From positions 20,633,027 through 20,697,026 of the forward strand of contig OY759221.1 in assembly GCA_963662175.1 (NCBI GenBank): a stretch of DNA of 64,000 nt. Direction: 5' to 3'. This document shows positions 1 to 64,000 of the stretch, piece after piece; positions within the stretch are counted from its first letter, which is position 1; the number at the start of each line of letters is the position of its first letter. Under the pieces are notes generated by a model that did no database searches, was not told the DNA's origin, and saw only the letters and a list, made by a program, of their open reading frames with translations. The translations under genes and the position numbers were made by a program. The stretch is from Aradus depressus. Its lineage: Eukaryota > Arthropoda > Insecta > Hemiptera > Aradidae.

Positions 1-164
1 CTGTTTGTTCAACAGTTGACTTACATAGAAGCTCCTAAATCCTCATTTAAAATTGTATGTCGATAAATTCATTATATCCGCAGTGATTAGGGTTTTTGAA
101 TTGCCCCCCCCCCCCCCCCCCCCCTTATGAATCCCCTTCCTTTCAGCCACAATCGTTGAGCTTT
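1..164 (-). repeat. R-A repeat, partial, with a 21-nt C run
   Basis: Reverse-strand piece of the dispersed R-A family (reference copy 6863-7424), recognised by the 'gttgacttacata' and 'cgataaattcatt' modules. Positions 104-124 are an uninterrupted C run, where a sister copy near 1938 has only seven or so C. The copy is broken on the right by a SINE tail fragment. Confidence 0.7.
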
Positions 165-238
165 GACAAAAGAGCGCTCTGGTAGTAGGCGATATGACCT
201 TGGAGTTAAAACCCGGGCGTGAGGCACAATAACTAATT
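165..238 (+). mobile_element. SINE 3' fragment
   Basis: Carries the SINE 3' landmarks gagcgctctggtagtaggcg and a diverged cccgggcgtgaggcac, ending in 'ataactaatt' instead of CCTAA units. The tRNA-like head and central domain are missing. A decayed remnant. Confidence 0.7.
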
Positions 239-250
239 ATAATGTGAATC

Positions 251-1122
251 CAGGGACGGACTTACACTTTGTTGCGCCCAGAGACAAACCATTTTTTGCC
301 ACCCACTTAAGGAAAGAGAAATACATATTTTTATTTAGTTAGACATTTTTTTAAATAAAATTATAATTATTAAAAAAAAATTACACATAGTACAATATAA
401 TAAATATGCTATTTTATTTTCTTCCAACATCCAACATCAAACGAATTCAGGCGTTCCAGTCAAAAACCCTCAGACTGATAACACAGTGCCCCCCATACAT
501 AAACAACAGAACACTTCATACCGATCTTATGATACCACAGTACCCGGACACAATACAAACTACTTACATACCTTTTTTTAGAAAACTTTACACATATACA
601 AACCCAGAATCTTCACATCACTTACCACAAAACCGATGGTTAAAGAGAAGATGGAACCGCGATTTACTGCTACCTTAAATCCTATTCGTTCTTAATATTT
701 TTCCTTTATTTTTTTTTACATTATTTTTCTTTACTTTTATCATCTCTGTTACCCATCCATCAAAATTGTCTTTCAATTCATTTTTATTTATTTATTTATT
801 TTTTTTATTTATTGGTTGTTTTTCCTGTTTTTGTCCTAATAATTAAGATAAATTTTCGTCCCGAGGACCTACCACTGGGGTGGCCTTCTTCTCACATGCC
901 CTTTACGCCAACATATCAATACCATCATAGATGCTGGTTGTTGCACCCTAGCAACAGTTGCATCTTTATAAATAAAAGAAAAAAAAAAAAAAATTATTTT
1001 CTAATGTAATATTTATTTATTAATGGAATTTAATGTAAAAAAAAAATCTGAAATTTTGCCGCCCCTAATTCATGCCACCCAGGGCAAGTGCCTTGAATGC
1101 CTCTATTGTAAATCCGTCCCTG
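251..1122. mobile_element. hAT-like non-autonomous DNA element hosting a LINE
   Basis: The ends are inverted repeats: CAGGGACGGACTTACA at the left and the complement of CAGGGACGGATTTACA at the right. A CAGnG start is usual for hAT-type ends. Both subterminal regions also contain a short 'gccaccca' type motif. No transposase frame is visible. A Jockey-like LINE end (423-993) sits inside, so the element itself is only about 290 bp. I could not find a clean 8-bp target duplication, so the superfamily call is tentative. Confidence 0.6.
423..993 (+). mobile_element. Jockey-like LINE 3' end, copy 1
   Basis: 5'-truncated LINE that retains the C-terminal tail of the reverse-transcriptase ORF (residues such as NIKRIQAFQSKTLRLITQCP and a closing RWLKRRWNRDLL), a 3' UTR and an A-rich tail after AATAAAAG. 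The same tail recurs at 18311-19340 and 46480-47262. The insertion is flanked by the 9-bp direct repeat ttattttct (414-422 and 994-1002). Relative to the other copies, the ORF has lost several codons after TNPE. The region after helix-thumb of Jockey-clade RTs has this 'LQsKaLRlItgaP' style, which is the basis for the clade. Not functional. Confidence 0.88.
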
Positions 1123-1260
1123 GACGTCACCTGTTGATTTTCAGTCAAATCGTCCGTTTATGAGGGGATAACTCACAAAACTTGATACAAAATTTTGAAT
1201 GATCTTTTTTGACTTGATAAAGACGAGGATGAAAGACTGATTTTTAGGGGCGAGCCCCCA
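1123..1260 (+). repeat. R-A remnant
   Basis: Starts with 'acgtcacctgttgatttt' and 'cagtcaaatcg', the R-A module interrupted by the hAT-like element. It then runs into sequence next to the PTB exon with no recognised content. Confidence 0.5.
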
Positions 1261-1331
1261 GATGTATACATTGAAGCCGCGGGTGGACCCCCCTCCGTCT
1301 GCGGGTGGTGGGGAGAGAGGGGGGGCGGAGG

Positions 1332-1527
1332 ATGAATGCGGAGCCACTTCACCCACCTTCAGTCGAGTGTGTGTCCATGGAGAGTAAGGACTTCAGAGAA
1401 CGTGCTCTTAGACGGGTCAAGGAGGGACTCGGCCGTCTTTGTCGCCGCAAGTCGGTCACCATCACCGAGTATGACCCCAGCTTCAAGGTCCTCTATCTAG
1501 GCAATGTACTTACACCATGGGCCAAAG
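1332..1527 (+). CDS. Coding exon with start of a PTB/PID domain (host gene, partial)
   Basis: A GC-rich island in AT-rich DNA with C/G-ending codons, which is typical of a real exon. In the frame of the ATG at 1377 it reads a basic stretch (FRERALRRVKEGLGRLCRRK), then ITEYDPSFKVLYLGN and LTPWAKG. The YLGN motif after an acidic/proline turn marks the first core strand of PTB (PID) phosphotyrosine-binding adaptor domains. FAM43-type proteins have a comparable basic lead-in, so that family is the likeliest relative, but this is inference. The exon ends at 1527 with AAAG|GTACAT, a phase-1 donor splitting a Gly codon. The start is uncertain: ATGs at 1332 and 1377 are in frame. A second open frame begins at ATG 1261 (MYTLKPRVDPPPSAGG...) and reaches a (GT)4 tract at 1368-1374, where one more GT unit would join it to the PTB frame. 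Its first residues may therefore lie in that other frame. Confidence 0.62.
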
Positions 1528-1700
1528 GTACATTACATTTTATTATTATTTTAAATAATTTTTAATATATGTCTGGAATTTTAAGACTATAATCCGTTCA
1601 AAACTGGAAAAATGAATCCTTTAAACAAAATAAATAAATTTTCTAATACTTTGAATTTCTATATCACACAAAGTATACTTATTTTTTTTCTGTTTGTTAT
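1528..1700 (+). other. Putative start of a long intron
   Basis: Follows the GT donor at 1528. It is AT-rich and has no stable open frame. If the exon call is right, all downstream mobile DNA on this strand is intronic or intergenic. No later PTB exon was found in the window. Confidence 0.4.
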
Positions 1701-2660
1701 TACTGCCCCAGCTAAGCGATGTACCTATAAGGAAAGTTAAATTTTTCTGACCTTTACTTAGTCCGGGACTTTTTGAAAAGCTTTTTTTTTTTCATTTGAG
1801 CCCCCGAGATCACCCGCTTCCTTATGGCCGATTAGGCTGAAAATTTATATATATCTTCCCTATGTAGTTTTGAGTGTACATATAAACTTTCATGTCGGTA
1901 CATTAATTATTTAGGCAGTTATTGGGGTTTTTGTGTTACGCCCCCCTTAATTTCTCCCTTCCCTTTGGGTGATTCTGCTAAAACTTTTTATATATCTTCT
2001 CTATGGGATTTTGAGTATATAAATAAAATTACAAATCGATATATTCATTCTATCTGTGGTTATCGTGTTTACGAGGCATATATACAGGAAAATGTTTTTA
2101 TCATTTTTGTAATCGAAAAACCAAATTTCCGACTGATTACATAACTGCCCTTTATATGTATCTGGGGAATTAAAATATACGTCATTGTGTATGTTTATAT
2201 GTGTATGTTAACATGATAACTTCTAATGGAATTTATATATCGACACAAAAATTGTATATTTGTATTCATAACCTCATAAGGATGACACTTGTTGATTTTC
2301 AGCCATATCGACCGCAGGAAAGGGGTAATTCAAAAACTCTTATAACTGCCCATGTATTGAATGTATCAACAAAAACGTTGGTATGAGAGTTTTCCTGAAA
2401 TAAGACACCTATCAATTTTCAGCCAATTCGATCGATATATTTTGATTCATCGACTACTTTTCAACTGGACTTTACTTCACATCACATGTACCTATTGTGG
2501 TTTATTATAAATGCCGATGTAATGAATGTATAATTTAAGTCAACAAACTGATTTTTTGCCCAGTCTGTCGATTGGTTTTGAAAAAAAGCGAAAACTTAAT
2601 TGATGAATTCATTCTGGGGATGTACGTTTCCGATAATTCACCGACAACTTTTTGCATATG
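1701..2660. repeat. Mosaic of R-A modules in both orientations
   Basis: Repeated R-A phrases: a decayed 'agctaagcgatg...aagttaa' start (1709), - strand modules with 'gatatattcattctatc' (2036), + strand 'gacacttgttgattttcagc' (2284) and a closing 'attcattctgggga...gataattcac' (2606). No gene. The short frames here are repeat shadows. Confidence 0.6.
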
Positions 2661-2958
2661 CTTTATTATGTGAATGTATCCGAAAACAATATAAATTAAG
2701 CACGTTTTATTTCGACAATACATATTCTGAATAGTAGACCCTTTGAAGTTTAAATCCATTCATAGTTCGTATTTTAAATGATTCTGTGGTATTTAAATAT
2801 TTTGTTTAATAATATTTAAAACGGAAATGGTTGATGTAGTGAGTTGTGATTATTTCACAGGTTGTAAAATATAGACGTAGTCTGAACTTTGCGGTTTAAT
2901 TATTTTATCCTGATAGTACTTATTATCATGTGGTCTAAAAAGAGTTAAATTAAAAATT

Positions 2959-3370
2959 TTAAAAACCCACGACACAATAAAATTTGGGGGCGGGACGACG
3001 ACGACACACCCCCAATAAAAATCCTGATGGTGTTTTGAATAAAAGTAAATTTACTTTTTTTTTTTTTTCATTAATTTTTTTTACTGAAACTTTGGTGGGG
3101 AGGTCTTGACCGTATAAACATTTGAGCTCAAAATCCAAGTCTCTAGCTGTAATAGAGACCGAGATCCCTACACAGGCTCTGATGAAACCTGAATATCTTG
3201 GAAATGGCATACCCGATTTCCACCAAACATAGCTAAGAACCATCTCGCAAATATCAGCTTTTGAAAGAAAAAACACCGCTTTGAAATCGGTTCAGCCGTC
3301 TTAGAGCTACGATGCCACAGACAGACAAAGGCTTCAAACTTATAACACCCCTCCTCTTGCGTCGGGGGTT
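2959..3370 (-). repeat. RepB interspersed repeat (reverse copy)
   Basis: The reverse complement begins AACCCCCGACGCAAGAGG and contains 'ctgtctgtggcatcgtagct' followed by 'gaaccgatttcaaagcg'. It matches 3992-4315 in the other direction. The two copies form a ~600-bp-spaced inverted pair. The short ORF here is an artefact of the repeat. Confidence 0.8.
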
Positions 3371-3518
3371 AGTAATACATTTTCTAAAACATAACAATTT
3401 AAATCGAATAAATAAAATATAACTCTAATAAATAAACAATACGATAATTAACAATTCTACATTTCAATATTCGTTCCTCATCTGAGTCAACTCAGTTTTT
3501 AATGTTTTATTAGACAGC

Positions 3519-3550
3519 CTGATGATGAAGGCAACCTCGAAAGTCGGTTA
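3519..3550 (+). ncRNA. Degraded hammerhead core, family A
   Basis: CTGATGA (3519-3525) and GAAA (3539-3542) are kept. Helix II carries a mismatch (GAAG/CCTC), and the palindrome GCCGGC has become 'gtcggt'. Probably inactive. Confidence 0.5.
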
Positions 3551-3568
3551 GCAAGAAATTATTAAAAT

Positions 3569-3985
3569 AGGACGACACATATTTATTTTCAGCGGAATCG
3601 GCCCGAAGGGAAGGAGAACAGAGGAGGTAGACTGAAATTAAACAGAAAAACCTTAATAACCAACTGTACCAAGGTCTCATCTAACAACCTTACCATGCCA
3701 ATCTAGCCCTCATTACCTTCATTGTTAATGCTCTAAGGGCTCTAATAAGGCTACACAACCCTATAAGGATGGTACCTATTAGTTTTCCGCGTCATCGACC
3801 GAAGGGAAGTGGGGGACCAGAGAAATGGTCTACATATACATACATACAAAATTCAGTATGAGATTCAAACGCCCCGTTGTAAGTCATTTGTTTTTAGCCC
3901 AAACAGTTGATTGCTCTTGGAGAGAGAGCGGAAACTTCATTGGTTAATTCATGCTGGGCAAGTGATTCATCTACGATTTTTTTTT
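3569..3985 (+). repeat. R-A repeat copy
   Basis: Contains 'gacgacacatatttattttcagc', 'cgaccgaagggaagtggggg', 'cccaaacagttgattg' and the closing 'ctgggcaagtgattcatctacga'. Diverged, no gene. Confidence 0.7.
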
Positions 3986-3991
3986 GTTTTT

Positions 3992-4315
3992 AACCCCCGA
4001 CGCAAAAGGAGGGTGTTATACGTTTTAAGCCTTTGTCTGAGTGTGTGTCTGTCTGTGGCATCGTAGCTCCAAGACAGCTGAACCGATTTCAAAGCGTTTT
4101 TTTGTTTCAAAAGCTGGTATTTGCGAGATTAGACTTAGCCATGTTCGGTGGAAATCCAAGATCTTCAGGTTTCATCAGAGCCTGTGTAGGGATCCCAGCC
4201 TCTATTACAGCTAGAGACTTGAGCTCAAATGTTTATAAGGACAAGCCTCACCCTAAGCCCTTCAGCCCGGCCCCAAAAAAAGCCCTCCCCACCAACGTTT
4301 CAGAAAAAAAATGAA
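3992..4315 (+). repeat. RepB interspersed repeat (forward copy)
   Basis: Starts AACCCCCGACGCAAAAGGAG and includes 'gtctgtctgtggcatcgtag', 'gctgaaccgatttcaaagcg' and 'ggtttcatcagagcctgtgt'. Repeats with this lead phrase are common in insect genomes. The 93-codon open frame is a by-product. No terminal inverted repeats are evident within the copy. Confidence 0.8.
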
Positions 4316-4355
4316 TGAACAAAAAAACTTTTTTTTTGTGTCGGTATTTTTTTTA

Positions 4356-5215
4356 ATTTAACTTTTTTTTAAAAAATAATCTCGGATAGATATATAAAGA
4401 TCGACTTCCGACAAACATTCAATATTGATTACCTTGTTATCGATTATATAATTATATAACTTTCCCATTGCGATGTACAATTTTAGTGCAATGAAATTTA
4501 ATTTAGTAATGGTCATGCATTACTATGCCTCTTAACGTTAAAACCCCGACCTTCCTTCTTCTTATATATGGCTCACTTTGATAATTGAAGGTCGCACAAC
4601 GTACAAGTTGAAGGTCGTCTTGTTACTTATGACTCTCGAACCTAGGTATATTCCTTCGCAGTAATTATATTCAATTAAAGAACCCTCTTCTGTGGTACAT
4701 CGTTTTAAGGATCTGTATGTATTTCTTGAGGTTGCCACGTTATTCTGATGTACGTTCCCCCAACACATTAAAAAAAATAAAAAAGTGGTCCGTGAATGTA
4801 TTCCCCAGTATTTTTTTTTTTTAATTCAAGTATAAATTCGATTTAGTGATGTTATTTGTTCACTAATAATATCATTCCTTTCCTTGAAAAGTAGAACAGG
4901 TAAATGTTTTGAAAATTGAAACCTTTTAAATTTCGTTATGGATGGAATACATTTTAAGAGTACTGAAAAGTAGTCAAGGTAGTTTTTCTGCAATTTTTAC
5001 GGAAGTTATTCTGTCACAGTCTACCTAATCTTTTCATAGATATATTTGTCAGTTGATACGTGACTATATTAAAAAATAAATATTTTAGCGCTACGTGTTA
5101 TGGACAGGACTGTCAACAAGCTGTAATACGTGCATTCAGCAGGGTATTGATTTTGTTTACCATTTGAAAAAAATGTAATGTAAAATGAAGACTTATTTGT
5201 TTGTATATTTTATTT
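4356..5215. other. No gene seen
   Basis: AT-rich, without repeats recognised elsewhere in the window and without coding-like codon use. I see nothing to annotate. Confidence 0.5.
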
Positions 5216-5449
5216 CTCCAGTCATAAGAAGTATAGGGGAAGTTATGTAATCGGCCAAAATGAGTTTTTACCAATAATTTCATGTTTTTCAACCCCCAGA
5301 TTATGTGTTTGTATGTTTCTGTGAACTCCCGATAAAATTAAACTATCGACTACTACCACAATACCCCAGAAGGACACAACTAATTTTCAGCCAGGGGAAA
5401 GTAAAGGAGGAGGATTGGGGGCGAGTTTAACAAAACAACTAATAATTGT

Positions 5450-5774
5450 AAATATGAAGATGGCTGATGTAGTGAGAAGTGATTATTTCACAGGTTCTCA
5501 AATAAGATGTAGTCTGACCTCTCACAGATTTTTTATTTGTATTAGCTAGCCGGCTTTCGAGGTTGCCCTCATCATCATGCAGTCTGATAAATTTTATTAT
5601 AAACATTTTTGAATTTTTGTTACAAAAATATTTTAATTAGATTAATTTTTAAAAAAAAATCTACATATATATTTATCAGACTGCCTGATGATGAGGGTAA
5701 CCTCGAAAGCCGGCTAGCTAATACAAATAAAAAATCTGTGAGAGGTTAGCCTACACCTAATTTGACAACCTGTG
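5450..5774. mobile_element. Family-A inverted-hammerhead element, complete (325 bp)
   Basis: Fold-back element with near-complementary arms. The left end is 'atgaagatggctgatgtagt', then 'tgattatttcacaggtt', 'agtctgacctctcacag' and a reverse-strand hammerhead (5549-5582). The right arm repeats this in reverse. Precise 13-bp target duplications aactaataattgt lie at 5437-5449 and 5775-5787. There is no protein frame. By established knowledge, Penelope-like retroelements carry hammerheads in their terminal pseudo-LTRs, sometimes in inverted arrangement. This element may be a non-autonomous derivative or two joined termini. Confidence 0.8.
5685..5716 (+). ncRNA. Hammerhead ribozyme motif, family A (best copy)
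   Basis: CTGATGA at 5685-5691, then a single T, helix II GAGG/CCTC closed by a GTAA tetraloop, GAAA at 5705-5708, palindrome GCCGGC at 5709-5714, and cleavage dinucleotide UA at 5715-5716. The helix I base pairs GC upstream with GC downstream, and a CAGA/TCTG pair lies further out. Every catalytic-core nucleotide of the hammerhead consensus is present. Helix III can form only between two molecules because the palindrome has no loop. The opposite arm (5549-5582) has lost the first core C. Confidence 0.82.
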
Positions 5775-5861
5775 AACTAATAATTGTCGTTGTAATCAAT
5801 GTGTTTGACGCGAAATTTAGTATGAGGATTCACATACTCCCATTGTCCAAAAAGCGGAGTA

Positions 5862-5911
5862 GGTAGTAGGCGATATAAACTCGTAGTTTAAGCCCGGGCA
5901 TGAGTTATAAA
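5862..5911 (+). mobile_element. SINE 3' fragment
   Basis: Short remnant with 'ggtagtaggcgatata' and 'gcccgggcatgagtta', the SINE tail without CCTAA units. Confidence 0.7.
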
Positions 5912-6023
5912 CAACAACAATCTCATTCGTATTTTTATTTATGACCGTCCCGTTTTAGTATGTCTCAAAAATAAATTGTCTAAGGCCTCATGAATCCTAA
6001 GGACTAAATACCTAATGTAATTC

Positions 6024-6353
6024 GAGGGCGCCGGTAGCTCAGTGGTATGCATGCTTGCCTTCTGAGCTCAAGAACGAGGGTTCGAAACCCGACCGAGGCC
6101 CTTAGTTTATTTTATCTGGGAGGTAAAATAAACTTAAGCACGCCGTCCTTCGGATGGGACGTTAAGCGATGGTCCTGAGCCTGTACGATGTCAAGTACTC
6201 GTTAAAGACCTTAGGTGAATAAAAATTTAGGATAGGCAAAATTTATAACTCCCATAGTAGAGTCGGGCTCATGGCTCTCCACCAGAGTGACGAAAGAGCG
6301 CTCTGGTAGTACCTCGTAGTTAAAGCCCGGGCATGAGTCATAAAACCTAAACC
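6024..6353 (+). mobile_element. tRNA-derived SINE
   Basis: Head with box A (TAGCTCAGTGG) and box B (GGTTCGAAACC), central domain with 'gggacgttaagcgatggt' and 'tactcgttaaagacc', and tail 'aaaacctaaacc'. Target duplication taatgtaattc at 6013-6023 and 6354-6364. A few short internal deletions (the 'cctaccctaggtg' part and the tail 'ggcgatatg'). Confidence 0.9.
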
Positions 6354-6364
6354 TAATGTAATTC

Positions 6365-6860
6365 CGTAATTTCAATAAAAAAAAAAAATACATAGGATGA
6401 GAAATCGAAGCGAAAGTATTCACTTAACGATTTATAATAATCGTGACACTTTTTAAATACAGAACATTCCGTTCTAATTGCGAAATATAATTTCTTTGAA
6501 AGTAAATCGCTTGTTAGCCTTGACACACTAATGTAACTCATTATTATTGTAAATATTGTTTTTAGAATAACAAATATGTTATGGCGCATAAAGTTTTAAA
6601 AAACATTAAACTATTTTGACAAATTGGAAGTAAATGCTCTTACAATTAGTAATTTTAAGTAGGAATATTTTTGAATTTTTGCCTAAGATTTAACACTTTA
6701 TTTTTTTCAAAAAAACTGCGACCTGTTGTAAATTTTTATTATTTATTTTATTAGTTTATTTACAATCTAGACAATAGTAAATGTGTCATTTGACAAATAT
6801 GATAAAACTGTGTAAATAATAGGTCACGTGATGCGGGGATGCCACTCAGTTCTATTGTTT
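6365..6860. other. No gene seen
   Basis: AT-rich sequence without a recognised repeat. The short reverse frames lack coding character. Confidence 0.5.
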
Positions 6861-6862
6861 TC

Positions 6863-7424
6863 ACTTCCCCAGCTCTACGAAGTATAGAGGAAGTTATGTA
6901 ATTGGTAAAAAATTTAAAACTTTTCAAAAGGAATTTCATGTTTTCCGACCTCTAGAATGCAAATATGAAAAAAAGTCTGTGTGTCTGTGAACACGATACC
7001 TCCCGTTAGAATGAATGTATCCATACGAAATTTTATACATATTTGAATCTAGAACCCTCTAACGACATAAAGGCAACACTTGATAATTTTCGGCAGAAGA
7101 GAAGGGGACGATCGGAGGGGGCTCAACTCAAAACCGCAATAACTGCCAATGTAATGAATGTATCGACATGAAATTTCATATTTAAAGTCAAAACCCAGTG
7201 AGGGCATAACCTGTCGAATTTCAGCAATATCGGATGGAGGGATGGGGGGTTCAGGGGTCAGACTTAATTCAAAAACCTAATTACTGCCGATGTAATGAAT
7301 TTATCGACACAAAATTTAATATAAGGATTAAGGAGCCCTATGTAAGTCAACTGTTGAGTAATCATGCAAACGATTGACTGGTTTTGGAGCGAAAAGTTAA
7401 TTGATTAATTCCTTCTGGGGAAGT
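6863..7424 (+). repeat. R-A repeat, reference copy
   Basis: The longest continuous R-A copy. It opens with ACTTCCCCAGCTCTACGAAG and closes with CTGGGGAAGT, so the ends form a short imperfect inverted repeat. The interior holds three tandem, diverged modules of about 145 bp. Each contains a 'gaatgtatcgacacgaaatt' type core (around 7012, 7156 and 7301) followed by a 'cagccaaatcgg' type segment. No protein is encoded. Sequence beyond the closing motif ('cattgccggtgattcacc') is also shared between copies, so the true unit may be longer. Confidence 0.8.
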
Positions 7425-7664
7425 ACATTGATTGACTGATGACTTTTTGTTGTTCAAGAGTATTCTTCAGTTAGATGATACCGAGGCTATCTCCTCTTCA
7501 GAGGGCTTGGAGGATTGTTGAAGTTTAAAAGGGGTAGATTGTTTGAATAGGGCCTCGTAAAAACTTGACTTAGGCTCAGAATCCCAGATATGTTAACGCA
7601 CTCAACAAATTTACTTTAAGATTTTCATATCTAATAATATTAGATATTTCATGTATTCATTGTT
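7425..7664. other. Short spacer
   Basis: Nothing recognised apart from the R-A downstream flank at its left end and the SINE target duplication at its right end. Confidence 0.5.
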
Positions 7665-8006
7665 AGGTTAGGTTTTATGACTCATGCCCGGGCTTTAACT
7701 ACGAGGTCATATCGCCTACTACCAGAGCGCTCTTTCTTCACTCTGTTGGACATGAGCCCGACTCTACTGTGGGAATCCTAAATTTTGCCTAACCTAAATT
7801 TTTATTCACCTAGGGTAGGGGTCTTTAACGAGTACCTGACATCGTTCGGGCTCGGAACCATCGCTTAACGTACCATCCGAAGGACGGCGTGCTCAAGTTT
7901 ATTTTACCTCCCAGATAAAATAAAGTAAGGGCCTCGGTCGGGTTTCGAACTCTCGCTCTTGAGCTCAGAAGGCAAGCACGCATACCACTGAGCTACAGGC
8001 GCCCTC
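7665..8006 (-). mobile_element. tRNA-derived SINE, nearly full length
   Basis: Reverse-strand copy running from a TTAGG-type tail ('aggttaggttttatgactca') to the head 'gctacaggcgccctc'. Target duplication atgtattcattgtt at 7651-7664 and 8007-8020 (14 bp, identical). Confidence 0.93.
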
Positions 8007-8139
8007 ATGTATTCATTGTTGATCGAGAATGTTTAAAGAAGAATATTTTTATATATAAGTACATTATGGTGCTATACACAAAAGTTGAAAACATTCTGAA
8101 TAGAAAGGTAAACAATTCATTGACACTTAAGTAAGTCTT

Positions 8140-8262
8140 GTTAGAGACGAGGTTTGAGCCTCCTATCTGGTGTTGGTTCGCCCAACTTGTAGAACTGGGC
8201 TCCAGACACCAGGACGAGGTTGTCATGGTAGTCCCGGATCAGCTTGACGATGAAGGCCTCCA
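8140..8262 (-). CDS. GC-rich coding-like segment, unidentified
   Basis: On the - strand from ATG 8260-8262 the frame reads MEAFIVKLIRDYHDNLVLVS, then GAQFYKLGEPTPDRRLKPRL, then stop. Codons strongly favour C or G at position three (GCC, TTC, ATC, GTC, AAG, CTG), unlike all surrounding DNA. An in-frame TAA lies three codons upstream, so this could be the last exon of a gene, a short ORF or a pseudogene piece. The opposite strand is also open and ends in AG|GTGAGT at 8342-8349, a textbook 5' splice site, so a + strand exon is an alternative. I do not recognise the product. Confidence 0.35.
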
Positions 8263-8349
8263 TGTCCACTTATTTACGGATCTGCTGATCCCGTCCACTG
8301 CTCAACGAAGGATCTTGTTTTCAAACCTTCAAATTTTGTCTAGGTGAGT

Positions 8350-9401
8350 TTTGCTTGTACCTTGCCAAACCTTCAATTTAAAAAAGCACTAGGTACCCTA
8401 AAATTGAACATATTCTGGTTCCAAATATAAAATTTCGATTATATAACTACTGCTATACTTTGTACTGCTGAAGATGTAAAATTCCTGAAAAGGTTTATCA
8501 GAAAAGACTGAATTATAATTTTATAAATGTGGTAGAGAGAATTATGAAAAGGTACTTGACGTTCTGTATTCTGTGTGGTAGCTAACGTTCCCATTGATGC
8601 AAGCTATATGTATATATGTCATGGTGAGTTCACTGCTCGTGTTTTGTTTTGAAATTCCACATTTCTGAAGATCCTAAATCTAATTCCTCATTGAGTCCTG
8701 TTTCCTTCCTTCCTTTGTTTCAAATAGAACAGGGACTGAAAGATGTTAATTTTGTATAGAATATTATATATATATTATAGAATATTATTTATATATATTT
8801 ATATATATATATAATTGTAATAAAAATAGATTTGATTATTGAATAATAAAAATTAAATGAAATGAAAGTAAATAATGAATAATTGAAATTAATTTTAAAA
8901 AATCAAAACGAATTTACTTGAATGATTCTAATTAATATATTTAAACAAAATTTACTAAGGAATTTAGTGTACCGAAAAAAATAATTAATAATTAAAAAGA
9001 AAATTTATCAAAACATATTTTGAGTGAAGCTCCAAGAAAAATTACATAAATAACTCTGGGCTACTTTAACCGTACCAATCAATAAAAAATATGTTCCGAT
9101 TCTAACATTATTTACATAAAACTTTTGTGTCTCATATTGGTACTATCCAAAGGCATGAACCCGAAGAAATACATAAGTTATATATAATAAACTGTATTCT
9201 GGCATGTTTGGGATCCTCATTTCATGAATTCAACTCTTCCTATTGTCTGATTTTGTGTAAAGGATTACGACGAACATATGTGAATGTATAATATGTAATT
9301 CTCTTCAGAGCGAAGCTATCTATAAAATTACTACCTGCATTTTCTGATATAAACTTTTTGTTTTTTGCAAGCTTTTGGCATCACACCCCACTTCCAAAAT
9401 C
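8350..9401. other. AT-rich spacer with TA microsatellite
   Basis: No gene or known repeat. An imperfect (TA)n tract lies around 8761-8815. Confidence 0.5.
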
Positions 9402-9681
9402 GTCATATCGCCTACTACCAGAGCGCTCTTTCGTCATTCTGATGGACATGAGCCCGACTCTATGGGAGTTCTAAATTTTTATTCACCTGAGGTCTTTAAC
9501 GAGTACCTGACATCGTACTAGCTCGGGACCATCCCTTAACGTCCCATCCAGAGGACGACGTGCTTAAGTATATTTTACCTCCCATATAAAATAAACTAAG
9601 GGCCATGGCCGGTTTTCGAACTCACACTATCTTGAGCTCAGAAGGCAAGCACGCATACCACTGAGCTACCGGCGCCCTCTC
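9402..9681 (-). mobile_element. SINE, 3'-truncated
   Basis: Reverse copy with head, boxes and central domain but without the 'actcatgcccggg' tail. It carries small deletions ('cggccatggccggttttcg' region). No target duplication is evident. Confidence 0.85.
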
Positions 9682-9761
9682 AGAATTAAATACAAACAAT
9701 CTGGGTAGCAGAAAAGTTCCTTTTCTGACTCTCGTCCCTTTCGCCTTAACATCAATTTTAT

Positions 9762-9990
9762 GATGATTTTTCTTTTTTTTCCGGCATTTCTTCCAGAGGT
9801 GTCTTCTTTTTTCTCTTTTTATATAATATTTCGGGACACACGTCCCTTCTTCTGGTCACTATGAACGATCATCGTTCATGAGAAGGGACTCATGAAGAAG
9901 GGACGTATAAGTGTCCCGAAATATTGTCTAAAAAGGAAAAAAAGAAGACACCTCTGGAAGAAATGCCGGAAAAAAAAATCAACATCAACA
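9762..9990. repeat. Fold-back element, family F (hammerhead-like)
   Basis: Near-perfect inverted repeat with arms of about 100 bp ('ggcatttcttccagaggtgt' and its complement). Each arm has a GGGAC/GTCCC hairpin followed by GAAA, preceded by 'ccagaaga' (left arm, - strand) or 'atgaagaa' (right arm, + strand). A CTGAAGA-type core with one change per arm is therefore plausible. Unlike families A-E, there is no clear palindrome plus U-H after GAAA. A relative lies at 24735-24900. Confidence 0.6.
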
Positions 9991-10736
9991 GCCCAGAGAA
10001 GTTTAAGAAACACATCAATTTTATGTGTATTTCTGTATTGTCTGCAATTATCTGACCACATAAAAAATGTTTTCACGATAATATTAATGACTTTTCACAC
10101 TTCCAAAATATATACTATACCCAATGCATTTTCCAGAATTAAAAGCAAACAATCAGGAAAGCCCCCTTTTTTTTAAGCGTAAAATGTTCTAGTAATATGC
10201 TTGAAACTCAAATTAGATAATGCCATTATCTCAAAACTCTGAGAAACTTGTGGTTCCATAAATTAACAAAGTTTCGTACTCGTACCTTCGGAGTTGCAAT
10301 GCAAATACTCTTATTTTTTTCTCACATTTATAACATTTTATTATAATTAAATAGTGAGATCATATTGAATAGACGTTATTGTTCGCTACTCCAACATGAT
10401 CCAGTAGTGTCTGAAGGCTGCTCTCCCACGTCAGCCGACCAGCTTCTTCCTACATCTGGCCATTGTACTCACTCCTCAAGGTCTAGAGCTTCCATCCCTT
10501 CCGAGCATTCTTTTTGATTTCTCTTCCGATGGACGCCATGTTTGCTGTATATTCTCAAGCTCAAAATTAATCGTATCATAAAAAGAAGAAGAAATAAAAA
10601 TTATGTAGAATTATAATTTTTCATAGATTTAGTGAGACAATTTAAAAAAATATGTGATGCGGTAATTTCAGAACTTTATTTTACCAGCTACTTTTGTACA
10701 GATCACGCTCCGTTCCCCTGTGCTCTCTCAAATTAA
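9991..10736. other. Spacer with a possible LINE scrap
   Basis: 9996-10015 ('agcccagagaagtttaagaa') recurs near 39999 next to hammerhead family A. 10398-10545 is GC-richer and reads on the - strand as broken coding-like pieces (ASIGREIKKNARKGWKL, stop). It may be an old retroelement C terminus. Not assigned. Confidence 0.3.
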
Positions 10737-10744
10737 TTTCATAC

Positions 10745-11776
10745 TAGTGGTGTCAAACAATCGATAGTCGACCAAACTGTTAGCAAAAACTATCGATTAA
10801 TCGATAGTACTATCAAAGTTCTAAAACATGAATTTCTAACAAGAAAAGCAATAGCCGCTGTCGGGAAAAGAGGTTTCGTCCTAATCAGTATTATCAGTTC
10901 CTTTAACCTACTAGTTAATATATTTTATAATAGTTTTTATTTAAAAAAAAAAGTTTTTTTTGGGAAAAACAAGTTTTTTTAAAATGTATACTTCAGTTAC
11001 CAGTAAGTAAAATGAACAAGTACGTAAACCAAAAATCTAGACTAAAAAAAAGGTTATGTTAAAAATATCTATATTTTAATAACATTTAGCATCATTTGTG
11101 CTGTTTTAGGTTAGGTTTTATGACTAATGCCCGGGGTTTAACTACGAGGTCATATCGCCTACTACCAGAGCGCTCTTTCGTCACTCTGGTGGACATGAGC
11201 CCAACCCTACTGTGCGTGTCTTAAATTTTTATTCACCTAGGGTAGGGGTCTTTAACGAGTACCTGACATCGTACAGGCTCGGGACCATCGCTTAACGTCC
11301 CATCCGAAGGACGTCGTGCTTAAGTTTATTTTACCTCCCAGATAAAATAAACTAAGGGCCTCGGTCGGGTTACGAACCCACGTTCTTGACGTCAGAAGAC
11401 AAGCACGCGTACCACTGAGCTACCGGCGCCCTCTGTGCTGTTTTATTTAGGATCATGCTTATAGTAAGATGGAAAATTGATAAATTATTAACCTTATTCA
11501 CAAAGAATTTACAGTTCCTCCTTACAAGTCTAGTGCATGTCATGTTTTTGTCATCCGAGGAAAAAATAGTGAAACAAGTGTAAAAATTCAGTAAATTCAC
11601 CATAAAATGTAGAGAATATAGGTGAGAAATTGGAAAGTCCAAGACCGCTAATTTTAAATAACAATTTCAAATTCGATAGGACAATCGATATTATATATAA
11701 CTATCAATAAAATTCAAAGACCAACTTCAACCATACTTGGTATGTTATAGTAATACCGATATTTCACACACCACTA
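10745..11776. mobile_element. hAT-like non-autonomous element hosting a SINE
   Basis: The ends are inverted: TAGTGGTGTCAAACAATCGA at the left, and the right end reads as TAGTGGTGTGTGAAATATCG in reverse. The interior is rich in ATCGAT-type subterminal motifs. Putative 8-bp target duplication tttcatac (10737-10744) and tttcgaac (11777-11784), six of eight matching. An 8-bp duplication and (c/t)AGTGGTGT ends fit hAT. No transposase ORF. The SINE at 11109-11433 is inserted inside. Confidence 0.6.
11109..11433 (-). mobile_element. tRNA-derived SINE within the hAT-like element
   Basis: Reverse copy from 'ggttaggttttatgac' to 'gctaccggcgccctc'. Target duplication tgtgctgtttta at 11097-11108 and 11434-11445 (exact, 12 bp). 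Confidence 0.93.
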
Positions 11777-11879
11777 TTTCGAACTGGCATTCCTGGGTCA
11801 CTCAGAATTACGCTGTACAATGAAGCAAAGAAAACTGTATATACCAACTCATTACCCAGTGATGACAGTATCAAATGAA

Positions 11880-12090
11880 TTTCAGAGGGGGAGGGGTAGG
11901 GATTGTGATCTGTATAAACATGGTTGGTATAAGAAAGTCATATAATGATAATAAACAACAACCAATATTAAAACCATAGTTAATATTAGTTGTTATGCGT
12001 TGCAATTTAAACATTACTCAGATATATTATATAATATATAATAATATATTTTACATTCTTTGGGACGCTATAACCTTGATTGTGTTGATC
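11880..12090. repeat. G-rich repeat fragment and AT microsatellite
   Basis: 'gggattgtgatctgtataaa' and the following 'agaaagtc' resemble sequence after the G run at 35010, so the two belong to one repeat. An AT-rich low-complexity stretch follows around 12020-12055. Confidence 0.45.
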
Positions 12091-12094
12091 TTAG

Positions 12095-12505
12095 CTCAAC
12101 TCAACTATATATATTGGAAATTTAATTAAAAAAGAAACATTTTTGATATGATCGAATTTTCGATAGGACTAACCGTTTTTCCGTAAATCGAGCAAACATC
12201 TAAAAAAATTAATAATCAATTGATTAAAAATGGCATTTATGGGAAGGTTTTCGGCATGCATCTCGCAAATTGCAACTTGCCGAAAAATAGTTATCTATAT
12301 AAAATGCACCTTTCAGTTTTCTATACAACTTTTATTTGGAGAGATTTTTAATGGGGTCAAAAGTATAAGGAAAATGTACTTAGGCCCCCAAGTAAAATCC
12401 TTTCAATTTTCAACAATTCGGATTTTCAACAGTCAACTGCTGATTTTTAACCGAAATTGGGCTGGGGAAGTACTTTTCTTATGATTCATCGACGTCTTTT
12501 TCATC
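12095..12505 (+). repeat. RepC repeat followed by R-A end
   Basis: RepC phrases 'ttcggcatgcatctcgcaaa', 'cctttcagttttctatacaa' and 'gtacttaggcccccaagtaa' recur at 16740, 17225, 17895, 24545, 27715 and 35380. An R-A closing segment ('gctggggaagtac...gattcatcgacg') follows directly. Confidence 0.7.
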
Positions 12506-12790
12506 TTCAAACCGCAGGACAGGAAGCCTTTACATTCTGCTGGAAGCCAGATAAGAAAACGTCCCCTCTAGATAACATTAACGTCAATGTTTGAAGTTGT
12601 TTTTTCTAAAAGATTTATATTTCTAATAATTAATATATGAATCAAATGCATTTAAATACATTTTGGATACTTAATTTGTATCTATTATCTCCATCTTCAA
12701 ATTAAGTCATTAAATTACATTAAAAATTCGCTTTGAAGTGACCAGAAATATGGACTAAAAATTAAAGCAGTACAACAGCAGTACAAAACG

Positions 12791-13085
12791 CAATAACGTA
12801 TTAATATTAAATGTCCAAGTTTTTATAAGTTTTGTAAATTTTGATAACTTTTTTAATTTCTTGACATTTTTATGTGTTTTTAAAGATATTTGTGCAGGAA
12901 ATCGTATTTTTTTTTTTTTCCAAATATATTTCTCTATTTTTCCAGCTTGTTGAGAAAATATTTTCCCATTTCAGCTTAACTGACATGCCACAGTATATAT
13001 ATATATATATATATAGATAGAGAGACTACGACATATAAAATATATAATAAATATATACAATCTGACTTGTTATAACATGTTGAGG
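12791..13085 (+). repeat. Duplicated segment, copy 1 (unoccupied sites)
   Basis: The phrases 'acgcaataacgtattaatat', 'gtgtttttaaagatatttgt', 'cagcttaactgacatgccac' and a (TA)n/GA tract recur in 13727-15160. There they are interrupted by a LINE (13761-14493) and a SINE (14796-15139). This copy shows both insertion sites empty, confirming those element boundaries. Confidence 0.85.
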
Positions 13086-13103
13086 TTATAAGCTATTTTT
13101 TAT

Positions 13104-13440
13104 CAGCTGTAAATTGTATAGAAGAAGTTATGAAATCGGTCAGAAATTCTCGTTCAGTTTTCAACAGAATTTCATACATTCAGACCTTCTGATCTAAAAG
13201 TGTAAAAAATATTTATATAGATCCCTAAGTATTACACCTTTTGATTTTCAGCCAAATCGCTCAAAGGGGGAAATCTAATAATACTAATAACTGCTGAAGT
13301 AATGAATGTATAGACGCAAAATTTTATTTGAGCATTCGAAGTCCGCTGTTGATTTTTTAGCTAAAATAGTCAATTGGTATTAGAAAAGAGTGAAACTTAA
13401 TTAATTCCCTCTGGGGAAGTACATAGTCAGTGATTCACCT
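13104..13440 (+). repeat. R-A copy
   Basis: 'agctgtaaattgtatagaag', 'agttatgaaatcggtcag', one module with 'gtaatgaatgtatagacgca', and closing 'ctctggggaagtacatagtc'. Shortened relative to the reference. Confidence 0.75.
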
Positions 13441-13726
13441 ACTAATTTTTTATCTTATTTTATATAAAAAATTAAATTATGTAAACTTGTAAATCAAAGT
13501 GAACTGTTTACAAACCATGTGTGCTTTTAGGTAAAAAAAAACTTCATATCGCTTCTGATAACTGCCTGATTCTATTCATGTTCTTTAAAAAAATGTTTTC
13601 AACTTTTTTTTTGAAAATAACTTTATTTCAAACAGATGAAAATTGACTGAAATGTCTAGAAATCAACATTTAACTTTTCGATTACATAATTCAATGGCTA
13701 AAGGAAGTTTAAATACCTCAGTGTCC
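13441..13726. other. Spacer, no gene
   Basis: AT-rich unique sequence between an R-A copy and the second duplicated segment. Confidence 0.5.
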
Positions 13727-13760
13727 TTCACGCAATAACGTATTAATATTAAATTCCCAA

Positions 13761-14493
13761 CCGGAATATCCTAACCTCTGTAGGCTATTCATGGTTATGG
13801 GATACTCAGGACCCTGATCTTATCAGCAGGCATAAGAAAAAGATTGTGAGTAGATTTGAAGAAAGGAGCCGCGATAGAGACATTCAGCACATTCTCGAAT
13901 CTAACTATAACCTCACATACAAGGATATTTACTGTTACAACGTCTACTTAAAGCTGAGGACAAATATCGAGAGGACGAGAGTGTTGGCTCAGATACGGCT
14001 GTGTAGAGAAAGCCTGGCTAGAGTGACGGTGGGAGGAGTGACCTACCTCTTCAACAGGGAAGACAGCTGTAGTGTCTGCAACGAAGACCGACCGGACGAC
14101 ATCCACCACTTCTTCATGGAGTGTCCAGCCTTCAGCCAACTAAGAAAAAAGTACCTGGTAGAAGCACTAAAGAGCCCGCAACCTCACAAGACCCTTTTCA
14201 ACATTGCAAACAACCAAAACCTCAATAATATTATACTATACATAGTAAGGGCGCTAAAAATTAGAGGACATTGAAGTTTTCAAATAAAATACCATTTTTA
14301 TTTTTGTTTTAATTTGTTAATTAACAGTTAGGTTCTATATTACTTTGTATTTTATTATTATTATTATTTTATATTTTCATTTATTTGTACTTTTTTTAAA
14401 CTGAATAATGTATATATCATAAACAGGCCGAACCCTGAGCCTAAAAGATGTATTTCTTAAAGGCTAATAAAGAATTGAATTGAATTGAATTGA
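13761..14493 (+). mobile_element. I-like LINE 3' end, 5'-truncated
   Basis: Flanked by the exact 13-bp duplication attaaattcccaa (13748-13760 and 14494-14506). It carries the end of an RT-type ORF (13762-14274), an AATAAA at 14467 and a (GAATT)n tail. A tandem simple-repeat tail rather than poly(A), plus a C-terminal zinc-knuckle-like block, is typical of I/R1-group LINEs. The ancestral empty site is preserved at 12804-12816. Confidence 0.88.
13762..14274 (+). pseudogene. LINE ORF2 C-terminal fragment with CCHC-like motif
   Basis: Open across the whole truncated element: it starts RNILTSVGYSWLWDTQDPDL, passes the ATG-less 5' end and stops at 14274. The region CSVCNEDRPDDIHHFFMECP supplies Cys-X2-Cys, His and Cys positions, as in the C-terminal domain downstream of reverse transcriptase in I/R1-type LINEs. 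The RT, endonuclease and ORF1 are absent, so this is a dead-on-arrival copy. The intact frame suggests a fairly recent insertion. Confidence 0.8.
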
Positions 14494-14685
14494 ATTAAAT
14501 TCCCAAGTTTTTATAGGTTTTGTAAATTAGTGATAACTTTTTTTTAATTTCTTGACATTTTTATGTGTTTTTTTAAGATATTTGTGCAGGAAATCGTATT
14601 AATTTTTTTTTCCAAATACTTTTCTCTATTTTCGCAGGTTGATGAGAAAATATTTTCCCATTTCAGCTTAACTGACATACCACAG

Positions 14686-14693
<8 letters not shown>

Positions 14694-14754
<61 letters not shown>
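14694..14754 (+). repeat. (TA)n(GA)n microsatellite
   Basis: Compound dinucleotide tract. The sister locus at 12994-13024 has the TA part and only a few GA units, so the GA tract expanded after duplication. Confidence 0.9.
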
Positions 14755-14757
<3 letters not shown>

Positions 14758-14795
14758 ACGACGTATACAATATATAATAAATATATACAATCTGA

Positions 14796-15139
14796 AGAGG
14801 ACGCCGGTAGCTCAGTGGTATGCGTGCTGGTCTTTTGAGCTCAAGAACGTGAGTTCGTAACCCGACCTTAGGCCCTTTAGTTTATTTTATCTGGGAGATA
14901 AAATAAACTTAATCACGCCGTCCTTCGGATAGGACGTTGAGCGATGGTCCCGAGCCTGTACGATGTCAGGTACTCGTTAAAGACCCCTACCCTAGGTGAA
15001 TAAAAAACAAAATTTAGGACTCCCAGAGTAGAGTCGGGCTCATGTCCAGCAGAGTGACGAAAGAGCGCTCTGGTAGTAGGCGATATGACCTCGTAGTTAA
15101 AGCCCGGGCATGAGTTATAAAACCTAACCTGACCTAACC
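14796..15139 (+). mobile_element. tRNA-derived SINE
   Basis: Full architecture with a diverged head (gaggACgccgg), box A, a degenerate box B, the central domain and a CCTAA-rich tail. Target duplication tatacaatctga at 14784-14795 and 15140-15151. The empty site is preserved at about 13060. Confidence 0.93.
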
Positions 15140-15344
15140 TATACAATCTGACTCGTACTACAGTATTAAGTTCAAAACTAAAATAGTTAAACAAATTGTG
15201 TCTCGCGATGGATAAAGGTGAATCATCATATAATACATATTACATCTCAAAACCAAACAAACGTCCATATTCAATGAAACTAAGAAAGGTACGAGCATCT
15301 ATTTCAAATATTTTCTTCTTTTATTTGTACTCAAAAACATATTA

Positions 15345-15453
15345 TAAACATTCTCGGGTGTTTGGGCAAAAGGACTCAAGTCAGAAAATCTGAAATTTTA
15401 GGAGGGGAATTTCTGAAGGTTTGAAAAATTCCTACAAATCAGGTAAAACACAT
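15345..15453 (+). repeat. Duplicated flank shared with 56146-56250
   Basis: 'cgggtgtttgggcaaaaggac', 'ggggaatttctgaaggtttg' and 'aaaacacat' are near-identical to the 56-kb locus. There the sequence runs on without the LINE insertion. Confidence 0.8.
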
Positions 15454-15785
15454 TTATTCAGGATTAAAAATAATGCCGAGGTCGCTGCGGAGTTTGGAGA
15501 GCCCAAGGTCACACACAGACTTGATAAGACTGGCGAGGCTTCGATGGGCAGGCCATGTGCAGAGGATGCAGGAGGCTGAAACCCACGAAGACTGATGTTA
15601 GTGATCCCGGAGGTAAACAGAGAACGAGGAAGACCCAGGAAGAGATGGATGGACGCAGTCGATGGGGATGCAAGGAACCTTCGGCTGCAAAACTGGAGAA
15701 CGCTGGCGCTGGACAGGAATCTTTGGAGGAAATCTCTGGAGGATGCCAAGGCACGAATGGGGCTGTAGCGCCGAGGATGATGACA
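15454..15785 (+). mobile_element. RTE-like LINE C-terminal fragment
   Basis: GC-rich block reading LIRLARLRWAGHVQRMQEAE, then after a frame change NRERGRPRKRWMDAVDGDAR and NWRTLALDRNLWRKSLEDAK, then stop. The 'RLRWaGHV.RM' and 'RGRPRkRWmD' signatures are the hallmark C terminus of a widespread animal RT family (RTE-like/endonuclease-RT type). A one-base frameshift near 15590 kills it. The empty locus at about 56245 confirms the boundaries roughly. No clear target duplication. Confidence 0.8.
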
Positions 15786-15903
15786 TATTTATGTAACTTG
15801 AAATATTATTTCATTAAAAGTATTAAATATAAACAAAGTAAAATATCCAACAATCAGTTTCATATGGTAAAAATATTTAAATATATATATATATTCTATG
15901 GGA
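15786..15903 (+). repeat. Duplicated flank, right part
   Basis: 'taacttgaaatattattt' through 'attaaatataaacaaagtaa' and 'catatggtaaaaatatttaa' match 56250-56295 and 56641-56725. A short TA tract precedes the next SINE. Confidence 0.75.
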
Positions 15904-16250
15904 GAGGGCGCCGGTAGCTCAGTGGTATGCGTGCTTGACTTCTGAGCTCAAGGTTGTGGGTTCGTAGCCCGACCGAGGCCCTTAGTTTATTTTATCTGGG
16001 AGGTAAAATTAACTTAAGCACGCCGTCCTTCGGATGGGACGTTAAGCGATGGTCCCGAACCTGTACCATGTCAGGTACTCGTTAAAGACCACTACCGTAG
16101 GTGAATAAAAATTTAGGGTAGGCAAAATTTAGGACTCCCAGAGTAGATTCGGGCTCATGACCATCAGAGTGACGAATGAGCGCTCTGGTAGTAGGCGATA
16201 TGACCTCGTAGTTAAAGCCCGGGCATGAGTCATAAAACCTAATTTAACCT
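15904..16250 (+). mobile_element. tRNA-derived SINE
   Basis: Starts gagggcgccggTAGCTCAG, with box B changed to 'ggttcgtagccc'. Complete central and 3' domains, and tail 'aaacctaatttaaccta'. No target duplication recognised. Confidence 0.9.
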
Positions 16251-16274
16251 AAAATTATTTTTTATTTTTCATTA

Positions 16275-16372
16275 TTGGTATCAGGCGGAAAACATGAAAT
16301 TCTAGTAAAAACTCAACATAGAATTTCTGACCGATTACATAACTTCCCCTATTCTCGTATAGCTGAAGACGT
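16275..16372 (-). repeat. R-A start fragment
   Basis: Reverse copy: 'catgaaattctagt', 'gaatttctgaccgattacat', 'acttcccctattctcgtata'. Confidence 0.7.
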
Positions 16373-16739
16373 AAAAAAATACCAAGGATTTTTGGCCACT
16401 GACGGCCATCATATTACGTAAAAACTAACACGATAACAGAGTAGAGTTGTTGGGTCTGCTTCCGGAATCGTGTGCCCATTAATACTTTTATAACAGTTAC
16501 CTGTTTTATTATTCATGATTATTTTACGCTTTATGAATGACATGTTTCACAACTTCCACTTTATGTCTTTATAACTTCACATAGTTGATGTTCATAACTT
16601 GGTAATTTATGATATCATACTCTGTTCCAACATACATAACTCAACATATTTCTTTTTTGAATAGACCACCCATATTTTGCAAATTTACCAAATCTGAGTG
16701 AAATTTATGTATCAATTTTCAATCTAAAAGTTTCTTAAT
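16373..16739. other. No gene seen
   Basis: AT-rich, nothing recognised. Confidence 0.45.
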
Positions 16740-16935
16740 GTTTCATAAATCTGGAACGCTCCTATCCTCGCTAAAAAATTCCGACAGAACATTTTTTACA
16801 GGTTTTGACCTGTTTTTGTGTGCCCCAGTGTGTGGCTTGAAAATGGCTGGACTGTTTTTAAAGATTTTTTTTTCGGCATGTATCTCGCAAACCTGGCGTC
16901 CAGCGAAAAATCGTTTTCTACACTTTATTTGAAGA
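16740..16935 (+). repeat. RepC copy
   Basis: 'cggcatgtatctcgcaaacc', 'cagcgaaaaatcgttttcta' and the preceding 'tgtgtgccccagtgtgtggc' are RepC phrases. Interrupted by the family-B element. Confidence 0.7.
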
Positions 16936-17003
16936 TGAACTTGAAAGAAATAAAACTTGTTTATTTACGATATTGTTTAATTTCACCAACTATATTTACA
17001 TGG

Positions 17004-17033
17004 GAGTACTTTCGGTATTTCTACCATCCTCAG
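17004..17033 (-). ncRNA. Hammerhead ribozyme motif, family B (left arm)
   Basis: Reverse strand: CTGAGGA, T, helix II GGTA/TACC with GAAA tetraloop, GAAA, palindrome GTAC, U-C. Helix I begins TGG (upstream) with CCA (downstream). All core positions are intact. Confidence 0.82.
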
Positions 17034-17065
17034 CCAAAAGCAAGTCTTATCTCTTATGCTTTTGG

Positions 17066-17095
17066 CTGAGGATGGTAGAAATACCGAAAGTACTC
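17066..17095 (+). ncRNA. Hammerhead ribozyme motif, family B (right arm)
   Basis: CTGAGGA 17066-17072, helix II GGTA 17074-17077 and TACC 17082-17085 with a GAAA loop, GAAA 17086-17089, palindrome GTAC 17090-17093, U-C 17094-17095. Helix I pairs TGG with CCA. Intact core. Confidence 0.83.
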
Positions 17096-17218
17096 CCATG
17101 TAAATATAGTTGGTGAAGTTAGACAATATCATAAATAAACAAGTTTTATTTCTTTCAAGTTCATTTGAATTATTTCACAATATCTCTGCAATAATGTCAG
17201 TTTTCATTTATTTGAAGA

Positions 17219-17565
17219 GAGGTTAGGTTAGGTCATAAATATATGTGGTATCTTGTAAGATGTACTTAGGCCCCGAAGTAAAGTGGTCTAACATTTCTTC
17301 AATTATAAGTTGTTGAAAAAATTGACACACACCCTTTGTATGAATACGATTTTTTGAAGGATGCCCTGTATGGGATATGAATGCCGAAAACCGTCTCAAA
17401 ATTATATTTCAAAACCCATTTTTTTTAGCAATTTGCTCGATTTACGCGAAAACAGTTAGTCCCATAAAAAAATTGATTCCCACCAATAATATTACTCATT
17501 AAATTTCCTTTTTAAAGAATGTACAATAAATTTACCCAGTGATTTTTAAATTACTATAATATAAA
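17219..17565 (+). repeat. RepC copy with isolated TTAGG-like pair
   Basis: 'gatgtacttaggccccgaag', 'acgcgaaaacagttagtccc' and 'attaaatttcctttttaaag' are RepC. 'ggttaggttaggtcataaat' at 17221 is a TTAGG-type pair without a SINE body. Confidence 0.65.
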
Positions 17566-17890
17566 TTATCCCACAAGATCTTTTCAGACGTAGTGACTTT
17601 CTACATAACATGTTGTGAGTGTATGCACAGGCAAGCGACGTGATGAACTAGCAAATCCATTCGTAGACGGCGAATGGAAATACGTATATTCGAAATGGAA
17701 AACCAATGGAAAAATGAGGTCGGTAGGTCTGTCTGTATGTTTACTTAAATCGAGTTTTCAAGTCACCCACAACAATTTTTTACTTGTTTTAAAACTATTA
17801 CAATTTTGTTTTCCTCCCAGGACTTACATTGATGGGTTATTGACAGCTCAGTCAATAGAACATTATTTATACGAAATTTCATGAGTGGGG
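17566..17890 (+). repeat. RepD copy
   Basis: About 300 bp repeated in inverse at 24965-25270. Shared phrases include 'cgaaatggaaaaccaatgga', 'gaggtcggtaggtctgtctg' and 'gttttcctcccaggacttac'. The 89-codon frame includes FVDGEWKYVYSKWKTNGKMR. The other copy has a similar but diverged frame, so it might descend from coding sequence, but I recognise no family. Confidence 0.7.
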
Positions 17891-18292
17891 GATGTCCTCA
17901 ATATTTTTTACCCATTTTCGCGATGATGTCTGTATGTGAGCCAACTTACTCAGAAACGGTTGATTGTAGCAGAGATTCTTATATTTGTACGCTTATATTT
18001 ATGACTTAGTCAAAAATCTCTTCATGTAAAAGTTGTAGAGAAAACTGAAAGACACATTTTATATGGAATACGATTTTTCGTTGGTAGCCTGGTTTACGAG
18101 TTACATGATCGACATCCTGAAATGTCGTTTTAAAACCCTGTTTTTTAGGCGTTTGCTCTATTTACGCGAAAACAGTTAGTCCTATCAAAAAATTGATTTC
18201 CACCAAAAATATTAGTTATTAAATTTCCTTTTCAAAGAATGTACTATAAATTTATCGTAGTAATTATTAAATTACTATAATATAAATTTTGT
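17891..18292 (+). repeat. RepC copy
   Basis: 'gttgtagagaaaactgaaag', 'ttttatatggaatacgattt', 'acgcgaaaacagttagtcct' and 'attaaatttccttttcaaag'. The two RepC copies around RepD are near-identical over their last 100 bp. Confidence 0.7.
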
Positions 18293-18310
18293 AAACACTT
18301 TTAGATGTTT

Positions 18311-19340
18311 ACAAAATGACCTCCATCCATACAATGACAGCTAGTAGATACGCCGTTGACACCGCCATTTTAGCTGCTGATGAACTTCACACACACGCCT
18401 CATTTACACTATAACACATCTCACACAAATTGAAAACTGGTGCAACACATGGAAAATAAAACTTAATACAGAAAAATCACAACATTTACACTTCGACGAG
18501 AAACATGCCCTCCCGTTTTCATCTACGACAAGCCCCTCCCTCAAACTAATACTGTACGATACAGGACTGACATAAGATCGAAGACTGGCATGGAACCCTC
18601 ACACACGTAACACGCTGAACCGTCGACTCAAAATATTCTACGGACTTCTAAATAGACGATCAAAATTAGACATGACACAAAAACGGAACTGTTACACTTA
18701 CTTACTGAGACCATTATGGACATACGGATCACAGATATACGGTACAGCAAAAACATCCAACATCAAACGAATTCAGGCGTTTCAGTCAAAAACCCTCAGA
18801 CTGATAACACAGTGCCCCCCATACATAAACAACAGAACACTTCATAACGATCTTTTGATACACACAGTACCCGACACAATACAAACTACTTACATACGTT
18901 TTTTTAGAAAACTTTATACACATACAAACCCAGAAATACGTACTTTATCTTCACAACACTTACCTACCACAAAACCCCCCACGAAGGTTGAAGAGAAGAT
19001 GAAACCACGACTTACTGCCACCTTGAATCATTATTAATTTTTTTTTTTACATCAATTCCCTTTACTTTTATCATCTCTCTTACCCATCCATCAAAATTAT
19101 CTTTCAATTCCCTTTTATTTATTTATTTGTCTATTTCTTTATTTACTTATTTATTTATTTTATTTTTATTTTTATTTTTTCTGTTCTTGTCCTAATAATT
19201 AATATAAATTTTCGTCCCGAGGACCTACCACTGGGTGGCCTTCCTCTCACATGCCCTTCACGCCAACATATCAATACCATCATAGATGCTGGTTGTTGCA
19301 CCCTAGCAACAGTTGTATCTTTATAAATAAAATACAAAAA
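18311..19340 (+). mobile_element. Jockey-like LINE 3' end, copy 2 (longest)
   Basis: Flanked by the exact 18-bp duplication aaacacttttagatgttt (18293-18310 and 19341-19358). It carries the back end of a reverse transcriptase with several breaks, a 3' UTR with 'tcccgaggacctaccactgg' and 'caccctagcaacagttg', and an A-rich tail after AATAAAAT. The longest of the three copies. Confidence 0.92.
18335..19037 (+). pseudogene. Broken Jockey-like reverse transcriptase C terminus
   Basis: From 18335 the frame reads TASRYAVDTAILAADELH, the RT active-site block whose expected YADD is YAVD here. After stops and frame changes come a 'LKLILYD' stretch, RRLAWNP-like residues and NTLNRRLKI, then a 121-codon open piece with LLRPLWTYGSQIYGTAKTSN and FQSKTLRLITQCPPYINNRT. 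The extra insertion PTTKPPTKVEEKMKPR replaces the RWLKRRW ending seen in copy 3. Loss of the second catalytic Asp and multiple stops make it inactive. Confidence 0.82.
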
Positions 19341-19358
19341 AAACACTTTTAGATGTTT

Positions 19359-19730
19359 GCTTATTTTTCTTGTTTTTTTGTAATGAGAATACAATTGTAA
19401 ACTGGGACGAGAAATCTTGAAGAAACGGATCTGAAAAATTCAAAATGGTTGCCATCTTTTAACTCACGTCCGCAGTAAAATTTCACATGGCGCATTTTGT
19501 GTTAGGAGTCTTTTAAGAGTAGATTGACAACCTTTCTAATAAACTTATGTAAGTTATCTTTTTGACATATTTAAAATGAGCCACACCTGCCGCTTGCTAT
19601 CTCCACAGCTGAGAATCAGGGCACCTTCTCCCTCCCAATCCCCGTTTTCTCTTACGTTCCTAAAAATGGAAGAGAGGAGAGTACACAAATCACTTTCCGG
19701 TTAAATGAGACTTTTTTTTTTCACTGAAGA
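19359..19730. other. No gene seen
   Basis: Unique AT-rich sequence. Nothing supported. Confidence 0.45.
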
Positions 19731-19900
19731 AGAAAAAAAAAGTAGGTGAATCATTGGCAATGTACTTACCCAGTCAAAATAGTCTTGAATCCTGATGGGG
19801 GTTCTGGATACACTTACTGGAAAATTTATCTGGAAAACAATAAATTTCTTTGAAAATTCAACAATGAATTTCTGGCCGATTACATAACTTCCTTCCTTCT
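19731..19900 (-). repeat. R-A fragments, reverse
   Basis: 'ggtgaatcattggcaatgta', 'acaatgaatttctggccgat' and 'tacataacttcc' are R-A end pieces joined with the interior deleted. Confidence 0.6.
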
Positions 19901-19959
19901 TTTTATATTTGGGGATGTCTAATCTGATCACGCATTGAAGGGTTTCAACGCCGAAAGAC

Positions 19960-20290
19960 GTTTAAACCTTCACTGATCTAACAGAAACTCAGATCAACAA
20001 AACATTGATCTGTAAAACTGAAATAAATTTTCATGAATTGGCTCCATTAAATATATTTTGAGTCTTTAATTTAGGAAATCCGTCCTTAAATGTTATTTGG
20101 ACAAACATGTTTTTATACTTTAAGTTGATTTACGCGAAAACGGTTAGTCCTATCGAAAAATTGGTTCATATAAAAAATGTTCCATATTAAATTTCAAATC
20201 GACTGTATCTCTTTGTTTTGAGATAGAACCAAAACGACTAAAGTTGTAGCGTCCCGAAAATTTATTAGACATTTCTACAAGAAATAGTTT
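19960..20290 (+). repeat. RepC copy, diverged
   Basis: 'tttacgcgaaaacggttagt', 'cctatcgaaaaattgg' and 'attaaatttcaaatcgactg' place it in RepC. Confidence 0.6.
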
Positions 20291-20299
20291 AAAAAAATA

Positions 20300-20625
20300 A
20301 AGTAAAAACGTATGTTTCTATATAAATGTAGTCTATTTCACAAAATATATATAGTATGGGAGTACTTTCGGTATTGCTGCTACCATCTTCAGGCACGACT
20401 TAACAATACTTTAAAAAATATTGTCTATTTCACAAAATATATATATAATATGGGAGTACTATCGGTATTGCTACCATCTTCAGACAGTATTTGTTAAGTG
20501 GTGCCTGAAGATGGTAGCAATACCGATAGTACTCCCATATTATATATATATTTTGTGAAATAGACAATATTTTTTTAAAAACTTTTATTTTTATTAAGTG
20601 TTTCACAATATCTCTGCAAAAAAAG
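20300..20625. mobile_element. Family-B hammerhead elements, clustered and partly fused
   Basis: Two adjacent pieces. The first has a single left arm with an intact core (20360-20392). The second is a full palindrome (about 20418-20580) whose two arms both read GATA instead of GAAA. Outer sequences 'gtatgtttctatata' and 'acttttatttttatta' recur at 30365-30555. Confidence 0.7.
20360..20392 (-). ncRNA. Hammerhead ribozyme motif, family B
   Basis: Reverse strand: CTGAAGA, T, helix II GGTA/TACC with a seven-base GCAGCAA loop, GAAA, palindrome GTAC, U-C. Core intact. The loop is expanded relative to its neighbours' GCAA. Confidence 0.75.
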
Positions 20626-20644
20626 TTCAAGTATCAAATATTTT

Positions 20645-20880
20645 AAATGAAAACTGACATTCATTATTGCAGAGATATTGTGAAATAATTCAAATGAACT
20701 TGAATGAAATAAAACTCGTTTATTTGTGGTATTGTCTAATTTCTACCATCCTCACAAAAGTAGAGTCTTATCTCTTATACTTTTGTGAGGATGGTAGAAA
20801 TACCGAAAGTATTCCCGTGTATATATATTTTGTGAAATTAGACAATACCACAAATAAACTAGTTTTATTTCATTCAAGTT
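20645..20880. mobile_element. Family-B hammerhead element, arm-deleted
   Basis: Starts 'aaaactgacattcattattg', the reverse of the end of the 271-bp element, and finishes 'tttcattcaagttcaaatag'. The left arm lost the 'ggagtactttcggta' block, so only the right arm retains GAAA, and its palindrome is 'gtat'. Probable direct repeats tcaaatatttt/tcaaatagttt flank it. Confidence 0.65.
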
Positions 20881-20899
20881 CAAATAGTTTGAAGTTATG

Positions 20900-21585
20900 T
20901 TTAAATAGTAACGTATAACAACAAATTATAAAATATCTTCTTATTTTTTCGATAGTTTTTATTTACGATATCCAATCGCAAGTATGTTATCATATGATAT
21001 CCTATTAAGTTAATTCGCAATTTTTTTTTTTCATTTTTTCTTGGAGGATTGTATTTTATTAGATGCATACAGGATTGTATTTTGTAGGATTTTATTAAGG
21101 AAGAACATTTCTCTTTCTTAATAGTTTCCCTGACATTGAGACGTTTCAGTAAGAGATGATTTTTCCCCTCTTCCCACTCCAGCTAAGATTAAAGAATGTG
21201 TAGAAGCGAAAGGTATTCCTTGCTCATAACATTTCATAGACAACCTGCCCATCAGCCATGGAGCCCTACTGTCCATAACAATAACATCGTCTCTTTTCGT
21301 GACTTAAAACATGATCCATGACCAACACTTACATTTTTTAAAAAGATACTACACTCATTTTTTTTCCTCATTCTCTGTCACTTCTTACTGTCTAATATTT
21401 CAGCTGATATTCTAAAAAAAAAAAAAAATGTCCGTTATAGTTTGATGAGAATGTATGACAGAGTAAAATGTATTCCGTTTTATCAGCTGTCATTTTTTTT
21501 CTTATTGTATCCGATACTTATGAAACGGTCGTTCACCGTTTTAATAGTCGTTCTATTTCTAACAACTTGTTTTACTTCCTCCAGC
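20900..21585. other. No gene seen
   Basis: AT-rich unique sequence with no supported feature. Confidence 0.45.
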
Positions 21586-21800
21586 AATAAGAAGTATAGG
21601 GGAAGTTATGTAATCAGTCAGAAACTCGATGTTGAGTTTTCATCGGAATTTTATTTTTTTCAACCACCTCAAAAATTAAAAAAAAAAATTAAAAATCACA
21701 ATAAAATATTGTTTTGACACGAAATTGTGTATTCAGAATCCCATAAGAACGACATTTATTCACTTTTAGCCAAATAGGTTTTTTTTTTTTTTAATATTTC
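21586..21800 (+). repeat. R-A start fragment
   Basis: 'aataagaagtataggggaag', 'ttatgtaatcagtcag' and 'ccataagaacgacatttatt'. Truncated after the first module. Confidence 0.7.
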
Positions 21801-21888
21801 TTAAATATTTGCCATTACATTGTGCAATAGATCCTCATGTTTTTGGAAAATAATTGTTTGAGAAAATTCCATTACGCTAGTTAGTTGT

Positions 21889-22790
21889 TTAGTTGTTGTG
21901 ACTCATGCCTCGGCTTTAACAACCAGGTCATATCGCCTACTACCAGAGCGCTCTTTCGTCATTCTGGTGGACATGAGCCCAACCTACTGTGGGAGTTACA
22001 CCCATGTTTAGTTACCTAGGTAAGAGGTCTTCTGGTACCATTCCAAGATTGGAACTTGATCCCGAAATTTCGGGATTCAACTCTTTCAAATTTCGGGATT
22101 AATTAAATAACATCTAAATATGTGAGTTTAAAGGAATGATTTATGAAAAAAAATAAATAAATAAAGGCTCTTTCGGCCATCACTGGTCGGTGGAATTGTT
22201 AGCAATGATCTGTACACAAAGTTGAAGTACAATCCTCTTTTACCACTGTTTTCAAAAACACTCATTTCTTTCTTCAGATGGCTCTCCAGATCTTTCGTTC
22301 TCTTCGGTGAACTTTCGGTTATACATTTTTTTATTTCCCGTTTATATGGATTTTTCATTGTTTTTTCATCATTACCGGGTCCGTGAAGTTTTTAACTTAT
22401 TACTTTTGGTTGATTTCGAAGACGAAGGAAGAGTATACCCAGCTATTTCAACAAGCTTTCGGAGGTCTACTGAAGTCTCTCTTTACATAAAATCCCTACT
22501 TTCCTTCTTTTAATATTATAAATTATTGTTATTCCCTTAAAATACATAGATACTTTTTTTTTTAAAGATATAGATAATTAAAAAAATTAATAAAAACTTA
22601 AAATAAAATAAATACCGAAAATTCCGGGATTGAAAAATTTTAAGTTTGTAAAAAGTGAAAAATGCCGGGATTCCGGGATTGCAATCCATTGTACCATCGC
22701 TTAACATCTCATCAAAAGGTCACCTCCCAGATAAAAAAACCTACGGACCTAGTTCAGGTTTGAGCTCAGTGAGCAAGCACGCTATGACCT
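21889..22790 (-). mobile_element. SINE split by a 0.65-kb insertion
   Basis: The tail side (21889-22033) has 'ttgtgactcatgcctcggct' and 'ctaccagagcgctctttcgt'. The head side (22690-22790) resumes at 'ccatcgcttaacatctcatc'. The central domain is continuous across the gap once the insertion is removed. Confidence 0.75.
22036..22689. mobile_element. Unclassified insertion inside a SINE
   Basis: Its edges have related, CCCGGAAT-type motifs in inverse ('ttgatcccgaaatttcggga' at the left, 'gggattccgggattgcaatc' at the right) and near-repeats ggtaccat/tgtaccat that could be an 8-bp duplication. That would suggest a hAT-like element. The open frames inside (about 70 codons) lack recognisable domains. 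Confidence 0.45.
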
Positions 22791-22799
22791 ACCTTGGAT

Positions 22800-23040
22800 G
22801 GGCAAGATAAGGTAGGCATGCCATGTCTGACACAGAGAGGGAATTGGGTTTAGTTGGCCCAAGCAAATAACAGGAATATATACAAAAAAATCGTCGGTTA
22901 ATCAGTGGCCTTGAGGAATAACATATAATGTAATACATATTATGTCCCCTGTCATGAAATATTAAATTGTTTAATGGTCTTTTAGATAGTTTTTTATGTA
23001 GGTTTATTTTAATTTTTATGAAAATCTTATTTATTAAAAC
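22800..23040. other. No gene seen
   Basis: Short unique stretch. Nothing supported. Confidence 0.4.
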
Positions 23041-23044
23041 ATTC

Positions 23045-23215
23045 TAAATTATGTTATTTTCAACATTATTTTATCTGCCTGATGATGAAGCCAACCTCGA
23101 AAGCCGGCTAGCAAAAATTAATAAAATCTGTGAAAAGTCAGATTATATTTTATTTTACAACCTGTGAAATAATCACTCTCATTATATCAGCCATCTGTAT
23201 ATTAAACAACTAAAT
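23045..23215 (+). mobile_element. Family-A hammerhead element, right arm only
   Basis: CTGATGA 23079-23085, GAAA 23099-23102, palindrome GCCGGC and UA are intact, but helix II is weakened (GAAG against CCTC). It ends 'gaaataatcactctcattat' and 'atcagccatctgtat', the family-A right terminus. The left arm is missing. Confidence 0.65.
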
Positions 23216-23775
23216 TGTCTCTCCCCCTTCCAAAACCAGTCGCCTTTTTGTGCTAATATTCAACAGTTTGAGGGCGCCGGTAGCTCAGTGGTATGCGTGC
23301 TTGCCTTCTGAGCTCAAGTTCGTGGGTTTGAAAATCCGACCGTGGCCCTTAGTTTATTTTATCTGGGAGGCCGTCCTTGTACTCGTTAAAGACCACTGCC
23401 CTAGGTGAATAAAAATTTAGGATAGGCAAAATTTTCCCACAGTAGAGCGGAGCTCATGTCCACCAGAGTGAGGAAAGAGCGTTCTGGTAGTAGGCGATAT
23501 GTCCTCGTAGTTAAAGCCCGGGCATGAGTCATACAACCTAACCTAACCTATTCAATAGTTGACTTACATAGGGGCTTCTAAATCCTCATAAATTTTGTGT
23601 TGATAAATTCATTTCATCGGCAGTTTTTGGGATTTAATAGAATAAATAGTAGTATTTTAGAAGTAAAAAAGGTTGTCGGTGAATCTCCGCCAGTGTACTT
23701 CCCCAGCATGAATTAATCAACTAAGTTTTTGCTCTCCCTCTAACAACAATCGACCATTTTGGCTGGAAGTCAGTA
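23216..23775 (-). repeat. R-A copy split by a SINE
   Basis: 'cttccaaaaccagtcgcct', 'gctaatattcaaca' then, after the SINE, 'ttcaatagttgacttacata' and 'gataaattcatttcatcggc'. Another reverse R-A end (23650-23770) with 'gtacttccccagcatgaatt' follows. Confidence 0.75.
23272..23548 (+). mobile_element. SINE with internal deletion
   Basis: Head and boxes present, box B 'ggtttgaaaatccg'. The segment between 'tctgggagg' and 'ccgtcctt', and the first half of the central domain, are deleted. Tail has CCTAA units. Imperfect duplication attcaacagtt/attcaatagtt. Confidence 0.85.
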
Positions 23776-23784
23776 TGTGGTAGT

Positions 23785-23905
23785 ATGATGTTGTGGGACG
23801 AGATTTCTCATCTAGCTGTTAAAAGACAATTAGCCAGTTACTCTGTGGCAGAGATGTACCACTGATGATGATGAACAGTGGGAAGATGTCTTTCATTTCT
23901 ATGAA
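23785..23905. mobile_element. Family-D hammerhead remnant
   Basis: 'gatgttgtgggacgagattt' matches the flank of the family-D motif at 57540. 'gtaccactgatgatgatga' at 23856 keeps ACCA plus CTGATGA on the + strand. The GAAA side is lost. Confidence 0.5.
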
Positions 23906-24397
23906 AAATAGTTCAGTTAAATCGACGGGTTGGCGTGAGATTTTCTACTCGTTAAGCGCGGCCCTGTATATCAGTTATTATAAGCCATAAAATAATTAAT
24001 CGGATTTGTTGATACAGTGGTGTGATTATGAATAACAACAAATCGTACTGGGAGTATGGAGATAATCAAATTTATTTTGTTTTGCTTATGTTTGATTAGA
24101 TTAAAAGCAGAGTATATATACTATACGAGATAATATTATGTTACGATAACAAAAAACAGAGATTGATAAAATAATCTTTTTTTTAAATGTTTATTTACAA
24201 AAGTTCCTACAACATAAGGTAGCATTGATGACTCGGAAATAGTGGCGGATCTATGGGATGGAATGTAAAGAGCGTTAAATGTAGGAATCATAAAGAGGTC
24301 ACTCTCAGGTTGGATCTTAGTCTGTCATATAGGATAGCAGACCCCAGAAGGACGAAAAGTTTTCAAAACATGTTATTGACAAACATATAGGTACAGA
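23906..24397. other. No gene seen
   Basis: Unique AT-rich sequence, no supported feature. Confidence 0.4.
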
Positions 24398-24540
24398 TAA
24401 CTCACTGAGCTGAAGCCGTTCTTCGGTTGGGTCGTTAAGCGATGGTCCCGAGCCTGTACGAAGTCAGGTACTCGTTAAAGAACCCCTACCCTAGGTGATG
24501 TGTAGGAAAATTTAGGACTCCCATAGTAAAACCAGGCTAC
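24398..24540 (+). mobile_element. SINE central-domain fragment
   Basis: 'gtcgttaagcgatggtcccg', 'tcaggtactcgttaaagaac' and 'ggactcccatagta'. No head, no tail. Confidence 0.75.
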
Positions 24541-24720
24541 CAGCAAAAAATCTTATTCAATATAAAATGAGTCTTTCCATTTTTTCTACAACTTTTATAT
24601 AACGAGATTTTTGAATAAGTCATAAATATAAGAGTATAAATATAATAATCTTCCAAAAAATTCATAGCTACAATCAATCGTATCTGAGTTAGTCGCTTCA
24701 CATAGTATGGGTTTCTTAAG
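24541..24720 (+). repeat. RepC fragment
   Basis: 'ccagcaaaaaatcttattca', 'atgagtctttccattttttc' and 'tacaacttttatataacgag'. Diverged. Confidence 0.55.
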
Positions 24721-24734
24721 CTTCTCTGGGATGT

Positions 24735-24900
24735 TGATTTTTTCCTACATTTTTTTCCAGAGGTGTCTTCGTTTTTCCTTTCTTTGTCCCTAAAGGTTCA
24801 TAGTGACAAGAAGAAGGGACGTTAAAGTGTCCCGAAATATTGTCAAAAAAGAAAAAAGAAGACTCCTCTGTAAAAAAATGCCGGAAAAAATCAACATATA
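24735..24900. repeat. Fold-back element, family F, second copy
   Basis: Relative of 9762-9990: 'tccagaggtgtcttcg' and the reversed 'gaagactcctctgtaaaa' arms, with a + strand GGGAC...GTCCC hairpin then GAAA. The left arm lost the hairpin. Preceded by 'aagaaga', a core changed at two sites. Confidence 0.55.
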
Positions 24901-24964
24901 ATACTAATCACATACAGATATTAACGCGAAAATGGATAAATCGTAATCAGGGGACTTTTGATTC

Positions 24965-25270
24965 ATGAAATTTCGACGTTGACTGAGCTGTCTAGGCCGT
25001 TATTTCCAATAACTCATCAATTTAAGTCCTGGGAAGAAAACAAAATCGTAATAGTTTTAAAACAGATAAAAAATTGTTCGGGGTGACCTGAAAAGTTGAT
25101 CGATTTACGTGAACATACAGACAGACCTACCGACCTCATTTTTCCATTGGTTTTCCATTTCGAATATAGGTATTTGCATTTGTCATCTACGAATGGTTTT
25201 TCTCGTTCATCACGTAGCTTCCACAGGTATGTAGAAAGTCTCAACGTCTGAAAAGATCTTTATACGTTCT
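24965..25270 (-). repeat. RepD copy, reverse
   Basis: Inverse partner of 17566-17890, with a 74-codon frame containing FVDDKCKYLYSKWKTNGKMR. Differences between the two frames are scattered. Whether they are biased to third positions should be counted. Confidence 0.7.
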
Positions 25271-25390
25271 CCATCTTGTGGGGTGGTCAGTTTTTTTTTT
25301 TTTTTTTTTTCGCTTTAGGCCAGGCATAAGAAAAGTTCCTCTTTGAAAACTCGACCAATTTTCACACTTCCTTGGCAGAAAATCGGTGTT

Positions 25391-25591
25391 ATGCTTTGGA
25401 AAAAGTGGGTCATCCCTGTCTTCTTCATCATCAGTTTTCTTCTTGCTTCTCACGGAGCTAACCTGAAATGGAACGCAATTCATAGCCAATACTGCACGGA
25501 ATCACTGCCCAATTTTTATATCAAATCACTTCATTGGGTTGGACACCGTTTTTTTTGGGGGGGTCGGCCTCAAAGTTATTTTTCTTACTGA
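25391..25591 (+). CDS. Signal-peptide-like short ORF, doubtful
   Basis: From ATG 25391: MLWKKWVIPVFFIISFLLAS then HGANLKWNAIHSQYC. Two Lys, a hydrophobic core and a small-residue turn look like a secretion signal. No downstream domain, no clear splice donor, and the end runs into a homopolymer-rich stretch. It could be the first exon of a secreted protein but may be chance. Confidence 0.15.
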   Translation: MLWKKWVIPVFFIISFLLASHGANLKWNAIHSQYCTESLPNFYIKSLHWVGHRFFWGGRPQSYFSY

Positions 25592-25639
25592 GATGATGAG
25601 AAAGTTATGAAACGTTCTGAGACTTTATCAACCAATTTT

Positions 25640-25800
25640 TAGATAAATCCGTTGGTGAATCACTGCCAATGTCCTTCCCCAGAGAAAATCACATAGTCAC
25701 TCAGGGAAATCTGAATCCTCATACTAAACTTCGTGTCACACAGACGGTTATTAGGAATTTTGAGTACTTCTACAGAGAGGCAGACAGGATTTTTTCATAC
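25640..25800 (-). repeat. R-A fragments
   Basis: 'gttggtgaatcactgccaat', 'gtccttccccagagaaaatc' and 'gaatcctcatactaaactt' are reverse R-A end modules. Confidence 0.65.
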
Positions 25801-25844
25801 CTAGAAATTTCAGGTTATCTAACCCCTGATTCGTAAAATGATCC

Positions 25845-26040
25845 CTCGATTCGTTTCGAAAACTTGCTGTCGTGCACTGATTTTGATTAAAATTTGTTTT
25901 ATAATGTTACAATAAGAAAAGTAGCTTGAGGAATTAAACTTTCAAATTCATTGTTCTTCAATTTCTTTTATACATGAAATTGTAGGTTTGTGATAGCTAA
26001 AATAATTATATATTTTTAGATGTACACTGCTATATTATTT
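25845..26040 (+). repeat. RepE copy
   Basis: 'aaacttgctgtcgtgcactg', 'tttgttttataatgttacaa' and 'tacactgctatatta' reappear inverted at 33225-33625, 7.5 kb away. Confidence 0.8.
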
Positions 26041-26455
26041 AATTTTTTTAACTTCCCAGCATATAGGTTATTGTAATGGGGGTCCGAAAATCGAAATTAT
26101 ACTTTTCATAATATTTTTATATTTCAAGGTCATTAAAGTATTTTTACACTATTTTTGGAAAGAAGTATGTGTGTGCGTGTTCGTATGTGCGTGGTCAATT
26201 TTTCCAATATCTCGCGGATGAAAAATATAACTTTAGTGCCAATCGAAGTGTATCAATGTAAATAGGATTTGAAAGACATTTTATCAAACTCCGTCTAGCC
26301 GTTTTTTTGTTTAAGCAAAAATACTGCTAAAAAAATGGATTTTAGGAATTCTTGAAAAAGATTTATCCAATATAATTTGTTTTAGTGGCAATGTAGCATC
26401 TTTTAGAGCCAGATTGAAAAAAAGGCTATATGGCGTCTGAAAATTTTGAACGGGT
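26041..26455. other. RepC-like spacer, no gene
   Basis: Contains 'ccaatatctcgcggatgaaa' and 'ttaagcaaaaatactgct', loosely RepC-like. No coding signal. Confidence 0.35.
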
Positions 26456-26800
26456 GGGGGGGGGGGGGGGGGGGGGGAGGGGTTTGAGAGGCGCTAAGCC
26501 CTCACACACCAAAAGGATGGGATCAAAGAGGGGGCTCAACTTGAAAACCCCAATAATTGCCGAATTAATGAATTATCAACACGAAATTTAATTTGTGGAT
26601 TGAAATTCCTTGAGTAATAGTAATACACCTACTAATTTTCCACCAAATCGGTAAATGATTCAGACTGGGGAAGTACATTGCCGATCTTTCTCCGATTTTT
26701 TTTCTTTAATTTTTGCAATCGAGATCGGATAACATAAAATTCCTGTGAAAACGAAACATCGAATTTTTGATCGATTATATACAACTTGCTCTATACTTCA
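26456..26800. repeat. R-A fragments with G run
   Basis: A run of 22 G (26456-26477), then R-A text 'aaccccaataattgccgaat' on the + strand, closing 'gactggggaagtacattgcc', and a reverse start 'aaacatcgaatttttgatcg'. Confidence 0.65.
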
Positions 26801-27107
26801 CAAGACTCCTTAAGTTGATGCAGAATATTATAGAAATTCAGAGGCTGAAGAGGCGTCTGGACAATCGCCACTTCAAAGGTCTTATTATATTTCACTGATT
26901 TTTTTTAATTATTTTTTTCTTAATGAGGTTTTTCAAAAGAAGATTTTTGTAAAGAGAACCAGAACTTAACGAAGAGCTCTTCCTTGACTTTTGAAACCAC
27001 TTCAACTTCAGAAAGGTCATTCCATCGATAAGAAGAGGTTGGAAGACTGTCAGATCACCTGTTGGATTATAACATTAAGGGGGTATATATTTTCCGCAAG
27101 TGGAAAC
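26801..27107. other. No gene seen
   Basis: Nothing supported. Confidence 0.4.
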
Positions 27108-27315
27108 ATCTTGAGTACGTCGTCCTTCGGATTCTTTAAACGATGATCTTAAGACTGTGCGTTTTAAAGATCATTACTCTCTGTCTAAACCTGGATAGGC
27201 AAAATGTAGGACTCCCAAAGTAGAGTCGGGCTCATGTTCACCAGAGCGCCAAAAGAGCGCTCTGATAGTAGGCGACCTCATAGTTAAAGCCTGCCCATGA
27301 GGCACAAAAACCATG
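27108..27315 (+). mobile_element. Diverged SINE fragment
   Basis: 'agtacgtcgtccttcggatt', 'gactcccaaagtagagtcgg' and 'agagcgctctgatagtaggc'. Old copy without head or CCTAA tail. Confidence 0.7.
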
Positions 27316-27431
27316 CAAAAAATATTTCTGCCCGAAAACATCAAGATATCAGCTTGATTTTATTATAGTCATCGAAAAAAACAGTTATTACTTTCTCATA
27401 CCTATAATATAAGATAGTATTGGTAGTAAGG

Positions 27432-27707
27432 AGGGCGCCGGTAGCTCAGTGGTATGCGTGCTTGTCTTCTGAGCTCAAGGTCGTGAGTTCGAAACCCGAC
27501 CGAGGCCCTTAGTTTATTTTATCTGGGAGGTAAAATAAACTTAAGCACGCCGTTCTTTGGATGGGACGTTAAGCGATGGTCCTGAGCCTGTACGATGTCA
27601 GGTACCTACTCGTTAAAGACCCCTATCCTAGGTGAATAAAAATTTGCAAAATTTAGGACACACACAGTAGACTCGGGCTCATGTCCACCAGAGTGACGAA
27701 AGAGCGC
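27432..27707 (+). mobile_element. SINE, 3'-truncated
   Basis: Intact head, canonical box A and box B (gagttcgaaacccgacc), central domain with a 4-bp duplication 'acctact', stopping at 'gacgaaagagcgctt'. Confidence 0.9.
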
Positions 27708-27714
27708 TTCATGT

Positions 27715-28000
27715 ATCATTGAAAATGTGATTGAAAAGTTGTGGGCACTCTACCGCAAAAATTTGGAATAAAAGGAACTAGAAATTTGGAATTTAGATGT
27801 CACATGTGCTACTTAGATTTGACTATATTTTGACCGAAAATTAAGACCACATTAGTTTGGAGCCAAAGTACATTTTACAAGATACAGCTTACGTTTATGA
27901 TCTAATCAAAAATTTCCAAGTAAAGTTGTAGAAAAGACTGAAATACAATTTTTCGTATTTTAGACGTTTCCTTGATTTATCCGAGAACAGTTAGTCGTTG
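27715..28000 (+). repeat. RepC copy, diverged
   Basis: 'aagttgtagaaaagactgaa', 'acaatttttcgtattttaga' and 'tccgagaacagttagtcg'. Confidence 0.55.
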
Positions 28001-28204
28001 ATTTTCAGCCAAATTGATTAATGGGAAGAAGGAGGGGCTTAACACAAAAACCCCGATGTATGCAGTTTTTATATTTGAATCCATAACCCATAAGGACGAC
28101 AGCTTCCAATCGGCTGAAGGGAATGGGGGAGCATAAAAGAGGGAAAAAACTCAAAAACCGTAATAACTGCCTCAGTGGATTGGTTTCAGAGGGAGAGAGA
28201 AAAC
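28001..28204 (+). repeat. R-A copy, left part
   Basis: 'ttgattttcagccaaattga', 'ggacgacagcttcc' and 'ggtttcagagggagagagaa'. It continues after the family-A element at 28647 with 'gcactggggaagtatattga'. Confidence 0.7.
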
Positions 28205-28215
28205 TTATTTAATTA

Positions 28216-28635
28216 TAAGATAGTCTGACCTCTCACAGATTTTTATTGGTAATAATAGCTAGCCGGCTTTCGAGATTTCCCTCATCATCAGGCAGTCTGA
28301 TAAAAATTAAAAATTTTGAATAGAACTAAATAATATAATAAAAATAAATAAATAACAATCTAAAACATTAACAATTTAAAATATCATGGATGGGGACAGA
28401 CGAGTTATTCCTGTCCACTATCTGAGTCACAACAGAGTTGTGTTATTTATTTATTTTTATTATATTATTTAGTTCTATTCAAAATTTTTAATTTTTTATC
28501 AGACTGCCTGATTATGAGGGAAACCTCGAAAGCCGGCTAGCTATTATTACCAATAAAAATCTGTGAGAGGTCAGACTATCTTATATTTGACATCCTGTGA
28601 AATAATCACTTCTCACTACATCAACCATCTTCATA
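28216..28635. mobile_element. Family-A inverted-hammerhead element, 420 bp
   Basis: Target duplication ttatttaatta (28205-28215 and 28636-28646). The left arm is truncated at 'taagatagtctgacc'. The right end is complete with 'aaccatcttcatat'. The interior has 'tttaaaatatcatggatggg' and 'gacagacgagttattcctg', shared with 35844-36110. Arms are complementary over about 90 bp, with a second inverted stretch 'tgttatttatttatttttat'. Confidence 0.82.
28260..28291 (-). ncRNA. Hammerhead ribozyme motif, family A
   Basis: Reverse strand: CTGATGA (28291-28285), helix II GAGG/TCTC with one G-U pair and GAAA loop, GAAA (28271-28268), palindrome GCCGGC, U-A. Core intact. The opposite arm at 28508 reads CTGATTA, a core-destroying change. 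Confidence 0.78.
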
Positions 28636-28689
28636 TTATTTAATTAATTTGCACTGGGGAAGTATATTGATTCTCCGACGACATTTTTC

Positions 28690-29880
28690 TGGGTGGGATC
28701 AGTATACAGTGATTTCTCTCTTTCAAACTGTGACAACAGATATCGTGATTCCATTGAATGAATACTGGTTCTAAATGTCAGTTGAACGAACTCTCCTGTT
28801 ATCAGCTCACACTCCCCCACAGATCAGTTTCTAACATCACCGATATCAGGCCGGCAGTTGAGCCACTTCGATATCCTATCGTATCAGTTCCTTCAGATAG
28901 ATACTATCTGAATCACTGTTATTTACTTAACCTCTGCTTATCTTATCTATAATACTCCCCCCTCCCCCGTATTCACACTCTCTCCAACTTTTGCTAATAT
29001 TGACTACCTGGTAAATGTACAAAATATTTTATTTTTTAAGATAAGTCTTTTTTTCAGGACGATATTTCGAGGAGATTACACACCCCTCCCTCATGTCACA
29101 GACAGCGAAATATAGAAGAATAAAAAAACATTTTAAAATTATTTGCTTAAAATTTATTGTTCATTCAGTGAAGTGTTATAACTATGTTCGTATTTGGTCC
29201 TATTTCAAATCTAAGAATCCTAGTCAAAAAGGTTTTAGAATTTTTCTCATAAGTTGCATTTTGAACCCCTACCTGTGACCCCTTGGGTACTCTGCAGACC
29301 TGCAGATCGCGGCGTATTTCGAAAGGCTATCATTTGATTTTGGATTGATTGTGTTACGCACCTCTTCCTCCATATGGTAATCTGCCACACCCATTAAATT
29401 CCATTTTCTACTGTATGTAATAGTTTGAAAATTAAAATCCTATTTTTTTCTAGGTTATTTAGGCCATATTAAACTTTTAACTTAAAATTATTCAATTCGA
29501 GATCCTTTTGCACACGAAATTGTTCAAAAAATCGAAGCAGAAGGGCAGAATGGACGGGTTTGATATGAAATTTCGAAATGTTGTCAACAGGTTCTGAGAT
29601 ATTTAGGTCAGTCGTAGATACCTGTTCTGTTGGCTGTTTGGTCTGTCTGCTGGTTACACATGTGATAACTACCTACCTTCTTATATAACTCACAATGGTT
29701 ACTTCAGATTGGGTACTTATACTTACAAAAAACACAGCGCTTATAGAGAAACGATAGTTTGGTGTTTGTTTTGAAAGGAAAGTGCTTTGTGTGCTTAGGA
29801 AGCATTTTTTGTTACCACTTTGATGGAATAGAAAAAATGTTTTTTTTCTAAAAATAAAAAATATCATCGTTTAATCACCA
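28690..29880. other. No gene seen
   Basis: About 1.2 kb without recognised repeats. The small frames lack coding character. 29510-29650 has a phrase 'gaaatttcgaaatgttgtca' not repeated elsewhere that I could see. Confidence 0.4.
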
Positions 29881-30060
29881 TATACTTCTCCAAAATGAAT
29901 TAATCAATTAAGCTTTCGCCTCATAATAAATTTCGTGTTGATATTCATTACAGTTATTAGGGTTTTTGAATTGCACCCACGCCTTAACATTGAGTTTTGG
30001 ATTCCCTTTCGGATTTTGAAAATCTCAATCCCATCCCCTAGAATTTATGAACAAGGGTTG
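29881..30060 (-). repeat. R-A fragment
   Basis: 'tatacttctccaaaatgaat', 'taatcaattaagctttcgcc' and 'gatattcattacagttatta', reverse R-A. Confidence 0.6.
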
Positions 30061-30129
30061 ATATTTCCTCTTGATCATTGTGAGTATATATTCTGGGGCC
30101 CTGGAATTCGGGATATGTTTGAAAATGGC

Positions 30130-30250
30130 TGATATGTTATGAAAATAAAAAGTAGTCTCCGACACAAGATATATATTTAGGGTGAGTGCTTTCGGTTTTT
30201 GCACCATCCTCAAACCCTTTAAAAACCAAAAACAATACATCAACAATATT
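30130..30250. mobile_element. Family-G hammerhead-like remnant (left)
   Basis: Reverse strand: TTGAGGA, T, helix II GGT/ACC, GAAA, GCAC, U-C. It resembles family B with the first core base changed to U and the palindrome broken (GCAC). Its partner is at 30660-30860. Confidence 0.5.
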
Positions 30251-30364
30251 TATATATTATTATTATAACAATATATATTTAAAAAAATATATTTTTTTAA
30301 AGAAATCATCACAAAAATATATGATACTTAACATTTTTTGCAGAGATGTGTTTCACACACTTAA

Positions 30365-30555
30365 TAAAAAATAAAGAAAAATGTATGTTTAAAAAAAAAA
30401 ATTGTCTATCTCACAAAATACATAACTTTATTTGTATTTTTTAAGTCGTGTTTGAAGATGGTAGCAATACGAAAGTACTCCCATATTACATACATTTTGT
30501 GAAATAAACAATATTTTTTGAAAAACATACGTTTTTCTTTATTTTTTACAAAAAC
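30365..30555. mobile_element. Family-B hammerhead element, single right arm
   Basis: 'gtttgaagatggtagcaata' then 'cgaaagtactccca': one helix II C is lost and the first core base is U. The outer inverted ends 'aaagaaaaatgtatgttt' and 'aacatacgtttttcttta' delimit it. Confidence 0.6.
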
Positions 30556-30659
30556 ATATATTCTACCTATCAAAATTATGCAATGAAAGCATTTTTTATT
30601 GAAAAAAGCTCATCGTTTTAATTTTTTCTTAAATTATAAAAATTATTAAATATATAAAA

Positions 30660-30860
30660 ATTGTAACTCTTTAACTCATGTTCCAGTCAAATTTAAAAAG
30701 TGTTTTTATGGAGACGAAAATAATTCTTTCCCGAGAGAACCTTGACAGGGTGCAAGAACTGAAAGCACTCACCCTAAATATATATCTTGAGTGGGAAAGG
30801 ACTATTTTCTCTTGTCCTAATTTTCAAGTTTTCCACTACATCGGACAGTTCCTGAAAAAA
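30660..30860. mobile_element. Family-G hammerhead-like remnant (right)
   Basis: 'ttgacagggtgcaagaactg' then 'aaagcactcaccctaaatat'. It shares 'gcactcaccctaaatatata' in inverse with 30175-30192. The core is substantially degraded. Confidence 0.45.
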
Positions 30861-30978
30861 AAGGCCGATAAATTGTTGGCTCAAGTCGGGAGTTTTGTTA
30901 AGACAGACAGGGAGGTATGTAAAAACCAGTCGATGAGGGTGGGTGCTCTGCCAGAACTGGTTCCGTTTTAGTGGCTTG

Positions 30979-31122
30979 GAGGTCCCTTCCATCTCACTTT
31001 CTGCAGCTTCCTTCACCTGAGGTCCCTTCCATCTCACTTTCTGCAGCTTCCTTCACCTGAGGTCCCTTCCATCTCACTTTCTGCAGCTTCCTTCACCTGA
31101 GGTCCCTTCCATCTCACTTTCT
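30979..31122 (+). repeat. 40-bp minisatellite, about 3.6 units
   Basis: Tandem unit 'gaggtcccttccatctcact' plus 'ttctgcagcttccttcacct', units essentially identical, so the expansion or homogenisation is recent. Confidence 0.92.
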
Positions 31123-31294
31123 GCTTTATATACTCTACTCTATACAAAATCAACATCTTTCTGTAGAGAAATTCGTTATAGGGTTTCCAGAGATGGCATC
31201 AATGGGAACGTTAGATGTCACACAGAATAGCAAGTAATATATAAATAATATAATAATATATATTTACGTTAATAAAAAATAAAATACACACGGA

Positions 31295-31552
31295 GGGCGC
31301 CGGTAGCTCAGTGATTTGCGTGCATGGTTACTGAGCTAAAGATCGCATAGTTTATTTTGTCTTGGGAGGCAAATTAAACGTAAGCACGCCGTCCTGCGGA
31401 GGGGACGTTAAGCGATGGTCCGGGGCGTATGTTGTCAGTTACTCGTTAAAAACCCCTACCCTAGTTAAATAAAAATTTAGGGTAGGAAACATTTAGCTGG
31501 GTAGTAGGCGATGTGACCTTTCAGTTAAAGCCCGTGCATGAGTCATAATAAC
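31295..31552 (+). mobile_element. SINE, diverged
   Basis: Box A 'tagctcagtgatttgcg' kept, box B largely lost, central domain 'ggggacgttaagcgatggtc' present, tail 'catgagtcataataactaaa' without CCTAA. Confidence 0.82.
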
Positions 31553-31980
31553 TAAAATAAGCACCTTAAAACACATCTTAAATACTAAGAATAAAACATT
31601 AAATCTTTAAAGAAGCACGTTGAAAATATCTTGAAAATAAGTAGGTACAGATCGTAAAAAAAAATTGTCCTTAGAACGGTAAGCCGTTATCTTGAATTTA
31701 CCGTTCTTTCAGAAGTTTTCTGTACATAAAAGTAAAAGTGGATAGATACTTTACTGATCTGATGTGTGATTACCTGGGAGGAATATCGGATATCTACCAA
31801 CAGAACATGTAGCAGATAGTAGCTGAACCAAAGAGAAAGGAGGTTTCTCTCAGGACGGTTACAGGAATTTACAAGAGTAACAGGAAACGATATGAACGTA
31901 ACAGGATAATAATGATGGGAGGAACCATTTTCAGTCCATTTGGCAACGATGCACACCGCTCCAAATGGCACAATTTGACT
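31553..31980. other. No gene seen
   Basis: Unique sequence. The 94-codon reverse frame has no recognisable domain or codon bias. Confidence 0.4.
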
Positions 31981-32440
31981 TCCTCAGCTTTACTATAGTC
32001 ATATAATTGGTGAGAAATTCGATGTTGAGTTTTCAACAAAATTTCATTTTATCCGACCTCTGTGTATCAACTCGAAAATTTATATGTGTTTCCATATCCC
32101 CCATAAGGACGATATTTATTGATTTATTGCCAAATCGGCAAAAGGAGATGGGGGATGGGAGAGAGGAGCTTTGCACAAAAACTGTGCACGAAAATGTAAA
32201 TTCAAAGTCTATAGGGACGACACCTACTAATTTTCAGCCGAATTGGTCAAAGGGAAGAGGAGAAGACCCAGAAGAGACTCAACCTGAAAAAAGTTGATAA
32301 CGATTATGTATTGAATATAGTACATAGTCCCTGTGTAAGTTTACTACAGATTTTTAGCCCAAACAGTTGGTTTTGGAGAGAGAGCGATAACAAAATTGAT
32401 TCATTATCGCTGGAGAAGAACATTGCCGTTGATTCACAGG
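31981..32440 (+). repeat. R-A copy
   Basis: 'cctcagctttactatagtca', 'gaaattcgatgttgagtttt', 'aaggacgatatttattgatt', 'ttttagcccaaacagttggt' and closing 'gctggagaagaacattgccg'. The middle has a partial extra module. Confidence 0.75.
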
Positions 32441-32565
32441 AGTTAATAATCTTACTACGAGTTTCGTGTTTTTGAGAAAATTTAAAGAGTAAAATAAAAT
32501 GATAGATAAAAAACTTTTTTTGAACACTTATATTGTCTAATTCCATAAACATATACTCAAATGTG

Positions 32566-32593
32566 TACCGGTTTCGGCTTACGCCATCGTGAG
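32566..32593 (-). ncRNA. Hammerhead motif, family C, left arm (one core change)
   Basis: Reverse strand: CTCACGA (expected CTGACGA), T, helix II GGC/GCC with GTAA loop, GAAA, palindrome CCGG, U-A. Helix I TGTG/CACA pairs perfectly. Confidence 0.65.
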
Positions 32594-32621
32594 CACAATG
32601 TTCAACAACATGAACATTGTA

Positions 32622-32649
32622 ATGACGATGGCGTAAGCCGAAACCGGTA
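32622..32649 (+). ncRNA. Hammerhead motif, family C, right arm (one core change)
   Basis: ATGACGA (expected CTGACGA) 32622-32628, helix II GGC/GCC with GTAA loop, GAAA 32640-32643, CCGG 32644-32647, U-A 32648-32649. The two arms together give the consensus core CTGACGA. Confidence 0.65.
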
Positions 32650-32733
32650 CACATTTAAGTATGTTTGTGGAATTAGACAATATAAGTGTTCAAAAAAAGG
32701 ATTTTATCTATCATTTTATTTTATTTATTAGTA

Positions 32734-33094
32734 TTTCCACTATATCAACACAGCGCCACTTTCCCTGATGACATGCCGCAAAAGTTAATGTACGCGGTAT
32801 TATAGTTAGCGGTATGGTGAGCAGAGTGGCGCAATGATCAAAATATAGTGAAGACGTGAGTAGAATGTCACTATCAAAGTTGTGCAACTCAATCTTCCTA
32901 AAAAATAGTGTTTCCTACATTTTCTATGCCGACTGGCGCAAAGAAGAAGAATGAAGAGATGATCTATCCGTACTATCAATGTCAAAAGAGACTATATTTG
33001 ATAATTTAAGCGCTTTTATAAGACATTTTGCGGGTATTTTATTGGCTTTCGTACGATGCATATTAGCCATGTCTCTTATAACGGTATTTATCTA
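32734..33094. other. No gene seen
   Basis: Somewhat higher GC around 32755-32830 ('acagcgccactttccctgat'), but frames are short and unrecognised. Confidence 0.4.
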
Positions 33095-33205
33095 GTTATT
33101 TACGCCCCGGGAGGGAGTTCTATCTACTAAATAAAACTCACTCCCGGACGGGATTCAAACCTGCAAACCAAGGTGAGAACAGGCGACCAATACCTTAAAT
33201 TGGTA
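33095..33205 (-). mobile_element. Possible second tRNA-like SINE head
   Basis: Reverse strand has 'gcaggtttgaatcccgtccg', a box-B-like sequence, followed by 'gggagtgagttttatttagt' and 'actccctcccggggcg'. A box A is only loosely suggested by 'ttaaggtattggtcg'. Single copy here, so tentative. Confidence 0.3.
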
Positions 33206-33224
33206 ACAATAAGCAAAATTTGTG

Positions 33225-33625
33225 ATAAAAGAAAATAATATAGCAGTGTAAATCTCAACAAAATATAATATACAATATTCCAATATATTATTATAGGATA
33301 TTATATAATAATGTTATTAATATATAATAATAATAATTGCTGAAAATATCGATGAATAAATAATGTATTTGTTGTCATATTGTCATAACAAATAATGTTT
33401 TTACCCATTTGAGGAGTTATCAAACAGCATATTTCATTTTTAAATGACAAACTTAATCTTATTTTAGCTGTCACAAATCTATAATTTCATGTATAAAAGA
33501 AATTGAAGGACAATCAATTTGAAAGTTCAATTCCTCATACTACTTTTCTTATTGTAACATTATAAAACAAATTTTAATGAAAATCAGTGCACGACAGCAA
33601 GTTTTTGAAACTAAAGAAGATGTTT
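33225..33625 (-). repeat. RepE copy, reverse
   Basis: Inverse partner of 25845-26040 ('cagtgcacgacagcaagttt', 'ttgtaacattataaaacaaa'). It contains an extra AT-rich 33260-33440 stretch before the 'tatagcagtgta' end. Confidence 0.75.
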
Positions 33626-33910
33626 TACATCAATTCTCGTGAGCACCGCGTCACTCACACATTTTATTTTATTTTTTATATTTACTTATGAATTTGTAGG
33701 AAGGAGAGGAAATCAAAATAAAAGAAGATTCGGAAAAAATAATATTTAGACAATATATAAAGGATATAATATATAGATACAACCATAAAGGTAGGGTAAA
33801 TTGATGAAAATGTATGAGGAGTTTAGAAGTCCCTGAGTGACACATTTATTGATTTGCAATTCTAGAGGGAGAGTGCAAACTTAGTTTATTGATTCGCTCT
33901 GGAGAGTAGA
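33626..33910. other. Spacer with R-A end
   Basis: Short R-A reminiscence at 33840-33915 ('tagagggagagtgcaaactt', 'gctctggagagtagagtgat'). Otherwise nothing. Confidence 0.4.
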
Positions 33911-33954
33911 GTGATTCACAGAACACTTTTTACGATGATCTGTTCCACTACTAA

Positions 33955-34140
33955 AACAATGGAGACAGTTGAACTCTTCTTGGACTCTCGCTGTCCGCTG
34001 CCTCTCAAGTGTTCTTTCCTCCTCCTTTTGGCCTGCCCTGAGTCAGCACTCGTCCTATTGTTCTCAGACCAGTCCTCGTCTTCTTTCTTATTCCTCTCAG
34101 TTAACCAATTCATTTTTGTCAATGTATTTAGGAGGACCAT
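33955..34140 (-). CDS. Charged coding-like segment, unidentified
   Basis: Reverse frame reads LTERNKKEDEDWSENNRTS, then GQAKRRRKEHLRGSGQRESK. The hydrophilic composition, unlike the random AT-rich frames around it, hints at an old exon or retroelement piece. No acceptor or donor is convincing. Unrecognised. The 134-codon + strand frame overlapping it looks like its shadow. Confidence 0.2.
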
Positions 34141-34144
34141 CCAT

Positions 34145-35375
34145 TCACTTTATAACTCATCGAGGGAGGTCTTGAAAAAATACATTGCGATACATAATTT
34201 CTGGACAGCCCTGTACTCACATTTTATATATTGTGAGTACAGAAGTAATATCAAATATGAAAAATGTCTAAATTATTATTATCTATTGTATATTCGTAAA
34301 CATGGCACTTTGTGAGTGGACTGTATTCGATGGGTGCTAGTTCATAAAGAAGGTAACAACATAAAATGATGAAAACTGTGTTTCTGTTAATATTTCTTAA
34401 ACACTATTATGTAATCACGGATATCTGTAACTCTCGATTCTGGATTTAGCCGCATCTATAAAGTACATAATAAAGGGGAAAAAATGATATATTGATTCAT
34501 ATATATTGCCTGGCCAAGCTTATATTAAATAGAACAGGGCTTGACTGCTCGGTTTGTCTATAAGCAAACATAAACTGAGAAAACATAATTAACACATTAT
34601 GAACGGTTTTCCACGATGAAAACTACATAAGAAGCAAAGTACCAGATGTACTTTCACACACTGAGTAGCCAAATCATACTGCTCTACACTAGACGATTTG
34701 TAGGATCGTCTTTCTCACACAAGAGCTAATTCGACACTAGTTCGAGACGAGCTTGGTCGTTCGAGAGTGGGGGGAAAATCACTCATATCTATCCGCTAAT
34801 CCCTAGCAAAAATAGGCCCGAACAATTATATACTTGTATACCGATTTTGGCTTGTGTGAGAAGATTTTTAGGTAGGTAATATAGTATTTATACGCAGTTA
34901 TATGTATCTACAAATTTATTTGAAGTCATCAACTCATCATATTAACGTAAAATATTGATTTTTGATGATTTTGTTCAATTTGAGGGGGGGAGGGGGGGGG
35001 GGGGGGGGGAAGTGATCTGTACAAAAGTGGTTAGTGTCAGAAAGTCTTCTTATGGCCACATCATCATTTTTATCCATTTTTTTAAAATAAAAAAACAATA
35101 ATTTTAACACGCAGCTATCTCCATCGTAATTATATTTAATATATGCATATTGAAATTAATCCGCTAGGATCCCCTCAGGCGCATACCTGTCTTCCACGGC
35201 CTTCCTGGGGATCTTACGTTATCAAGCATTCATGACCCCCATGGTCGAAATGCCTTAAAGATTTAGAAAAGAACAACATTTTTCTGAAGTATTTCTCTTC
35301 TTTTGAGATCTTTAACTTTGATCTTATTGGTCCCAACTCAAATCTGAGGCTTACTGATGCTTGGAAATTTAGTAT
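34145..35375. other. Spacer with G-rich run
   Basis: 34984-35009 is almost pure G (one A). The following 'agtgatctgtacaaaagtgg' is shared with 11905. No gene. Confidence 0.45.
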
Positions 35376-35640
35376 GAAATATTTTTTGTAAGAACTATAT
35401 TTTCGATAGGACTAACAGTCTTTGAGTAAATCATTATTTTAGAAGGGTTTTCGGCAAGTATTTCGCAAATCTGTTTACCTTCGAAAAAATTAATATCTTT
35501 AAAATATGCCAAATCACACACACATACACACAGACAGAGTTCAAAGTGGTCAAAATGAGTTTAGGGGACCTTGTAACGTTAAATTCTGTTGAAAACTCGA
35601 TTTCGGATTTTTACACGATTACAATACATTTTTATACAAT
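35376..35640 (+). repeat. RepC copy joined to R-A-type start
   Basis: 'cgataggactaacagtcttt', 'ttttcggcaagtatttcgca', then a reverse R-A scrap 'gttgaaaactcgatttcgga'. Confidence 0.6.
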
Positions 35641-35899
35641 ATAGGTTTGTTTTACTTCTTCAGCTATACAAAGTTTTCAACAAAATTTCTTGTTTTCCGA
35701 ACTTTTGATTCAAAAATGAAAAAAAAATGTCTGTCTGTCTGTGTGTCTGTGAAGACGATAACCCTCAATAGAATAAATTTATTGACACAAAATCTTATAT
35801 GTGTATCCAGGACGTATCTAAGGACAACACCTTAAGATTTTCAATAATATGAAGATGGCTGATGTAGTGAGAAATCTTCAGATTTTTATTTGTATTAGC

Positions 35900-35931
35900 T
35901 AGCCGGCTTTCGAGGTTGCCCTCATCATCAG
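35900..35931 (-). ncRNA. Hammerhead ribozyme motif, family A
   Basis: Reverse strand: CTGATGA (35931-35925), T, helix II GAGG/CCTC with GCAA loop, GAAA (35911-35908), palindrome GCCGGC (35907-35902), U-A. Complete core and perfect helix II. Confidence 0.82.
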
Positions 35932-36749
35932 ACAGTCTGATAAAATAAAAATTGTTGACATTTGAATGAAGATTAGAATATTTTAGTAATATTATATTAA
36001 AATAAATAAAACCATCTAAAAACTTTAACAATTTAAAATTTCATGGATGGGGACAGATAAGTTATTTCTGTCCCCCAACTGAGTTGTTACAAATTATTTT
36101 CAGGCATAGAATGCCTGATTATAAAGGCAACCTCGAAAGCCGGCTAGCTAATACAGTAGAACCTCTTTAAGTCGAACCTCGATAAGTCGAAAACCTCCAA
36201 AACTCGAAAAAAAGTTTTGTTCCTTTCCCTTCAAGCCCCAAAACCTCCATTACTCGAAATCTCAACCCTTTATTAGTCGAAATAATCAGTGAGTCCCTAC
36301 AAGCCATTTTGGTACATATTTTGCCTCTATAACTCGAAAAAATAAATTGGACCTCTGTATCTCGAACATAGCAATGTTTTATTTTACAACCTTTACAACT
36401 CGATTATTTGAAACTTATTACCTCTATAGCTCGAAGAAAAATAAGTTACCGACTTAAAGAATTAGCCGACAATGTACACCATTATTTCTTAGAAAACAAT
36501 TTAGGAGTATACAATAAATAGGATTACCAATTCTAAGAAATGATAAAGGATATTATTGTTGATTTCATTTGAACTTTAGCGAAGCAAGTCATTTTGTGTC
36601 GATTGAAAAATTGTCATAAGTAGTAGAATTTTCTGCTCTTTATAGCTTAGACAATGCTATAGATAGAGAACAACCGAATTATCTAAAGCAAAAAAAAATT
36701 TCTGACTTTTTAATACCTACATATATGTACTATGTATTTTTTATTTTAA

Positions 36750-37705
36750 CCCTGGAACCACGACGTGACATAGTTATTGGCAATTTAACAACTTGGGGTC
36801 ATATATGACCCCATACAATATTTAGTCATATTTTTTTAATTTTCTATTTAATCCACTATTTTTGCCATTTTTGATGACTAACATTCATAATCTATGTATA
36901 ATGAAAAATAAAAAATTAAATGTAAGATGGGGGATTAAGGAATAAATCATCGTAATACTATAAACTAAGGTATAGGTATGTTAATATATATATGTATTTG
37001 TTCCTTGAATAGCAACATTATATAAAAAGTTTTCCCATTCATTATATTTTCCTAATAATGCTAGAATCAAAAAAACATAAAGTAATTGATATGAAAAAAT
37101 GAATTTAAAAAAATATAGCATATTGAAAACGTGGATAGATAGATAAGTGAACTGAAAAAAAAATGTATTCATTTGAACAATTTACACACATACTTTGTCT
37201 GTGTTCAGCACATAAACTCTTAAAACGCTTCGATCACAATCACTGCATCTTCCGGGACGTTTACCCGTTGGAGATGGGATTGGTTGAGGTGGCGGGCTCC
37301 GTAGAACCTCCCTTATTAGTCTTCTTAAATCCTTTGGAAGATGTGGATTGTCTAATCTTCTTTTCATGTGGGCTTCAACCAAACCTTCTCCCAGTTCTTT
37401 CAAAAAGTTTGTTCTCGATAATTTCATCCCATTGTGCCGAAAAATGACGTAGGAATTTATGCCAATTGCATCCTAACATCCCATAAAAATTCCTCATACA
37501 CTACAACGTGGGGTCGCCCGTGACCCAAAGGCACTGTAAATGTTTCCTAAGTGAGGGCTGAAAGCAGACTGACACTCTGTTGTGATCATCTTGCCAGGAC
37601 AGGAAGGTACAAGATCGGACATGTCTAACTGCAGGAGTGTAATGGAAGTAAACAATATTTTCAGAACTCCAGGGTCAGGGGTGACCCCACGTTGTGATTC
37701 CAGGG
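36750..37705. mobile_element. piggyBac-like element, internally deleted, TTAA target
   Basis: TTAA at 36746-36749 and 37706-37709. Ends CCCTGGAACCACGACGTGAC and, in inverse, CCCTGGAATCACAACGTGG. The motif 'ggggtc(N)tgacccc' occurs near both ends and near 37510 as a subterminal repeat. Length is 956 bp, against more than 2 kb for autonomous members, so most of the transposase gene is lost. Confidence 0.85.
37182..37472 (-). pseudogene. piggyBac transposase C-terminal remnant
   Basis: Reverse frame: DAIGINSYVIFRHNG (37472-37428) then MKLSRTNFLKELGEGLVEAH, MKRRLDNPHLPKDLRRLIRE, a proline-rich linker and GRCSDCDR. The 'D.a..NsyviyR' block followed by 'FL.eLg..Lv..hm..R' and the first pair of a cysteine-rich (PHD/cross-brace-like) domain match the end of piggyBac transposases. 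A TAG lies just upstream and a stop follows only eleven residues beyond the second Cys pair region, so the zinc domain is truncated and the catalytic core is absent. Confidence 0.75.
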
Positions 37706-38215
37706 TTAAGGATGTTTTGAAATAATGTTGATTTATAATAAATATAAATATGTTTGTTACTTCTGTAACTTGAATTTTTATTTATTTCACCTCTCTAACT
37801 CACAATTAGTTAGAATGAATCTTAACCTCTACAAGTCGAATCAAAATCCGCCTAAGTCGCAATCCTCCATAAGTCGAAAACTCTATAACTCGAATTTTTT
37901 GGCGTCTCTCTTGATGTTCGACTTATAGAGGTTCTACTGTAGAAATAAAAATCTGTGAGAGGTCAGACTACATCTTATTTGACAACCTGTAAAGATTTTC
38001 AGACAAATTGACATTAGGGAAGGGGAGGATTAGAAGGAGGCTTAACTCTAATAACTGCCATGGTATGCCAAGAATGGCACCTATTAATTTTCTGAGTAAT
38101 TGGTCGAAGGCAAGGAGGGAGGATAGCAGAGAAGAGGGTCTCAACGAATACGCTTTGGAGGAAGAGCGAAAAAGAAATGGATTAATTTTTGCCAGGGAAT
38201 TACATATAATTTTTT

Positions 38216-38530
38216 TATATAATGGTAATATTTACATATTTTTTTGCAATATTTATTTACTGTAACAGTGAAAAAAATATTTTTCATTATTTCATCTTAT
38301 CTACAAAGGTAAGCTGTTCGATGAGTATCTATTGATCGTTAAGTTAAAATTAGACCCTATATGCTTCTATTTTGGAAAGGTAAAGAAAGGAAAGGAGAAA
38401 TGGCTTTTTAAAATTAAAGCAATCAGACAGGCGTAATACGAGTACTTTCAAGTTCACTGAGGTAATCCATAAAAAGAACCTTTTAATAAATAGCTTTCAG
38501 ACGGGTCTCCTCATTTTTTTGTTTTTTTTT
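38216..38530. other. No gene seen
   Basis: AT-rich unique sequence. Confidence 0.4.
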
Positions 38531-39045
38531 TCCAATTTTAAAAAGTCTTCGGTGAATCACCGGCGATGTACTTCACCAGTATGAATTATTTGTAATTAAC
38601 TGTTTCCTCCATCCCAGGTCAAATAAACCATTCTTCTATAAATCACATCAAGTCTTACTTATAAACATTTGAATTCACTTATAAAATATCTAATTGAAAT
38701 GTTCAATTCCCTGAGAGTTATTAAGGTTGTAGAGATAAGATTCGATTTGGCTGAAAGTCAATGTATTATTAATCAGGGACTTATGAATTCTTTTATAAAT
38801 GTGTGTATTGATACGATTGGCTGAAATTTAAGAGTTGCATAGAACCCCCCATGAAAATTAATATTTTTCGTCTTTAAGGAGATTTTGAATTTACATATTA
38901 AATTTCATGTAGATACATACTATTCATTCTATCAGACGTTTTTTTTTTTTCATTTTTGGAATCTGGGGTTCGGAAATTATAAAATTCCGATGAAAACTCA
39001 ACATCGAATTTCCGATCGGTTCCCTATATTTCGTATACTTTTTTT
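38531..39045 (-). repeat. R-A fragments, reverse
   Basis: 'cggtgaatcaccggcgatgt', 'acttcaccagtatgaattat', later 'gattcgatttggctgaaagt' and the start 'gaaaactcaacatcgaattt'. Interrupted by unique AT-rich pieces. Confidence 0.6.
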
Positions 39046-39089
39046 TTTTTTTTAACAAGAATATATAAGGTATATATATATATATTTAA

Positions 39090-39403
39090 GAGGGCGCCGA
39101 TAGCTCAGTGGTATGCGTGATTGCCTTCTGAGCTCAAGGTGTGGGTTCGTAACCCGACCGAGGCCCTTAGTTTATTTTATCCGTCCTTCGGATGGGACGT
39201 TAAGCGATGGTCCCGACCCTGTACGATGTCAGGTACTCGTTAAAGACCCCTGGCCTAGGTGGATAAAAATTTAGGGTAGGCAAAATTTAGGACTCCCATA
39301 GTAGAGTCGGGTCCATGTCCACCATGAGTGACGAAAGAGCGCTCTGTTAGTAGGCGATTTGACCTCGTAATTAAAGCCCGGTCATGAGTCATAAAACCTA
39401 ACC
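39090..39403 (+). mobile_element. tRNA-derived SINE with short deletion
   Basis: Head 'gagggcgccgatagctcagt', box B 'gggttcgtaacccgacc'. The 'tctgggaggtaaaataaact' segment is deleted. Central domain intact, tail 'aaaacctaaccta' then a TATATA-rich flank on both sides. Confidence 0.88.
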
Positions 39404-39935
39404 TATATATATTGACTGTGGCATGCGTTTATAAATCGAATGCATTATGCGGCCCTCACTGGAATATCGAATTCATTATGCCATTATGCGGCTCACACTT
39501 TAAAATTAACGGTTGCTGATCCCCGATCTGGAACACTGTAAACTGTGAGTGAATTTTGAGTTGTTATGTTAACAGCCTTCCCCAAATGTTGCAAGCCTGT
39601 CCGAAGACCTCCTAATTGGGTCTATAGGACCGTTTAACCTAGACACCGACCCACATTCATATTTCTACTCTTGATAGTCCACGTGTGAGGTCTGCAGCAA
39701 CACGCCCTCTGAAGTGTATCTTCTCGTCAGGTGCTTGGGTGGCCAACAGGTGAAATGCTTTCTACCGTGTGGATTTTTTTTTTTTTTGGATAGAGTGATC
39801 TACTTTTATAATAGCTTAGTAACGAACTTGAACTCTGGGGTTCTGCTATGGCTTCCTAAATGTTCCGTGCGAAAATAGCAAATAAAAAGTTACTCAGCTG
39901 TGTTTTTTAAATATTTTATTCAGAAATAGGTTGTA
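39404..39935. other. Spacer, no gene
   Basis: 39815-39870 ('cgaacttgaactctggggtt') resembles 46128-46165 ('ggacttgaactatggggttg'). Possibly an old second tRNA-like repeat. Otherwise nothing. Confidence 0.35.
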
Positions 39936-39939
39936 AAAA

Positions 39940-40195
39940 TAACTCACAGGTTGTAAAATAAAATATAGTGATGCCGGAAACAACCAACAGTGGAACATCC
40001 CAGAGAAGTTTAAGAAACACATAAAACATTTTAATTATGTTATTTTCAAAATTATTTTATCAGAATGCCTGATGATGTGGGCAACCTCGAAAGCCGGCTA
40101 GCAAATATAAATAAAATCTGTGAGAGGTCAGACTATATTTTATTTTACAACCTGTGAAATAATCACTTTTCACTACATCAGCCGTCTCTTCATAG
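39940..40195 (+). mobile_element. Family-A hammerhead element, partial
   Basis: 'aactcacaggttgtaaaata' (left-end piece), then a right arm with CTGATGA 40069-40075, GAAA 40089-40092, GCCGGC, U-A, and terminus 'cactacatcagccgtctctt'. Helix II has one mismatch (GTGG/CCTC). Confidence 0.65.
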
Positions 40196-40290
40196 TAATA
40201 ACACATTTGCTAAATTTGTGACAATATTATTTATATTGAAGAATGCGTTCTAAAACCATAGTAATGTGGAATTACTGTGGTAGGGACATG

Positions 40291-40905
40291 CAGTGGCGGA
40301 TCCAGAAAACCTCTCAGGGGGGGCGAGTTTTTTTTTTTTTTAAGTTACTGAAACTTATGATTAAGGTGAATTAAATAAGAATTAGCGGATGATTATTATA
40401 AAAACAACAAAAACTGCAGAAACATTGATAAGTTATTTTTATTCGTGGTTATATTTACATTCATCATAATTACGTTATTTTTTATATATTTTATAATTTA
40501 TTTAATTACATATATACCTATTACATAGTATATTTTATAGAACTAAATATGTCATACTTACTTTTTTGATGATAGAGAATATTTATCTCATCTACATAAC
40601 ATACGAAAAATACTACTACGAATGTTTTGCTTAACTGTAGCGACTGTAGCTGTAGACTCATCCACCCACAACTAGCTTCATGCCATGTGAGTGGCAAAAC
40701 GTTATGAAATTTCGTAAAAAATCCGACAGATGTCACCCGTTATGGCGCCAAAACTTAATTTTATTTAATATCAATTTTTTTATACGATAAAACGAAATAT
40801 TAAATTTTTATTTATTCATCTGTAATTTGACAAGAAATGATATCTTAAAATTTTAAAAAACAAAATCTCTCAGGGGGGCGATTGCCCCCCTTGGATCCGC
40901 CACTG
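40291..40905. mobile_element. hAT-like MITE, 615 bp
   Basis: Inverted ends CAGTGGCGGATCCAGAAAAC and, in inverse, CAGTGGCGGATCCAAGGGGG, each followed by a CTCTCAGGGGGGGCG-type block. Target duplication gggacatg (40283-40290) and tggacatg (40906-40913), seven of eight. An 8-bp duplication and CAGTGGCGG ends are characteristic of hAT. The 71-codon reverse frame inside is not recognisable as transposase. Confidence 0.85.
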
Positions 40906-40964
40906 TGGACATGGTGAAATCTATATTAATTCTAGTTTTTTTAATGATGGAAACGCTATATTGA

Positions 40965-41345
40965 GTTTTGAAAGAGAAAGAGAAAAAAGTGTCTTTAAAA
41001 CACTCAAATCTTTTCTCCTTTCTAGAAGTAGAGAGAGATGTCTTAAAGAGAGGTTTTAAAGCGTCTTAAATAGAGGAAGGGGAGAAAAGAAAGAGAGAGG
41101 ACTTTGTAAATGAGCAAGAGAGCAAGGTAAAGAGATGATCGTTAGGGATGGTATGGTAAAAGAGTCATTTGGACAAAAGATAAAGATAAGAGAGAGAAAG
41201 AGGTGTCAGAGTGAAAGAGAATGAGAGAGGGGAGTGTCTTAAAGACAGTATGGTTAAGAGAGGTTTTAAAGCGTCTTAAAGAGAGAAAGAGAGGGGAGGG
41301 AAGAGACAGAGAGGTTTCAAAAAGGATAAAATCAGAGAGATAATG
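40965..41345. repeat. Purine-rich low-complexity tract with internal repeats
   Basis: Long GA-rich tract. 'agagaggttttaaagcgtct' plus 'taaa' occurs twice (41049 and 41257), so part of it arose by local duplication. No coding potential. Confidence 0.8.
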
Positions 41346-41384
41346 AGGTCGCCTATAAGTTCATTCTACATTAGTAAAATAGGC

Positions 41385-41665
41385 AGCACTTGGGCCAGAA
41401 AGACATAAACAGCTTCTCTAGCACAAATCATCGGCCTTGTGCTGGAGAAGCTGTTTATGTCTTTCTGACCCAACTGCCGCCTATCCTACCTATATAGCAT
41501 GAAGTTCTAGGCACCTTAATTTTCAGTAGGATAGCCGGCAGTTGGACACGACAGACATATACAACCTCTCCAGCACAAAGCCAGTGATTTGTGCTGGGGA
41601 AGTACAAAACCAGTGATTTTGTGCTGGAGAGGTTGTCCATGTCTTTCTGACCCAACTGCCTCCTA
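41385..41665. repeat. Pair of long hairpins with shared motif
   Basis: First hairpin: 'gggccagaaagacataaaca' plus 'gcttctctagcacaa' folds on 'ttgtgctggagaagctgttt' plus 'atgtctttctgaccca' (arms about 36 bp). Second: 'acctctccagcacaaa' folds on 'gtgctggagaggttgtccat', with an extra internal copy. The two halves are direct duplicates ('gtctttctgacccaactgcc' ends both). No hammerhead core found. Confidence 0.75.
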
Positions 41666-42117
41666 TACTACTTATATTACATATATTTATTATATTAGAA
41701 CATGGTTGAACTACGGAAACCTTCCATGTGTGTTATGATGAGACTTCTCTGTAATATTTGTTTTCTACTTTTTTTTTTTTTTCGTTACTCATTAAGTACT
41801 TTAGTAGATAGCCTCCTACTCAGTTCGTGATTCTTGTACCATAATATGCTAACGTGACAAAGTACGAGAGCCGCTAACCTTGGAAAGTGACAACTCATTT
41901 GAAAAGGGGCTTCAGAGCTCACATCCAAACTTTTCACTAGTCCTTGAGTTTAATTCATCTTCATCAGTTTGCTCAATTATTCTCCGTTCTTTTTGAACCT
42001 GGGTCTGTATGGCTCAACCTTGTCATTTATTCACGACTAGCAGGTTATCAAGTGTTGCCAGGGAGTAACTTTACCTGAAGCTGATTAAGTGCGATATCTG
42101 GTCGAAAATAAAAAAGC
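41666..42117. other. No gene seen
   Basis: Unique sequence with nothing supported. Confidence 0.4.
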
Positions 42118-42290
42118 CTATCCGCCTCCTTCACATCTTCTTTACGCTCCTTCGCTACTCGAAAATGCTATCTATCCCCCTCCTTCACATCTTCTTTACG
42201 CTCCTTCGCTACTCGAAAATGCTATCTATCCCTCTCCTTCACATCTACTTTACGCTCCTTCGCTACTCGAAAATGCTATCTATCTCCGTT
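42118..42290 (+). repeat. 57-bp minisatellite, three units
   Basis: Unit includes 'ccgcctccttcacatcttct' and 'ttacgctccttcgctactcg' and 'aaaatgctatct'. Because 57 is a multiple of three, it stays open (repeating SHLLYAPSLLENAI), which explains the 69-codon frame. Not evidence of a gene. Confidence 0.92.
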
Positions 42291-42789
42291 ATTTCTAACT
42301 TCAGCGAAAAATTGTATAGAAAACATTTTTAAAATGTAAATGTCTTCCAAAGAGAAACAAACAAACTGATACAGCATTTAAAAAATAGTTTTAAAAAATA
42401 TTCAAATGTACCACCCTCTTTATGAAGATTAACAACTCATATTTATTATTTATTTATGTATTTTATTTTTTGTTTCAGGTAAGGTAACTCACTATACTGG
42501 CTTTTTACATATATATTAACTGTAAGTAAATCATACCATTTTTTTTTTTCATTTGGTAAAGTATCTTTGAGATTAAATCTCAGTTTTTCGGTAACGCTGT
42601 ATCCATGGTTTCAACTTTATGGAAATTTGTATAATTGTTTTTTTTAGATTGATCTGTAGCACCAATTCCTCAGAATTTTTTTTTTATTTACTTACCTACC
42701 TATTAACAACGACGAATTGTTTGTCGTCATTAGTAAGTGCGATGTTGAGGAATGACACACATGCTGAATGTGTACACACGAAGAATAGT
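42291..42789. other. No gene seen
   Basis: AT-rich, nothing supported. Confidence 0.4.
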
Positions 42790-43179
42790 CTAGGCTAGAC
42801 CTGGAGCAGGTCGTGGATTTGTGGGGAGAATGTTTGTGGATAATTGTTGGATTGGAGTCATGATGGAATTTGTCATGAAAATGTTGATATCGTGTCCTGA
42901 TAACAGACAGTACAAGTTAAGTTCATTGCGTAGTACGAGATTGGAAACGTCAAATGGTAAATAGACAATGTGGCCTAGTATAATGGACTGATGAAGGCGT
43001 TGTATGTTTATTTGGCTGATCGCCATATTTCGATAGCATAAGTCCAAAGTTTTTGTATGGTCAAGTTTACAAGTGATAATGTCGACCGTCGTTCGATGAT
43101 GGATTTCAGTCGTCCAAATCGTCTTTTGAGGTATGTTCATACATTTAAATATATTATGAACTCCATCAGAAAAATCCAT
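42790..43179 (-). CDS. 129-codon open frame, unidentified
   Basis: Among the longest ATG-initiated frames in the window that are not tied to a known element (MDFSDGVHNIFKCMNIPQKT... ending LPTNPRPAPGLA). Composition is mixed, with many Ile and several Cys/His. No signal peptide, membrane helix or motif I can name. GC is a little higher than the flanks. It might be an exon, a decayed retroelement reading frame or chance. Confidence 0.25.
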   Translation of the reverse strand: MDFSDGVHNIFKCMNIPQKTIWTTEIHHRTTVDIITCKLDHTKTLDLCYRNMAISQINIQRLHQSIILGHIVYLPFDVSNLVLRNELNLYCLLSGHDINIFMTNSIMTPIQQLSTNILPTNPRPAPGLA

Positions 43180-43354
43180 TCAATGAAGTTTGAAATAAAT
43201 ACAAATAACTAACAGGTTACCCTCCATTTTCGTGAATAATTTTTAGATTACAATTTCCATTCTTTTTTTACAATTTTTTTCTCAAAAAATTTTTGTTTAT
43301 TTATTATTTTACATTTATTTTTTTTAAATACCTCATAATCATTAAAAATATAAA

Positions 43355-43500
43355 AAAGTCGTCAATAGATCACCGGAAATGTACTTCCCCAGCGTGAATT
43401 AATTAATGTTTCACTCTCGTTCTGACACTAATCGACCGATTTGGCTGAAAATCAATAGGTAACATACACAGGGACATCAGAATCCTTTTATTAATTTCAT
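43355..43500 (-). repeat. R-A end fragment
   Basis: 'gtcaatagatcaccggaaat', 'gtacttccccagcgtgaatt' and 'tcgaccgatttggctgaaaa'. Confidence 0.7.
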
Positions 43501-43521
43501 ATGGATATATATATGAAATTA

Positions 43522-43775
43522 GGAGGGCGCCGGTAGCTCAGTGGTATGCGTGCTTGCCTTCTGAGCTCAAGATCGTGGATTCAAAAAAGCGTTGGTTTCG
43601 AGCCTGTACGATGTCAAGTACTCGTTAAAGACCCCTGCCCTAGGTGAATAAAAAACGAAATGTAGGACTCCCACTGTAGGGTGGGGCTCATGTCCACCAG
43701 AGTGACAAAAGAGCCCTCTGGTAGTCGGCGATATGACCTCATAGTAAAAGCCCGAGGATGAGTCATAATAACTAA
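43522..43775 (+). mobile_element. SINE with a 90-bp internal deletion
   Basis: Head and box A intact. The sequence jumps from 'cgtggattcaaaa' to 'gcgttggtttcgagcctgta', deleting the region between box B and the central domain. Tail 'ggatgagtcataataactaa' lacks CCTAA. Confidence 0.85.
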
Positions 43776-44191
43776 CTATAATATTCGGAAAAGATATGAT
43801 CATATAGGAAGATTTTACCATGGGAGTATTCTTAGATTTACTAAGGAAACTGGGAGAGTCTTTCATGATGCCTGGCGGTTCCTGGGAAGGATGATAAAAG
43901 TGTTGGGTGCTTAGGTCCTCAGGTGCACCAGCCCACCCAATATATATATATAAACTAAAACTGGATAGGTAAGTACCATATTTCGGCTGACATCACTGTT
44001 AAATAGAGTGAGATCTTTTACTCACAGGCAAAAACTCCTGTATTCGATTTTGTGAGTCATGCATTTCCAAGAACATCATTTTGATATTTTTCATCATTAT
44101 GACATATTTCCTTTATATAAGAAGAAAATATATTGGACGTGTCTGTCATAATACATTTTACAATATTTAACGTAAATAGGAAAATGTTCAC

Positions 44192-44226
<35 letters not shown>

Positions 44227-44245
44227 GTTCATAAAGTTTTGCTGT
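43776..44245. other. No gene, T-rich tract
   Basis: Unique sequence. A run of T at about 44196-44224. Confidence 0.45.
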
Positions 44246-44249
44246 TTTG

Positions 44250-44322
44250 TGTAGTTAGTTATTGTGACTCATGCCCGGGCTTTAACTACTCGGCCATTTC
44301 GCCTACTACCAGAGCGCTCTTT
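44250..44322 (-). mobile_element. SINE 3' fragment
   Basis: 'gttattgtgactcatgcccg' to 'ctaccagagcgctcttt', then abruptly R-A. Confidence 0.75.
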
Positions 44323-44624
44323 GTGAATATATCGACATGAAATTTTATATGTGTATCCAGAATCCCATACGACAATACCAATTTATTTTCAGGCAAATCA
44401 GTCAATGCCCAGAGAGGGATCGGGGTGAGGGAGGCTTAATTCAAAATATTTAATAATGAATATCGATATGAAAATTTTATATTTAAATTTAAAATCCTAT
44501 AAGGACATAACTTATAAAGAAGGAGGGGGCCGAGATAATAATAACTGCCGATGTAATGAATGTATCGACACAAAATTTTGTATGAGGAATAAGAAGCCCC
44601 TATGAAAATTAACTATAGATGAAC

Positions 44625-44830
44625 AGGAAAAAGGAATATACACACACTAAAGGAATATAAACTCCAAACACTACTTGTCAATATTTTCACTATATTGATC
44701 AAAATTACACGACTATAGTTTCGCCTGTTACGGCATCATCAAGTGAACTAAACAGAGATTACTACTGAACTGTTCAGAAGCATTTTGACAAGTAGTGTGT
44801 GGAGTGTATATTCCTTTATCCTGTTCATTA
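44625..44830. mobile_element. Family-E hammerhead fold-back element
   Basis: Outer arms 'gaacaggaaaaaggaatata' plus 'ctccaaacactacttgtca' and their inverse 'tgacaagtagtgtgtggagt' plus 'gtatattcctttatcctgtt' enclose a single reverse-strand hammerhead. Confidence 0.7.
44711..44742 (-). ncRNA. Hammerhead motif, family E (one core change)
   Basis: Reverse strand: TTGATGA (expected CTGATGA), T, helix II GCC/GGC with a six-base loop, GAAA, palindrome CTATAG, U-C. Helix I CAC/GTG. The palindrome sequence is entirely different from families A-D, yet its self-complementarity is kept. Confidence 0.68.
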
Positions 44831-45129
44831 TGAATTTTCACAAAGTAGACCTGGAATCAGTTCAATACTTAACTGTATATTTTTATAATATAAACAGTCG
44901 ATTGATTTTGGATGGAGATCAAGATCTTAATTGAATGATTCGTCCTGGGGAAGGACATTCCTGGTGATTTCAGCCACTTGTACACTAAACACCGAGTGAC
45001 CATTATGAACCGGTTTATTTGGATCAGTTTACGAACAGAGTAAACATTTTGACACCCCAGACCTTGGAGCCTCTGGGTGACCTACAAAGTACAAAGGGCT
45101 TTCCGTTATTGGCTCAGGACTGAGACCAA

Positions 45130-45265
45130 AATTACATTCCTTGTTTCATCTTCCCATTGTATTATTTTTCTCTAGAACTCGTTTTGAACAAAACTGCGTC
45201 ATCATCAGTGGTACATCACTAAACTGGTGATGATGACACACTTGAATAACTGGTTCTTGTGAAAA
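45130..45265. mobile_element. Family-D hammerhead remnant
   Basis: Reverse strand 'gtaccactgatgatgacgca' then 'gttttgttcaaaacgagttc': CTGATGA kept, GAAA changed to CAAAA. A forward partner 'ctggtgatgatgacacactt' follows at 45213, so both arms are represented. Confidence 0.55.
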
Positions 45266-45590
45266 ATAAAACAATTTAAATATAATGTATTTTTTTTTAT
45301 TAATCTCATCCCATATCTGTATTATTATTATATACAGTAATATAATAAGAATTTTAATAGAAGTTTAATATATATAAGTTTAATAAAAGTCCCTGATTAG
45401 TTTTTGTGACAGGTGAAGTTGGTTTATTTAGGTTTTTTTTTTTTTTTTTAAAGGCCTTTTAGGTTGCGCAAACGCCTGAACCGGTTATTTAGGGTAACGA
45501 AAAAGCCTGAATAGGTTACAATATAAAATTTCAATATAGAATTTGGAACTTTAATAAGCTTAAAAAAAATTAAATACAAATAAAACATTT
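45266..45590. other. No gene seen
   Basis: AT-rich spacer with a T run near 45434. Confidence 0.4.
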
Positions 45591-45871
45591 TTATAGAATA
45601 TGATGACATAAAAAAAAAAAAAAAATGTACACAGAATGAAAATAAAAGAAACTAGTAAAATAATTGAATCCTTCTCTTGATTGCAGCACAACCAAGTACT
45701 TTTCTAGGATTTCTACTAAGAAGTTCTTTCTATAATCCTTCAGAATTCTTTTAAAAGCAGAGAACTGTCCTTGATAGAATATCACTTTGCCGTAGGAAGT
45801 AAAATGGCAATCCATATCCATATCCACTGCCGCAGCAAATGCGATTTCGTCTTCGGCATTCTTCTGTATAG
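45591..45871 (-). CDS. Candidate terminal exon, unidentified
   Basis: The reverse strand has a strong acceptor-like tract 'tttctcttgctgtcgtgttg' then CAG ending at 45872. It is followed by an open frame IQKNAEDEIAFAAAVDMDMD, CHFTSYGKVIFYQGQFSAFK, RILKDYRKNFLVEILEKYLV, VLQSREGFNYF and a stop at 45591. The first 65 residues look protein-like (amphipathic, mixed charge). The last 20 are a T-tract artefact (FFFF), so the true end may be a donor or a decayed stop. I recognise no family. Confidence 0.35.
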
Positions 45872-45879
45872 CTGCAACA

Positions 45880-46269
45880 CGACAGCAAGAGAAACTAATG
45901 GCATTAGCCCCCTCTCCCCTACGTAAACGTAAACAATTCCCACCCCTCCATCATCTGATTTTCTTCGAAATACGAATCGAAATGTTTGTTATCCTTCCTC
46001 AAATTTTTTTATGATTAGATAATTTTAGGTGATCTCATCCCAATTAGGTTTTTTTTAGGTTCTTCGTTTAAAACTGAACACTAAACACCTAAGAATCCGG
46101 TCTCTAATAAGACATAGGCACATAGGGACTTGAACTATGGGGTTGTGCTAAGCCGTCTAACAGGGTTCTCACCCTCTACAGTGACCTCAGATTCCCTTCT
46201 GTCAACGACCTCATCAAGTCCCGTTTCCTAAACTTTCATTCAAAACTTTTCTTCCATGTTGATGCTTTT
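45880..46269. other. Spacer, no gene
   Basis: 46128-46165 resembles 39815-39870 (see there). Otherwise unique. Confidence 0.35.
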
Positions 46270-46479
46270 CCGCAGCTCTACGAAGTATAGAAGAAGTTAT
46301 GTTATCGTGAACACGATAGCTCCCGAGAAAATTGATGTATCGATACAAAATTTTATAGTCCCTGACAAGACGTCTATTGATTTTCAACCAAATCAATAGG
46401 TAAATAGGTTTCAGGCGGAAAACGAAAACTTAGTTGATTAATTCGCGTTGGGGAAGTACATTGTTGGTGACTTTTTTTT
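46270..46479 (+). repeat. R-A copy, compact
   Basis: 'cgcagctctacgaagtatag', 'attgatgtatcgatacaaa' and closing 'gttggggaagtacattgttg'. Only one internal module remains. The next LINE is inserted in its downstream flank. Confidence 0.78.
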
Positions 46480-47262
46480 TATCAGACATAAGACTGACAT
46501 GGAACCCTCACAAACGTCTCACACGAAACACGCTGAACCGTCGACTCAAAATACTACTCTACGGACTTCTAAATAGACGACCAAAATTAGACATAACACA
46601 AAAACGGAACTGTTACACTTATTTACTTAGACCATTATGGACATACGGATCACAGATATACGGTTCAGCAAAGACATCCAACATCAAACGAATTCAGGCG
46701 TTTCAGTCAAAAACCCTCAGACTGATAACACAGTGCCCCCCATACATAAACAACAGAACACTTCATAACGATCTTATGATACACACAGTACCCGACACAA
46801 TACAAACTACTTACATACGTTTTTTTAGAAAACTTTACACACATACAAACCCAGAAATACGTACTTTATCTTCACAACACTTACCACAAAGATGGTTGAA
46901 GAGAAGATGGAACCGCGACTTACTGCCACCTTAAATCCTATTCGATTCGTTCTTAATATTTTTTATTTTTATTTTTTACATTATTTTCCTTTACTTTATC
47001 ATCTCTGTTACCCATCCATCAAAATTGTCTTTCAATTCCTTTTTATTTATAAATTTTTTTATTTTTTTTATTTTTTTTCTGTTCTTGTTCTAATAATTAA
47101 GATACATTTTCGTCCCGAGGACCTACCATTGGGTGGCCTTCCTCTCACATGCCATTCACGCCAACATATCAATACCTACCATCATAGATGCTGGTTGTTG
47201 TACCCTAGCAACAGTTGCATCTTTATAAATAAAAGACAAAAAAAGAAAAAAAAAAAAAAAAT
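46480..47262 (+). mobile_element. Jockey-like LINE 3' end, copy 3
   Basis: Begins within 'tcagacataagactgacatg', covers a 150-codon open C-terminal RT segment, 3' UTR with 'tcccgaggacctaccattgg' and 'gtaccctagcaacagttgca', and a poly(A) tail after AATAAAAG. Target duplication unclear because of the T-rich flank. Confidence 0.9.
46493..46934 (+). pseudogene. Jockey-like RT C terminus, open frame
   Basis: Reads LTWNPHKRLTRNTLNRRLKI, then LLYGLLNRRPKLDITQKRNC, LLRPLWTYGSQIYGSAKTSN, IKRIQAFQSKTLRLITQCPP and ends RWLKRRWNRDLLPP. Intact to its stop and closest of the three copies to a consensus. It has the thumb and connection region only, no catalytic motifs, so it is truncated and non-functional. 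Confidence 0.82.
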
Positions 47263-47279
47263 CATTACCATTTTGTATA

Positions 47280-47619
47280 GGTTTAGGTTTTAGGTATTAT
47301 GACTCATGTCCGGGCTTTAACTACGAGGTCATATCGCCTACTACCAGAGCGCTCTTTCGTCACTCCGGTGAACATGAGCCCGACTCTACTGTGGGAGTCC
47401 TAAATTTTGCCTACCCTAAATTTTTATTCAGCTAGGGTAGGGGTCTTTAACGAGTACCTGACATTGATCAGGCTCGGGACCATCGCTTAACGTCCCATCC
47501 GAAGGACGGCGTGCTTAAGTTTATTTTACCTCTCAAATAAAATAAACTAAGGGCTTTTCGAACCCACGTTCTTGAGCTCAGAAGGCAATCACGCATACCA
47601 CTGAGCTACCGGCGCCCTC
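47280..47619 (-). mobile_element. tRNA-derived SINE
   Basis: Reverse copy with tail 'ggtttaggttttaggtatta' and head 'gctaccggcgccctc'. Box B region has a short deletion. Target duplication ccattttgtata at 47268-47279 and 47620-47631, immediately downstream of the LINE poly(A). Confidence 0.93.
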
Positions 47620-47631
47620 CCATTTTGTATA

Positions 47632-47884
47632 TATTTTACTTATTGTGTATAAATATTATATATTATTTTGTACATATCCTTCACCATTTTATAGAGACAT
47701 TTTTATTTATATTTGTATTTTTATTGGCTTCTTTTTATTTATTTTTTATTATTACTTTTTTTTTTTCATTCTTATATTTATTTATCCTTGTACATATTGT
47801 CCTTTGTTATTTTACGGTATTTTATTATCCATTATTGTCATCAAATTTACAGCGATTGTAAATGTTCCCAATAAAAGAAGTCAT
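47632..47884. other. T-rich spacer
   Basis: Low-complexity T-rich DNA. The two overlapping phenylalanine-rich frames are artefacts. Confidence 0.6.
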
Positions 47885-48235
47885 CGGTAAATCACCGGCC
47901 ATGTACATCCCCAGAAAGAATTAGAGAATTAACTTGTTGCTGCCCCTCCAAAACCAGTCGACCGTTTGCGCTAATATTCAATAGTTGACTTAGATAAGGG
48001 CTCATGATACTAAATTTGGGATTTTAACTTACCTCTCTCTCCTGAAACCCCCATTCATTTCGGCCGATATAGCTCAAATTTGAGAGATTATTTCATCATT
48101 GGGTTTGTTTTAAAATATGAAATTTCATGATATATTTATGTTATGTATTTTTTGAGTTGAGCCTCTCCCCTAATCCCTCCCTTCTCTTTGGCTGATTTGG
48201 CTGGAAATCGATAGTCCTTAATAATTTCATAATGG
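47885..48235 (-). repeat. R-A copy, reverse
   Basis: 'cggtaaatcaccggccatgt', 'ccagtcgaccgtttgcgcta', 'cccattcatttcggccgata' and 'tggctgatttggctggaaat'. Confidence 0.75.
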
Positions 48236-48715
48236 CAAGAAGTCAAAGTGTTCGTACGTAGTGTTGTGCCAAGATTTTTTTCATGGATTAAAAGGATAGT
48301 GAAAAAGTGAAATTAGAATGTAAGGTGATAGTAGAGAGAGATCGAAGTGTGGAGGATGGTTTATTTCTTTTTTTTATTAAAAAATAATTATTTTAAAATA
48401 TTTTAATGTAACGTCACGTGAGTACACTCTTATAATCACTAAAATTATGATTTTTTTAAATAAATTAGTTTTATTTATGTAAATTTGAAAAAATGTTTTT
48501 TTTCGATACTCTCCATCTCTCCCAATAGATCTCAAATTTCAAAACTTACAAATTTCTTCGGATTAACGCCTTGGAAAAAAAAATCATTAATAATTAAAAA
48601 GAAAATTTATTTCGATTTTTTTTTTAAATTAACTTTAAGTTATTTCATTTTATTTTAATATTATTCAATAACAACTATTTTATTTATTACACCTTATAGG
48701 GTTCAGGTCACGCAT
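48236..48715. other. No gene seen
   Basis: AT-rich unique sequence. Confidence 0.4.
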
Positions 48716-48925
48716 ATAAAATTTTGTGTTTATACATTAATTTTATCGGGAGTTTTCGTGTTCATAGGCATACGCAAACACACAGACGAACACAGTCATT
48801 TTTTTTTTTAATTATTGGAATCATGGAATCGGAAAATATGAAATTCTGTTGAAAACTCAAGATCCGATTTATGATTACATAACTTCCCGTATACTTCGCT
48901 TAGTCCGGGAAGTAAAAGTTCAGAT
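48716..48925 (-). repeat. R-A start fragment, reverse
   Basis: 'acattaattttatcgggagt', 'tgttgaaaactcaagatccg' and 'taacttcccgtatacttcgc' then 'gtccgggaagtaaaag'. Confidence 0.75.
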
Positions 48926-49210
48926 AAGTGTTTTATTATTCGGATATAAATATTATTTTTTCCGAAGAACGACTAAAAACTGTAAACCAAGGCCTCCCCA
49001 TTTATAGCGAAATTCCTCAAACAAGTCAAAAAATTAAATAAACCAAAAAGATGTTGGGCGCGGTTTGACTGAATAATATCCCTTCCATTTATACTAAGCT
49101 TTCCCGTAAACCGGTTCTTTAGCCAACCAGTTCACTGTTGAGGTAGCTCTCAAAATTAGTTTTATTTAAAAAAAACAAAATAGGATGAATGCCTTTGAAA
49201 TTGATAAATC
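48926..49210. other. No gene seen
   Basis: Nothing supported. Confidence 0.4.
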
Positions 49211-49344
49211 CTACCTTTCAGACTACCTATCGACATAAAATTTTATATTTAAATTCAAAACACCATAAGAATGGCACCTATTAATTTTATGCGAAATAAG
49301 GTGAAGGGAAGGAGGGGGGGGGGGGGGGGGGGCAGAGAAGGGAT
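49211..49344 (+). repeat. R-A module with G run
   Basis: 'ctatcgacataaaattttat', 'ccataagaatggcacctatt' and 'gtgaagggaaggagg' leading into an uninterrupted G run to 49332. Confidence 0.7.
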
Positions 49345-49720
49345 CTTCTTGTCAACGAGGGCAAGACCACATGAGAACCAGGAGGAAGGAAGTAAGAGAC
49401 AGGGAACTAGTACTTGGAGGTTGTAGGTATGAAGGGTGGATAGTTTCAAGTACCTGGGGGCAGTTATATATAGAGAGGAATGGTGTTGAATGTATCGAAG
49501 CGAGGAAAACAGCCGGGAATAGATGCTACCGGTCACTGCAGAAGGTACTCGGATAAAGTAGTCCTGAGACCGGTCGTCATGCGAGTGAAACCTGGGTCCT
49601 GACTAGGAGGGACGAAGTCCTACGTGAGAGAGCAAGGTATTGAGGAAGATATACGGCCCTACTCCAGAGAGGGATAGATGGAGGATACTGTCCAATAGAG
49701 AGCTGAGGGACCTGTACAAG
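49345..49720 (+). pseudogene. RTE-like reverse transcriptase fragment
   Basis: Reads MRTRRKEVRDRELVLGG, frameshift, VDSFKYLGAVIYREE, then pieces aligned to 'RCYRSLQKVL', 'VLRPVVMRVKPGS', 'RARY' and ELRDLYKS. 'vDsFKYLGs.i' and the 'llYGsEtWtl' region (here VMRVKPGS) mark the RT thumb of the same RTE-like group as 15454-15785, but the preceding part of the protein. At least three frame changes. Dead copy. Confidence 0.75.
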
Positions 49721-49865
49721 AGCTGAGGGACCTGTACAAGAGCTGAGGGACCTGTACAAGAGCTGAGGGACCTGTACAAGAGCTGAGGGACCTGTAGAAG
49801 AGCTGAGGGACCTGTACAAGAGCTGAGGGGCATTTACAAGAGCTGAGGGACCTGTACAAAAGCCC
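49699..49865 (+). repeat. 20-bp minisatellite derived from RT codons
   Basis: About eight units of 'agctgagggacctgtacaag'. The first unit is in register with the RT residues ELRDLYK of the preceding fragment, so the array expanded from coding sequence. A 20-bp unit shifts frame each time, so it encodes nothing. Confidence 0.9.
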
Positions 49866-49955
49866 AAATTGTCAATTTTCTTTGGAGGAAGAACGAAAAT
49901 TTAATTGATTGATTCGTGTTGAGGAAGTACATAGCCGGTGATTCACCTTTAATAT
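49866..49955 (+). repeat. R-A closing fragment
   Basis: 'ctttggaggaagaacgaaaa', 'attgattgattcgtgttgag' and 'gaagtacatagccggtgatt'. The RTE fragment and array therefore sit inside an R-A copy (49211-49955). Confidence 0.75.
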
Positions 49956-50599
49956 ATAATTTCAAAGTTTCATTTTATCTACTCGTCCTTTCTTCTTTTC
50001 AAGAAGTCCTTGCAATAAGATGACATAATCTCTAGGAAGTATCTAGAACTAACATTTGCAATAGTGGCTACAGATGGAAGTCATGACATTGACTAGGTCT
50101 TGTGGAAGGACGACTGACTCAATGGACTATATCCATTAGATGAGATGAAGGTTTTTAATTAATGGAAACAAAAAGTGAATAGAATAATATGATATAAGGT
50201 TACTCAGGAAAACAGTTATCCGGTGTTATTAGTCACTGTGATTCTCTTCCAACACTCAGGAAAATAATTATTATCATTTTTTTTGTAACGTTAACATTCT
50301 CAAGACTGAAAACCATTAACGGTATCTTAATTGCACGGTTCATATCTGAGCGGGAATAACGTTTCGCTTCCGTTTTAATTTATGACCAGCGAAATATTCA
50401 GTGCCGCATCTGAATTCTTGTATCACGAATGAAAGACTCTAAATTTTATTTACAATTTAGAGTGTTACCGTTTATAACACACTTTTTGGTTACATTCACA
50501 AATTATAACGCTACTCTGGAATTATGAACGTAAATAAATTGTAGACACAACGCTTCTTGACTAGAGGCTTCAAACGGTTTCGTGTCCCAACAGAACCAG
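49956..50599. other. No gene seen
   Basis: Unique sequence. No coding signal I can support. Confidence 0.4.
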
Positions 50600-50905
50600 T
50601 GTCGGTCATCACGATAACTCCTGATAGAATGAATCTATTGACACGAAATTTTATATGTGTTCTAAAACCCCCTAAGGACAACACCTATTGATTTTCAGCC
50701 AAATCGGTCAAAGGGGAGGGGGCGATTAGGGGAGAGGCTTAGCACAAAAACTCTAATAACTGCCGATGTTAAGAATATATTTACACAACAATTAGTATGA
50801 GGATTCAGAAGCCACTATGTAAGTCAATTATTAATTGTTAGACCAAATGGTCGATTGGTTTTGGAGGGAGAGCAAAACTTTAATTCGTTCTAAGAAATGA
50901 TTCAC
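50600..50905 (+). repeat. R-A copy
   Basis: 'aactcctgatagaatgaatc', 'aaggacaacacctattgatt', 'ttcagccaaatcggtcaaag' and 'ggttttggagggagagcaaa'. Closing motif diverged. Confidence 0.8.
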
Positions 50906-51069
50906 CGACGAATTTTATTTTATACTAAGATATTAAGAGAATTTTAACTCTACAGTAATTAAAATTATAGAAGTTATAGATAAGTGGAGTATTCATTTCG
51001 CTATTCTTTGAGAATAAAATAGCTTATTTTTAGTACGATTTTTATTATTTTTAAAAAGTTTTAATTATA

Positions 51070-51295
51070 GGTTAGGTTAGGTTGTATGACTCATGCCCGG
51101 GCTTTAACTATGAGGTCATATCGCCTACTACCACAGCGCTCTTTCGTCACTCTATGGACATGAGCCCGACTCTACTGTGGGAGTCCTAAATTTTGTCTAC
51201 CCTAAATTTTTATTCACCTAGGGTAGGGGTCTTTAACCTACGTTCTTGAGCTCAGAAGTCAAGCACGCATACCACTGAGCTACCAGCTCCAACAA
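51070..51295 (-). mobile_element. SINE with internal deletion
   Basis: Tail of TTAGG units ('aggttaggttgtatgactca' side). The region from the central domain to box B is deleted ('ctttaacctacgttcttgag'). Imperfect duplication ttttaattata/ttttaattgta at 51059-51069 and 51296-51306. Confidence 0.87.
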
Positions 51296-51354
51296 TTTTA
51301 ATTGTATATGTTTATGCTATGCATCACACTATTCTGATTTTTTTTTTTTTTTAA

Positions 51355-51670
51355 TCACCACAAAAACCTCAATAACTGCCGATGTAATGAATCTATCAAC
51401 ATGAAATTCCATATTTGAAGTCAAAATCCAATGAGGACAAAGCCTGCCCAATTTCAGGGATTTCGGAAATGGGTAGTTCAGAGTAGCTCAATACGAAAAC
51501 CCTAATAATTAGTAATAAATAATAATATTATTCAGCATGAGAATTTAGGAGCCCCTATGTGAGTCAACTATTGAATATTAGCGCAAACGGTCGACTGGTT
51601 TTGGAGGAGGAGCGAAAAGTTAATTGATTAATTCGTACTGGGGAAGTACATTGCTGGTGATTCACCGACG
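51355..51670 (+). repeat. R-A copy, 3' half
   Basis: 'cctcaataactgccgatgta', 'caaagcctgcccaatttcag', 'actattgaatattagcgcaa' and closing 'gtactggggaagtacattgc'. Confidence 0.8.
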
Positions 51671-52210
51671 ACATTTATTTCAGTCTAGTTGCTGGTTGTG
51701 CAGTTTATACCATATATACATACCATAAGTAAATACCATATATAGTTCTATATATTATATAAAACTGTTTAATAAATATGAAAATTGCAATTTTGGTATG
51801 ACTGGAACCATGTGTTGCCAATTTGCTCTTGAAAGAATCGGGGTCGAATGGTTGGAAATCGGAAAATTTTCTCTGTAGATAATCCAGCCGAAAAGAAAGA
51901 ATTGGTTTCGGCCACTTGCTCTTGACCGAATTTCGACCGTTATCATTTAGGTTTTTTTTTATTTCTGGGTTACCAGGTCGCACCCCCTATTGTTTTTATG
52001 TCAATCCATTTGTTGCTATCCAAGGTTTTCCATTATTTAAATCAAATGTTTGGAGAAAAAGAAAACAACAACATGTGTCTTAACGTTTTTGGAATTAGTG
52101 GTTCATAAAATCGAATTTTTGACCGGTAATCCATCTGTAAGCGTGAGTGGTATAAGAAACTTCTGTATCATATTTTAATTATGGCCGAATATGAAGATGT
52201 CACTATTGTT
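51671..52210. other. No gene seen
   Basis: Two overlapping reverse frames (up to 92 codons, NSVKSKWPKPILSFRLDYLQ) without recognised domain. Probably chance. Confidence 0.4.
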
Positions 52211-52560
52211 TTAAATAGTAGTTAGTTATTATGACTCATGCCCGGGCTTTAACTACGAGGTCATATCGCCTACTACCAGCGCACCCTTTCGTCACTCTGG
52301 TGGACATGAGCCCGACTCTGCTGTGGGAGTCCTAAATTTTTCCTAACCTAAATTTTTTATTCACCTAGAGTAGGGGTCTTTAACGAGTACCTGACATCGT
52401 ACAGGCTCGGAACCATCGTTTAACGTCCCATCCGAAGGACGGTGTGCTTATTATTAATACCTCCCAGATTAAATAAACCAAGGGCCTCGGCCGGGTTTCG
52501 AACCCACGACCTTGAGCTCAGAAGGCAAGCACGCATACCACTGAGCTACCGGCGCCCTCT
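52211..52560 (-). mobile_element. tRNA-derived SINE, nearly full length
   Basis: Complete reverse copy from 'agttattatgactcatgccc' to 'gctaccggcgccctc'. The tail lacks TTAGG units. Box B 'gggtttcgaacccacg' is canonical. Confidence 0.92.
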
Positions 52561-53070
52561 TATAAATATTATCCGGGATTTCACTTTGACTAACGCGGTA
52601 ATATTTGAGATTTAGTTTTAAAAAAATTGAAAATATTACAAACAAAAAGAAGAAGAGATTTAAAACAAAAAACCAGTTCCCAGCTAACCGGAATTCTGTT
52701 TTAGTGTTGTTTTTAATTTGTGCTCGAAACCTTGTTTAATCATTTTTATTGGGACGCTTAATCATTTTTTTTATTTTTAAAAATGATTTCTGAAGATAGT
52801 AGGTATAAGGCTGGTTCCCGCACTGGCAAAACAAGTCAAAAATATTTTGCACTTTTTTGAAAATATTTTGGATGATAGATTGGCTAGGGCTAGTTAATTC
52901 AAGGCTCCCTATTCCTTCTGAATAGGGAAATCCTCAAAAAAATTTAATTTCGCCGGAGCTTCCTAATTATTGGACAAGCACATGTTACTGAAACGGAGAA
53001 CAAAAATAAAGGGGAACAAAATAATAATATTACTGAGAACAATGTAAAAAAATAATATATTATAAGAAAA

Positions 53071-53130
<60 letters not shown>

Positions 53131-53340
53131 TTTCAATGACGCAAAAAATATTAAATATTGTTAATCAAAATAAAATTTAAAATTAACTTGAGTTTAAAAA
53201 GAAATTCTTATCAAAATATGTCAAAAAGATTGGGCAAATAATTATTATATATTATCGGACATATCGGATCTATAATAAAAACAAACAGAATATCAATTCT
53301 TAAAACAAAAAAAAAAGATATATATATAAATATATATTGT
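52561..53340. other. Spacer with (AT)n tract
   Basis: Perfect AT dinucleotide repeat around 53079-53126. Elsewhere unique AT-rich DNA without genes. Confidence 0.55.
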
Positions 53341-53347
53341 TAAAAAA

Positions 53348-53697
53348 GAGGGCGCCGGTAGCTCAGTGGTATGCGTGCTTGACTTCTGAGCTCAAGGTCG
53401 TGGGTTCGTAACCCGACCGAGGCCCTTAGTTTACTTTATCTGGGAGGTAAAATAAACTTAAGCACGCCATCCTTCGGATGGGACGTTAAGCGATGGTCCC
53501 GAGCCTGTACGATGTCAGGTACTCGTTAAAGACCCCACCCTAGGTGAATAAAAATTTAGGGTAGGCAAAATTTAGGACTCCCACAGTAGAGTCGGGCTCA
53601 TGTCCACCAGAGTGACGAAAGAGCGCTCTGGTAGTAGGCGATATGACCTCGTTGTTAAAGCCCGGGCATGAGTCATAAAACCTAACCTAACCTAACC
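53348..53697 (+). mobile_element. tRNA-derived SINE, best full-length copy
   Basis: Reference copy of 350 bp. Head gagggcgccggTAGCTCAGTGG (box A), box B 'gggttcgtaacccgacc', 'ttatctgggaggtaaaataa', central 'gggacgttaagcgatggtcc' and 'tcaggtactcgttaaagacc', a hairpin accagag...ctctggt around 'gtgacgaaagagcg', then 'gcccgggcatgagtcataaa' and four CCTAA-type units. Exact 13-bp target duplication tattgttaaaaaa at 53335-53347 and 53698-53710. Non-coding, transcribed by pol III if active, mobilised in trans by an unidentified LINE. Confidence 0.95.
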
Positions 53698-53710
53698 TAT
53701 TGTTAAAAAA

Positions 53711-56145
53711 TAATCACTGAAAATAATATAATAAAAAATATAATCGACTATGGACTACCTACAACGAAAGTAGTTTCGAAAGAAACAATGAATACCCCAT
53801 ATGTAATTACAACTGAAAATATTAACTCACGATGAAAATAAAAATAAAATGATAAATATCTTTATGTTGACAACCACAGTGTGGTGAAAATAGTGAAATT
53901 AAAATACAAACAAATATGTTGATCTTCGAAGGATGATGGAACCCGGTGAGATCAGAAGATCGTAGGACGAACGAAGACAAGGCTGAACGAGGACACTGGC
54001 TGATCCAAAAAGAAGTTCGAGAAAACCAAAAAAAGAAGGAGATTACAACATAAATAAATATAATATTTGTTTTTCATTTTGGTTTGACAATATTTTGGCG
54101 CTCTTCAACGTCCTGTTTGTCTTCGAGTCACAATTTATCTTACATCTAGTAGAGGCGTTATCAAGAAATCTATCTAAGCGCCTCTACCGGCACCTGCTTG
54201 AAGGTCGAGAAGAAGGAAACTTTATTTTTAAAAACGGCTGAGAATCCAATTTTTTCCATGTATTTAAAATAAACATAAAAATACAGTGATAGTCTCACTT
54301 AACATTTTAATTATCCTTTTACGTCATAAACTTTATGTTTTGGTGCGTTATTTTAAAAATCACAAACAATTGCGTTTTATCGGCTCTTTTTTAATAATTA
54401 TATCCCTTTTATCTTGTAATGTTGCGTTTTTATATTTTACTATACACCAAGATTCTCTGTATAAATCCACTATATACATGAATTATATGCTTGATGTTGT
54501 AGTTAAACTTCTTAGTGACAAGAATTTTTTTAAATATATAATCCGTTTAAAATTGTGTATTATTTTTTAAATAAACTAGTTCGGTCCGCACCTAAAAACG
54601 TTTGTCTAACCCTGGACTAAATACAATGAACTTGAACTGAATCCAATGCCCATAGGCATTCAACTTAATTCCCCGCAGGCTTTTATGCAATTTATCAAGA
54701 ATTATTTTTATCGATTTCTTTTAAGATATATGCTTATTCATAAAAACTCTGTTAACTTCACTTCCGCAGGGTATTTATTTATTTATTTGTATTTTTTTGT
54801 TTTGAATATTAATAAAGTGGGCATTTAGTGGACTAGCTATTAATCTTTTGAATCATAGAGAACCAGGCAAGGAAAGCTCTCCGTGGAGTAAATTGGAAAG
54901 ATGGGCTGTCTTTGATAAATTGAATTGAGGCTAGCTCAAGAATGGATTCAATCTTGGATTAATTTCTCATTAAAGGGATTAGTGTATTTTTTAAACTTTT
55001 TTTCTTGGTGTTAAACTTTTTTTTTCAATTTAGCTAAAGCTAGTTATTGCAAAAGATAGTAGCGTTCAGCTAATTACATTCTCGATCAAAATTCCATTAC
55101 TTTCAGTAATTTTTACTTCAAGTAAAGAACAAAAAAAAATAAGTGAAGTTACACTAGGATGTAATTACCCTACTTTTCATCGCTACAAAAAAATACGTAG
55201 TGTACATTCTTATTAGCGTAGAGCCGTTGAACCATGGCAGCTAGGCTTCTAGGTGTAGGGAAGGGGCGTGGTGTGTTTCCACTTCTCACGCCTGTCTCTA
55301 CTTCAGTTCAATAGTCGGCTGGGAGGGGACACACATCTTGGCAACGCTGCACCACTACTACTTCAACCAGCCCTCTATTGTTTATTTTCCTTAAGTTATA
55401 CAATCAAGAAATAATTCGATTGGGTTTTAGAGGGTTTTGATGTTTTAAGAAACAAAACAGAATCAAAATGATAAATGAAAAATGTCTGTTTGTATTTCCA
55501 TTGTTCCTTACACCTCCCAAACTGAAGATCTGAAGGTATTTCAAATTTTGTACAGCTTTACGGCTCATTTAGCAACTAAAAAACACTACAAACAGTAACT
55601 AAAAACACTAAGAATATATGTATAGGAGACTACGTTTGAATCCCAACGTAGTCTGTAATATAAAAAACCAAAATTTCCCTTTACTTTATTTCTTTTTTAT
55701 AAATATTTTGATTAATCCTAGCTTGAATAAAAAATCCAGTGTTGAGAAGAAAATTACATGTACATAATTTATATGAACTAGAAGTTTACATGATATGAAA
55801 GAAGACAATTATTTAAATATATTATAAATAATTCCATCCGCTTAAATACGTGTACCTGAAATTTAATTAGATGAGTTACATAACTAATTTCTAACAAAGT
55901 ACTGAGATAAATAATACATTTAAATACATGAATAAATAATAATATTAAAAAATAAAAATATATTTATTATTTACACTAAGAGATAAAAAAAGTTGAATTA
56001 TATGCAATAATCCTATAGTAGAATCTCTGAGGTTGTATATAATAGTAGTAATTGTGAAAAATTATTGCAAAATTAAGCCGAATTATTCCCGAATAATAGG
56101 TTACCTTATACTGCAGGGTACTAACGTTTCGTCCTATGAAAAATA
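53711..56145. other. Longest repeat-poor stretch, no gene recognised
   Basis: 2.4 kb without SINE, R-A or LINE sequence. A 94-codon hydrophobic frame at 54286-54570 (LNILIILLRHKLYVLVRYF...) could mimic a membrane protein but follows AT composition. 53930-54060 and 55240-55380 are GC-richer. No splice-bounded coding block stands out. Confidence 0.45.
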
Positions 56146-56730
56146 TATCTCGGGTGTTTGGTCAAAAGGACTTAAGTCAGCAAATCTGAATTTTAGGAAG
56201 GGAATTTCTGAAGGTTTGAAAAATTTCTGCAAATCATGTAAAACACATGTTACTTGAAATATTATTTCTATAAAAGTATTAAATATAAACAAAGTGAGGG
56301 CGCCGGTAGCTCAGTGGCATGCGTGCTTGACTTCTGAGCTCAAGGTTGTGGGTTCGTAGCCCGACCGAGGCCCTTAGTTTATTTTATCTGGCAGGTAAAA
56401 TAAACTTAAGCACGCCGTCCTTCGGATGGGACGTTAAGCGATGGTCCCGAGCCTGTACGATGTCAGGAACTCGTTAAAGACCCCTGCCCTAGGTGAATAA
56501 GAATTTAGAGTAGGCAAAATTTAGGACTCCCACAGTAGTCGGGCTCATGTCCACCAGAGTGACGATAGAGCGCTCTGGTAGTAGGCGATATGACCTCGTA
56601 GTTAAAGCCCTGGCATGAGTCACAAAACCTAACCTAACCTATAAACAAAGTAAAATATTCCGTACATGAAATAATCCGTAAGTAAAATAATCAGTTACAT
56701 ATGGTAAAAATATTTAAATGCACTAAATCC
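56146..56730 (+). repeat. Duplicated locus shared with 15345-15903, SINE-filled
   Basis: 'cgggtgtttggtcaaaagga' to 'aaaacacatgttacttgaaa' and 'catatggtaaaaatatttaa'. Lacks the RTE-like insertion of the other copy and has its own SINE. Confidence 0.82.
56296..56640 (+). mobile_element. tRNA-derived SINE
   Basis: Full architecture, tail of CCTAA units. Exact target duplication ataaacaaagt at 56285-56295 and 56641-56651. The empty site is visible at about 15828-15838. Confidence 0.94.
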
Positions 56731-56803
56731 TTTGGATCACAAGACTTATTCTGACTTTTGACTTAGACCTTTTGCCCAAACACCAGAGATATAAAGGACC
56801 TGA

Positions 56804-56825
56804 GAGGGCGCCGGTAGCTCAGAGA
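56804..56825 (+). mobile_element. SINE head fragment
   Basis: Only 'gagggcgccggtagctcag' remains, then unrelated sequence. Confidence 0.7.
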
Positions 56826-56934
56826 TTTGATACCTTTATAAGGAACGGGCTCCTTTAGCTGGGAAATTAGTCCTTTTCCTCGACGACCTTGGAAGAAACA
56901 TTTTTAAAGACGATATTTCCTAAATTTCTTGATT

Positions 56935-57090
56935 GTTTAAAAAAACTGTTTTTCGTGAATCACCGATAATGCACATCCCTATCACAAATTAATCAACTAA
57001 GCTTCCGTTCGCAAAAGAAATTTGTGGAATGGGGGGGTTGAAAAGCATGAAATACTGATGAAATTTCAACATGACTTGTATGTATATGTG
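56935..57090 (-). repeat. R-A fragments
   Basis: 'cgtgaatcaccgataatgca', 'aaattaatcaactaagcttc' and 'catgaaatactgatgaaatt'. Confidence 0.6.
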
Positions 57091-57345
57091 CATCACTTTC
57101 CTCATCCTTGGTGTAGTGAGGAAGTAAAAAGGAAAAACAAAACTATAATTTTATTCTGACGTTAGTTTGTTTTTTTAATTTTATTTTCAATACAGGAAAT
57201 TCGAAGAACATTTCCTCTTCTCATAAGAAACCCAAGAAGGAACGTTGCATTTTAATCAACAAACAAACCTACGTGAGACACAATTAAACAAAGATTTATT
57301 TTGATAACTAATCACTCTCATCGAGTCGTTCGTGACAAATTGTAG
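57091..57345. other. No gene seen
   Basis: Nothing supported. Confidence 0.4.
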
Positions 57346-57535
57346 CAATGTATAGGGGAAGTTATGCAAAGATTAACTAGAAAGTCTTCAGTGAATCACT
57401 TGCTATGTACTTCCCCAGCACAAATTAATCAATTACGTTTTCGCTCTCCCTCCAAAGCCAATCGACAGTTTGGGCTAACACTCAATATTTGACTTATAGT
57501 AGAGTCTTATGAATCCTCATACATATGTGATAGTA
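57346..57535 (-). repeat. R-A fragments
   Basis: 'tataggggaagttatg' on the + strand, then reverse 'cttcagtgaatcacttgcta', 'gtacttccccagcacaaatt' and 'ccaatcgacagtttgggcta'. Confidence 0.65.
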
Positions 57536-57610
57536 AGATGTTGTGGGACGAGACCAGAACCGGTTTTCGACACAACGGCGTCATCATCAGTGGTTCATCT
57601 ATGATAGAAT
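57536..57610 (-). mobile_element. Family-D hammerhead element, single arm
   Basis: 'gatgttgtgggacgagacca' leads into an intact reverse-strand hammerhead. No second arm follows. Related scraps occur at 23785 and 45130. Confidence 0.65.
57557..57590 (-). ncRNA. Hammerhead ribozyme motif, family D
   Basis: Reverse strand: CTGATGA (57590-57584), T, helix II GAC/GTC with a longer loop, GAAA (57568-57565), palindrome ACCGGT (57564-57559), U-C (57558-57557). Helix I ACCA/TGGT pairs perfectly. Complete core. Confidence 0.75.
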
Positions 57611-57905
57611 AATAAAATATTCTAATAATGAAAAGTATAAATAACTCTTAAAATATCAGGGTACAGAGTAACAAGATAAAAATTATAAACTTACCCCACC
57701 CACACAGCACAGCGGTTAAAGGACAACTAGCATAGCTCTAAGGGGTAGGGATAGCTAGGTTCACTCACTCTCTCTACATGCAAAACCATTTATTCTAATA
57801 TAAGTCTCTACATAATAGTAACATAATATAAAAAGGAATTTTTTTGGTTGTCATAAAATATATTAGATAAAATAAAATAAAAATAAATTATATATTAATA
57901 AATAA
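57611..57905. other. No gene seen
   Basis: AT-rich unique sequence. Confidence 0.4.
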
Positions 57906-57910
57906 ATACA

Positions 57911-58140
57911 AGAGAGTAGCTCAGTGGTTTGCGTGCTTGTCTTCTGAGCTCAAGATCGTGGGTTCGAAACCTAATGGAGGCCCTTAGTTTATTTTATCTG
58001 GGAGGTAAAATAAACTTAGGCACGCCGTCCTTCGGATGGGACGTTAAGCGATGGTCCCGAGCCTGTACAATGTCAGGTATTCGTTAAAGACCCTAGGTGA
58101 ATAAAAATTTTGGGTAGACTCCCACAGTAGAGTCGGGCTC
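57911..58140 (+). mobile_element. SINE, truncated at both ends
   Basis: Starts at 'gagtagctcagtggtttgcg' (short head), box B 'gggttcgaaacctaatg', central domain, ends 'cacagtagagtcgggctc'. Confidence 0.87.
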
Positions 58141-58204
58141 CTTTATGGAGGATTTCATGTTCATATCTTTTTTTCTTCTCACTTCTTTATATACTTCTTC
58201 TCTC

Positions 58205-58440
58205 TTCCCTGCCGCTATTGGATTTCAGCCAAATCGACCACAGAAAATACTGGGGGGAACCAGAGGAGTGAAAGGAACTGTCAACTCAAAAAATCTAATA
58301 ATTTTCAATGTTATGAATGCATCGACATTAAATTTCATATTAAAATTGAAAACCGCTGATCATCTTTAGATTTATAGCATTTATTTCATTAGAAGTAATT
58401 TGAGTTGAGGAAGTACAATATCGGTGATTATCCGAAGACT
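58205..58440 (+). repeat. R-A copy, 3' half
   Basis: 'ggatttcagccaaatcgacc', 'atgttatgaatgcatcgaca' and closing 'gttgaggaagtacaatatcg'. Confidence 0.7.
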
Positions 58441-58796
58441 TTTTTTTAAGTTTAATCCTCATCCGAGACAATTAACCCCCGAGGATGTGAATAATTTGTA
58501 AAATGTCTTCTATAAGAAGACATTTAACAAATTATTATAAGAAGATCATTAGCAGAAGAGTTGCAAGAAGCGACCTTCAAAGTATAACAATTATAGTGGT
58601 ACGTACGTTACAAGAGAATGTGGCGGCCTCCATCTTGTTTTAACACAATATTACTTCCACAGATAGTAGTCTAACGAAAAATGATGTAATCTGTCACAAT
58701 TCGATGTTGATTTTTCAACGGAATCAAAAAATGCCAGAGAGTGAAAACGTATTTGAGGAGGAATTTCAAGTTCTGACGTTTGCTTCTTAGTTAGTT
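58441..58796. other. Spacer, short hairpin
   Basis: 'tgtcttctataagaagacat' region (58500-58545) forms a small palindrome. An R-A start scrap lies at 58685-58725. No gene. Confidence 0.45.
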
Positions 58797-59090
58797 AGTT
58801 AGGTCATATCGCCTACTATAAGAGCGCTATTTCGTCACTCTGGTTGGCAAGAGCCTAACTCTACTATGGGGGGAGTCCTAAATTTTGCCTACATTTTTAT
58901 TCACCTAGGTTAGGGTTAACGAGCACCTGACATCGTACAGGCTTGGGACCATCGCTTAACGGCCCATCCGAAGGACGGCGTGCTTAAGTTTATTTGACCT
59001 CCCAGATAAAATAAACTAAGGACCTCGGTCGGGTTTGCAACTCACGTTCTTGAGCTCAGAAGGCAAGCACGCATACCACTGAGCTACCTC
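58797..59090 (-). mobile_element. SINE, slightly truncated
   Basis: 'aggtcatatcgcctactata' to 'accactgagctacctctc'. Missing the terminal tail and the gcgcc head. Central domain intact. Confidence 0.87.
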
Positions 59091-59552
59091 TCAATTAATA
59101 TTATGTTTTATATACTTTTATTCCCCCCATCTGGCGTAGAAATATGAATTAAACTAAAAATAAAAACCCAGGATTTTTTCATAGTTCAATCTTCTGTATA
59201 TTTTGGTTATGTAATAGCATATATGTATAAATAGATTGTAGAGTAAATATATAAAAACGGGGATATGTACAAAATGATTGATATCTGTAGCCTAAAATAA
59301 ACAATCTGTGCCCTAGTCAACTCCATCATGGGTTCCTCACCCAAAGTTAGTATACAGTATTTGCTTAATAAAAATAAATAAAACACTTTACTATTCCTTT
59401 TTATTATTATTTTTATTATTATTTTATTATTATTATTATTATTTTATTATTTTTTTTACTATACCCCCAGCATGGACAAATTAAAATCTCATTATTTGTA
59501 TTTAAATTTTCTTCGTAAGGTATTCAGAACTATAAGCAAAGAATATACAAGT
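59091..59552. other. Spacer with (TTA)n tract
   Basis: Simple TTATTA repeats at 59401-59450. No gene. Confidence 0.5.
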
Positions 59553-59631
59553 AAATGTTCAGTAGAACTTGAAAGAAATAAAACTTGTTTATTTATGATA
59601 TTGTCTAATTTCACTAACTATATTTACATGG

Positions 59632-59661
59632 GAGTACTTTCGGTATTTCTACCATCCTCAG
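59632..59661 (-). ncRNA. Hammerhead ribozyme motif, family B (left arm)
   Basis: Reverse strand: CTGAGGA, T, GGTA/TACC with GAAA loop, GAAA, palindrome GTAC, U-C. Helix I TGG/CCA. Intact. Confidence 0.83.
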
Positions 59662-59695
59662 CCAAAAGCATAAGAGTTAAGACTCATGCTTTTGG

Positions 59696-59725
59696 CTGAG
59701 GACGGTAGAAATACCGAAAGTACTC
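59696..59725 (+). ncRNA. Hammerhead ribozyme motif, family B (right arm)
   Basis: CTGAGGA 59696-59702, then C instead of the usual T, helix II GGTA/TACC, GAAA 59716-59719, GTAC 59720-59723, U-C. The core is intact apart from that linker base. Confidence 0.8.
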
Positions 59726-59847
59726 CCATGTAAATATAGTTGGTGAAATTAGACAATATCATAAATAAACAAGTTTTATTTCTTTCAAGTTCATTTGAAT
59801 TATTTCACAATATCTCTGCAATAATGTCAGTTTTCAAATGTTCAGTA

Positions 59848-60260
59848 TCTATGAGAGTTGATGACGCCTTCCTGACATCACTTGTTTTCACGGAAGCCTC
59901 TTCCATCATCCCGTGAATCAATAAAATTAACGAATATATTAAAAATTATATTAGTGTTTTAACATCTAAACGCTTTCTAGAACAGCGTATGTTACACCAG
60001 GTATATAAATCTTTATAGTGAAAAATATATTATTTTTATTACTGAAAACCACAAAATAGATAATACACAGTATCCAAGATGCCTTAATCGTAATAATAGA
60101 ACAAGATACGTCATTGCTTCAATTAGGGTTTCTACTTTGTCGCCCAAAACAATGAGATATCTCTGGGAAGTTATTTAAAAAAAAATAGTTTCTAAAAAAA
60201 ATTCTCATATTTACTCTATTAAAAGTAATAATAATTCATTATTATTACTTTATTATTATT
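59848..60260. other. No gene seen
   Basis: AT-rich spacer. Nothing supported. Confidence 0.4.
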
Positions 60261-60264
60261 TTTT

Positions 60265-60725
60265 TTTATTAGAGGGTGCGCTTTGCATTGCAGCAACTTC
60301 ACCCAGTCAACGTTAGAAAAGCTCGGGGACCAACGGGTTACTGAGGGACTGGGATTGGCCATCGGCGGAACTATTGCGCCAATCGTCCCCAGCCCATCTT
60401 ACATTGCCTGTTTCTGCTCCCGCCAGGAGGCAACGAATCGGCAGAACATCGGATAGACAGTTTCCGTCACCATCTGCCTAGATCCAGTCCCAAATACGAT
60501 CTTGTCCCATGAATCAACTCACCCTGGCTTGGTCGTTCAGCGGACATTCGAGGACCACATGTTCTGCAGTCTCGATACCGCCTCACGAACAGTTCGCGGT
60601 GTTCTTCCTGTGAAAGAAGAACAGTTTGGAGTTGAAGTCACCATGACCTGATAATACTTGATACGTCCAGTGATTAGGCTGTACCCATGTTGAGTCCAGG
60701 AAGTGTGCGTACGTCGTTTGGCCAT
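60265..60725 (-). pseudogene. R1-like LINE C-terminal fragment
   Basis: On the - strand, across several frames: LDSTWVQPNHWTYQVLSGHG, DFNSKLFFFHRKNTANCS, then GGIETAEHVVLECPLND, then broken text and an A-rich tail (AATAAAAAAAAA read outward at 60258). 'vLsGHG.F...L' and 'C..C(g).iETaeHvvleCP' are the conserved C-terminal region of R1/Jockey-group LINEs, with the His and Cys of the knuckle visible. Frameshifts and stops show it is dead. Confidence 0.75.
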
Positions 60726-60910
60726 CCATATATATCCAACAAATATTTACAGATATATAATTTTATTGAAACCTGTTTTATTGAGAGAACGTAACAAATA
60801 TTGAAGATAACACTTTTAATAACATTTCGTTAAAAAAAAACCTTTTATGTTTCAAATTGAAATTGATCTCTTCAGTAGTTATTATATATTTTTTTTAATT
60901 AATTTTATTT

Positions 60911-61656
60911 CCTCAGATACACGAATTATAGGGAAAGTTATGTAATCGATCAGAAATTCGATGTTGAGTTTTCAATGGAATTTCATGCTTTTCGACTCTG
61001 ATAACACTCCTGTCGATGACACCGATAATTCTCGATAGAAGGAATGTGTCGACACGAAATTTTATACTCGTATGTATATCCAGAACTCTATAAGGACGAC
61101 ACCTATTGATTTTCTACCAATTCGGATACAGGAAAAGGGGTGGAGAGGGTTTAACCCTCTAATAACTGTCGATTTAATAAATGGGTTAGGTTAGGTTTTA
61201 TGACTCATGCCCGGGCTTTAACTACGATATCGCCTACTACCAGAGCCCTCTTTCGTCACTCTGGTGGACATGAGCCCGACTCTACTGTGGGAGTCCTAAA
61301 TTTTGCCTACCCTAAATTTTTATTCATCTAGGGTAGGGGTCTTTAACGAGTACCTGACATCGTACAGGCTCGGGACCATCGCTTAACGTCCCATCCGAAG
61401 TATGGCGTGCTAAAGTTTATTTTACCTCCCAGATAAAATAAACTAAGGGCCTCGGTCGGGCTACGAACCCACGACCTTGAGCTCAGAAGTCAAGCACGCA
61501 TACCACTAAGCTACCGGCGCCCTCGATTTAATGAATGTATTGACACACAATTTAATATAAGAATTTAAAAGGCCATATGTTGACTATTGATTTTTAGTCC
61601 AAACGGTCGATTAATTATTGCTGTAGAAGTACCTACGTAGTAAAATTCACCAACTA
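60911..61656 (+). repeat. R-A copy split by a SINE
   Basis: 'atacacgaattatagggaaa', 'cagaaattcgatgttgagtt', 'ataaggacgacacctattga', a SINE, then 'gtattgacacacaatttaat' and 'tccaaacggtcgattaatta'. Ends at 'attcaccaactaatttttta', where the minisatellite starts. Confidence 0.8.
61184..61524 (-). mobile_element. tRNA-derived SINE within R-A
   Basis: Complete reverse copy from 'ggttaggttaggttttatga' to 'gctaccggcgccctc'. Duplication gatttaataaatg/gatttaatgaatg at 61171-61183 and 61525-61537 (one mismatch). Confidence 0.93.
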
Positions 61657-61657
61657 A

Positions 61658-62793
61658 TTTTTTAACAGATCTTCCTCCTGGCTTATTTTTTAACAGGTCT
61701 TGCTCCGGGATTATTTTTTAACAGGTCTTCCTCCTGGCTTATTTTTTAACAGGTCTTGCTCCAAGATTATTTTTTAACAGGTCTTGCTCCGGGATTATTT
61801 TTTAACAGGTCTTCCTCCTGGTTTATTTTTTAACAGGTCTTGCTCCAAGATTATTTTTTAACAGGTCTTGCTCCGGGATTATTTTTTAACAGGTCTTCCT
61901 CCTGGCTTATTTTTTAACAGGTCTTGCTCCGGGATTATTTTTTAACAGGTCTTGCTCCGGGATTATTTTTTAACAGATCTTCCTCCTGGCTTATTTTTTA
62001 ACAGGTCTTGCTCCGGGATTATTTTTTAACAGGTCTTCCTCCTGGCTTATTTTTTAACAGGTCTTGCTCCAAGATTATTTTTTAACAGGTCTTGCTCCGG
62101 GATTATTTTTTAACAGGTCTTCCTCCTGGCTTATTTTTTAACAGGTCTTGCTCCAAGATTATTTTTTAACAGGTCTTGCTCCGGGATTATTTTTTAACAG
62201 ATCTTCCTCCTGGCTTATTTTTTAACAGGTCTTGCTCCAAGATTATTTTTTAACAGGTCTTGCTCCGGGATTATTTTTTAACAGGTCTTCCTCCTGGCTT
62301 ATTTTTTAACAGGTCTTGCTCCAAGATTATTTTTTAACAGGTCTTGCTCCGGGATTATTTTTTAACAGGTCTTCCTCCTGGCTTATTTTTTAACAGGTCT
62401 TGCTCCGGGATTATTTTTTAACAGGTCTTCCTCCTGGCTTATTTTTTAACAGGTCTTGCTCCGGGATTATTTTTTAACAGGTCTTGCTCCGGGATTATTT
62501 TTTAACAGATCTTCCTCCTGGCTTATTTTTTAACAGGTCTTGCTCCGGGATTATTTTTTAACAGGTCTTCCTCCTGGCTTATTTTTTAACAGGTCTTGCT
62601 CCAAGATTATTTTTTAACAGGTCTTGCTCCGGGATTATTTTTTAACAGGTCTTCCTCCTGGCTTATTTTTTAACAGGTCTTGCTCAGAGATTATTTTTTA
62701 ACAGGTCTTGCTCCGGGATTATTTTTTAACAGGTCTTCCTCCTGGCTTATTTTTTAACAGGTCTTGCTCCGAAATTATTTTTTAACAGGTCAT
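61658..62793 (+). repeat. 28-bp minisatellite, about 40 units, with higher-order order
   Basis: Unit ttttttaacaggtcttgctc plus 'cgggatta'. Three main variants: S (cctcctggc), L (gctccaaga) and G (gctccggga). A marked S' unit with 'agatc' instead of 'aggtc' begins at unit 1, 12, 20 and 31, so the array is built of blocks of 11, 8, 11 and 10 units. Each unit holds a T6-AACAG-GT string that resembles a 3' splice site joined to a GT. No protein is possible (28 bp, stops). No unique spacers, so not a CRISPR. Confidence 0.95.
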
Positions 62794-63090
62794 GCTGTCC
62801 TTCTCTTTGGCTGATTCTACTGAAAAATTCTGAATGCCATGTTTATGTTTTTTTTTTGTATCATCATAAATATAATGTGTCAACGTTCTTCACATCGGCA
62901 GTTCTTAGGTTTTTTTTAAAGTTACGTTTCCCCCTAATTTCCCCCGAAAATCAATGTATGTTGTCCTCAAGGGTTTCTATTTACACATATAAAATTGCGT
63001 GCCGATATAAAACATGAAATTCCAGTGAAACTACACATAGAATTTCTGATTACATAACTTCCTCTATACTCCGTATAGTTGGGGAAGTAA
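62794..63090 (-). repeat. R-A copy, reverse, right of the minisatellite
   Basis: 'ttctctttggctgattctac', 'cacatcggcagttcttaggt', 'ccagtgaaactacacataga' and 'atactccgtatagttgggga' then agta. The array therefore lies between a + and a - R-A copy. Confidence 0.78.
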
Positions 63091-63164
63091 CATCAAGGAA
63101 AAGTGCAGCAACCTGCATCTGGAGATTCACTCAACAATGCTAAACCAAACACAAACAAAAAATG

Positions 63165-63310
63165 TTTGAGCACGCCATCTTAGTATCAGAGCCTGTGCCA
63201 TGTCAGGTACACGTTAAAGACCCTAGGTAATTGAATTTGAATAGGCAAAATTCAGGACACCCAGGGTAGAGTCGGGCTCATGTCCATTAGAGCGACCAAA
63301 GAGCGATACA
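63165..63310 (+). mobile_element. SINE central and 3' fragment
   Basis: 'gagcacgccatcttagtatc', 'catgtcaggtacacgttaaa' and 'agggtagagtcgggctcatg'. Confidence 0.75.
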
Positions 63311-63332
63311 TTTTTTTTCCTCTGTTTGAGTA

Positions 63333-63588
63333 GTTAGTTATTGTGACTCAAGCCTGGGCTTTAACTACGAGGTTATATCGCCTACTACCAGAGCACTCTT
63401 TCGTCACTCTGGATGAGTCCGACTCTTTACGAGTATCTGATATCGCAGAGGCTCGGGACCATTGCTTAACGTCCCATCCGAAAAATGGCATGCTCCAAGC
63501 TATTATCACCTAAATAAAAAACCCAAAGGCCTCGGCCGGGATTCGAACTTGCGATCTTGAGCTCAGTACTCAAGTTACTGGCGCCCTC
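63333..63588 (-). mobile_element. SINE with internal deletions
   Basis: Reverse copy, tail 'gttattgtgactcaagcctg', head 'ttactggcgccctc'. Exact duplication tctgtttgagta at 63321-63332 and 63589-63600. Confidence 0.9.
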
Positions 63589-63600
63589 TCTGTTTGAGTA

Positions 63601-63858
63601 ACATCACCTGTAATACAGTTGTTTACCTTGATCCTCCTTTCTTCATAACACGACTAGAAATTACAAAAATAATTATAAAAAATAAAAATTGCGAGAAATC
63701 AAGATGAAGACTCCACGTATTTGTACTTATAAATAATTATTTTATGTTGTAGAAGGTCAATTCCTGCAATTCTCTCAATCATTTCGTTACCATGAAACAC
63801 TAACACGAGTCTGTAGAGAGATGCAGACAGGTGATTTCTTATACCATTTATTGAATAG
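63601..63858. other. No gene seen
   Basis: Nothing supported. Confidence 0.4.
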
Positions 63859-63990
63859 TAGTTATTGAATCACCGGCTATGTACATCCCCAGTATTATTC
63901 AATTAAGTTTTTGCTCTCCCTCCAAAACCAATTGACCGTATCGTCTGTTGTGAGGAATCCATGTCATTCGTTTGTCAAGTAACGTTTTCA
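63859..63990 (-). repeat. R-A end fragment, reverse
   Basis: 'gaatcaccggctatgtacat', 'ccccagtattattcaattaa' and 'ctccctccaaaaccaattga'. Runs off the window. Confidence 0.75.
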
Positions 63991-64000
63991 TTTAAACATA

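Follow-up and report, generated by a model that had tools for sequence, protein, structure and literature searches.

Hammerhead motifs with a palindromic helix III in head-to-head insertions of Aradus depressus, and their probable Penelope-like origin

Palindromic elements and their hammerhead motifs

The window, that is, the whole 64,000-nucleotide stretch of Aradus depressus contig OY759221.1 analysed here, contains short inverted repeats that cover 5.2% of its length and hold 13 of its 14 hammerhead motifs (8 of 9 insertions). An earlier note on this DNA had described five hammerhead families (A to E) with a palindromic helix III between positions 5450 and 59835, and all five are present there. 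Its motif, its palindromic helix III and its Penelope-like link have stood, but it had overlooked the architecture of inverted repeats, tails and target-site duplications (TSDs) in which the motifs are set.

Family A is represented by two head-to-head insertions delimited by the ends of their inverted-repeat arms. A5 (5450..5774, minus strand, tail end at 5450) lies within the TSD AACTAATAATTGT (5437-5449 and 5775-5787) and carries one hammerhead in its tail arm (5547..5578, minus; core ATGATGA, one base off) and one with an intact core in its non-tail arm (5685..5716, plus; helix III GCCGGC). A28 (28216..28635, plus) is flanked by TTATTTAATTA (28205-28215 and 28636-28646); pattern search places an intact hammerhead in its non-tail arm (28260..28291, minus), and the tail-arm motif (28508..28539, plus) has the core CTGATTA, again one base off. 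A28 also includes the last 21 codons of a Penelope RT/GIY-YIG open reading frame (ORF; 28371..28433, minus), 95% identical by tblastn to the genomic copy L028. A third element, A35 (35844..37991, minus; TSD AAGATTTTCA, 35834-35843 and 37992-38001), has a tail-side internal deletion and is interrupted by a DNA transposon at about 36156-37940; it retains a hammerhead with an intact core (35900-35931, minus) and C-terminal Penelope codons (36028..36090, minus; tblastn, 76% identity to L028). Two further A motifs on the plus strand show core, GAAA and palindrome together with an imperfect helix II in the pattern search. One (23079..23110) belongs to a 5'-truncated copy for which no inverted partner was found, the other (40069..40100) to a copy with a family F fragment interrupting its left arm.

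Family B shows the same build. The inverted repeats B17 (16936..17206, plus; TSD TTTATTTGAAGA, 16924-16935 and 17207-17218) and B59 (59565..59835, plus; TSD AAATGTTCAGTA, 59553-59564 and 59836-59847) are head-to-head insertions with two hammerheads each: 17004..17033 (minus, non-tail arm) and 17066..17095 (plus, tail arm) in B17, both with helix III GTAC, and, by pattern search, 59632-59661 (minus) and 59696-59725 (plus) in B59. Two palindromes with approximate ends and no clean TSD complete the set, namely the older B20 (20290..20625, plus), with an extra antisense hammerhead at 20360-20392, and B20i (20650..20882, minus), with its tail on the left and its tail-arm hammerhead lost. The pair at 20.4-20.5 kb carries GAUA.

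The remaining families are sparser. C32 (32476..32737, plus) is a head-to-head family C element whose two hammerheads (32566-32593, minus; 32622-32649, plus) both have cores one base off; no TSD was found for it. The E hammerhead (44711..44742, minus; core TTGATGA, one base off; helix III CTATAG) is the single one retained between the arms of an inverted repeat (44603-44840), likewise with no TSD found, and the D hammerhead (57557..57590, minus; helix III ACCGGT) has no local inverted partner. Finally, F9 (9763..10011, plus; TSD ACATCAATTTTATG, 9749-9762 and 10012-10025) is a palindromic element of the same build with a one-sided tail and only a degenerate hammerhead-like core.

A one-sided tail combined with a TSD of 10-14 bp characterizes six window elements. 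TSDs of at least 10 bp occur in 6 of the 19 window regions searched, where the 2% null is a rough guide only, since element ends were refined by the TSDs themselves. Short palindromes with duplications of about 10 bp could also suggest MITEs derived from a DNA transposon that has long terminal inverted repeats (e.g., Mutator-like), the resemblance to hammerheads being incidental. This we consider highly improbable, as the outer ends are not mutual inverted repeats (the tail is one-sided), the duplications range between 10 and 15 bp instead of having a fixed length, the hammerhead motif lies well above chance and, for family A, RT and GIY-YIG coding is attached, which contradicts it for that family.

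The strict pattern (core CTGANGA, helix II, GAAA, a palindrome of 4-8 nt and U-H) occurs at 9 window sites, and 200 dinucleotide shuffles yielded no site at all. Allowing a single mismatch in the core raises the count to 14, against a shuffle mean of 0.03 and a maximum of 1, which bears out the claim that palindrome and core together exceed chance. The helix I pairing that had been proposed holds, at 2 bp or more, for 8 of the strict sites and, among the relaxed ones, for 12; it fails at the B motif at 20392 (minus), with no pair adjoining the core. In family A, helix I measures 2-3 bp. Core positions C3-A9, G12-A14 and U16.1-H17 are present along with helices I and II, the C and E cores of the window being one base off; in the adjoining 200 kb, two family C copies have an intact CTGACGA core. 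A search without the palindrome requirement returned 10 window sites, 9 of which are nonetheless palindromic. The expectation that other copies would keep the palindrome was borne out as well: of the 15 strict cores in the adjoining 200 kb, 13 are palindromic, 11 of them over at least 4 nt and 2 over just 2 nt (CG). Decayed copies in which the palindrome is gone have GTCGGT (near 3.5 kb) and ACGAGT (near 45.2 kb).

On the other hand, the covariance check that had been proposed gave no hammerhead match in the window despite the shuffle-supported motifs: for the window and three short stretches, the Rfam hammerhead models returned none at gathering and none at E values up to 10. Sub-cut-off Rfam matches to miRNAs were set aside because they are located on long hairpins. 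MAFFT misaligns the differing helix III lengths. The family B pattern had no match in a viral collection, nor the family A pattern in a prokaryote collection.

Coding capacity and the Penelope link

The hammerhead-Penelope connection that had been suggested is confirmed for family A by L028, in which the upstream continuation of the arm is an ORF that contains RVT_1 and GIY-YIG domains. The 405 aa encoded upstream of the hammerhead, which fall short of a full-length ORF, score 30.1 bits for RVT_1 (Pfam cut-off 29.6) and 30.3 bits for GIY-YIG (cut-off 22.6), the latter lying C-terminally at residues 283-359. A second copy, L033, encodes 251 aa of the same protein at 99%, and the loops of A28 and A35 encode the C-terminus (last 21 codons) of the L028 ORF. 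Together with a pLTR that has an inverted copy, an optional tail and a short TSD, this makes family A a Penelope-like element (PLE).

Families B to E would likewise be PLEs, judging by their motif, by the position of an ATG and, for B, also by tail and TSD. In all five families, the copy taken as representative has this ATG at the junction of core and stem II, 22-28 nt up to the cut. The A protein matched four places (tblastn) in the window plus 200 kb, none of them inside a B to E element, so that RT/GIY-YIG coding was seen for family A alone. Ten window ORFs, out of 59 listed, were searched against Pfam and gave nothing above cut-off. The window also contains an RT fragment at 46.4 kb with three homologues, all unnamed proteins. 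Comparison of an RT-EN fragment with solved structures gave no match.

Two end classes and a model of insertion

The family A motif has at least 5,724 copies in the genome. We sampled 20 loci chosen for an exact A motif on the minus strand followed by one on the plus strand (L009-L028; 19 within 0.8 kb and one at 1.4 kb) and the first 20 listed places that had no such partner (L029-L048). By scoring, 26 of the 40 copies are head-to-head and 14 are not, the latter including L010 and L013, in which both hammerheads are present yet the clustering script did not score the arrangement. TSDs of 11-15 bp (75% A+T) flank 19 of the 26 head-to-head copies, and none of at least 10 bp was found among the other 14.

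Downstream of the hammerhead core, the 66 arm ends fall into two groups, with 28 at +86..+102, 30 at +127..+134 and 8 elsewhere. We classed ends at 60-114 as N and those at 115 or more as T; in A28, A5, B17 and B59, the distance between the ATG and the T end is 122-135 nt. Among the 23 head-to-head copies scorable at both ends (L025, L042 and L047, each with one end outside both classes, were excluded), 22 are T/N, none is T/T and one is N/N, an excess of T/N with P = 2.7e-6 under independent ends. In two of the 22, the N end lies at +111.

Upstream, one arm extends further than the other, by a margin of more than 5 nt, in 19 of the 22 T/N copies. Unequal arm pairs are found in L028 (-1335/-74, where -1335 is the reference cut-off point), L021 (-182/-543) and L016 (-210/-4). 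Of the 66 upstream ends, 23 cluster at -214..-195, including 17 at -212..-207. The family A loop consists of PLE ORF sequence on whichever arm ran further. On this ground, a loop of the "flip-flop" type known from rolling-hairpin replication was dropped for A, since the loop is ORF sequence that only one arm reached.

We put the probability at roughly 0.77 that the motifs are minimal type I PLE hammerheads, mostly residing in short, dead, head-to-head insertions made of two cDNAs. The leftover build hints that each insertion arises from two DNA copies, one begun at either end of the target cut. In such a scheme, a sense RNA would comprise upstream sequence, the hammerhead and about 130 nt downstream. 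The PLE protein would cleave AT-rich DNA on both strands, with the two cuts offset by about 10-15 bp, and the target 3' end on either side would prime a separate cDNA. Both cDNAs would begin internally on the RNA: one at site T, which leaves the tail, and the other at site N, which in the sampled copies lies 16-45 nt nearer the hammerhead. Each cDNA would then pass back through the hammerhead and stop independently, often close to a single point, probably the RNA 5' end. Joining would yield antisense arm, loop, sense arm and tail inside the TSD. The order of these steps and the joining of the cDNAs, like the predicted ribozyme activity, are the part that we infer. The base before -210 could bear on the RNA 5' end: among 18 ends filed as non-read-through it is C in 9 (one of them L009, a misfiled read-through copy), G in 7 and A and T in 1 each, which is suggestive at best of a cap-derived G.

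Several observations do not sit easily with the two-cDNA model. In addition to the 14 sampled A copies that are not head-to-head, D in the window and 5 of 13 motif matches in the 200 kb have no inverted partner, TSDs are confined to the minority of window regions given above, and coding is limited to family A. A one-sided tail would also be inherited if a palindromic master were copied in full. The elements could be true non-autonomous palindromes, with a palindromic RNA copied whole at each jump, SINE-like, and gene conversion keeping the arms alike. B17, B59 and B20i have one short loop in common, both arms end near -210 in some A copies (L018, L026), and short non-autonomous Penelope elements are known in butterflies, according to the available part of that study (PMC6685494). 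We nevertheless hold this to be unlikely, since a single master cannot yield the arm pairs of L028, L021 and L016, and the A loop is ORF sequence on the further-reaching arm.

Self-priming would make the palindrome when the 3' end of the cDNA, or of an antisense template, folds back and the strand is copied onto itself; the available text on Adineta vaga explains head-to-head Penelope structures in this way (PMC3846280). It also yields like arms, and the arms of one element do have derived bases in common (9 v 0 v 0, 11 v 0 v 0 and 10 v 0 v 1), a result that speaks for the two-cDNA model as well. The comparison of B17 with B59, in which neither element has arm changes common to its two arms (0 v 0 v 1), counts against the two-cDNA model. 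However, copying back a whole arm should leave tails at both ends, whereas two tails occur in none of the 23 scorable copies, and the unequal upstream reach is not predicted. Self-priming therefore seems to us an improbable source of these palindromes.

The head-to-head PLE palindrome is a known kind of structure, and the T/N pairing of its ends is a sharper rule. In the sections available of the A. vaga report, Pen2a and its relatives likewise have an inverted pLTR beside a direct one, head-to-head, with a 31-bp tail at one pLTR and a 9-bp TSD, the inverted pLTR of Pen2a being 37 bp shorter (PMC3846280). Its main text, which ascribes the palindromes to self-priming, does not mention "hammerhead." Unlike in that report, many of the head-to-head copies sampled here have no ORF, and two end classes were counted. 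For PAc, a Poseidon PLE of Anolis carolinensis, the accessible part of the study describes, as here, a hammerhead whose stem II overlaps the start codon, with the cut 26 nt downstream; RT starts internally, at 111-118 nt of the ORF, the tail is defined by two start sites, and both target strands are cut and extended (PMC11167929). PAc copies are described as tandem, however, and in vitro the start site showed no strand difference there, which leaves unexplained why one T is paired with one N in 22 of 23 copies here.

Whether PLE retrotransposition is obligatorily two-ended and asymmetric, with one end always T, the other always N and the independently truncated cDNAs joined head-to-head, we regard as an even bet. 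If so, the commonest product would be a pair of mRNA-leader cDNAs, and hammerhead palindromes would for that reason fill this genome. In the available portions of both PLE studies, head-to-head pLTRs and tails are described with no settled mechanism (PMC3846280, PMC11167929). With thousands of family A motif copies, and clear ends in the sampled ones, the model of two start sites and two cDNAs becomes directly countable. Annotators should bear in mind that a short hammerhead palindrome tailed on one side may be a truncated PLE rather than a MITE or an independent ribozyme gene.

Dimer folding and the use of the ribozyme

Helix III is not closed within one strand; its loop-less palindrome closes only in a dimer, where A15.1-U16.1 lengthens it to 6-8 bp. 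Reportedly, Cervera and de la Pena (2014) described loop-less minimal PLE hammerheads, and Lunse (2017) is said to have reported their action as dimers. The predicted hammerheads would most likely act through this palindrome in multimeric source transcripts. The folding comparison of monomers and dimers that had been proposed agreed in part. Cleavage as a dimer is plausible as modeled: in five of six sequences the energy of the specified dimer exceeds the dimer MFE by 0.4-3.0 kcal/mol, whereas the A motif at 40069 fails. Counting against it, family B gains nothing over two monomers (-13.6 against -13.6) and family C barely (-22.5 against -22.0).

A less favored but possible reading is that the palindromes are kept for another reason, e.g., as a binding site of the PLE protein, and that the hammerhead is little used. 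Besides the lack of an energy gain in B, the PAc work, in its available part, reports that hammerhead mutants insert in vitro all the same, that cleavage requires protein and that reads starting or ending at the cut were not found (PMC11167929). It is doubtful, though, given that core, helix II and palindrome are jointly more conserved than their flanks: 0.92 versus 0.79 in the four-arm set of family A (18 of 2000 permutations as large) and 0.92 versus 0.69 in that of family B (1 of 2000). Moreover, the palindrome differs in sequence from family to family and remains self-complementary.

The dimer-type ribozyme of this class is already known and not new. A review, in its available part, presents loop-less PLE hammerheads as a minimal type I with missing helix III nucleotides and proposed dimer cleavage, as here, while hosts and sequence families apparently differ (PMC7761336). 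Animal non-LTR retrozymes also have type I hammerheads and short repeats, with dimer action in axolotl and one palindromic tetraloop, as far as the available text goes; their repeats of about 300 bp are direct and tandem (PMC7229834). Here, all 19 close pairs (<1 kb) among the exact matches listed on one contig (C1) run minus-then-plus. The upstream sequence kept in all fetched copies is no evidence on cleavage, because the motif used to select them spans the cut. In the palindromic copies themselves, folding predicts that the ribozyme pairs with its own antisense arm and is trapped in a long hairpin, so that cleavage, if relevant, would be relevant in other transcripts.

Hammerhead motifs in the window and beyond

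The earlier note had described five hammerhead families, each with its own palindrome in helix III (A, GCCGGC; B, GTAC; C, CCGG; D, ACCGGT; E, CTATAG), and all five were found again by pattern. In a window of 32–38% G+C (4-kb blocks), a strict search (core CTGANGA, paired helix II, GAAA, a 4–8 nt palindrome, and U-H) returned nine sites from families A, B, and D, against a mean of 0.0 in 200 dinucleotide shuffles. Allowing one core mismatch gave 14 sites from families A to E (shuffle mean 0.03, again with 200 shuffles). When only the core, helix II, and GAAA were specified, nine of the ten window sites carried the palindrome. A similar search of the adjoining 200 kb yielded 15 sites, 13 of which keep a palindrome (four GTAC, three GCCGGC, two ACCGGT, two CCGG, and two just CG); of the other two, one is a degenerate B motif and one belongs to no family. 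Both CCGG sites there have an intact CTGACGA core. Owing to this excess over shuffles and the recurrence next door, the observation is real and extends beyond the window. A sixth family, with helix III A-CG-U, has two copies in the joined sequence of L049–L068 (81363 and 102248); both have an inverted partner, and one lies within a palindrome of ~370 nt.

All motifs are type I hammerheads with a loop-less helix III, whose palindromes are lengthened by the A15.1-U16.1 pair, thus making a helix III of 6–8 bp possible between two strands. For A (5685), B, C, D, and E, the predicted energy of the specified dimer is 0.4–3.0 kcal/mol from that of the best dimer fold; in A (40069), whose helix II is weak, this arrangement fails. 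Relative to twice the monomer minimum, dimer folding brings a predicted gain of 4–7 kcal/mol to A (5685), D, and E, of only 0.5 kcal/mol to C, and none to B. Dimer cleavage by loop-less PLE (Penelope-like element) hammerheads has already been published, going by a reference entry and a review sentence; our data do not conflict with it. The Rfam hammerhead models left the motifs undetected at the thresholds tried, presumably because they expect a closed helix III.

Conservation across four arms is 0.92 in the constrained columns versus 0.79 in the flanks for family A (18 of 2000 permutations) and 0.92 versus 0.69 for family B (1 of 2000); the same comparison in six-arm sets including truncated copies gave 0 of 2000. 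In the representative copy of every family, an ATG sits at the core/stem II junction, 22–28 nt from the cut, similar to the 26 nt in PAc, the Poseidon PLE of Anolis carolinensis (excerpts of PMC11167929). The tail arm of B59 has ACG at this position. For the RNA of all five elements folded (B59, B17, A28, A5, and C32), a long hairpin burying the hammerhead is predicted.

Family A and Penelope-like elements

Throughout the genome (698 Mb, 74 contigs), the family A motif occurs 2,842 times forward and 2,882 times in reverse with up to two mismatches, and the reversed pattern gave no matches at the same tolerance. The exact matches listed for contig C1 include 19 pairs spaced by less than 1 kb, every one of which runs minus-then-plus. 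We fetched 40 loci, 20 paired and 20 without an exact partner, all selected by a motif spanning the cut site.

In the reference copy, L028, the sense arm extends upstream into a 405-aa open frame that carries RVT_1 and GIY-YIG domains, both above Pfam cut-offs, and the core begins ~143 nt past its stop codon. A second locus (L033) holds 251 aa of this frame at 99% identity, and the final 21 codons recur in the loops of window elements A28 (95%) and A35 (76%). Canonical PLEs are described as RT plus GIY-YIG in one ORF (excerpts of PMC11167929). On these grounds, family A copies are 5'-truncated PLE insertions, with RT/EN coding demonstrated for family A alone and in one genome.

Architecture of the insertions

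Short inverted repeats hold 13 of the 14 relaxed motifs, corresponding to eight of nine insertions, and cover 5.2% of the window. A5, A28, A35, B17, B59, B20, and C32 read antisense hammerhead, loop, sense hammerhead (head-to-head), while B20i and E44 retain a single hammerhead. An unpaired tail of 39–52 nt is found at one outer end of A5, A28, B17, and B59. Target-site duplications (TSDs) of at least 10 bp, a length attained by ~2% of random window pairs, flank six of the 19 regions searched: A5 (AACTAATAATTGT), A28 (TTATTTAATTA), A35 (AAGATTTTCA; a DNA transposon interrupts its right arm), B17 (TTTATTTGAAGA), B59 (AAATGTTCAGTA), and F9 (ACATCAATTTTATG). No convincing TSD was found in the remainder of these regions (B20, B20i, C32, D57, E44, A23, A40, F24, and five further fragments). 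Derived bases shared between arms within an element count 9 versus 0 versus 0 in the A5/A28 comparison, 11 versus 0 versus 0 for B20 against B17, and 10 versus 0 versus 1 for B20 against B59; B17 against B59 gives 0 versus 0 versus 1. Palindromes of the same build form family F (9763–10011, or F9, and about 24710–24897). F9 has a 14-bp TSD, an open frame across arm and tail, and a merely degenerate hammerhead core.

The downstream arm ends fall into two classes, T (which leaves the tail) and N, lying 122–135 and 70–92 nt from the ATG, respectively, in A28, A5, B17, and B59; in A35, a deleted copy, the tail side is 82 nt away. Counted from the first core base of L028, 28 of the 66 arms at the 40 loci end at +86 to +102 (N), 30 at +127 to +134 (T), and eight elsewhere. 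Twenty-six loci score as head-to-head, and 23 could be classed at both ends (N, 60–114; T, 115 or more): 22 are T/N, none T/T, and one N/N (L017). L027 and L046, both T/N, have their N end at +111, off the main group. At least 22 of 23 under independently drawn ends has P = 2.7e-6, for copies from one contig and with half of the 40 loci chosen for two intact motifs. TSDs of at least 10 bp accompany 19 of the 26 head-to-head copies (11–15 bp, 75% A+T) and none of the 14 other family A loci.

The simplest reading is that two cDNAs, one started at T and the other at N, are joined head-to-head. Once the target has received a staggered cut, each of the two ends would prime a cDNA of its own on a sense RNA, and the two cDNAs would be joined at their stopping points. 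This would yield like arms, a tail at a single end, and a TSD, the loop being the extra stretch copied by whichever arm ran further. According to excerpts of PMC11167929, PAc reverse transcription starts 111–118 nt into the ORF, both target strands are cut and extended, and two adjacent start sites define the tail.

Upstream reach of the two arms is not tied: among the 22 T/N copies, 13 have a longer T arm and six a longer N arm, and in three the arms agree to within 5 nt. Copying of a whole palindromic master at each insertion predicts equal reach and does not fit the 19 unequal copies. Self-priming, by which PMC3846280 explains head-to-head Penelope structures in Adineta vaga, predicts two tails if it runs to completion and does not fit the same 19 of 22 either. 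Family B may be a real palindromic non-autonomous element, as one short loop is common to three copies. The novelty lies in the insertion architecture, not in dimer cleavage; the literature listings and excerpts searched, mostly outside subscription journals, contained no earlier account of PLE insertions that carry hammerheads head-to-head.

Upstream ends cluster at −214 to −195 (23 of 66 arms, 17 of these at −212 to −207), which we read as the RNA 5' end. Seven of the 18 ends near −212 to −207 listed among L009–L059 have G where read-through copies have C, possibly a trace of the cap.

Other repeats of the window

The stretch downstream of the D hammerhead (57381–57522) recurs whole or in part at no fewer than 15 window places, possibly as truncated D copies. 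Decayed D relatives lie at 45120–45260, with partial hammerheads as a head-to-head pair that has lost the palindrome, and at 23660–23920. Two long stacked hairpins without a hammerhead occupy 41339–41672, one stretch of which matches the sequence downstream of the D hammerhead.

A dispersed repeat of ~240 bp (57916–58140 and ~20 other window places; copies and fragments 72–93% identical) is probably a tRNA-derived SINE, since its copy at 11197–11423 overlaps a tRNA-Gln call (11356–11429). The transposon within A35 (36156–37940, ~1.8 kb) has inverted ends CAGTAGAACCTCT(T/A)TAAGTCG and an apparent TA target. Finally, a tandem repeat at 61657–62796 comprises 40.7 copies of a 28-bp unit with 89% matches.
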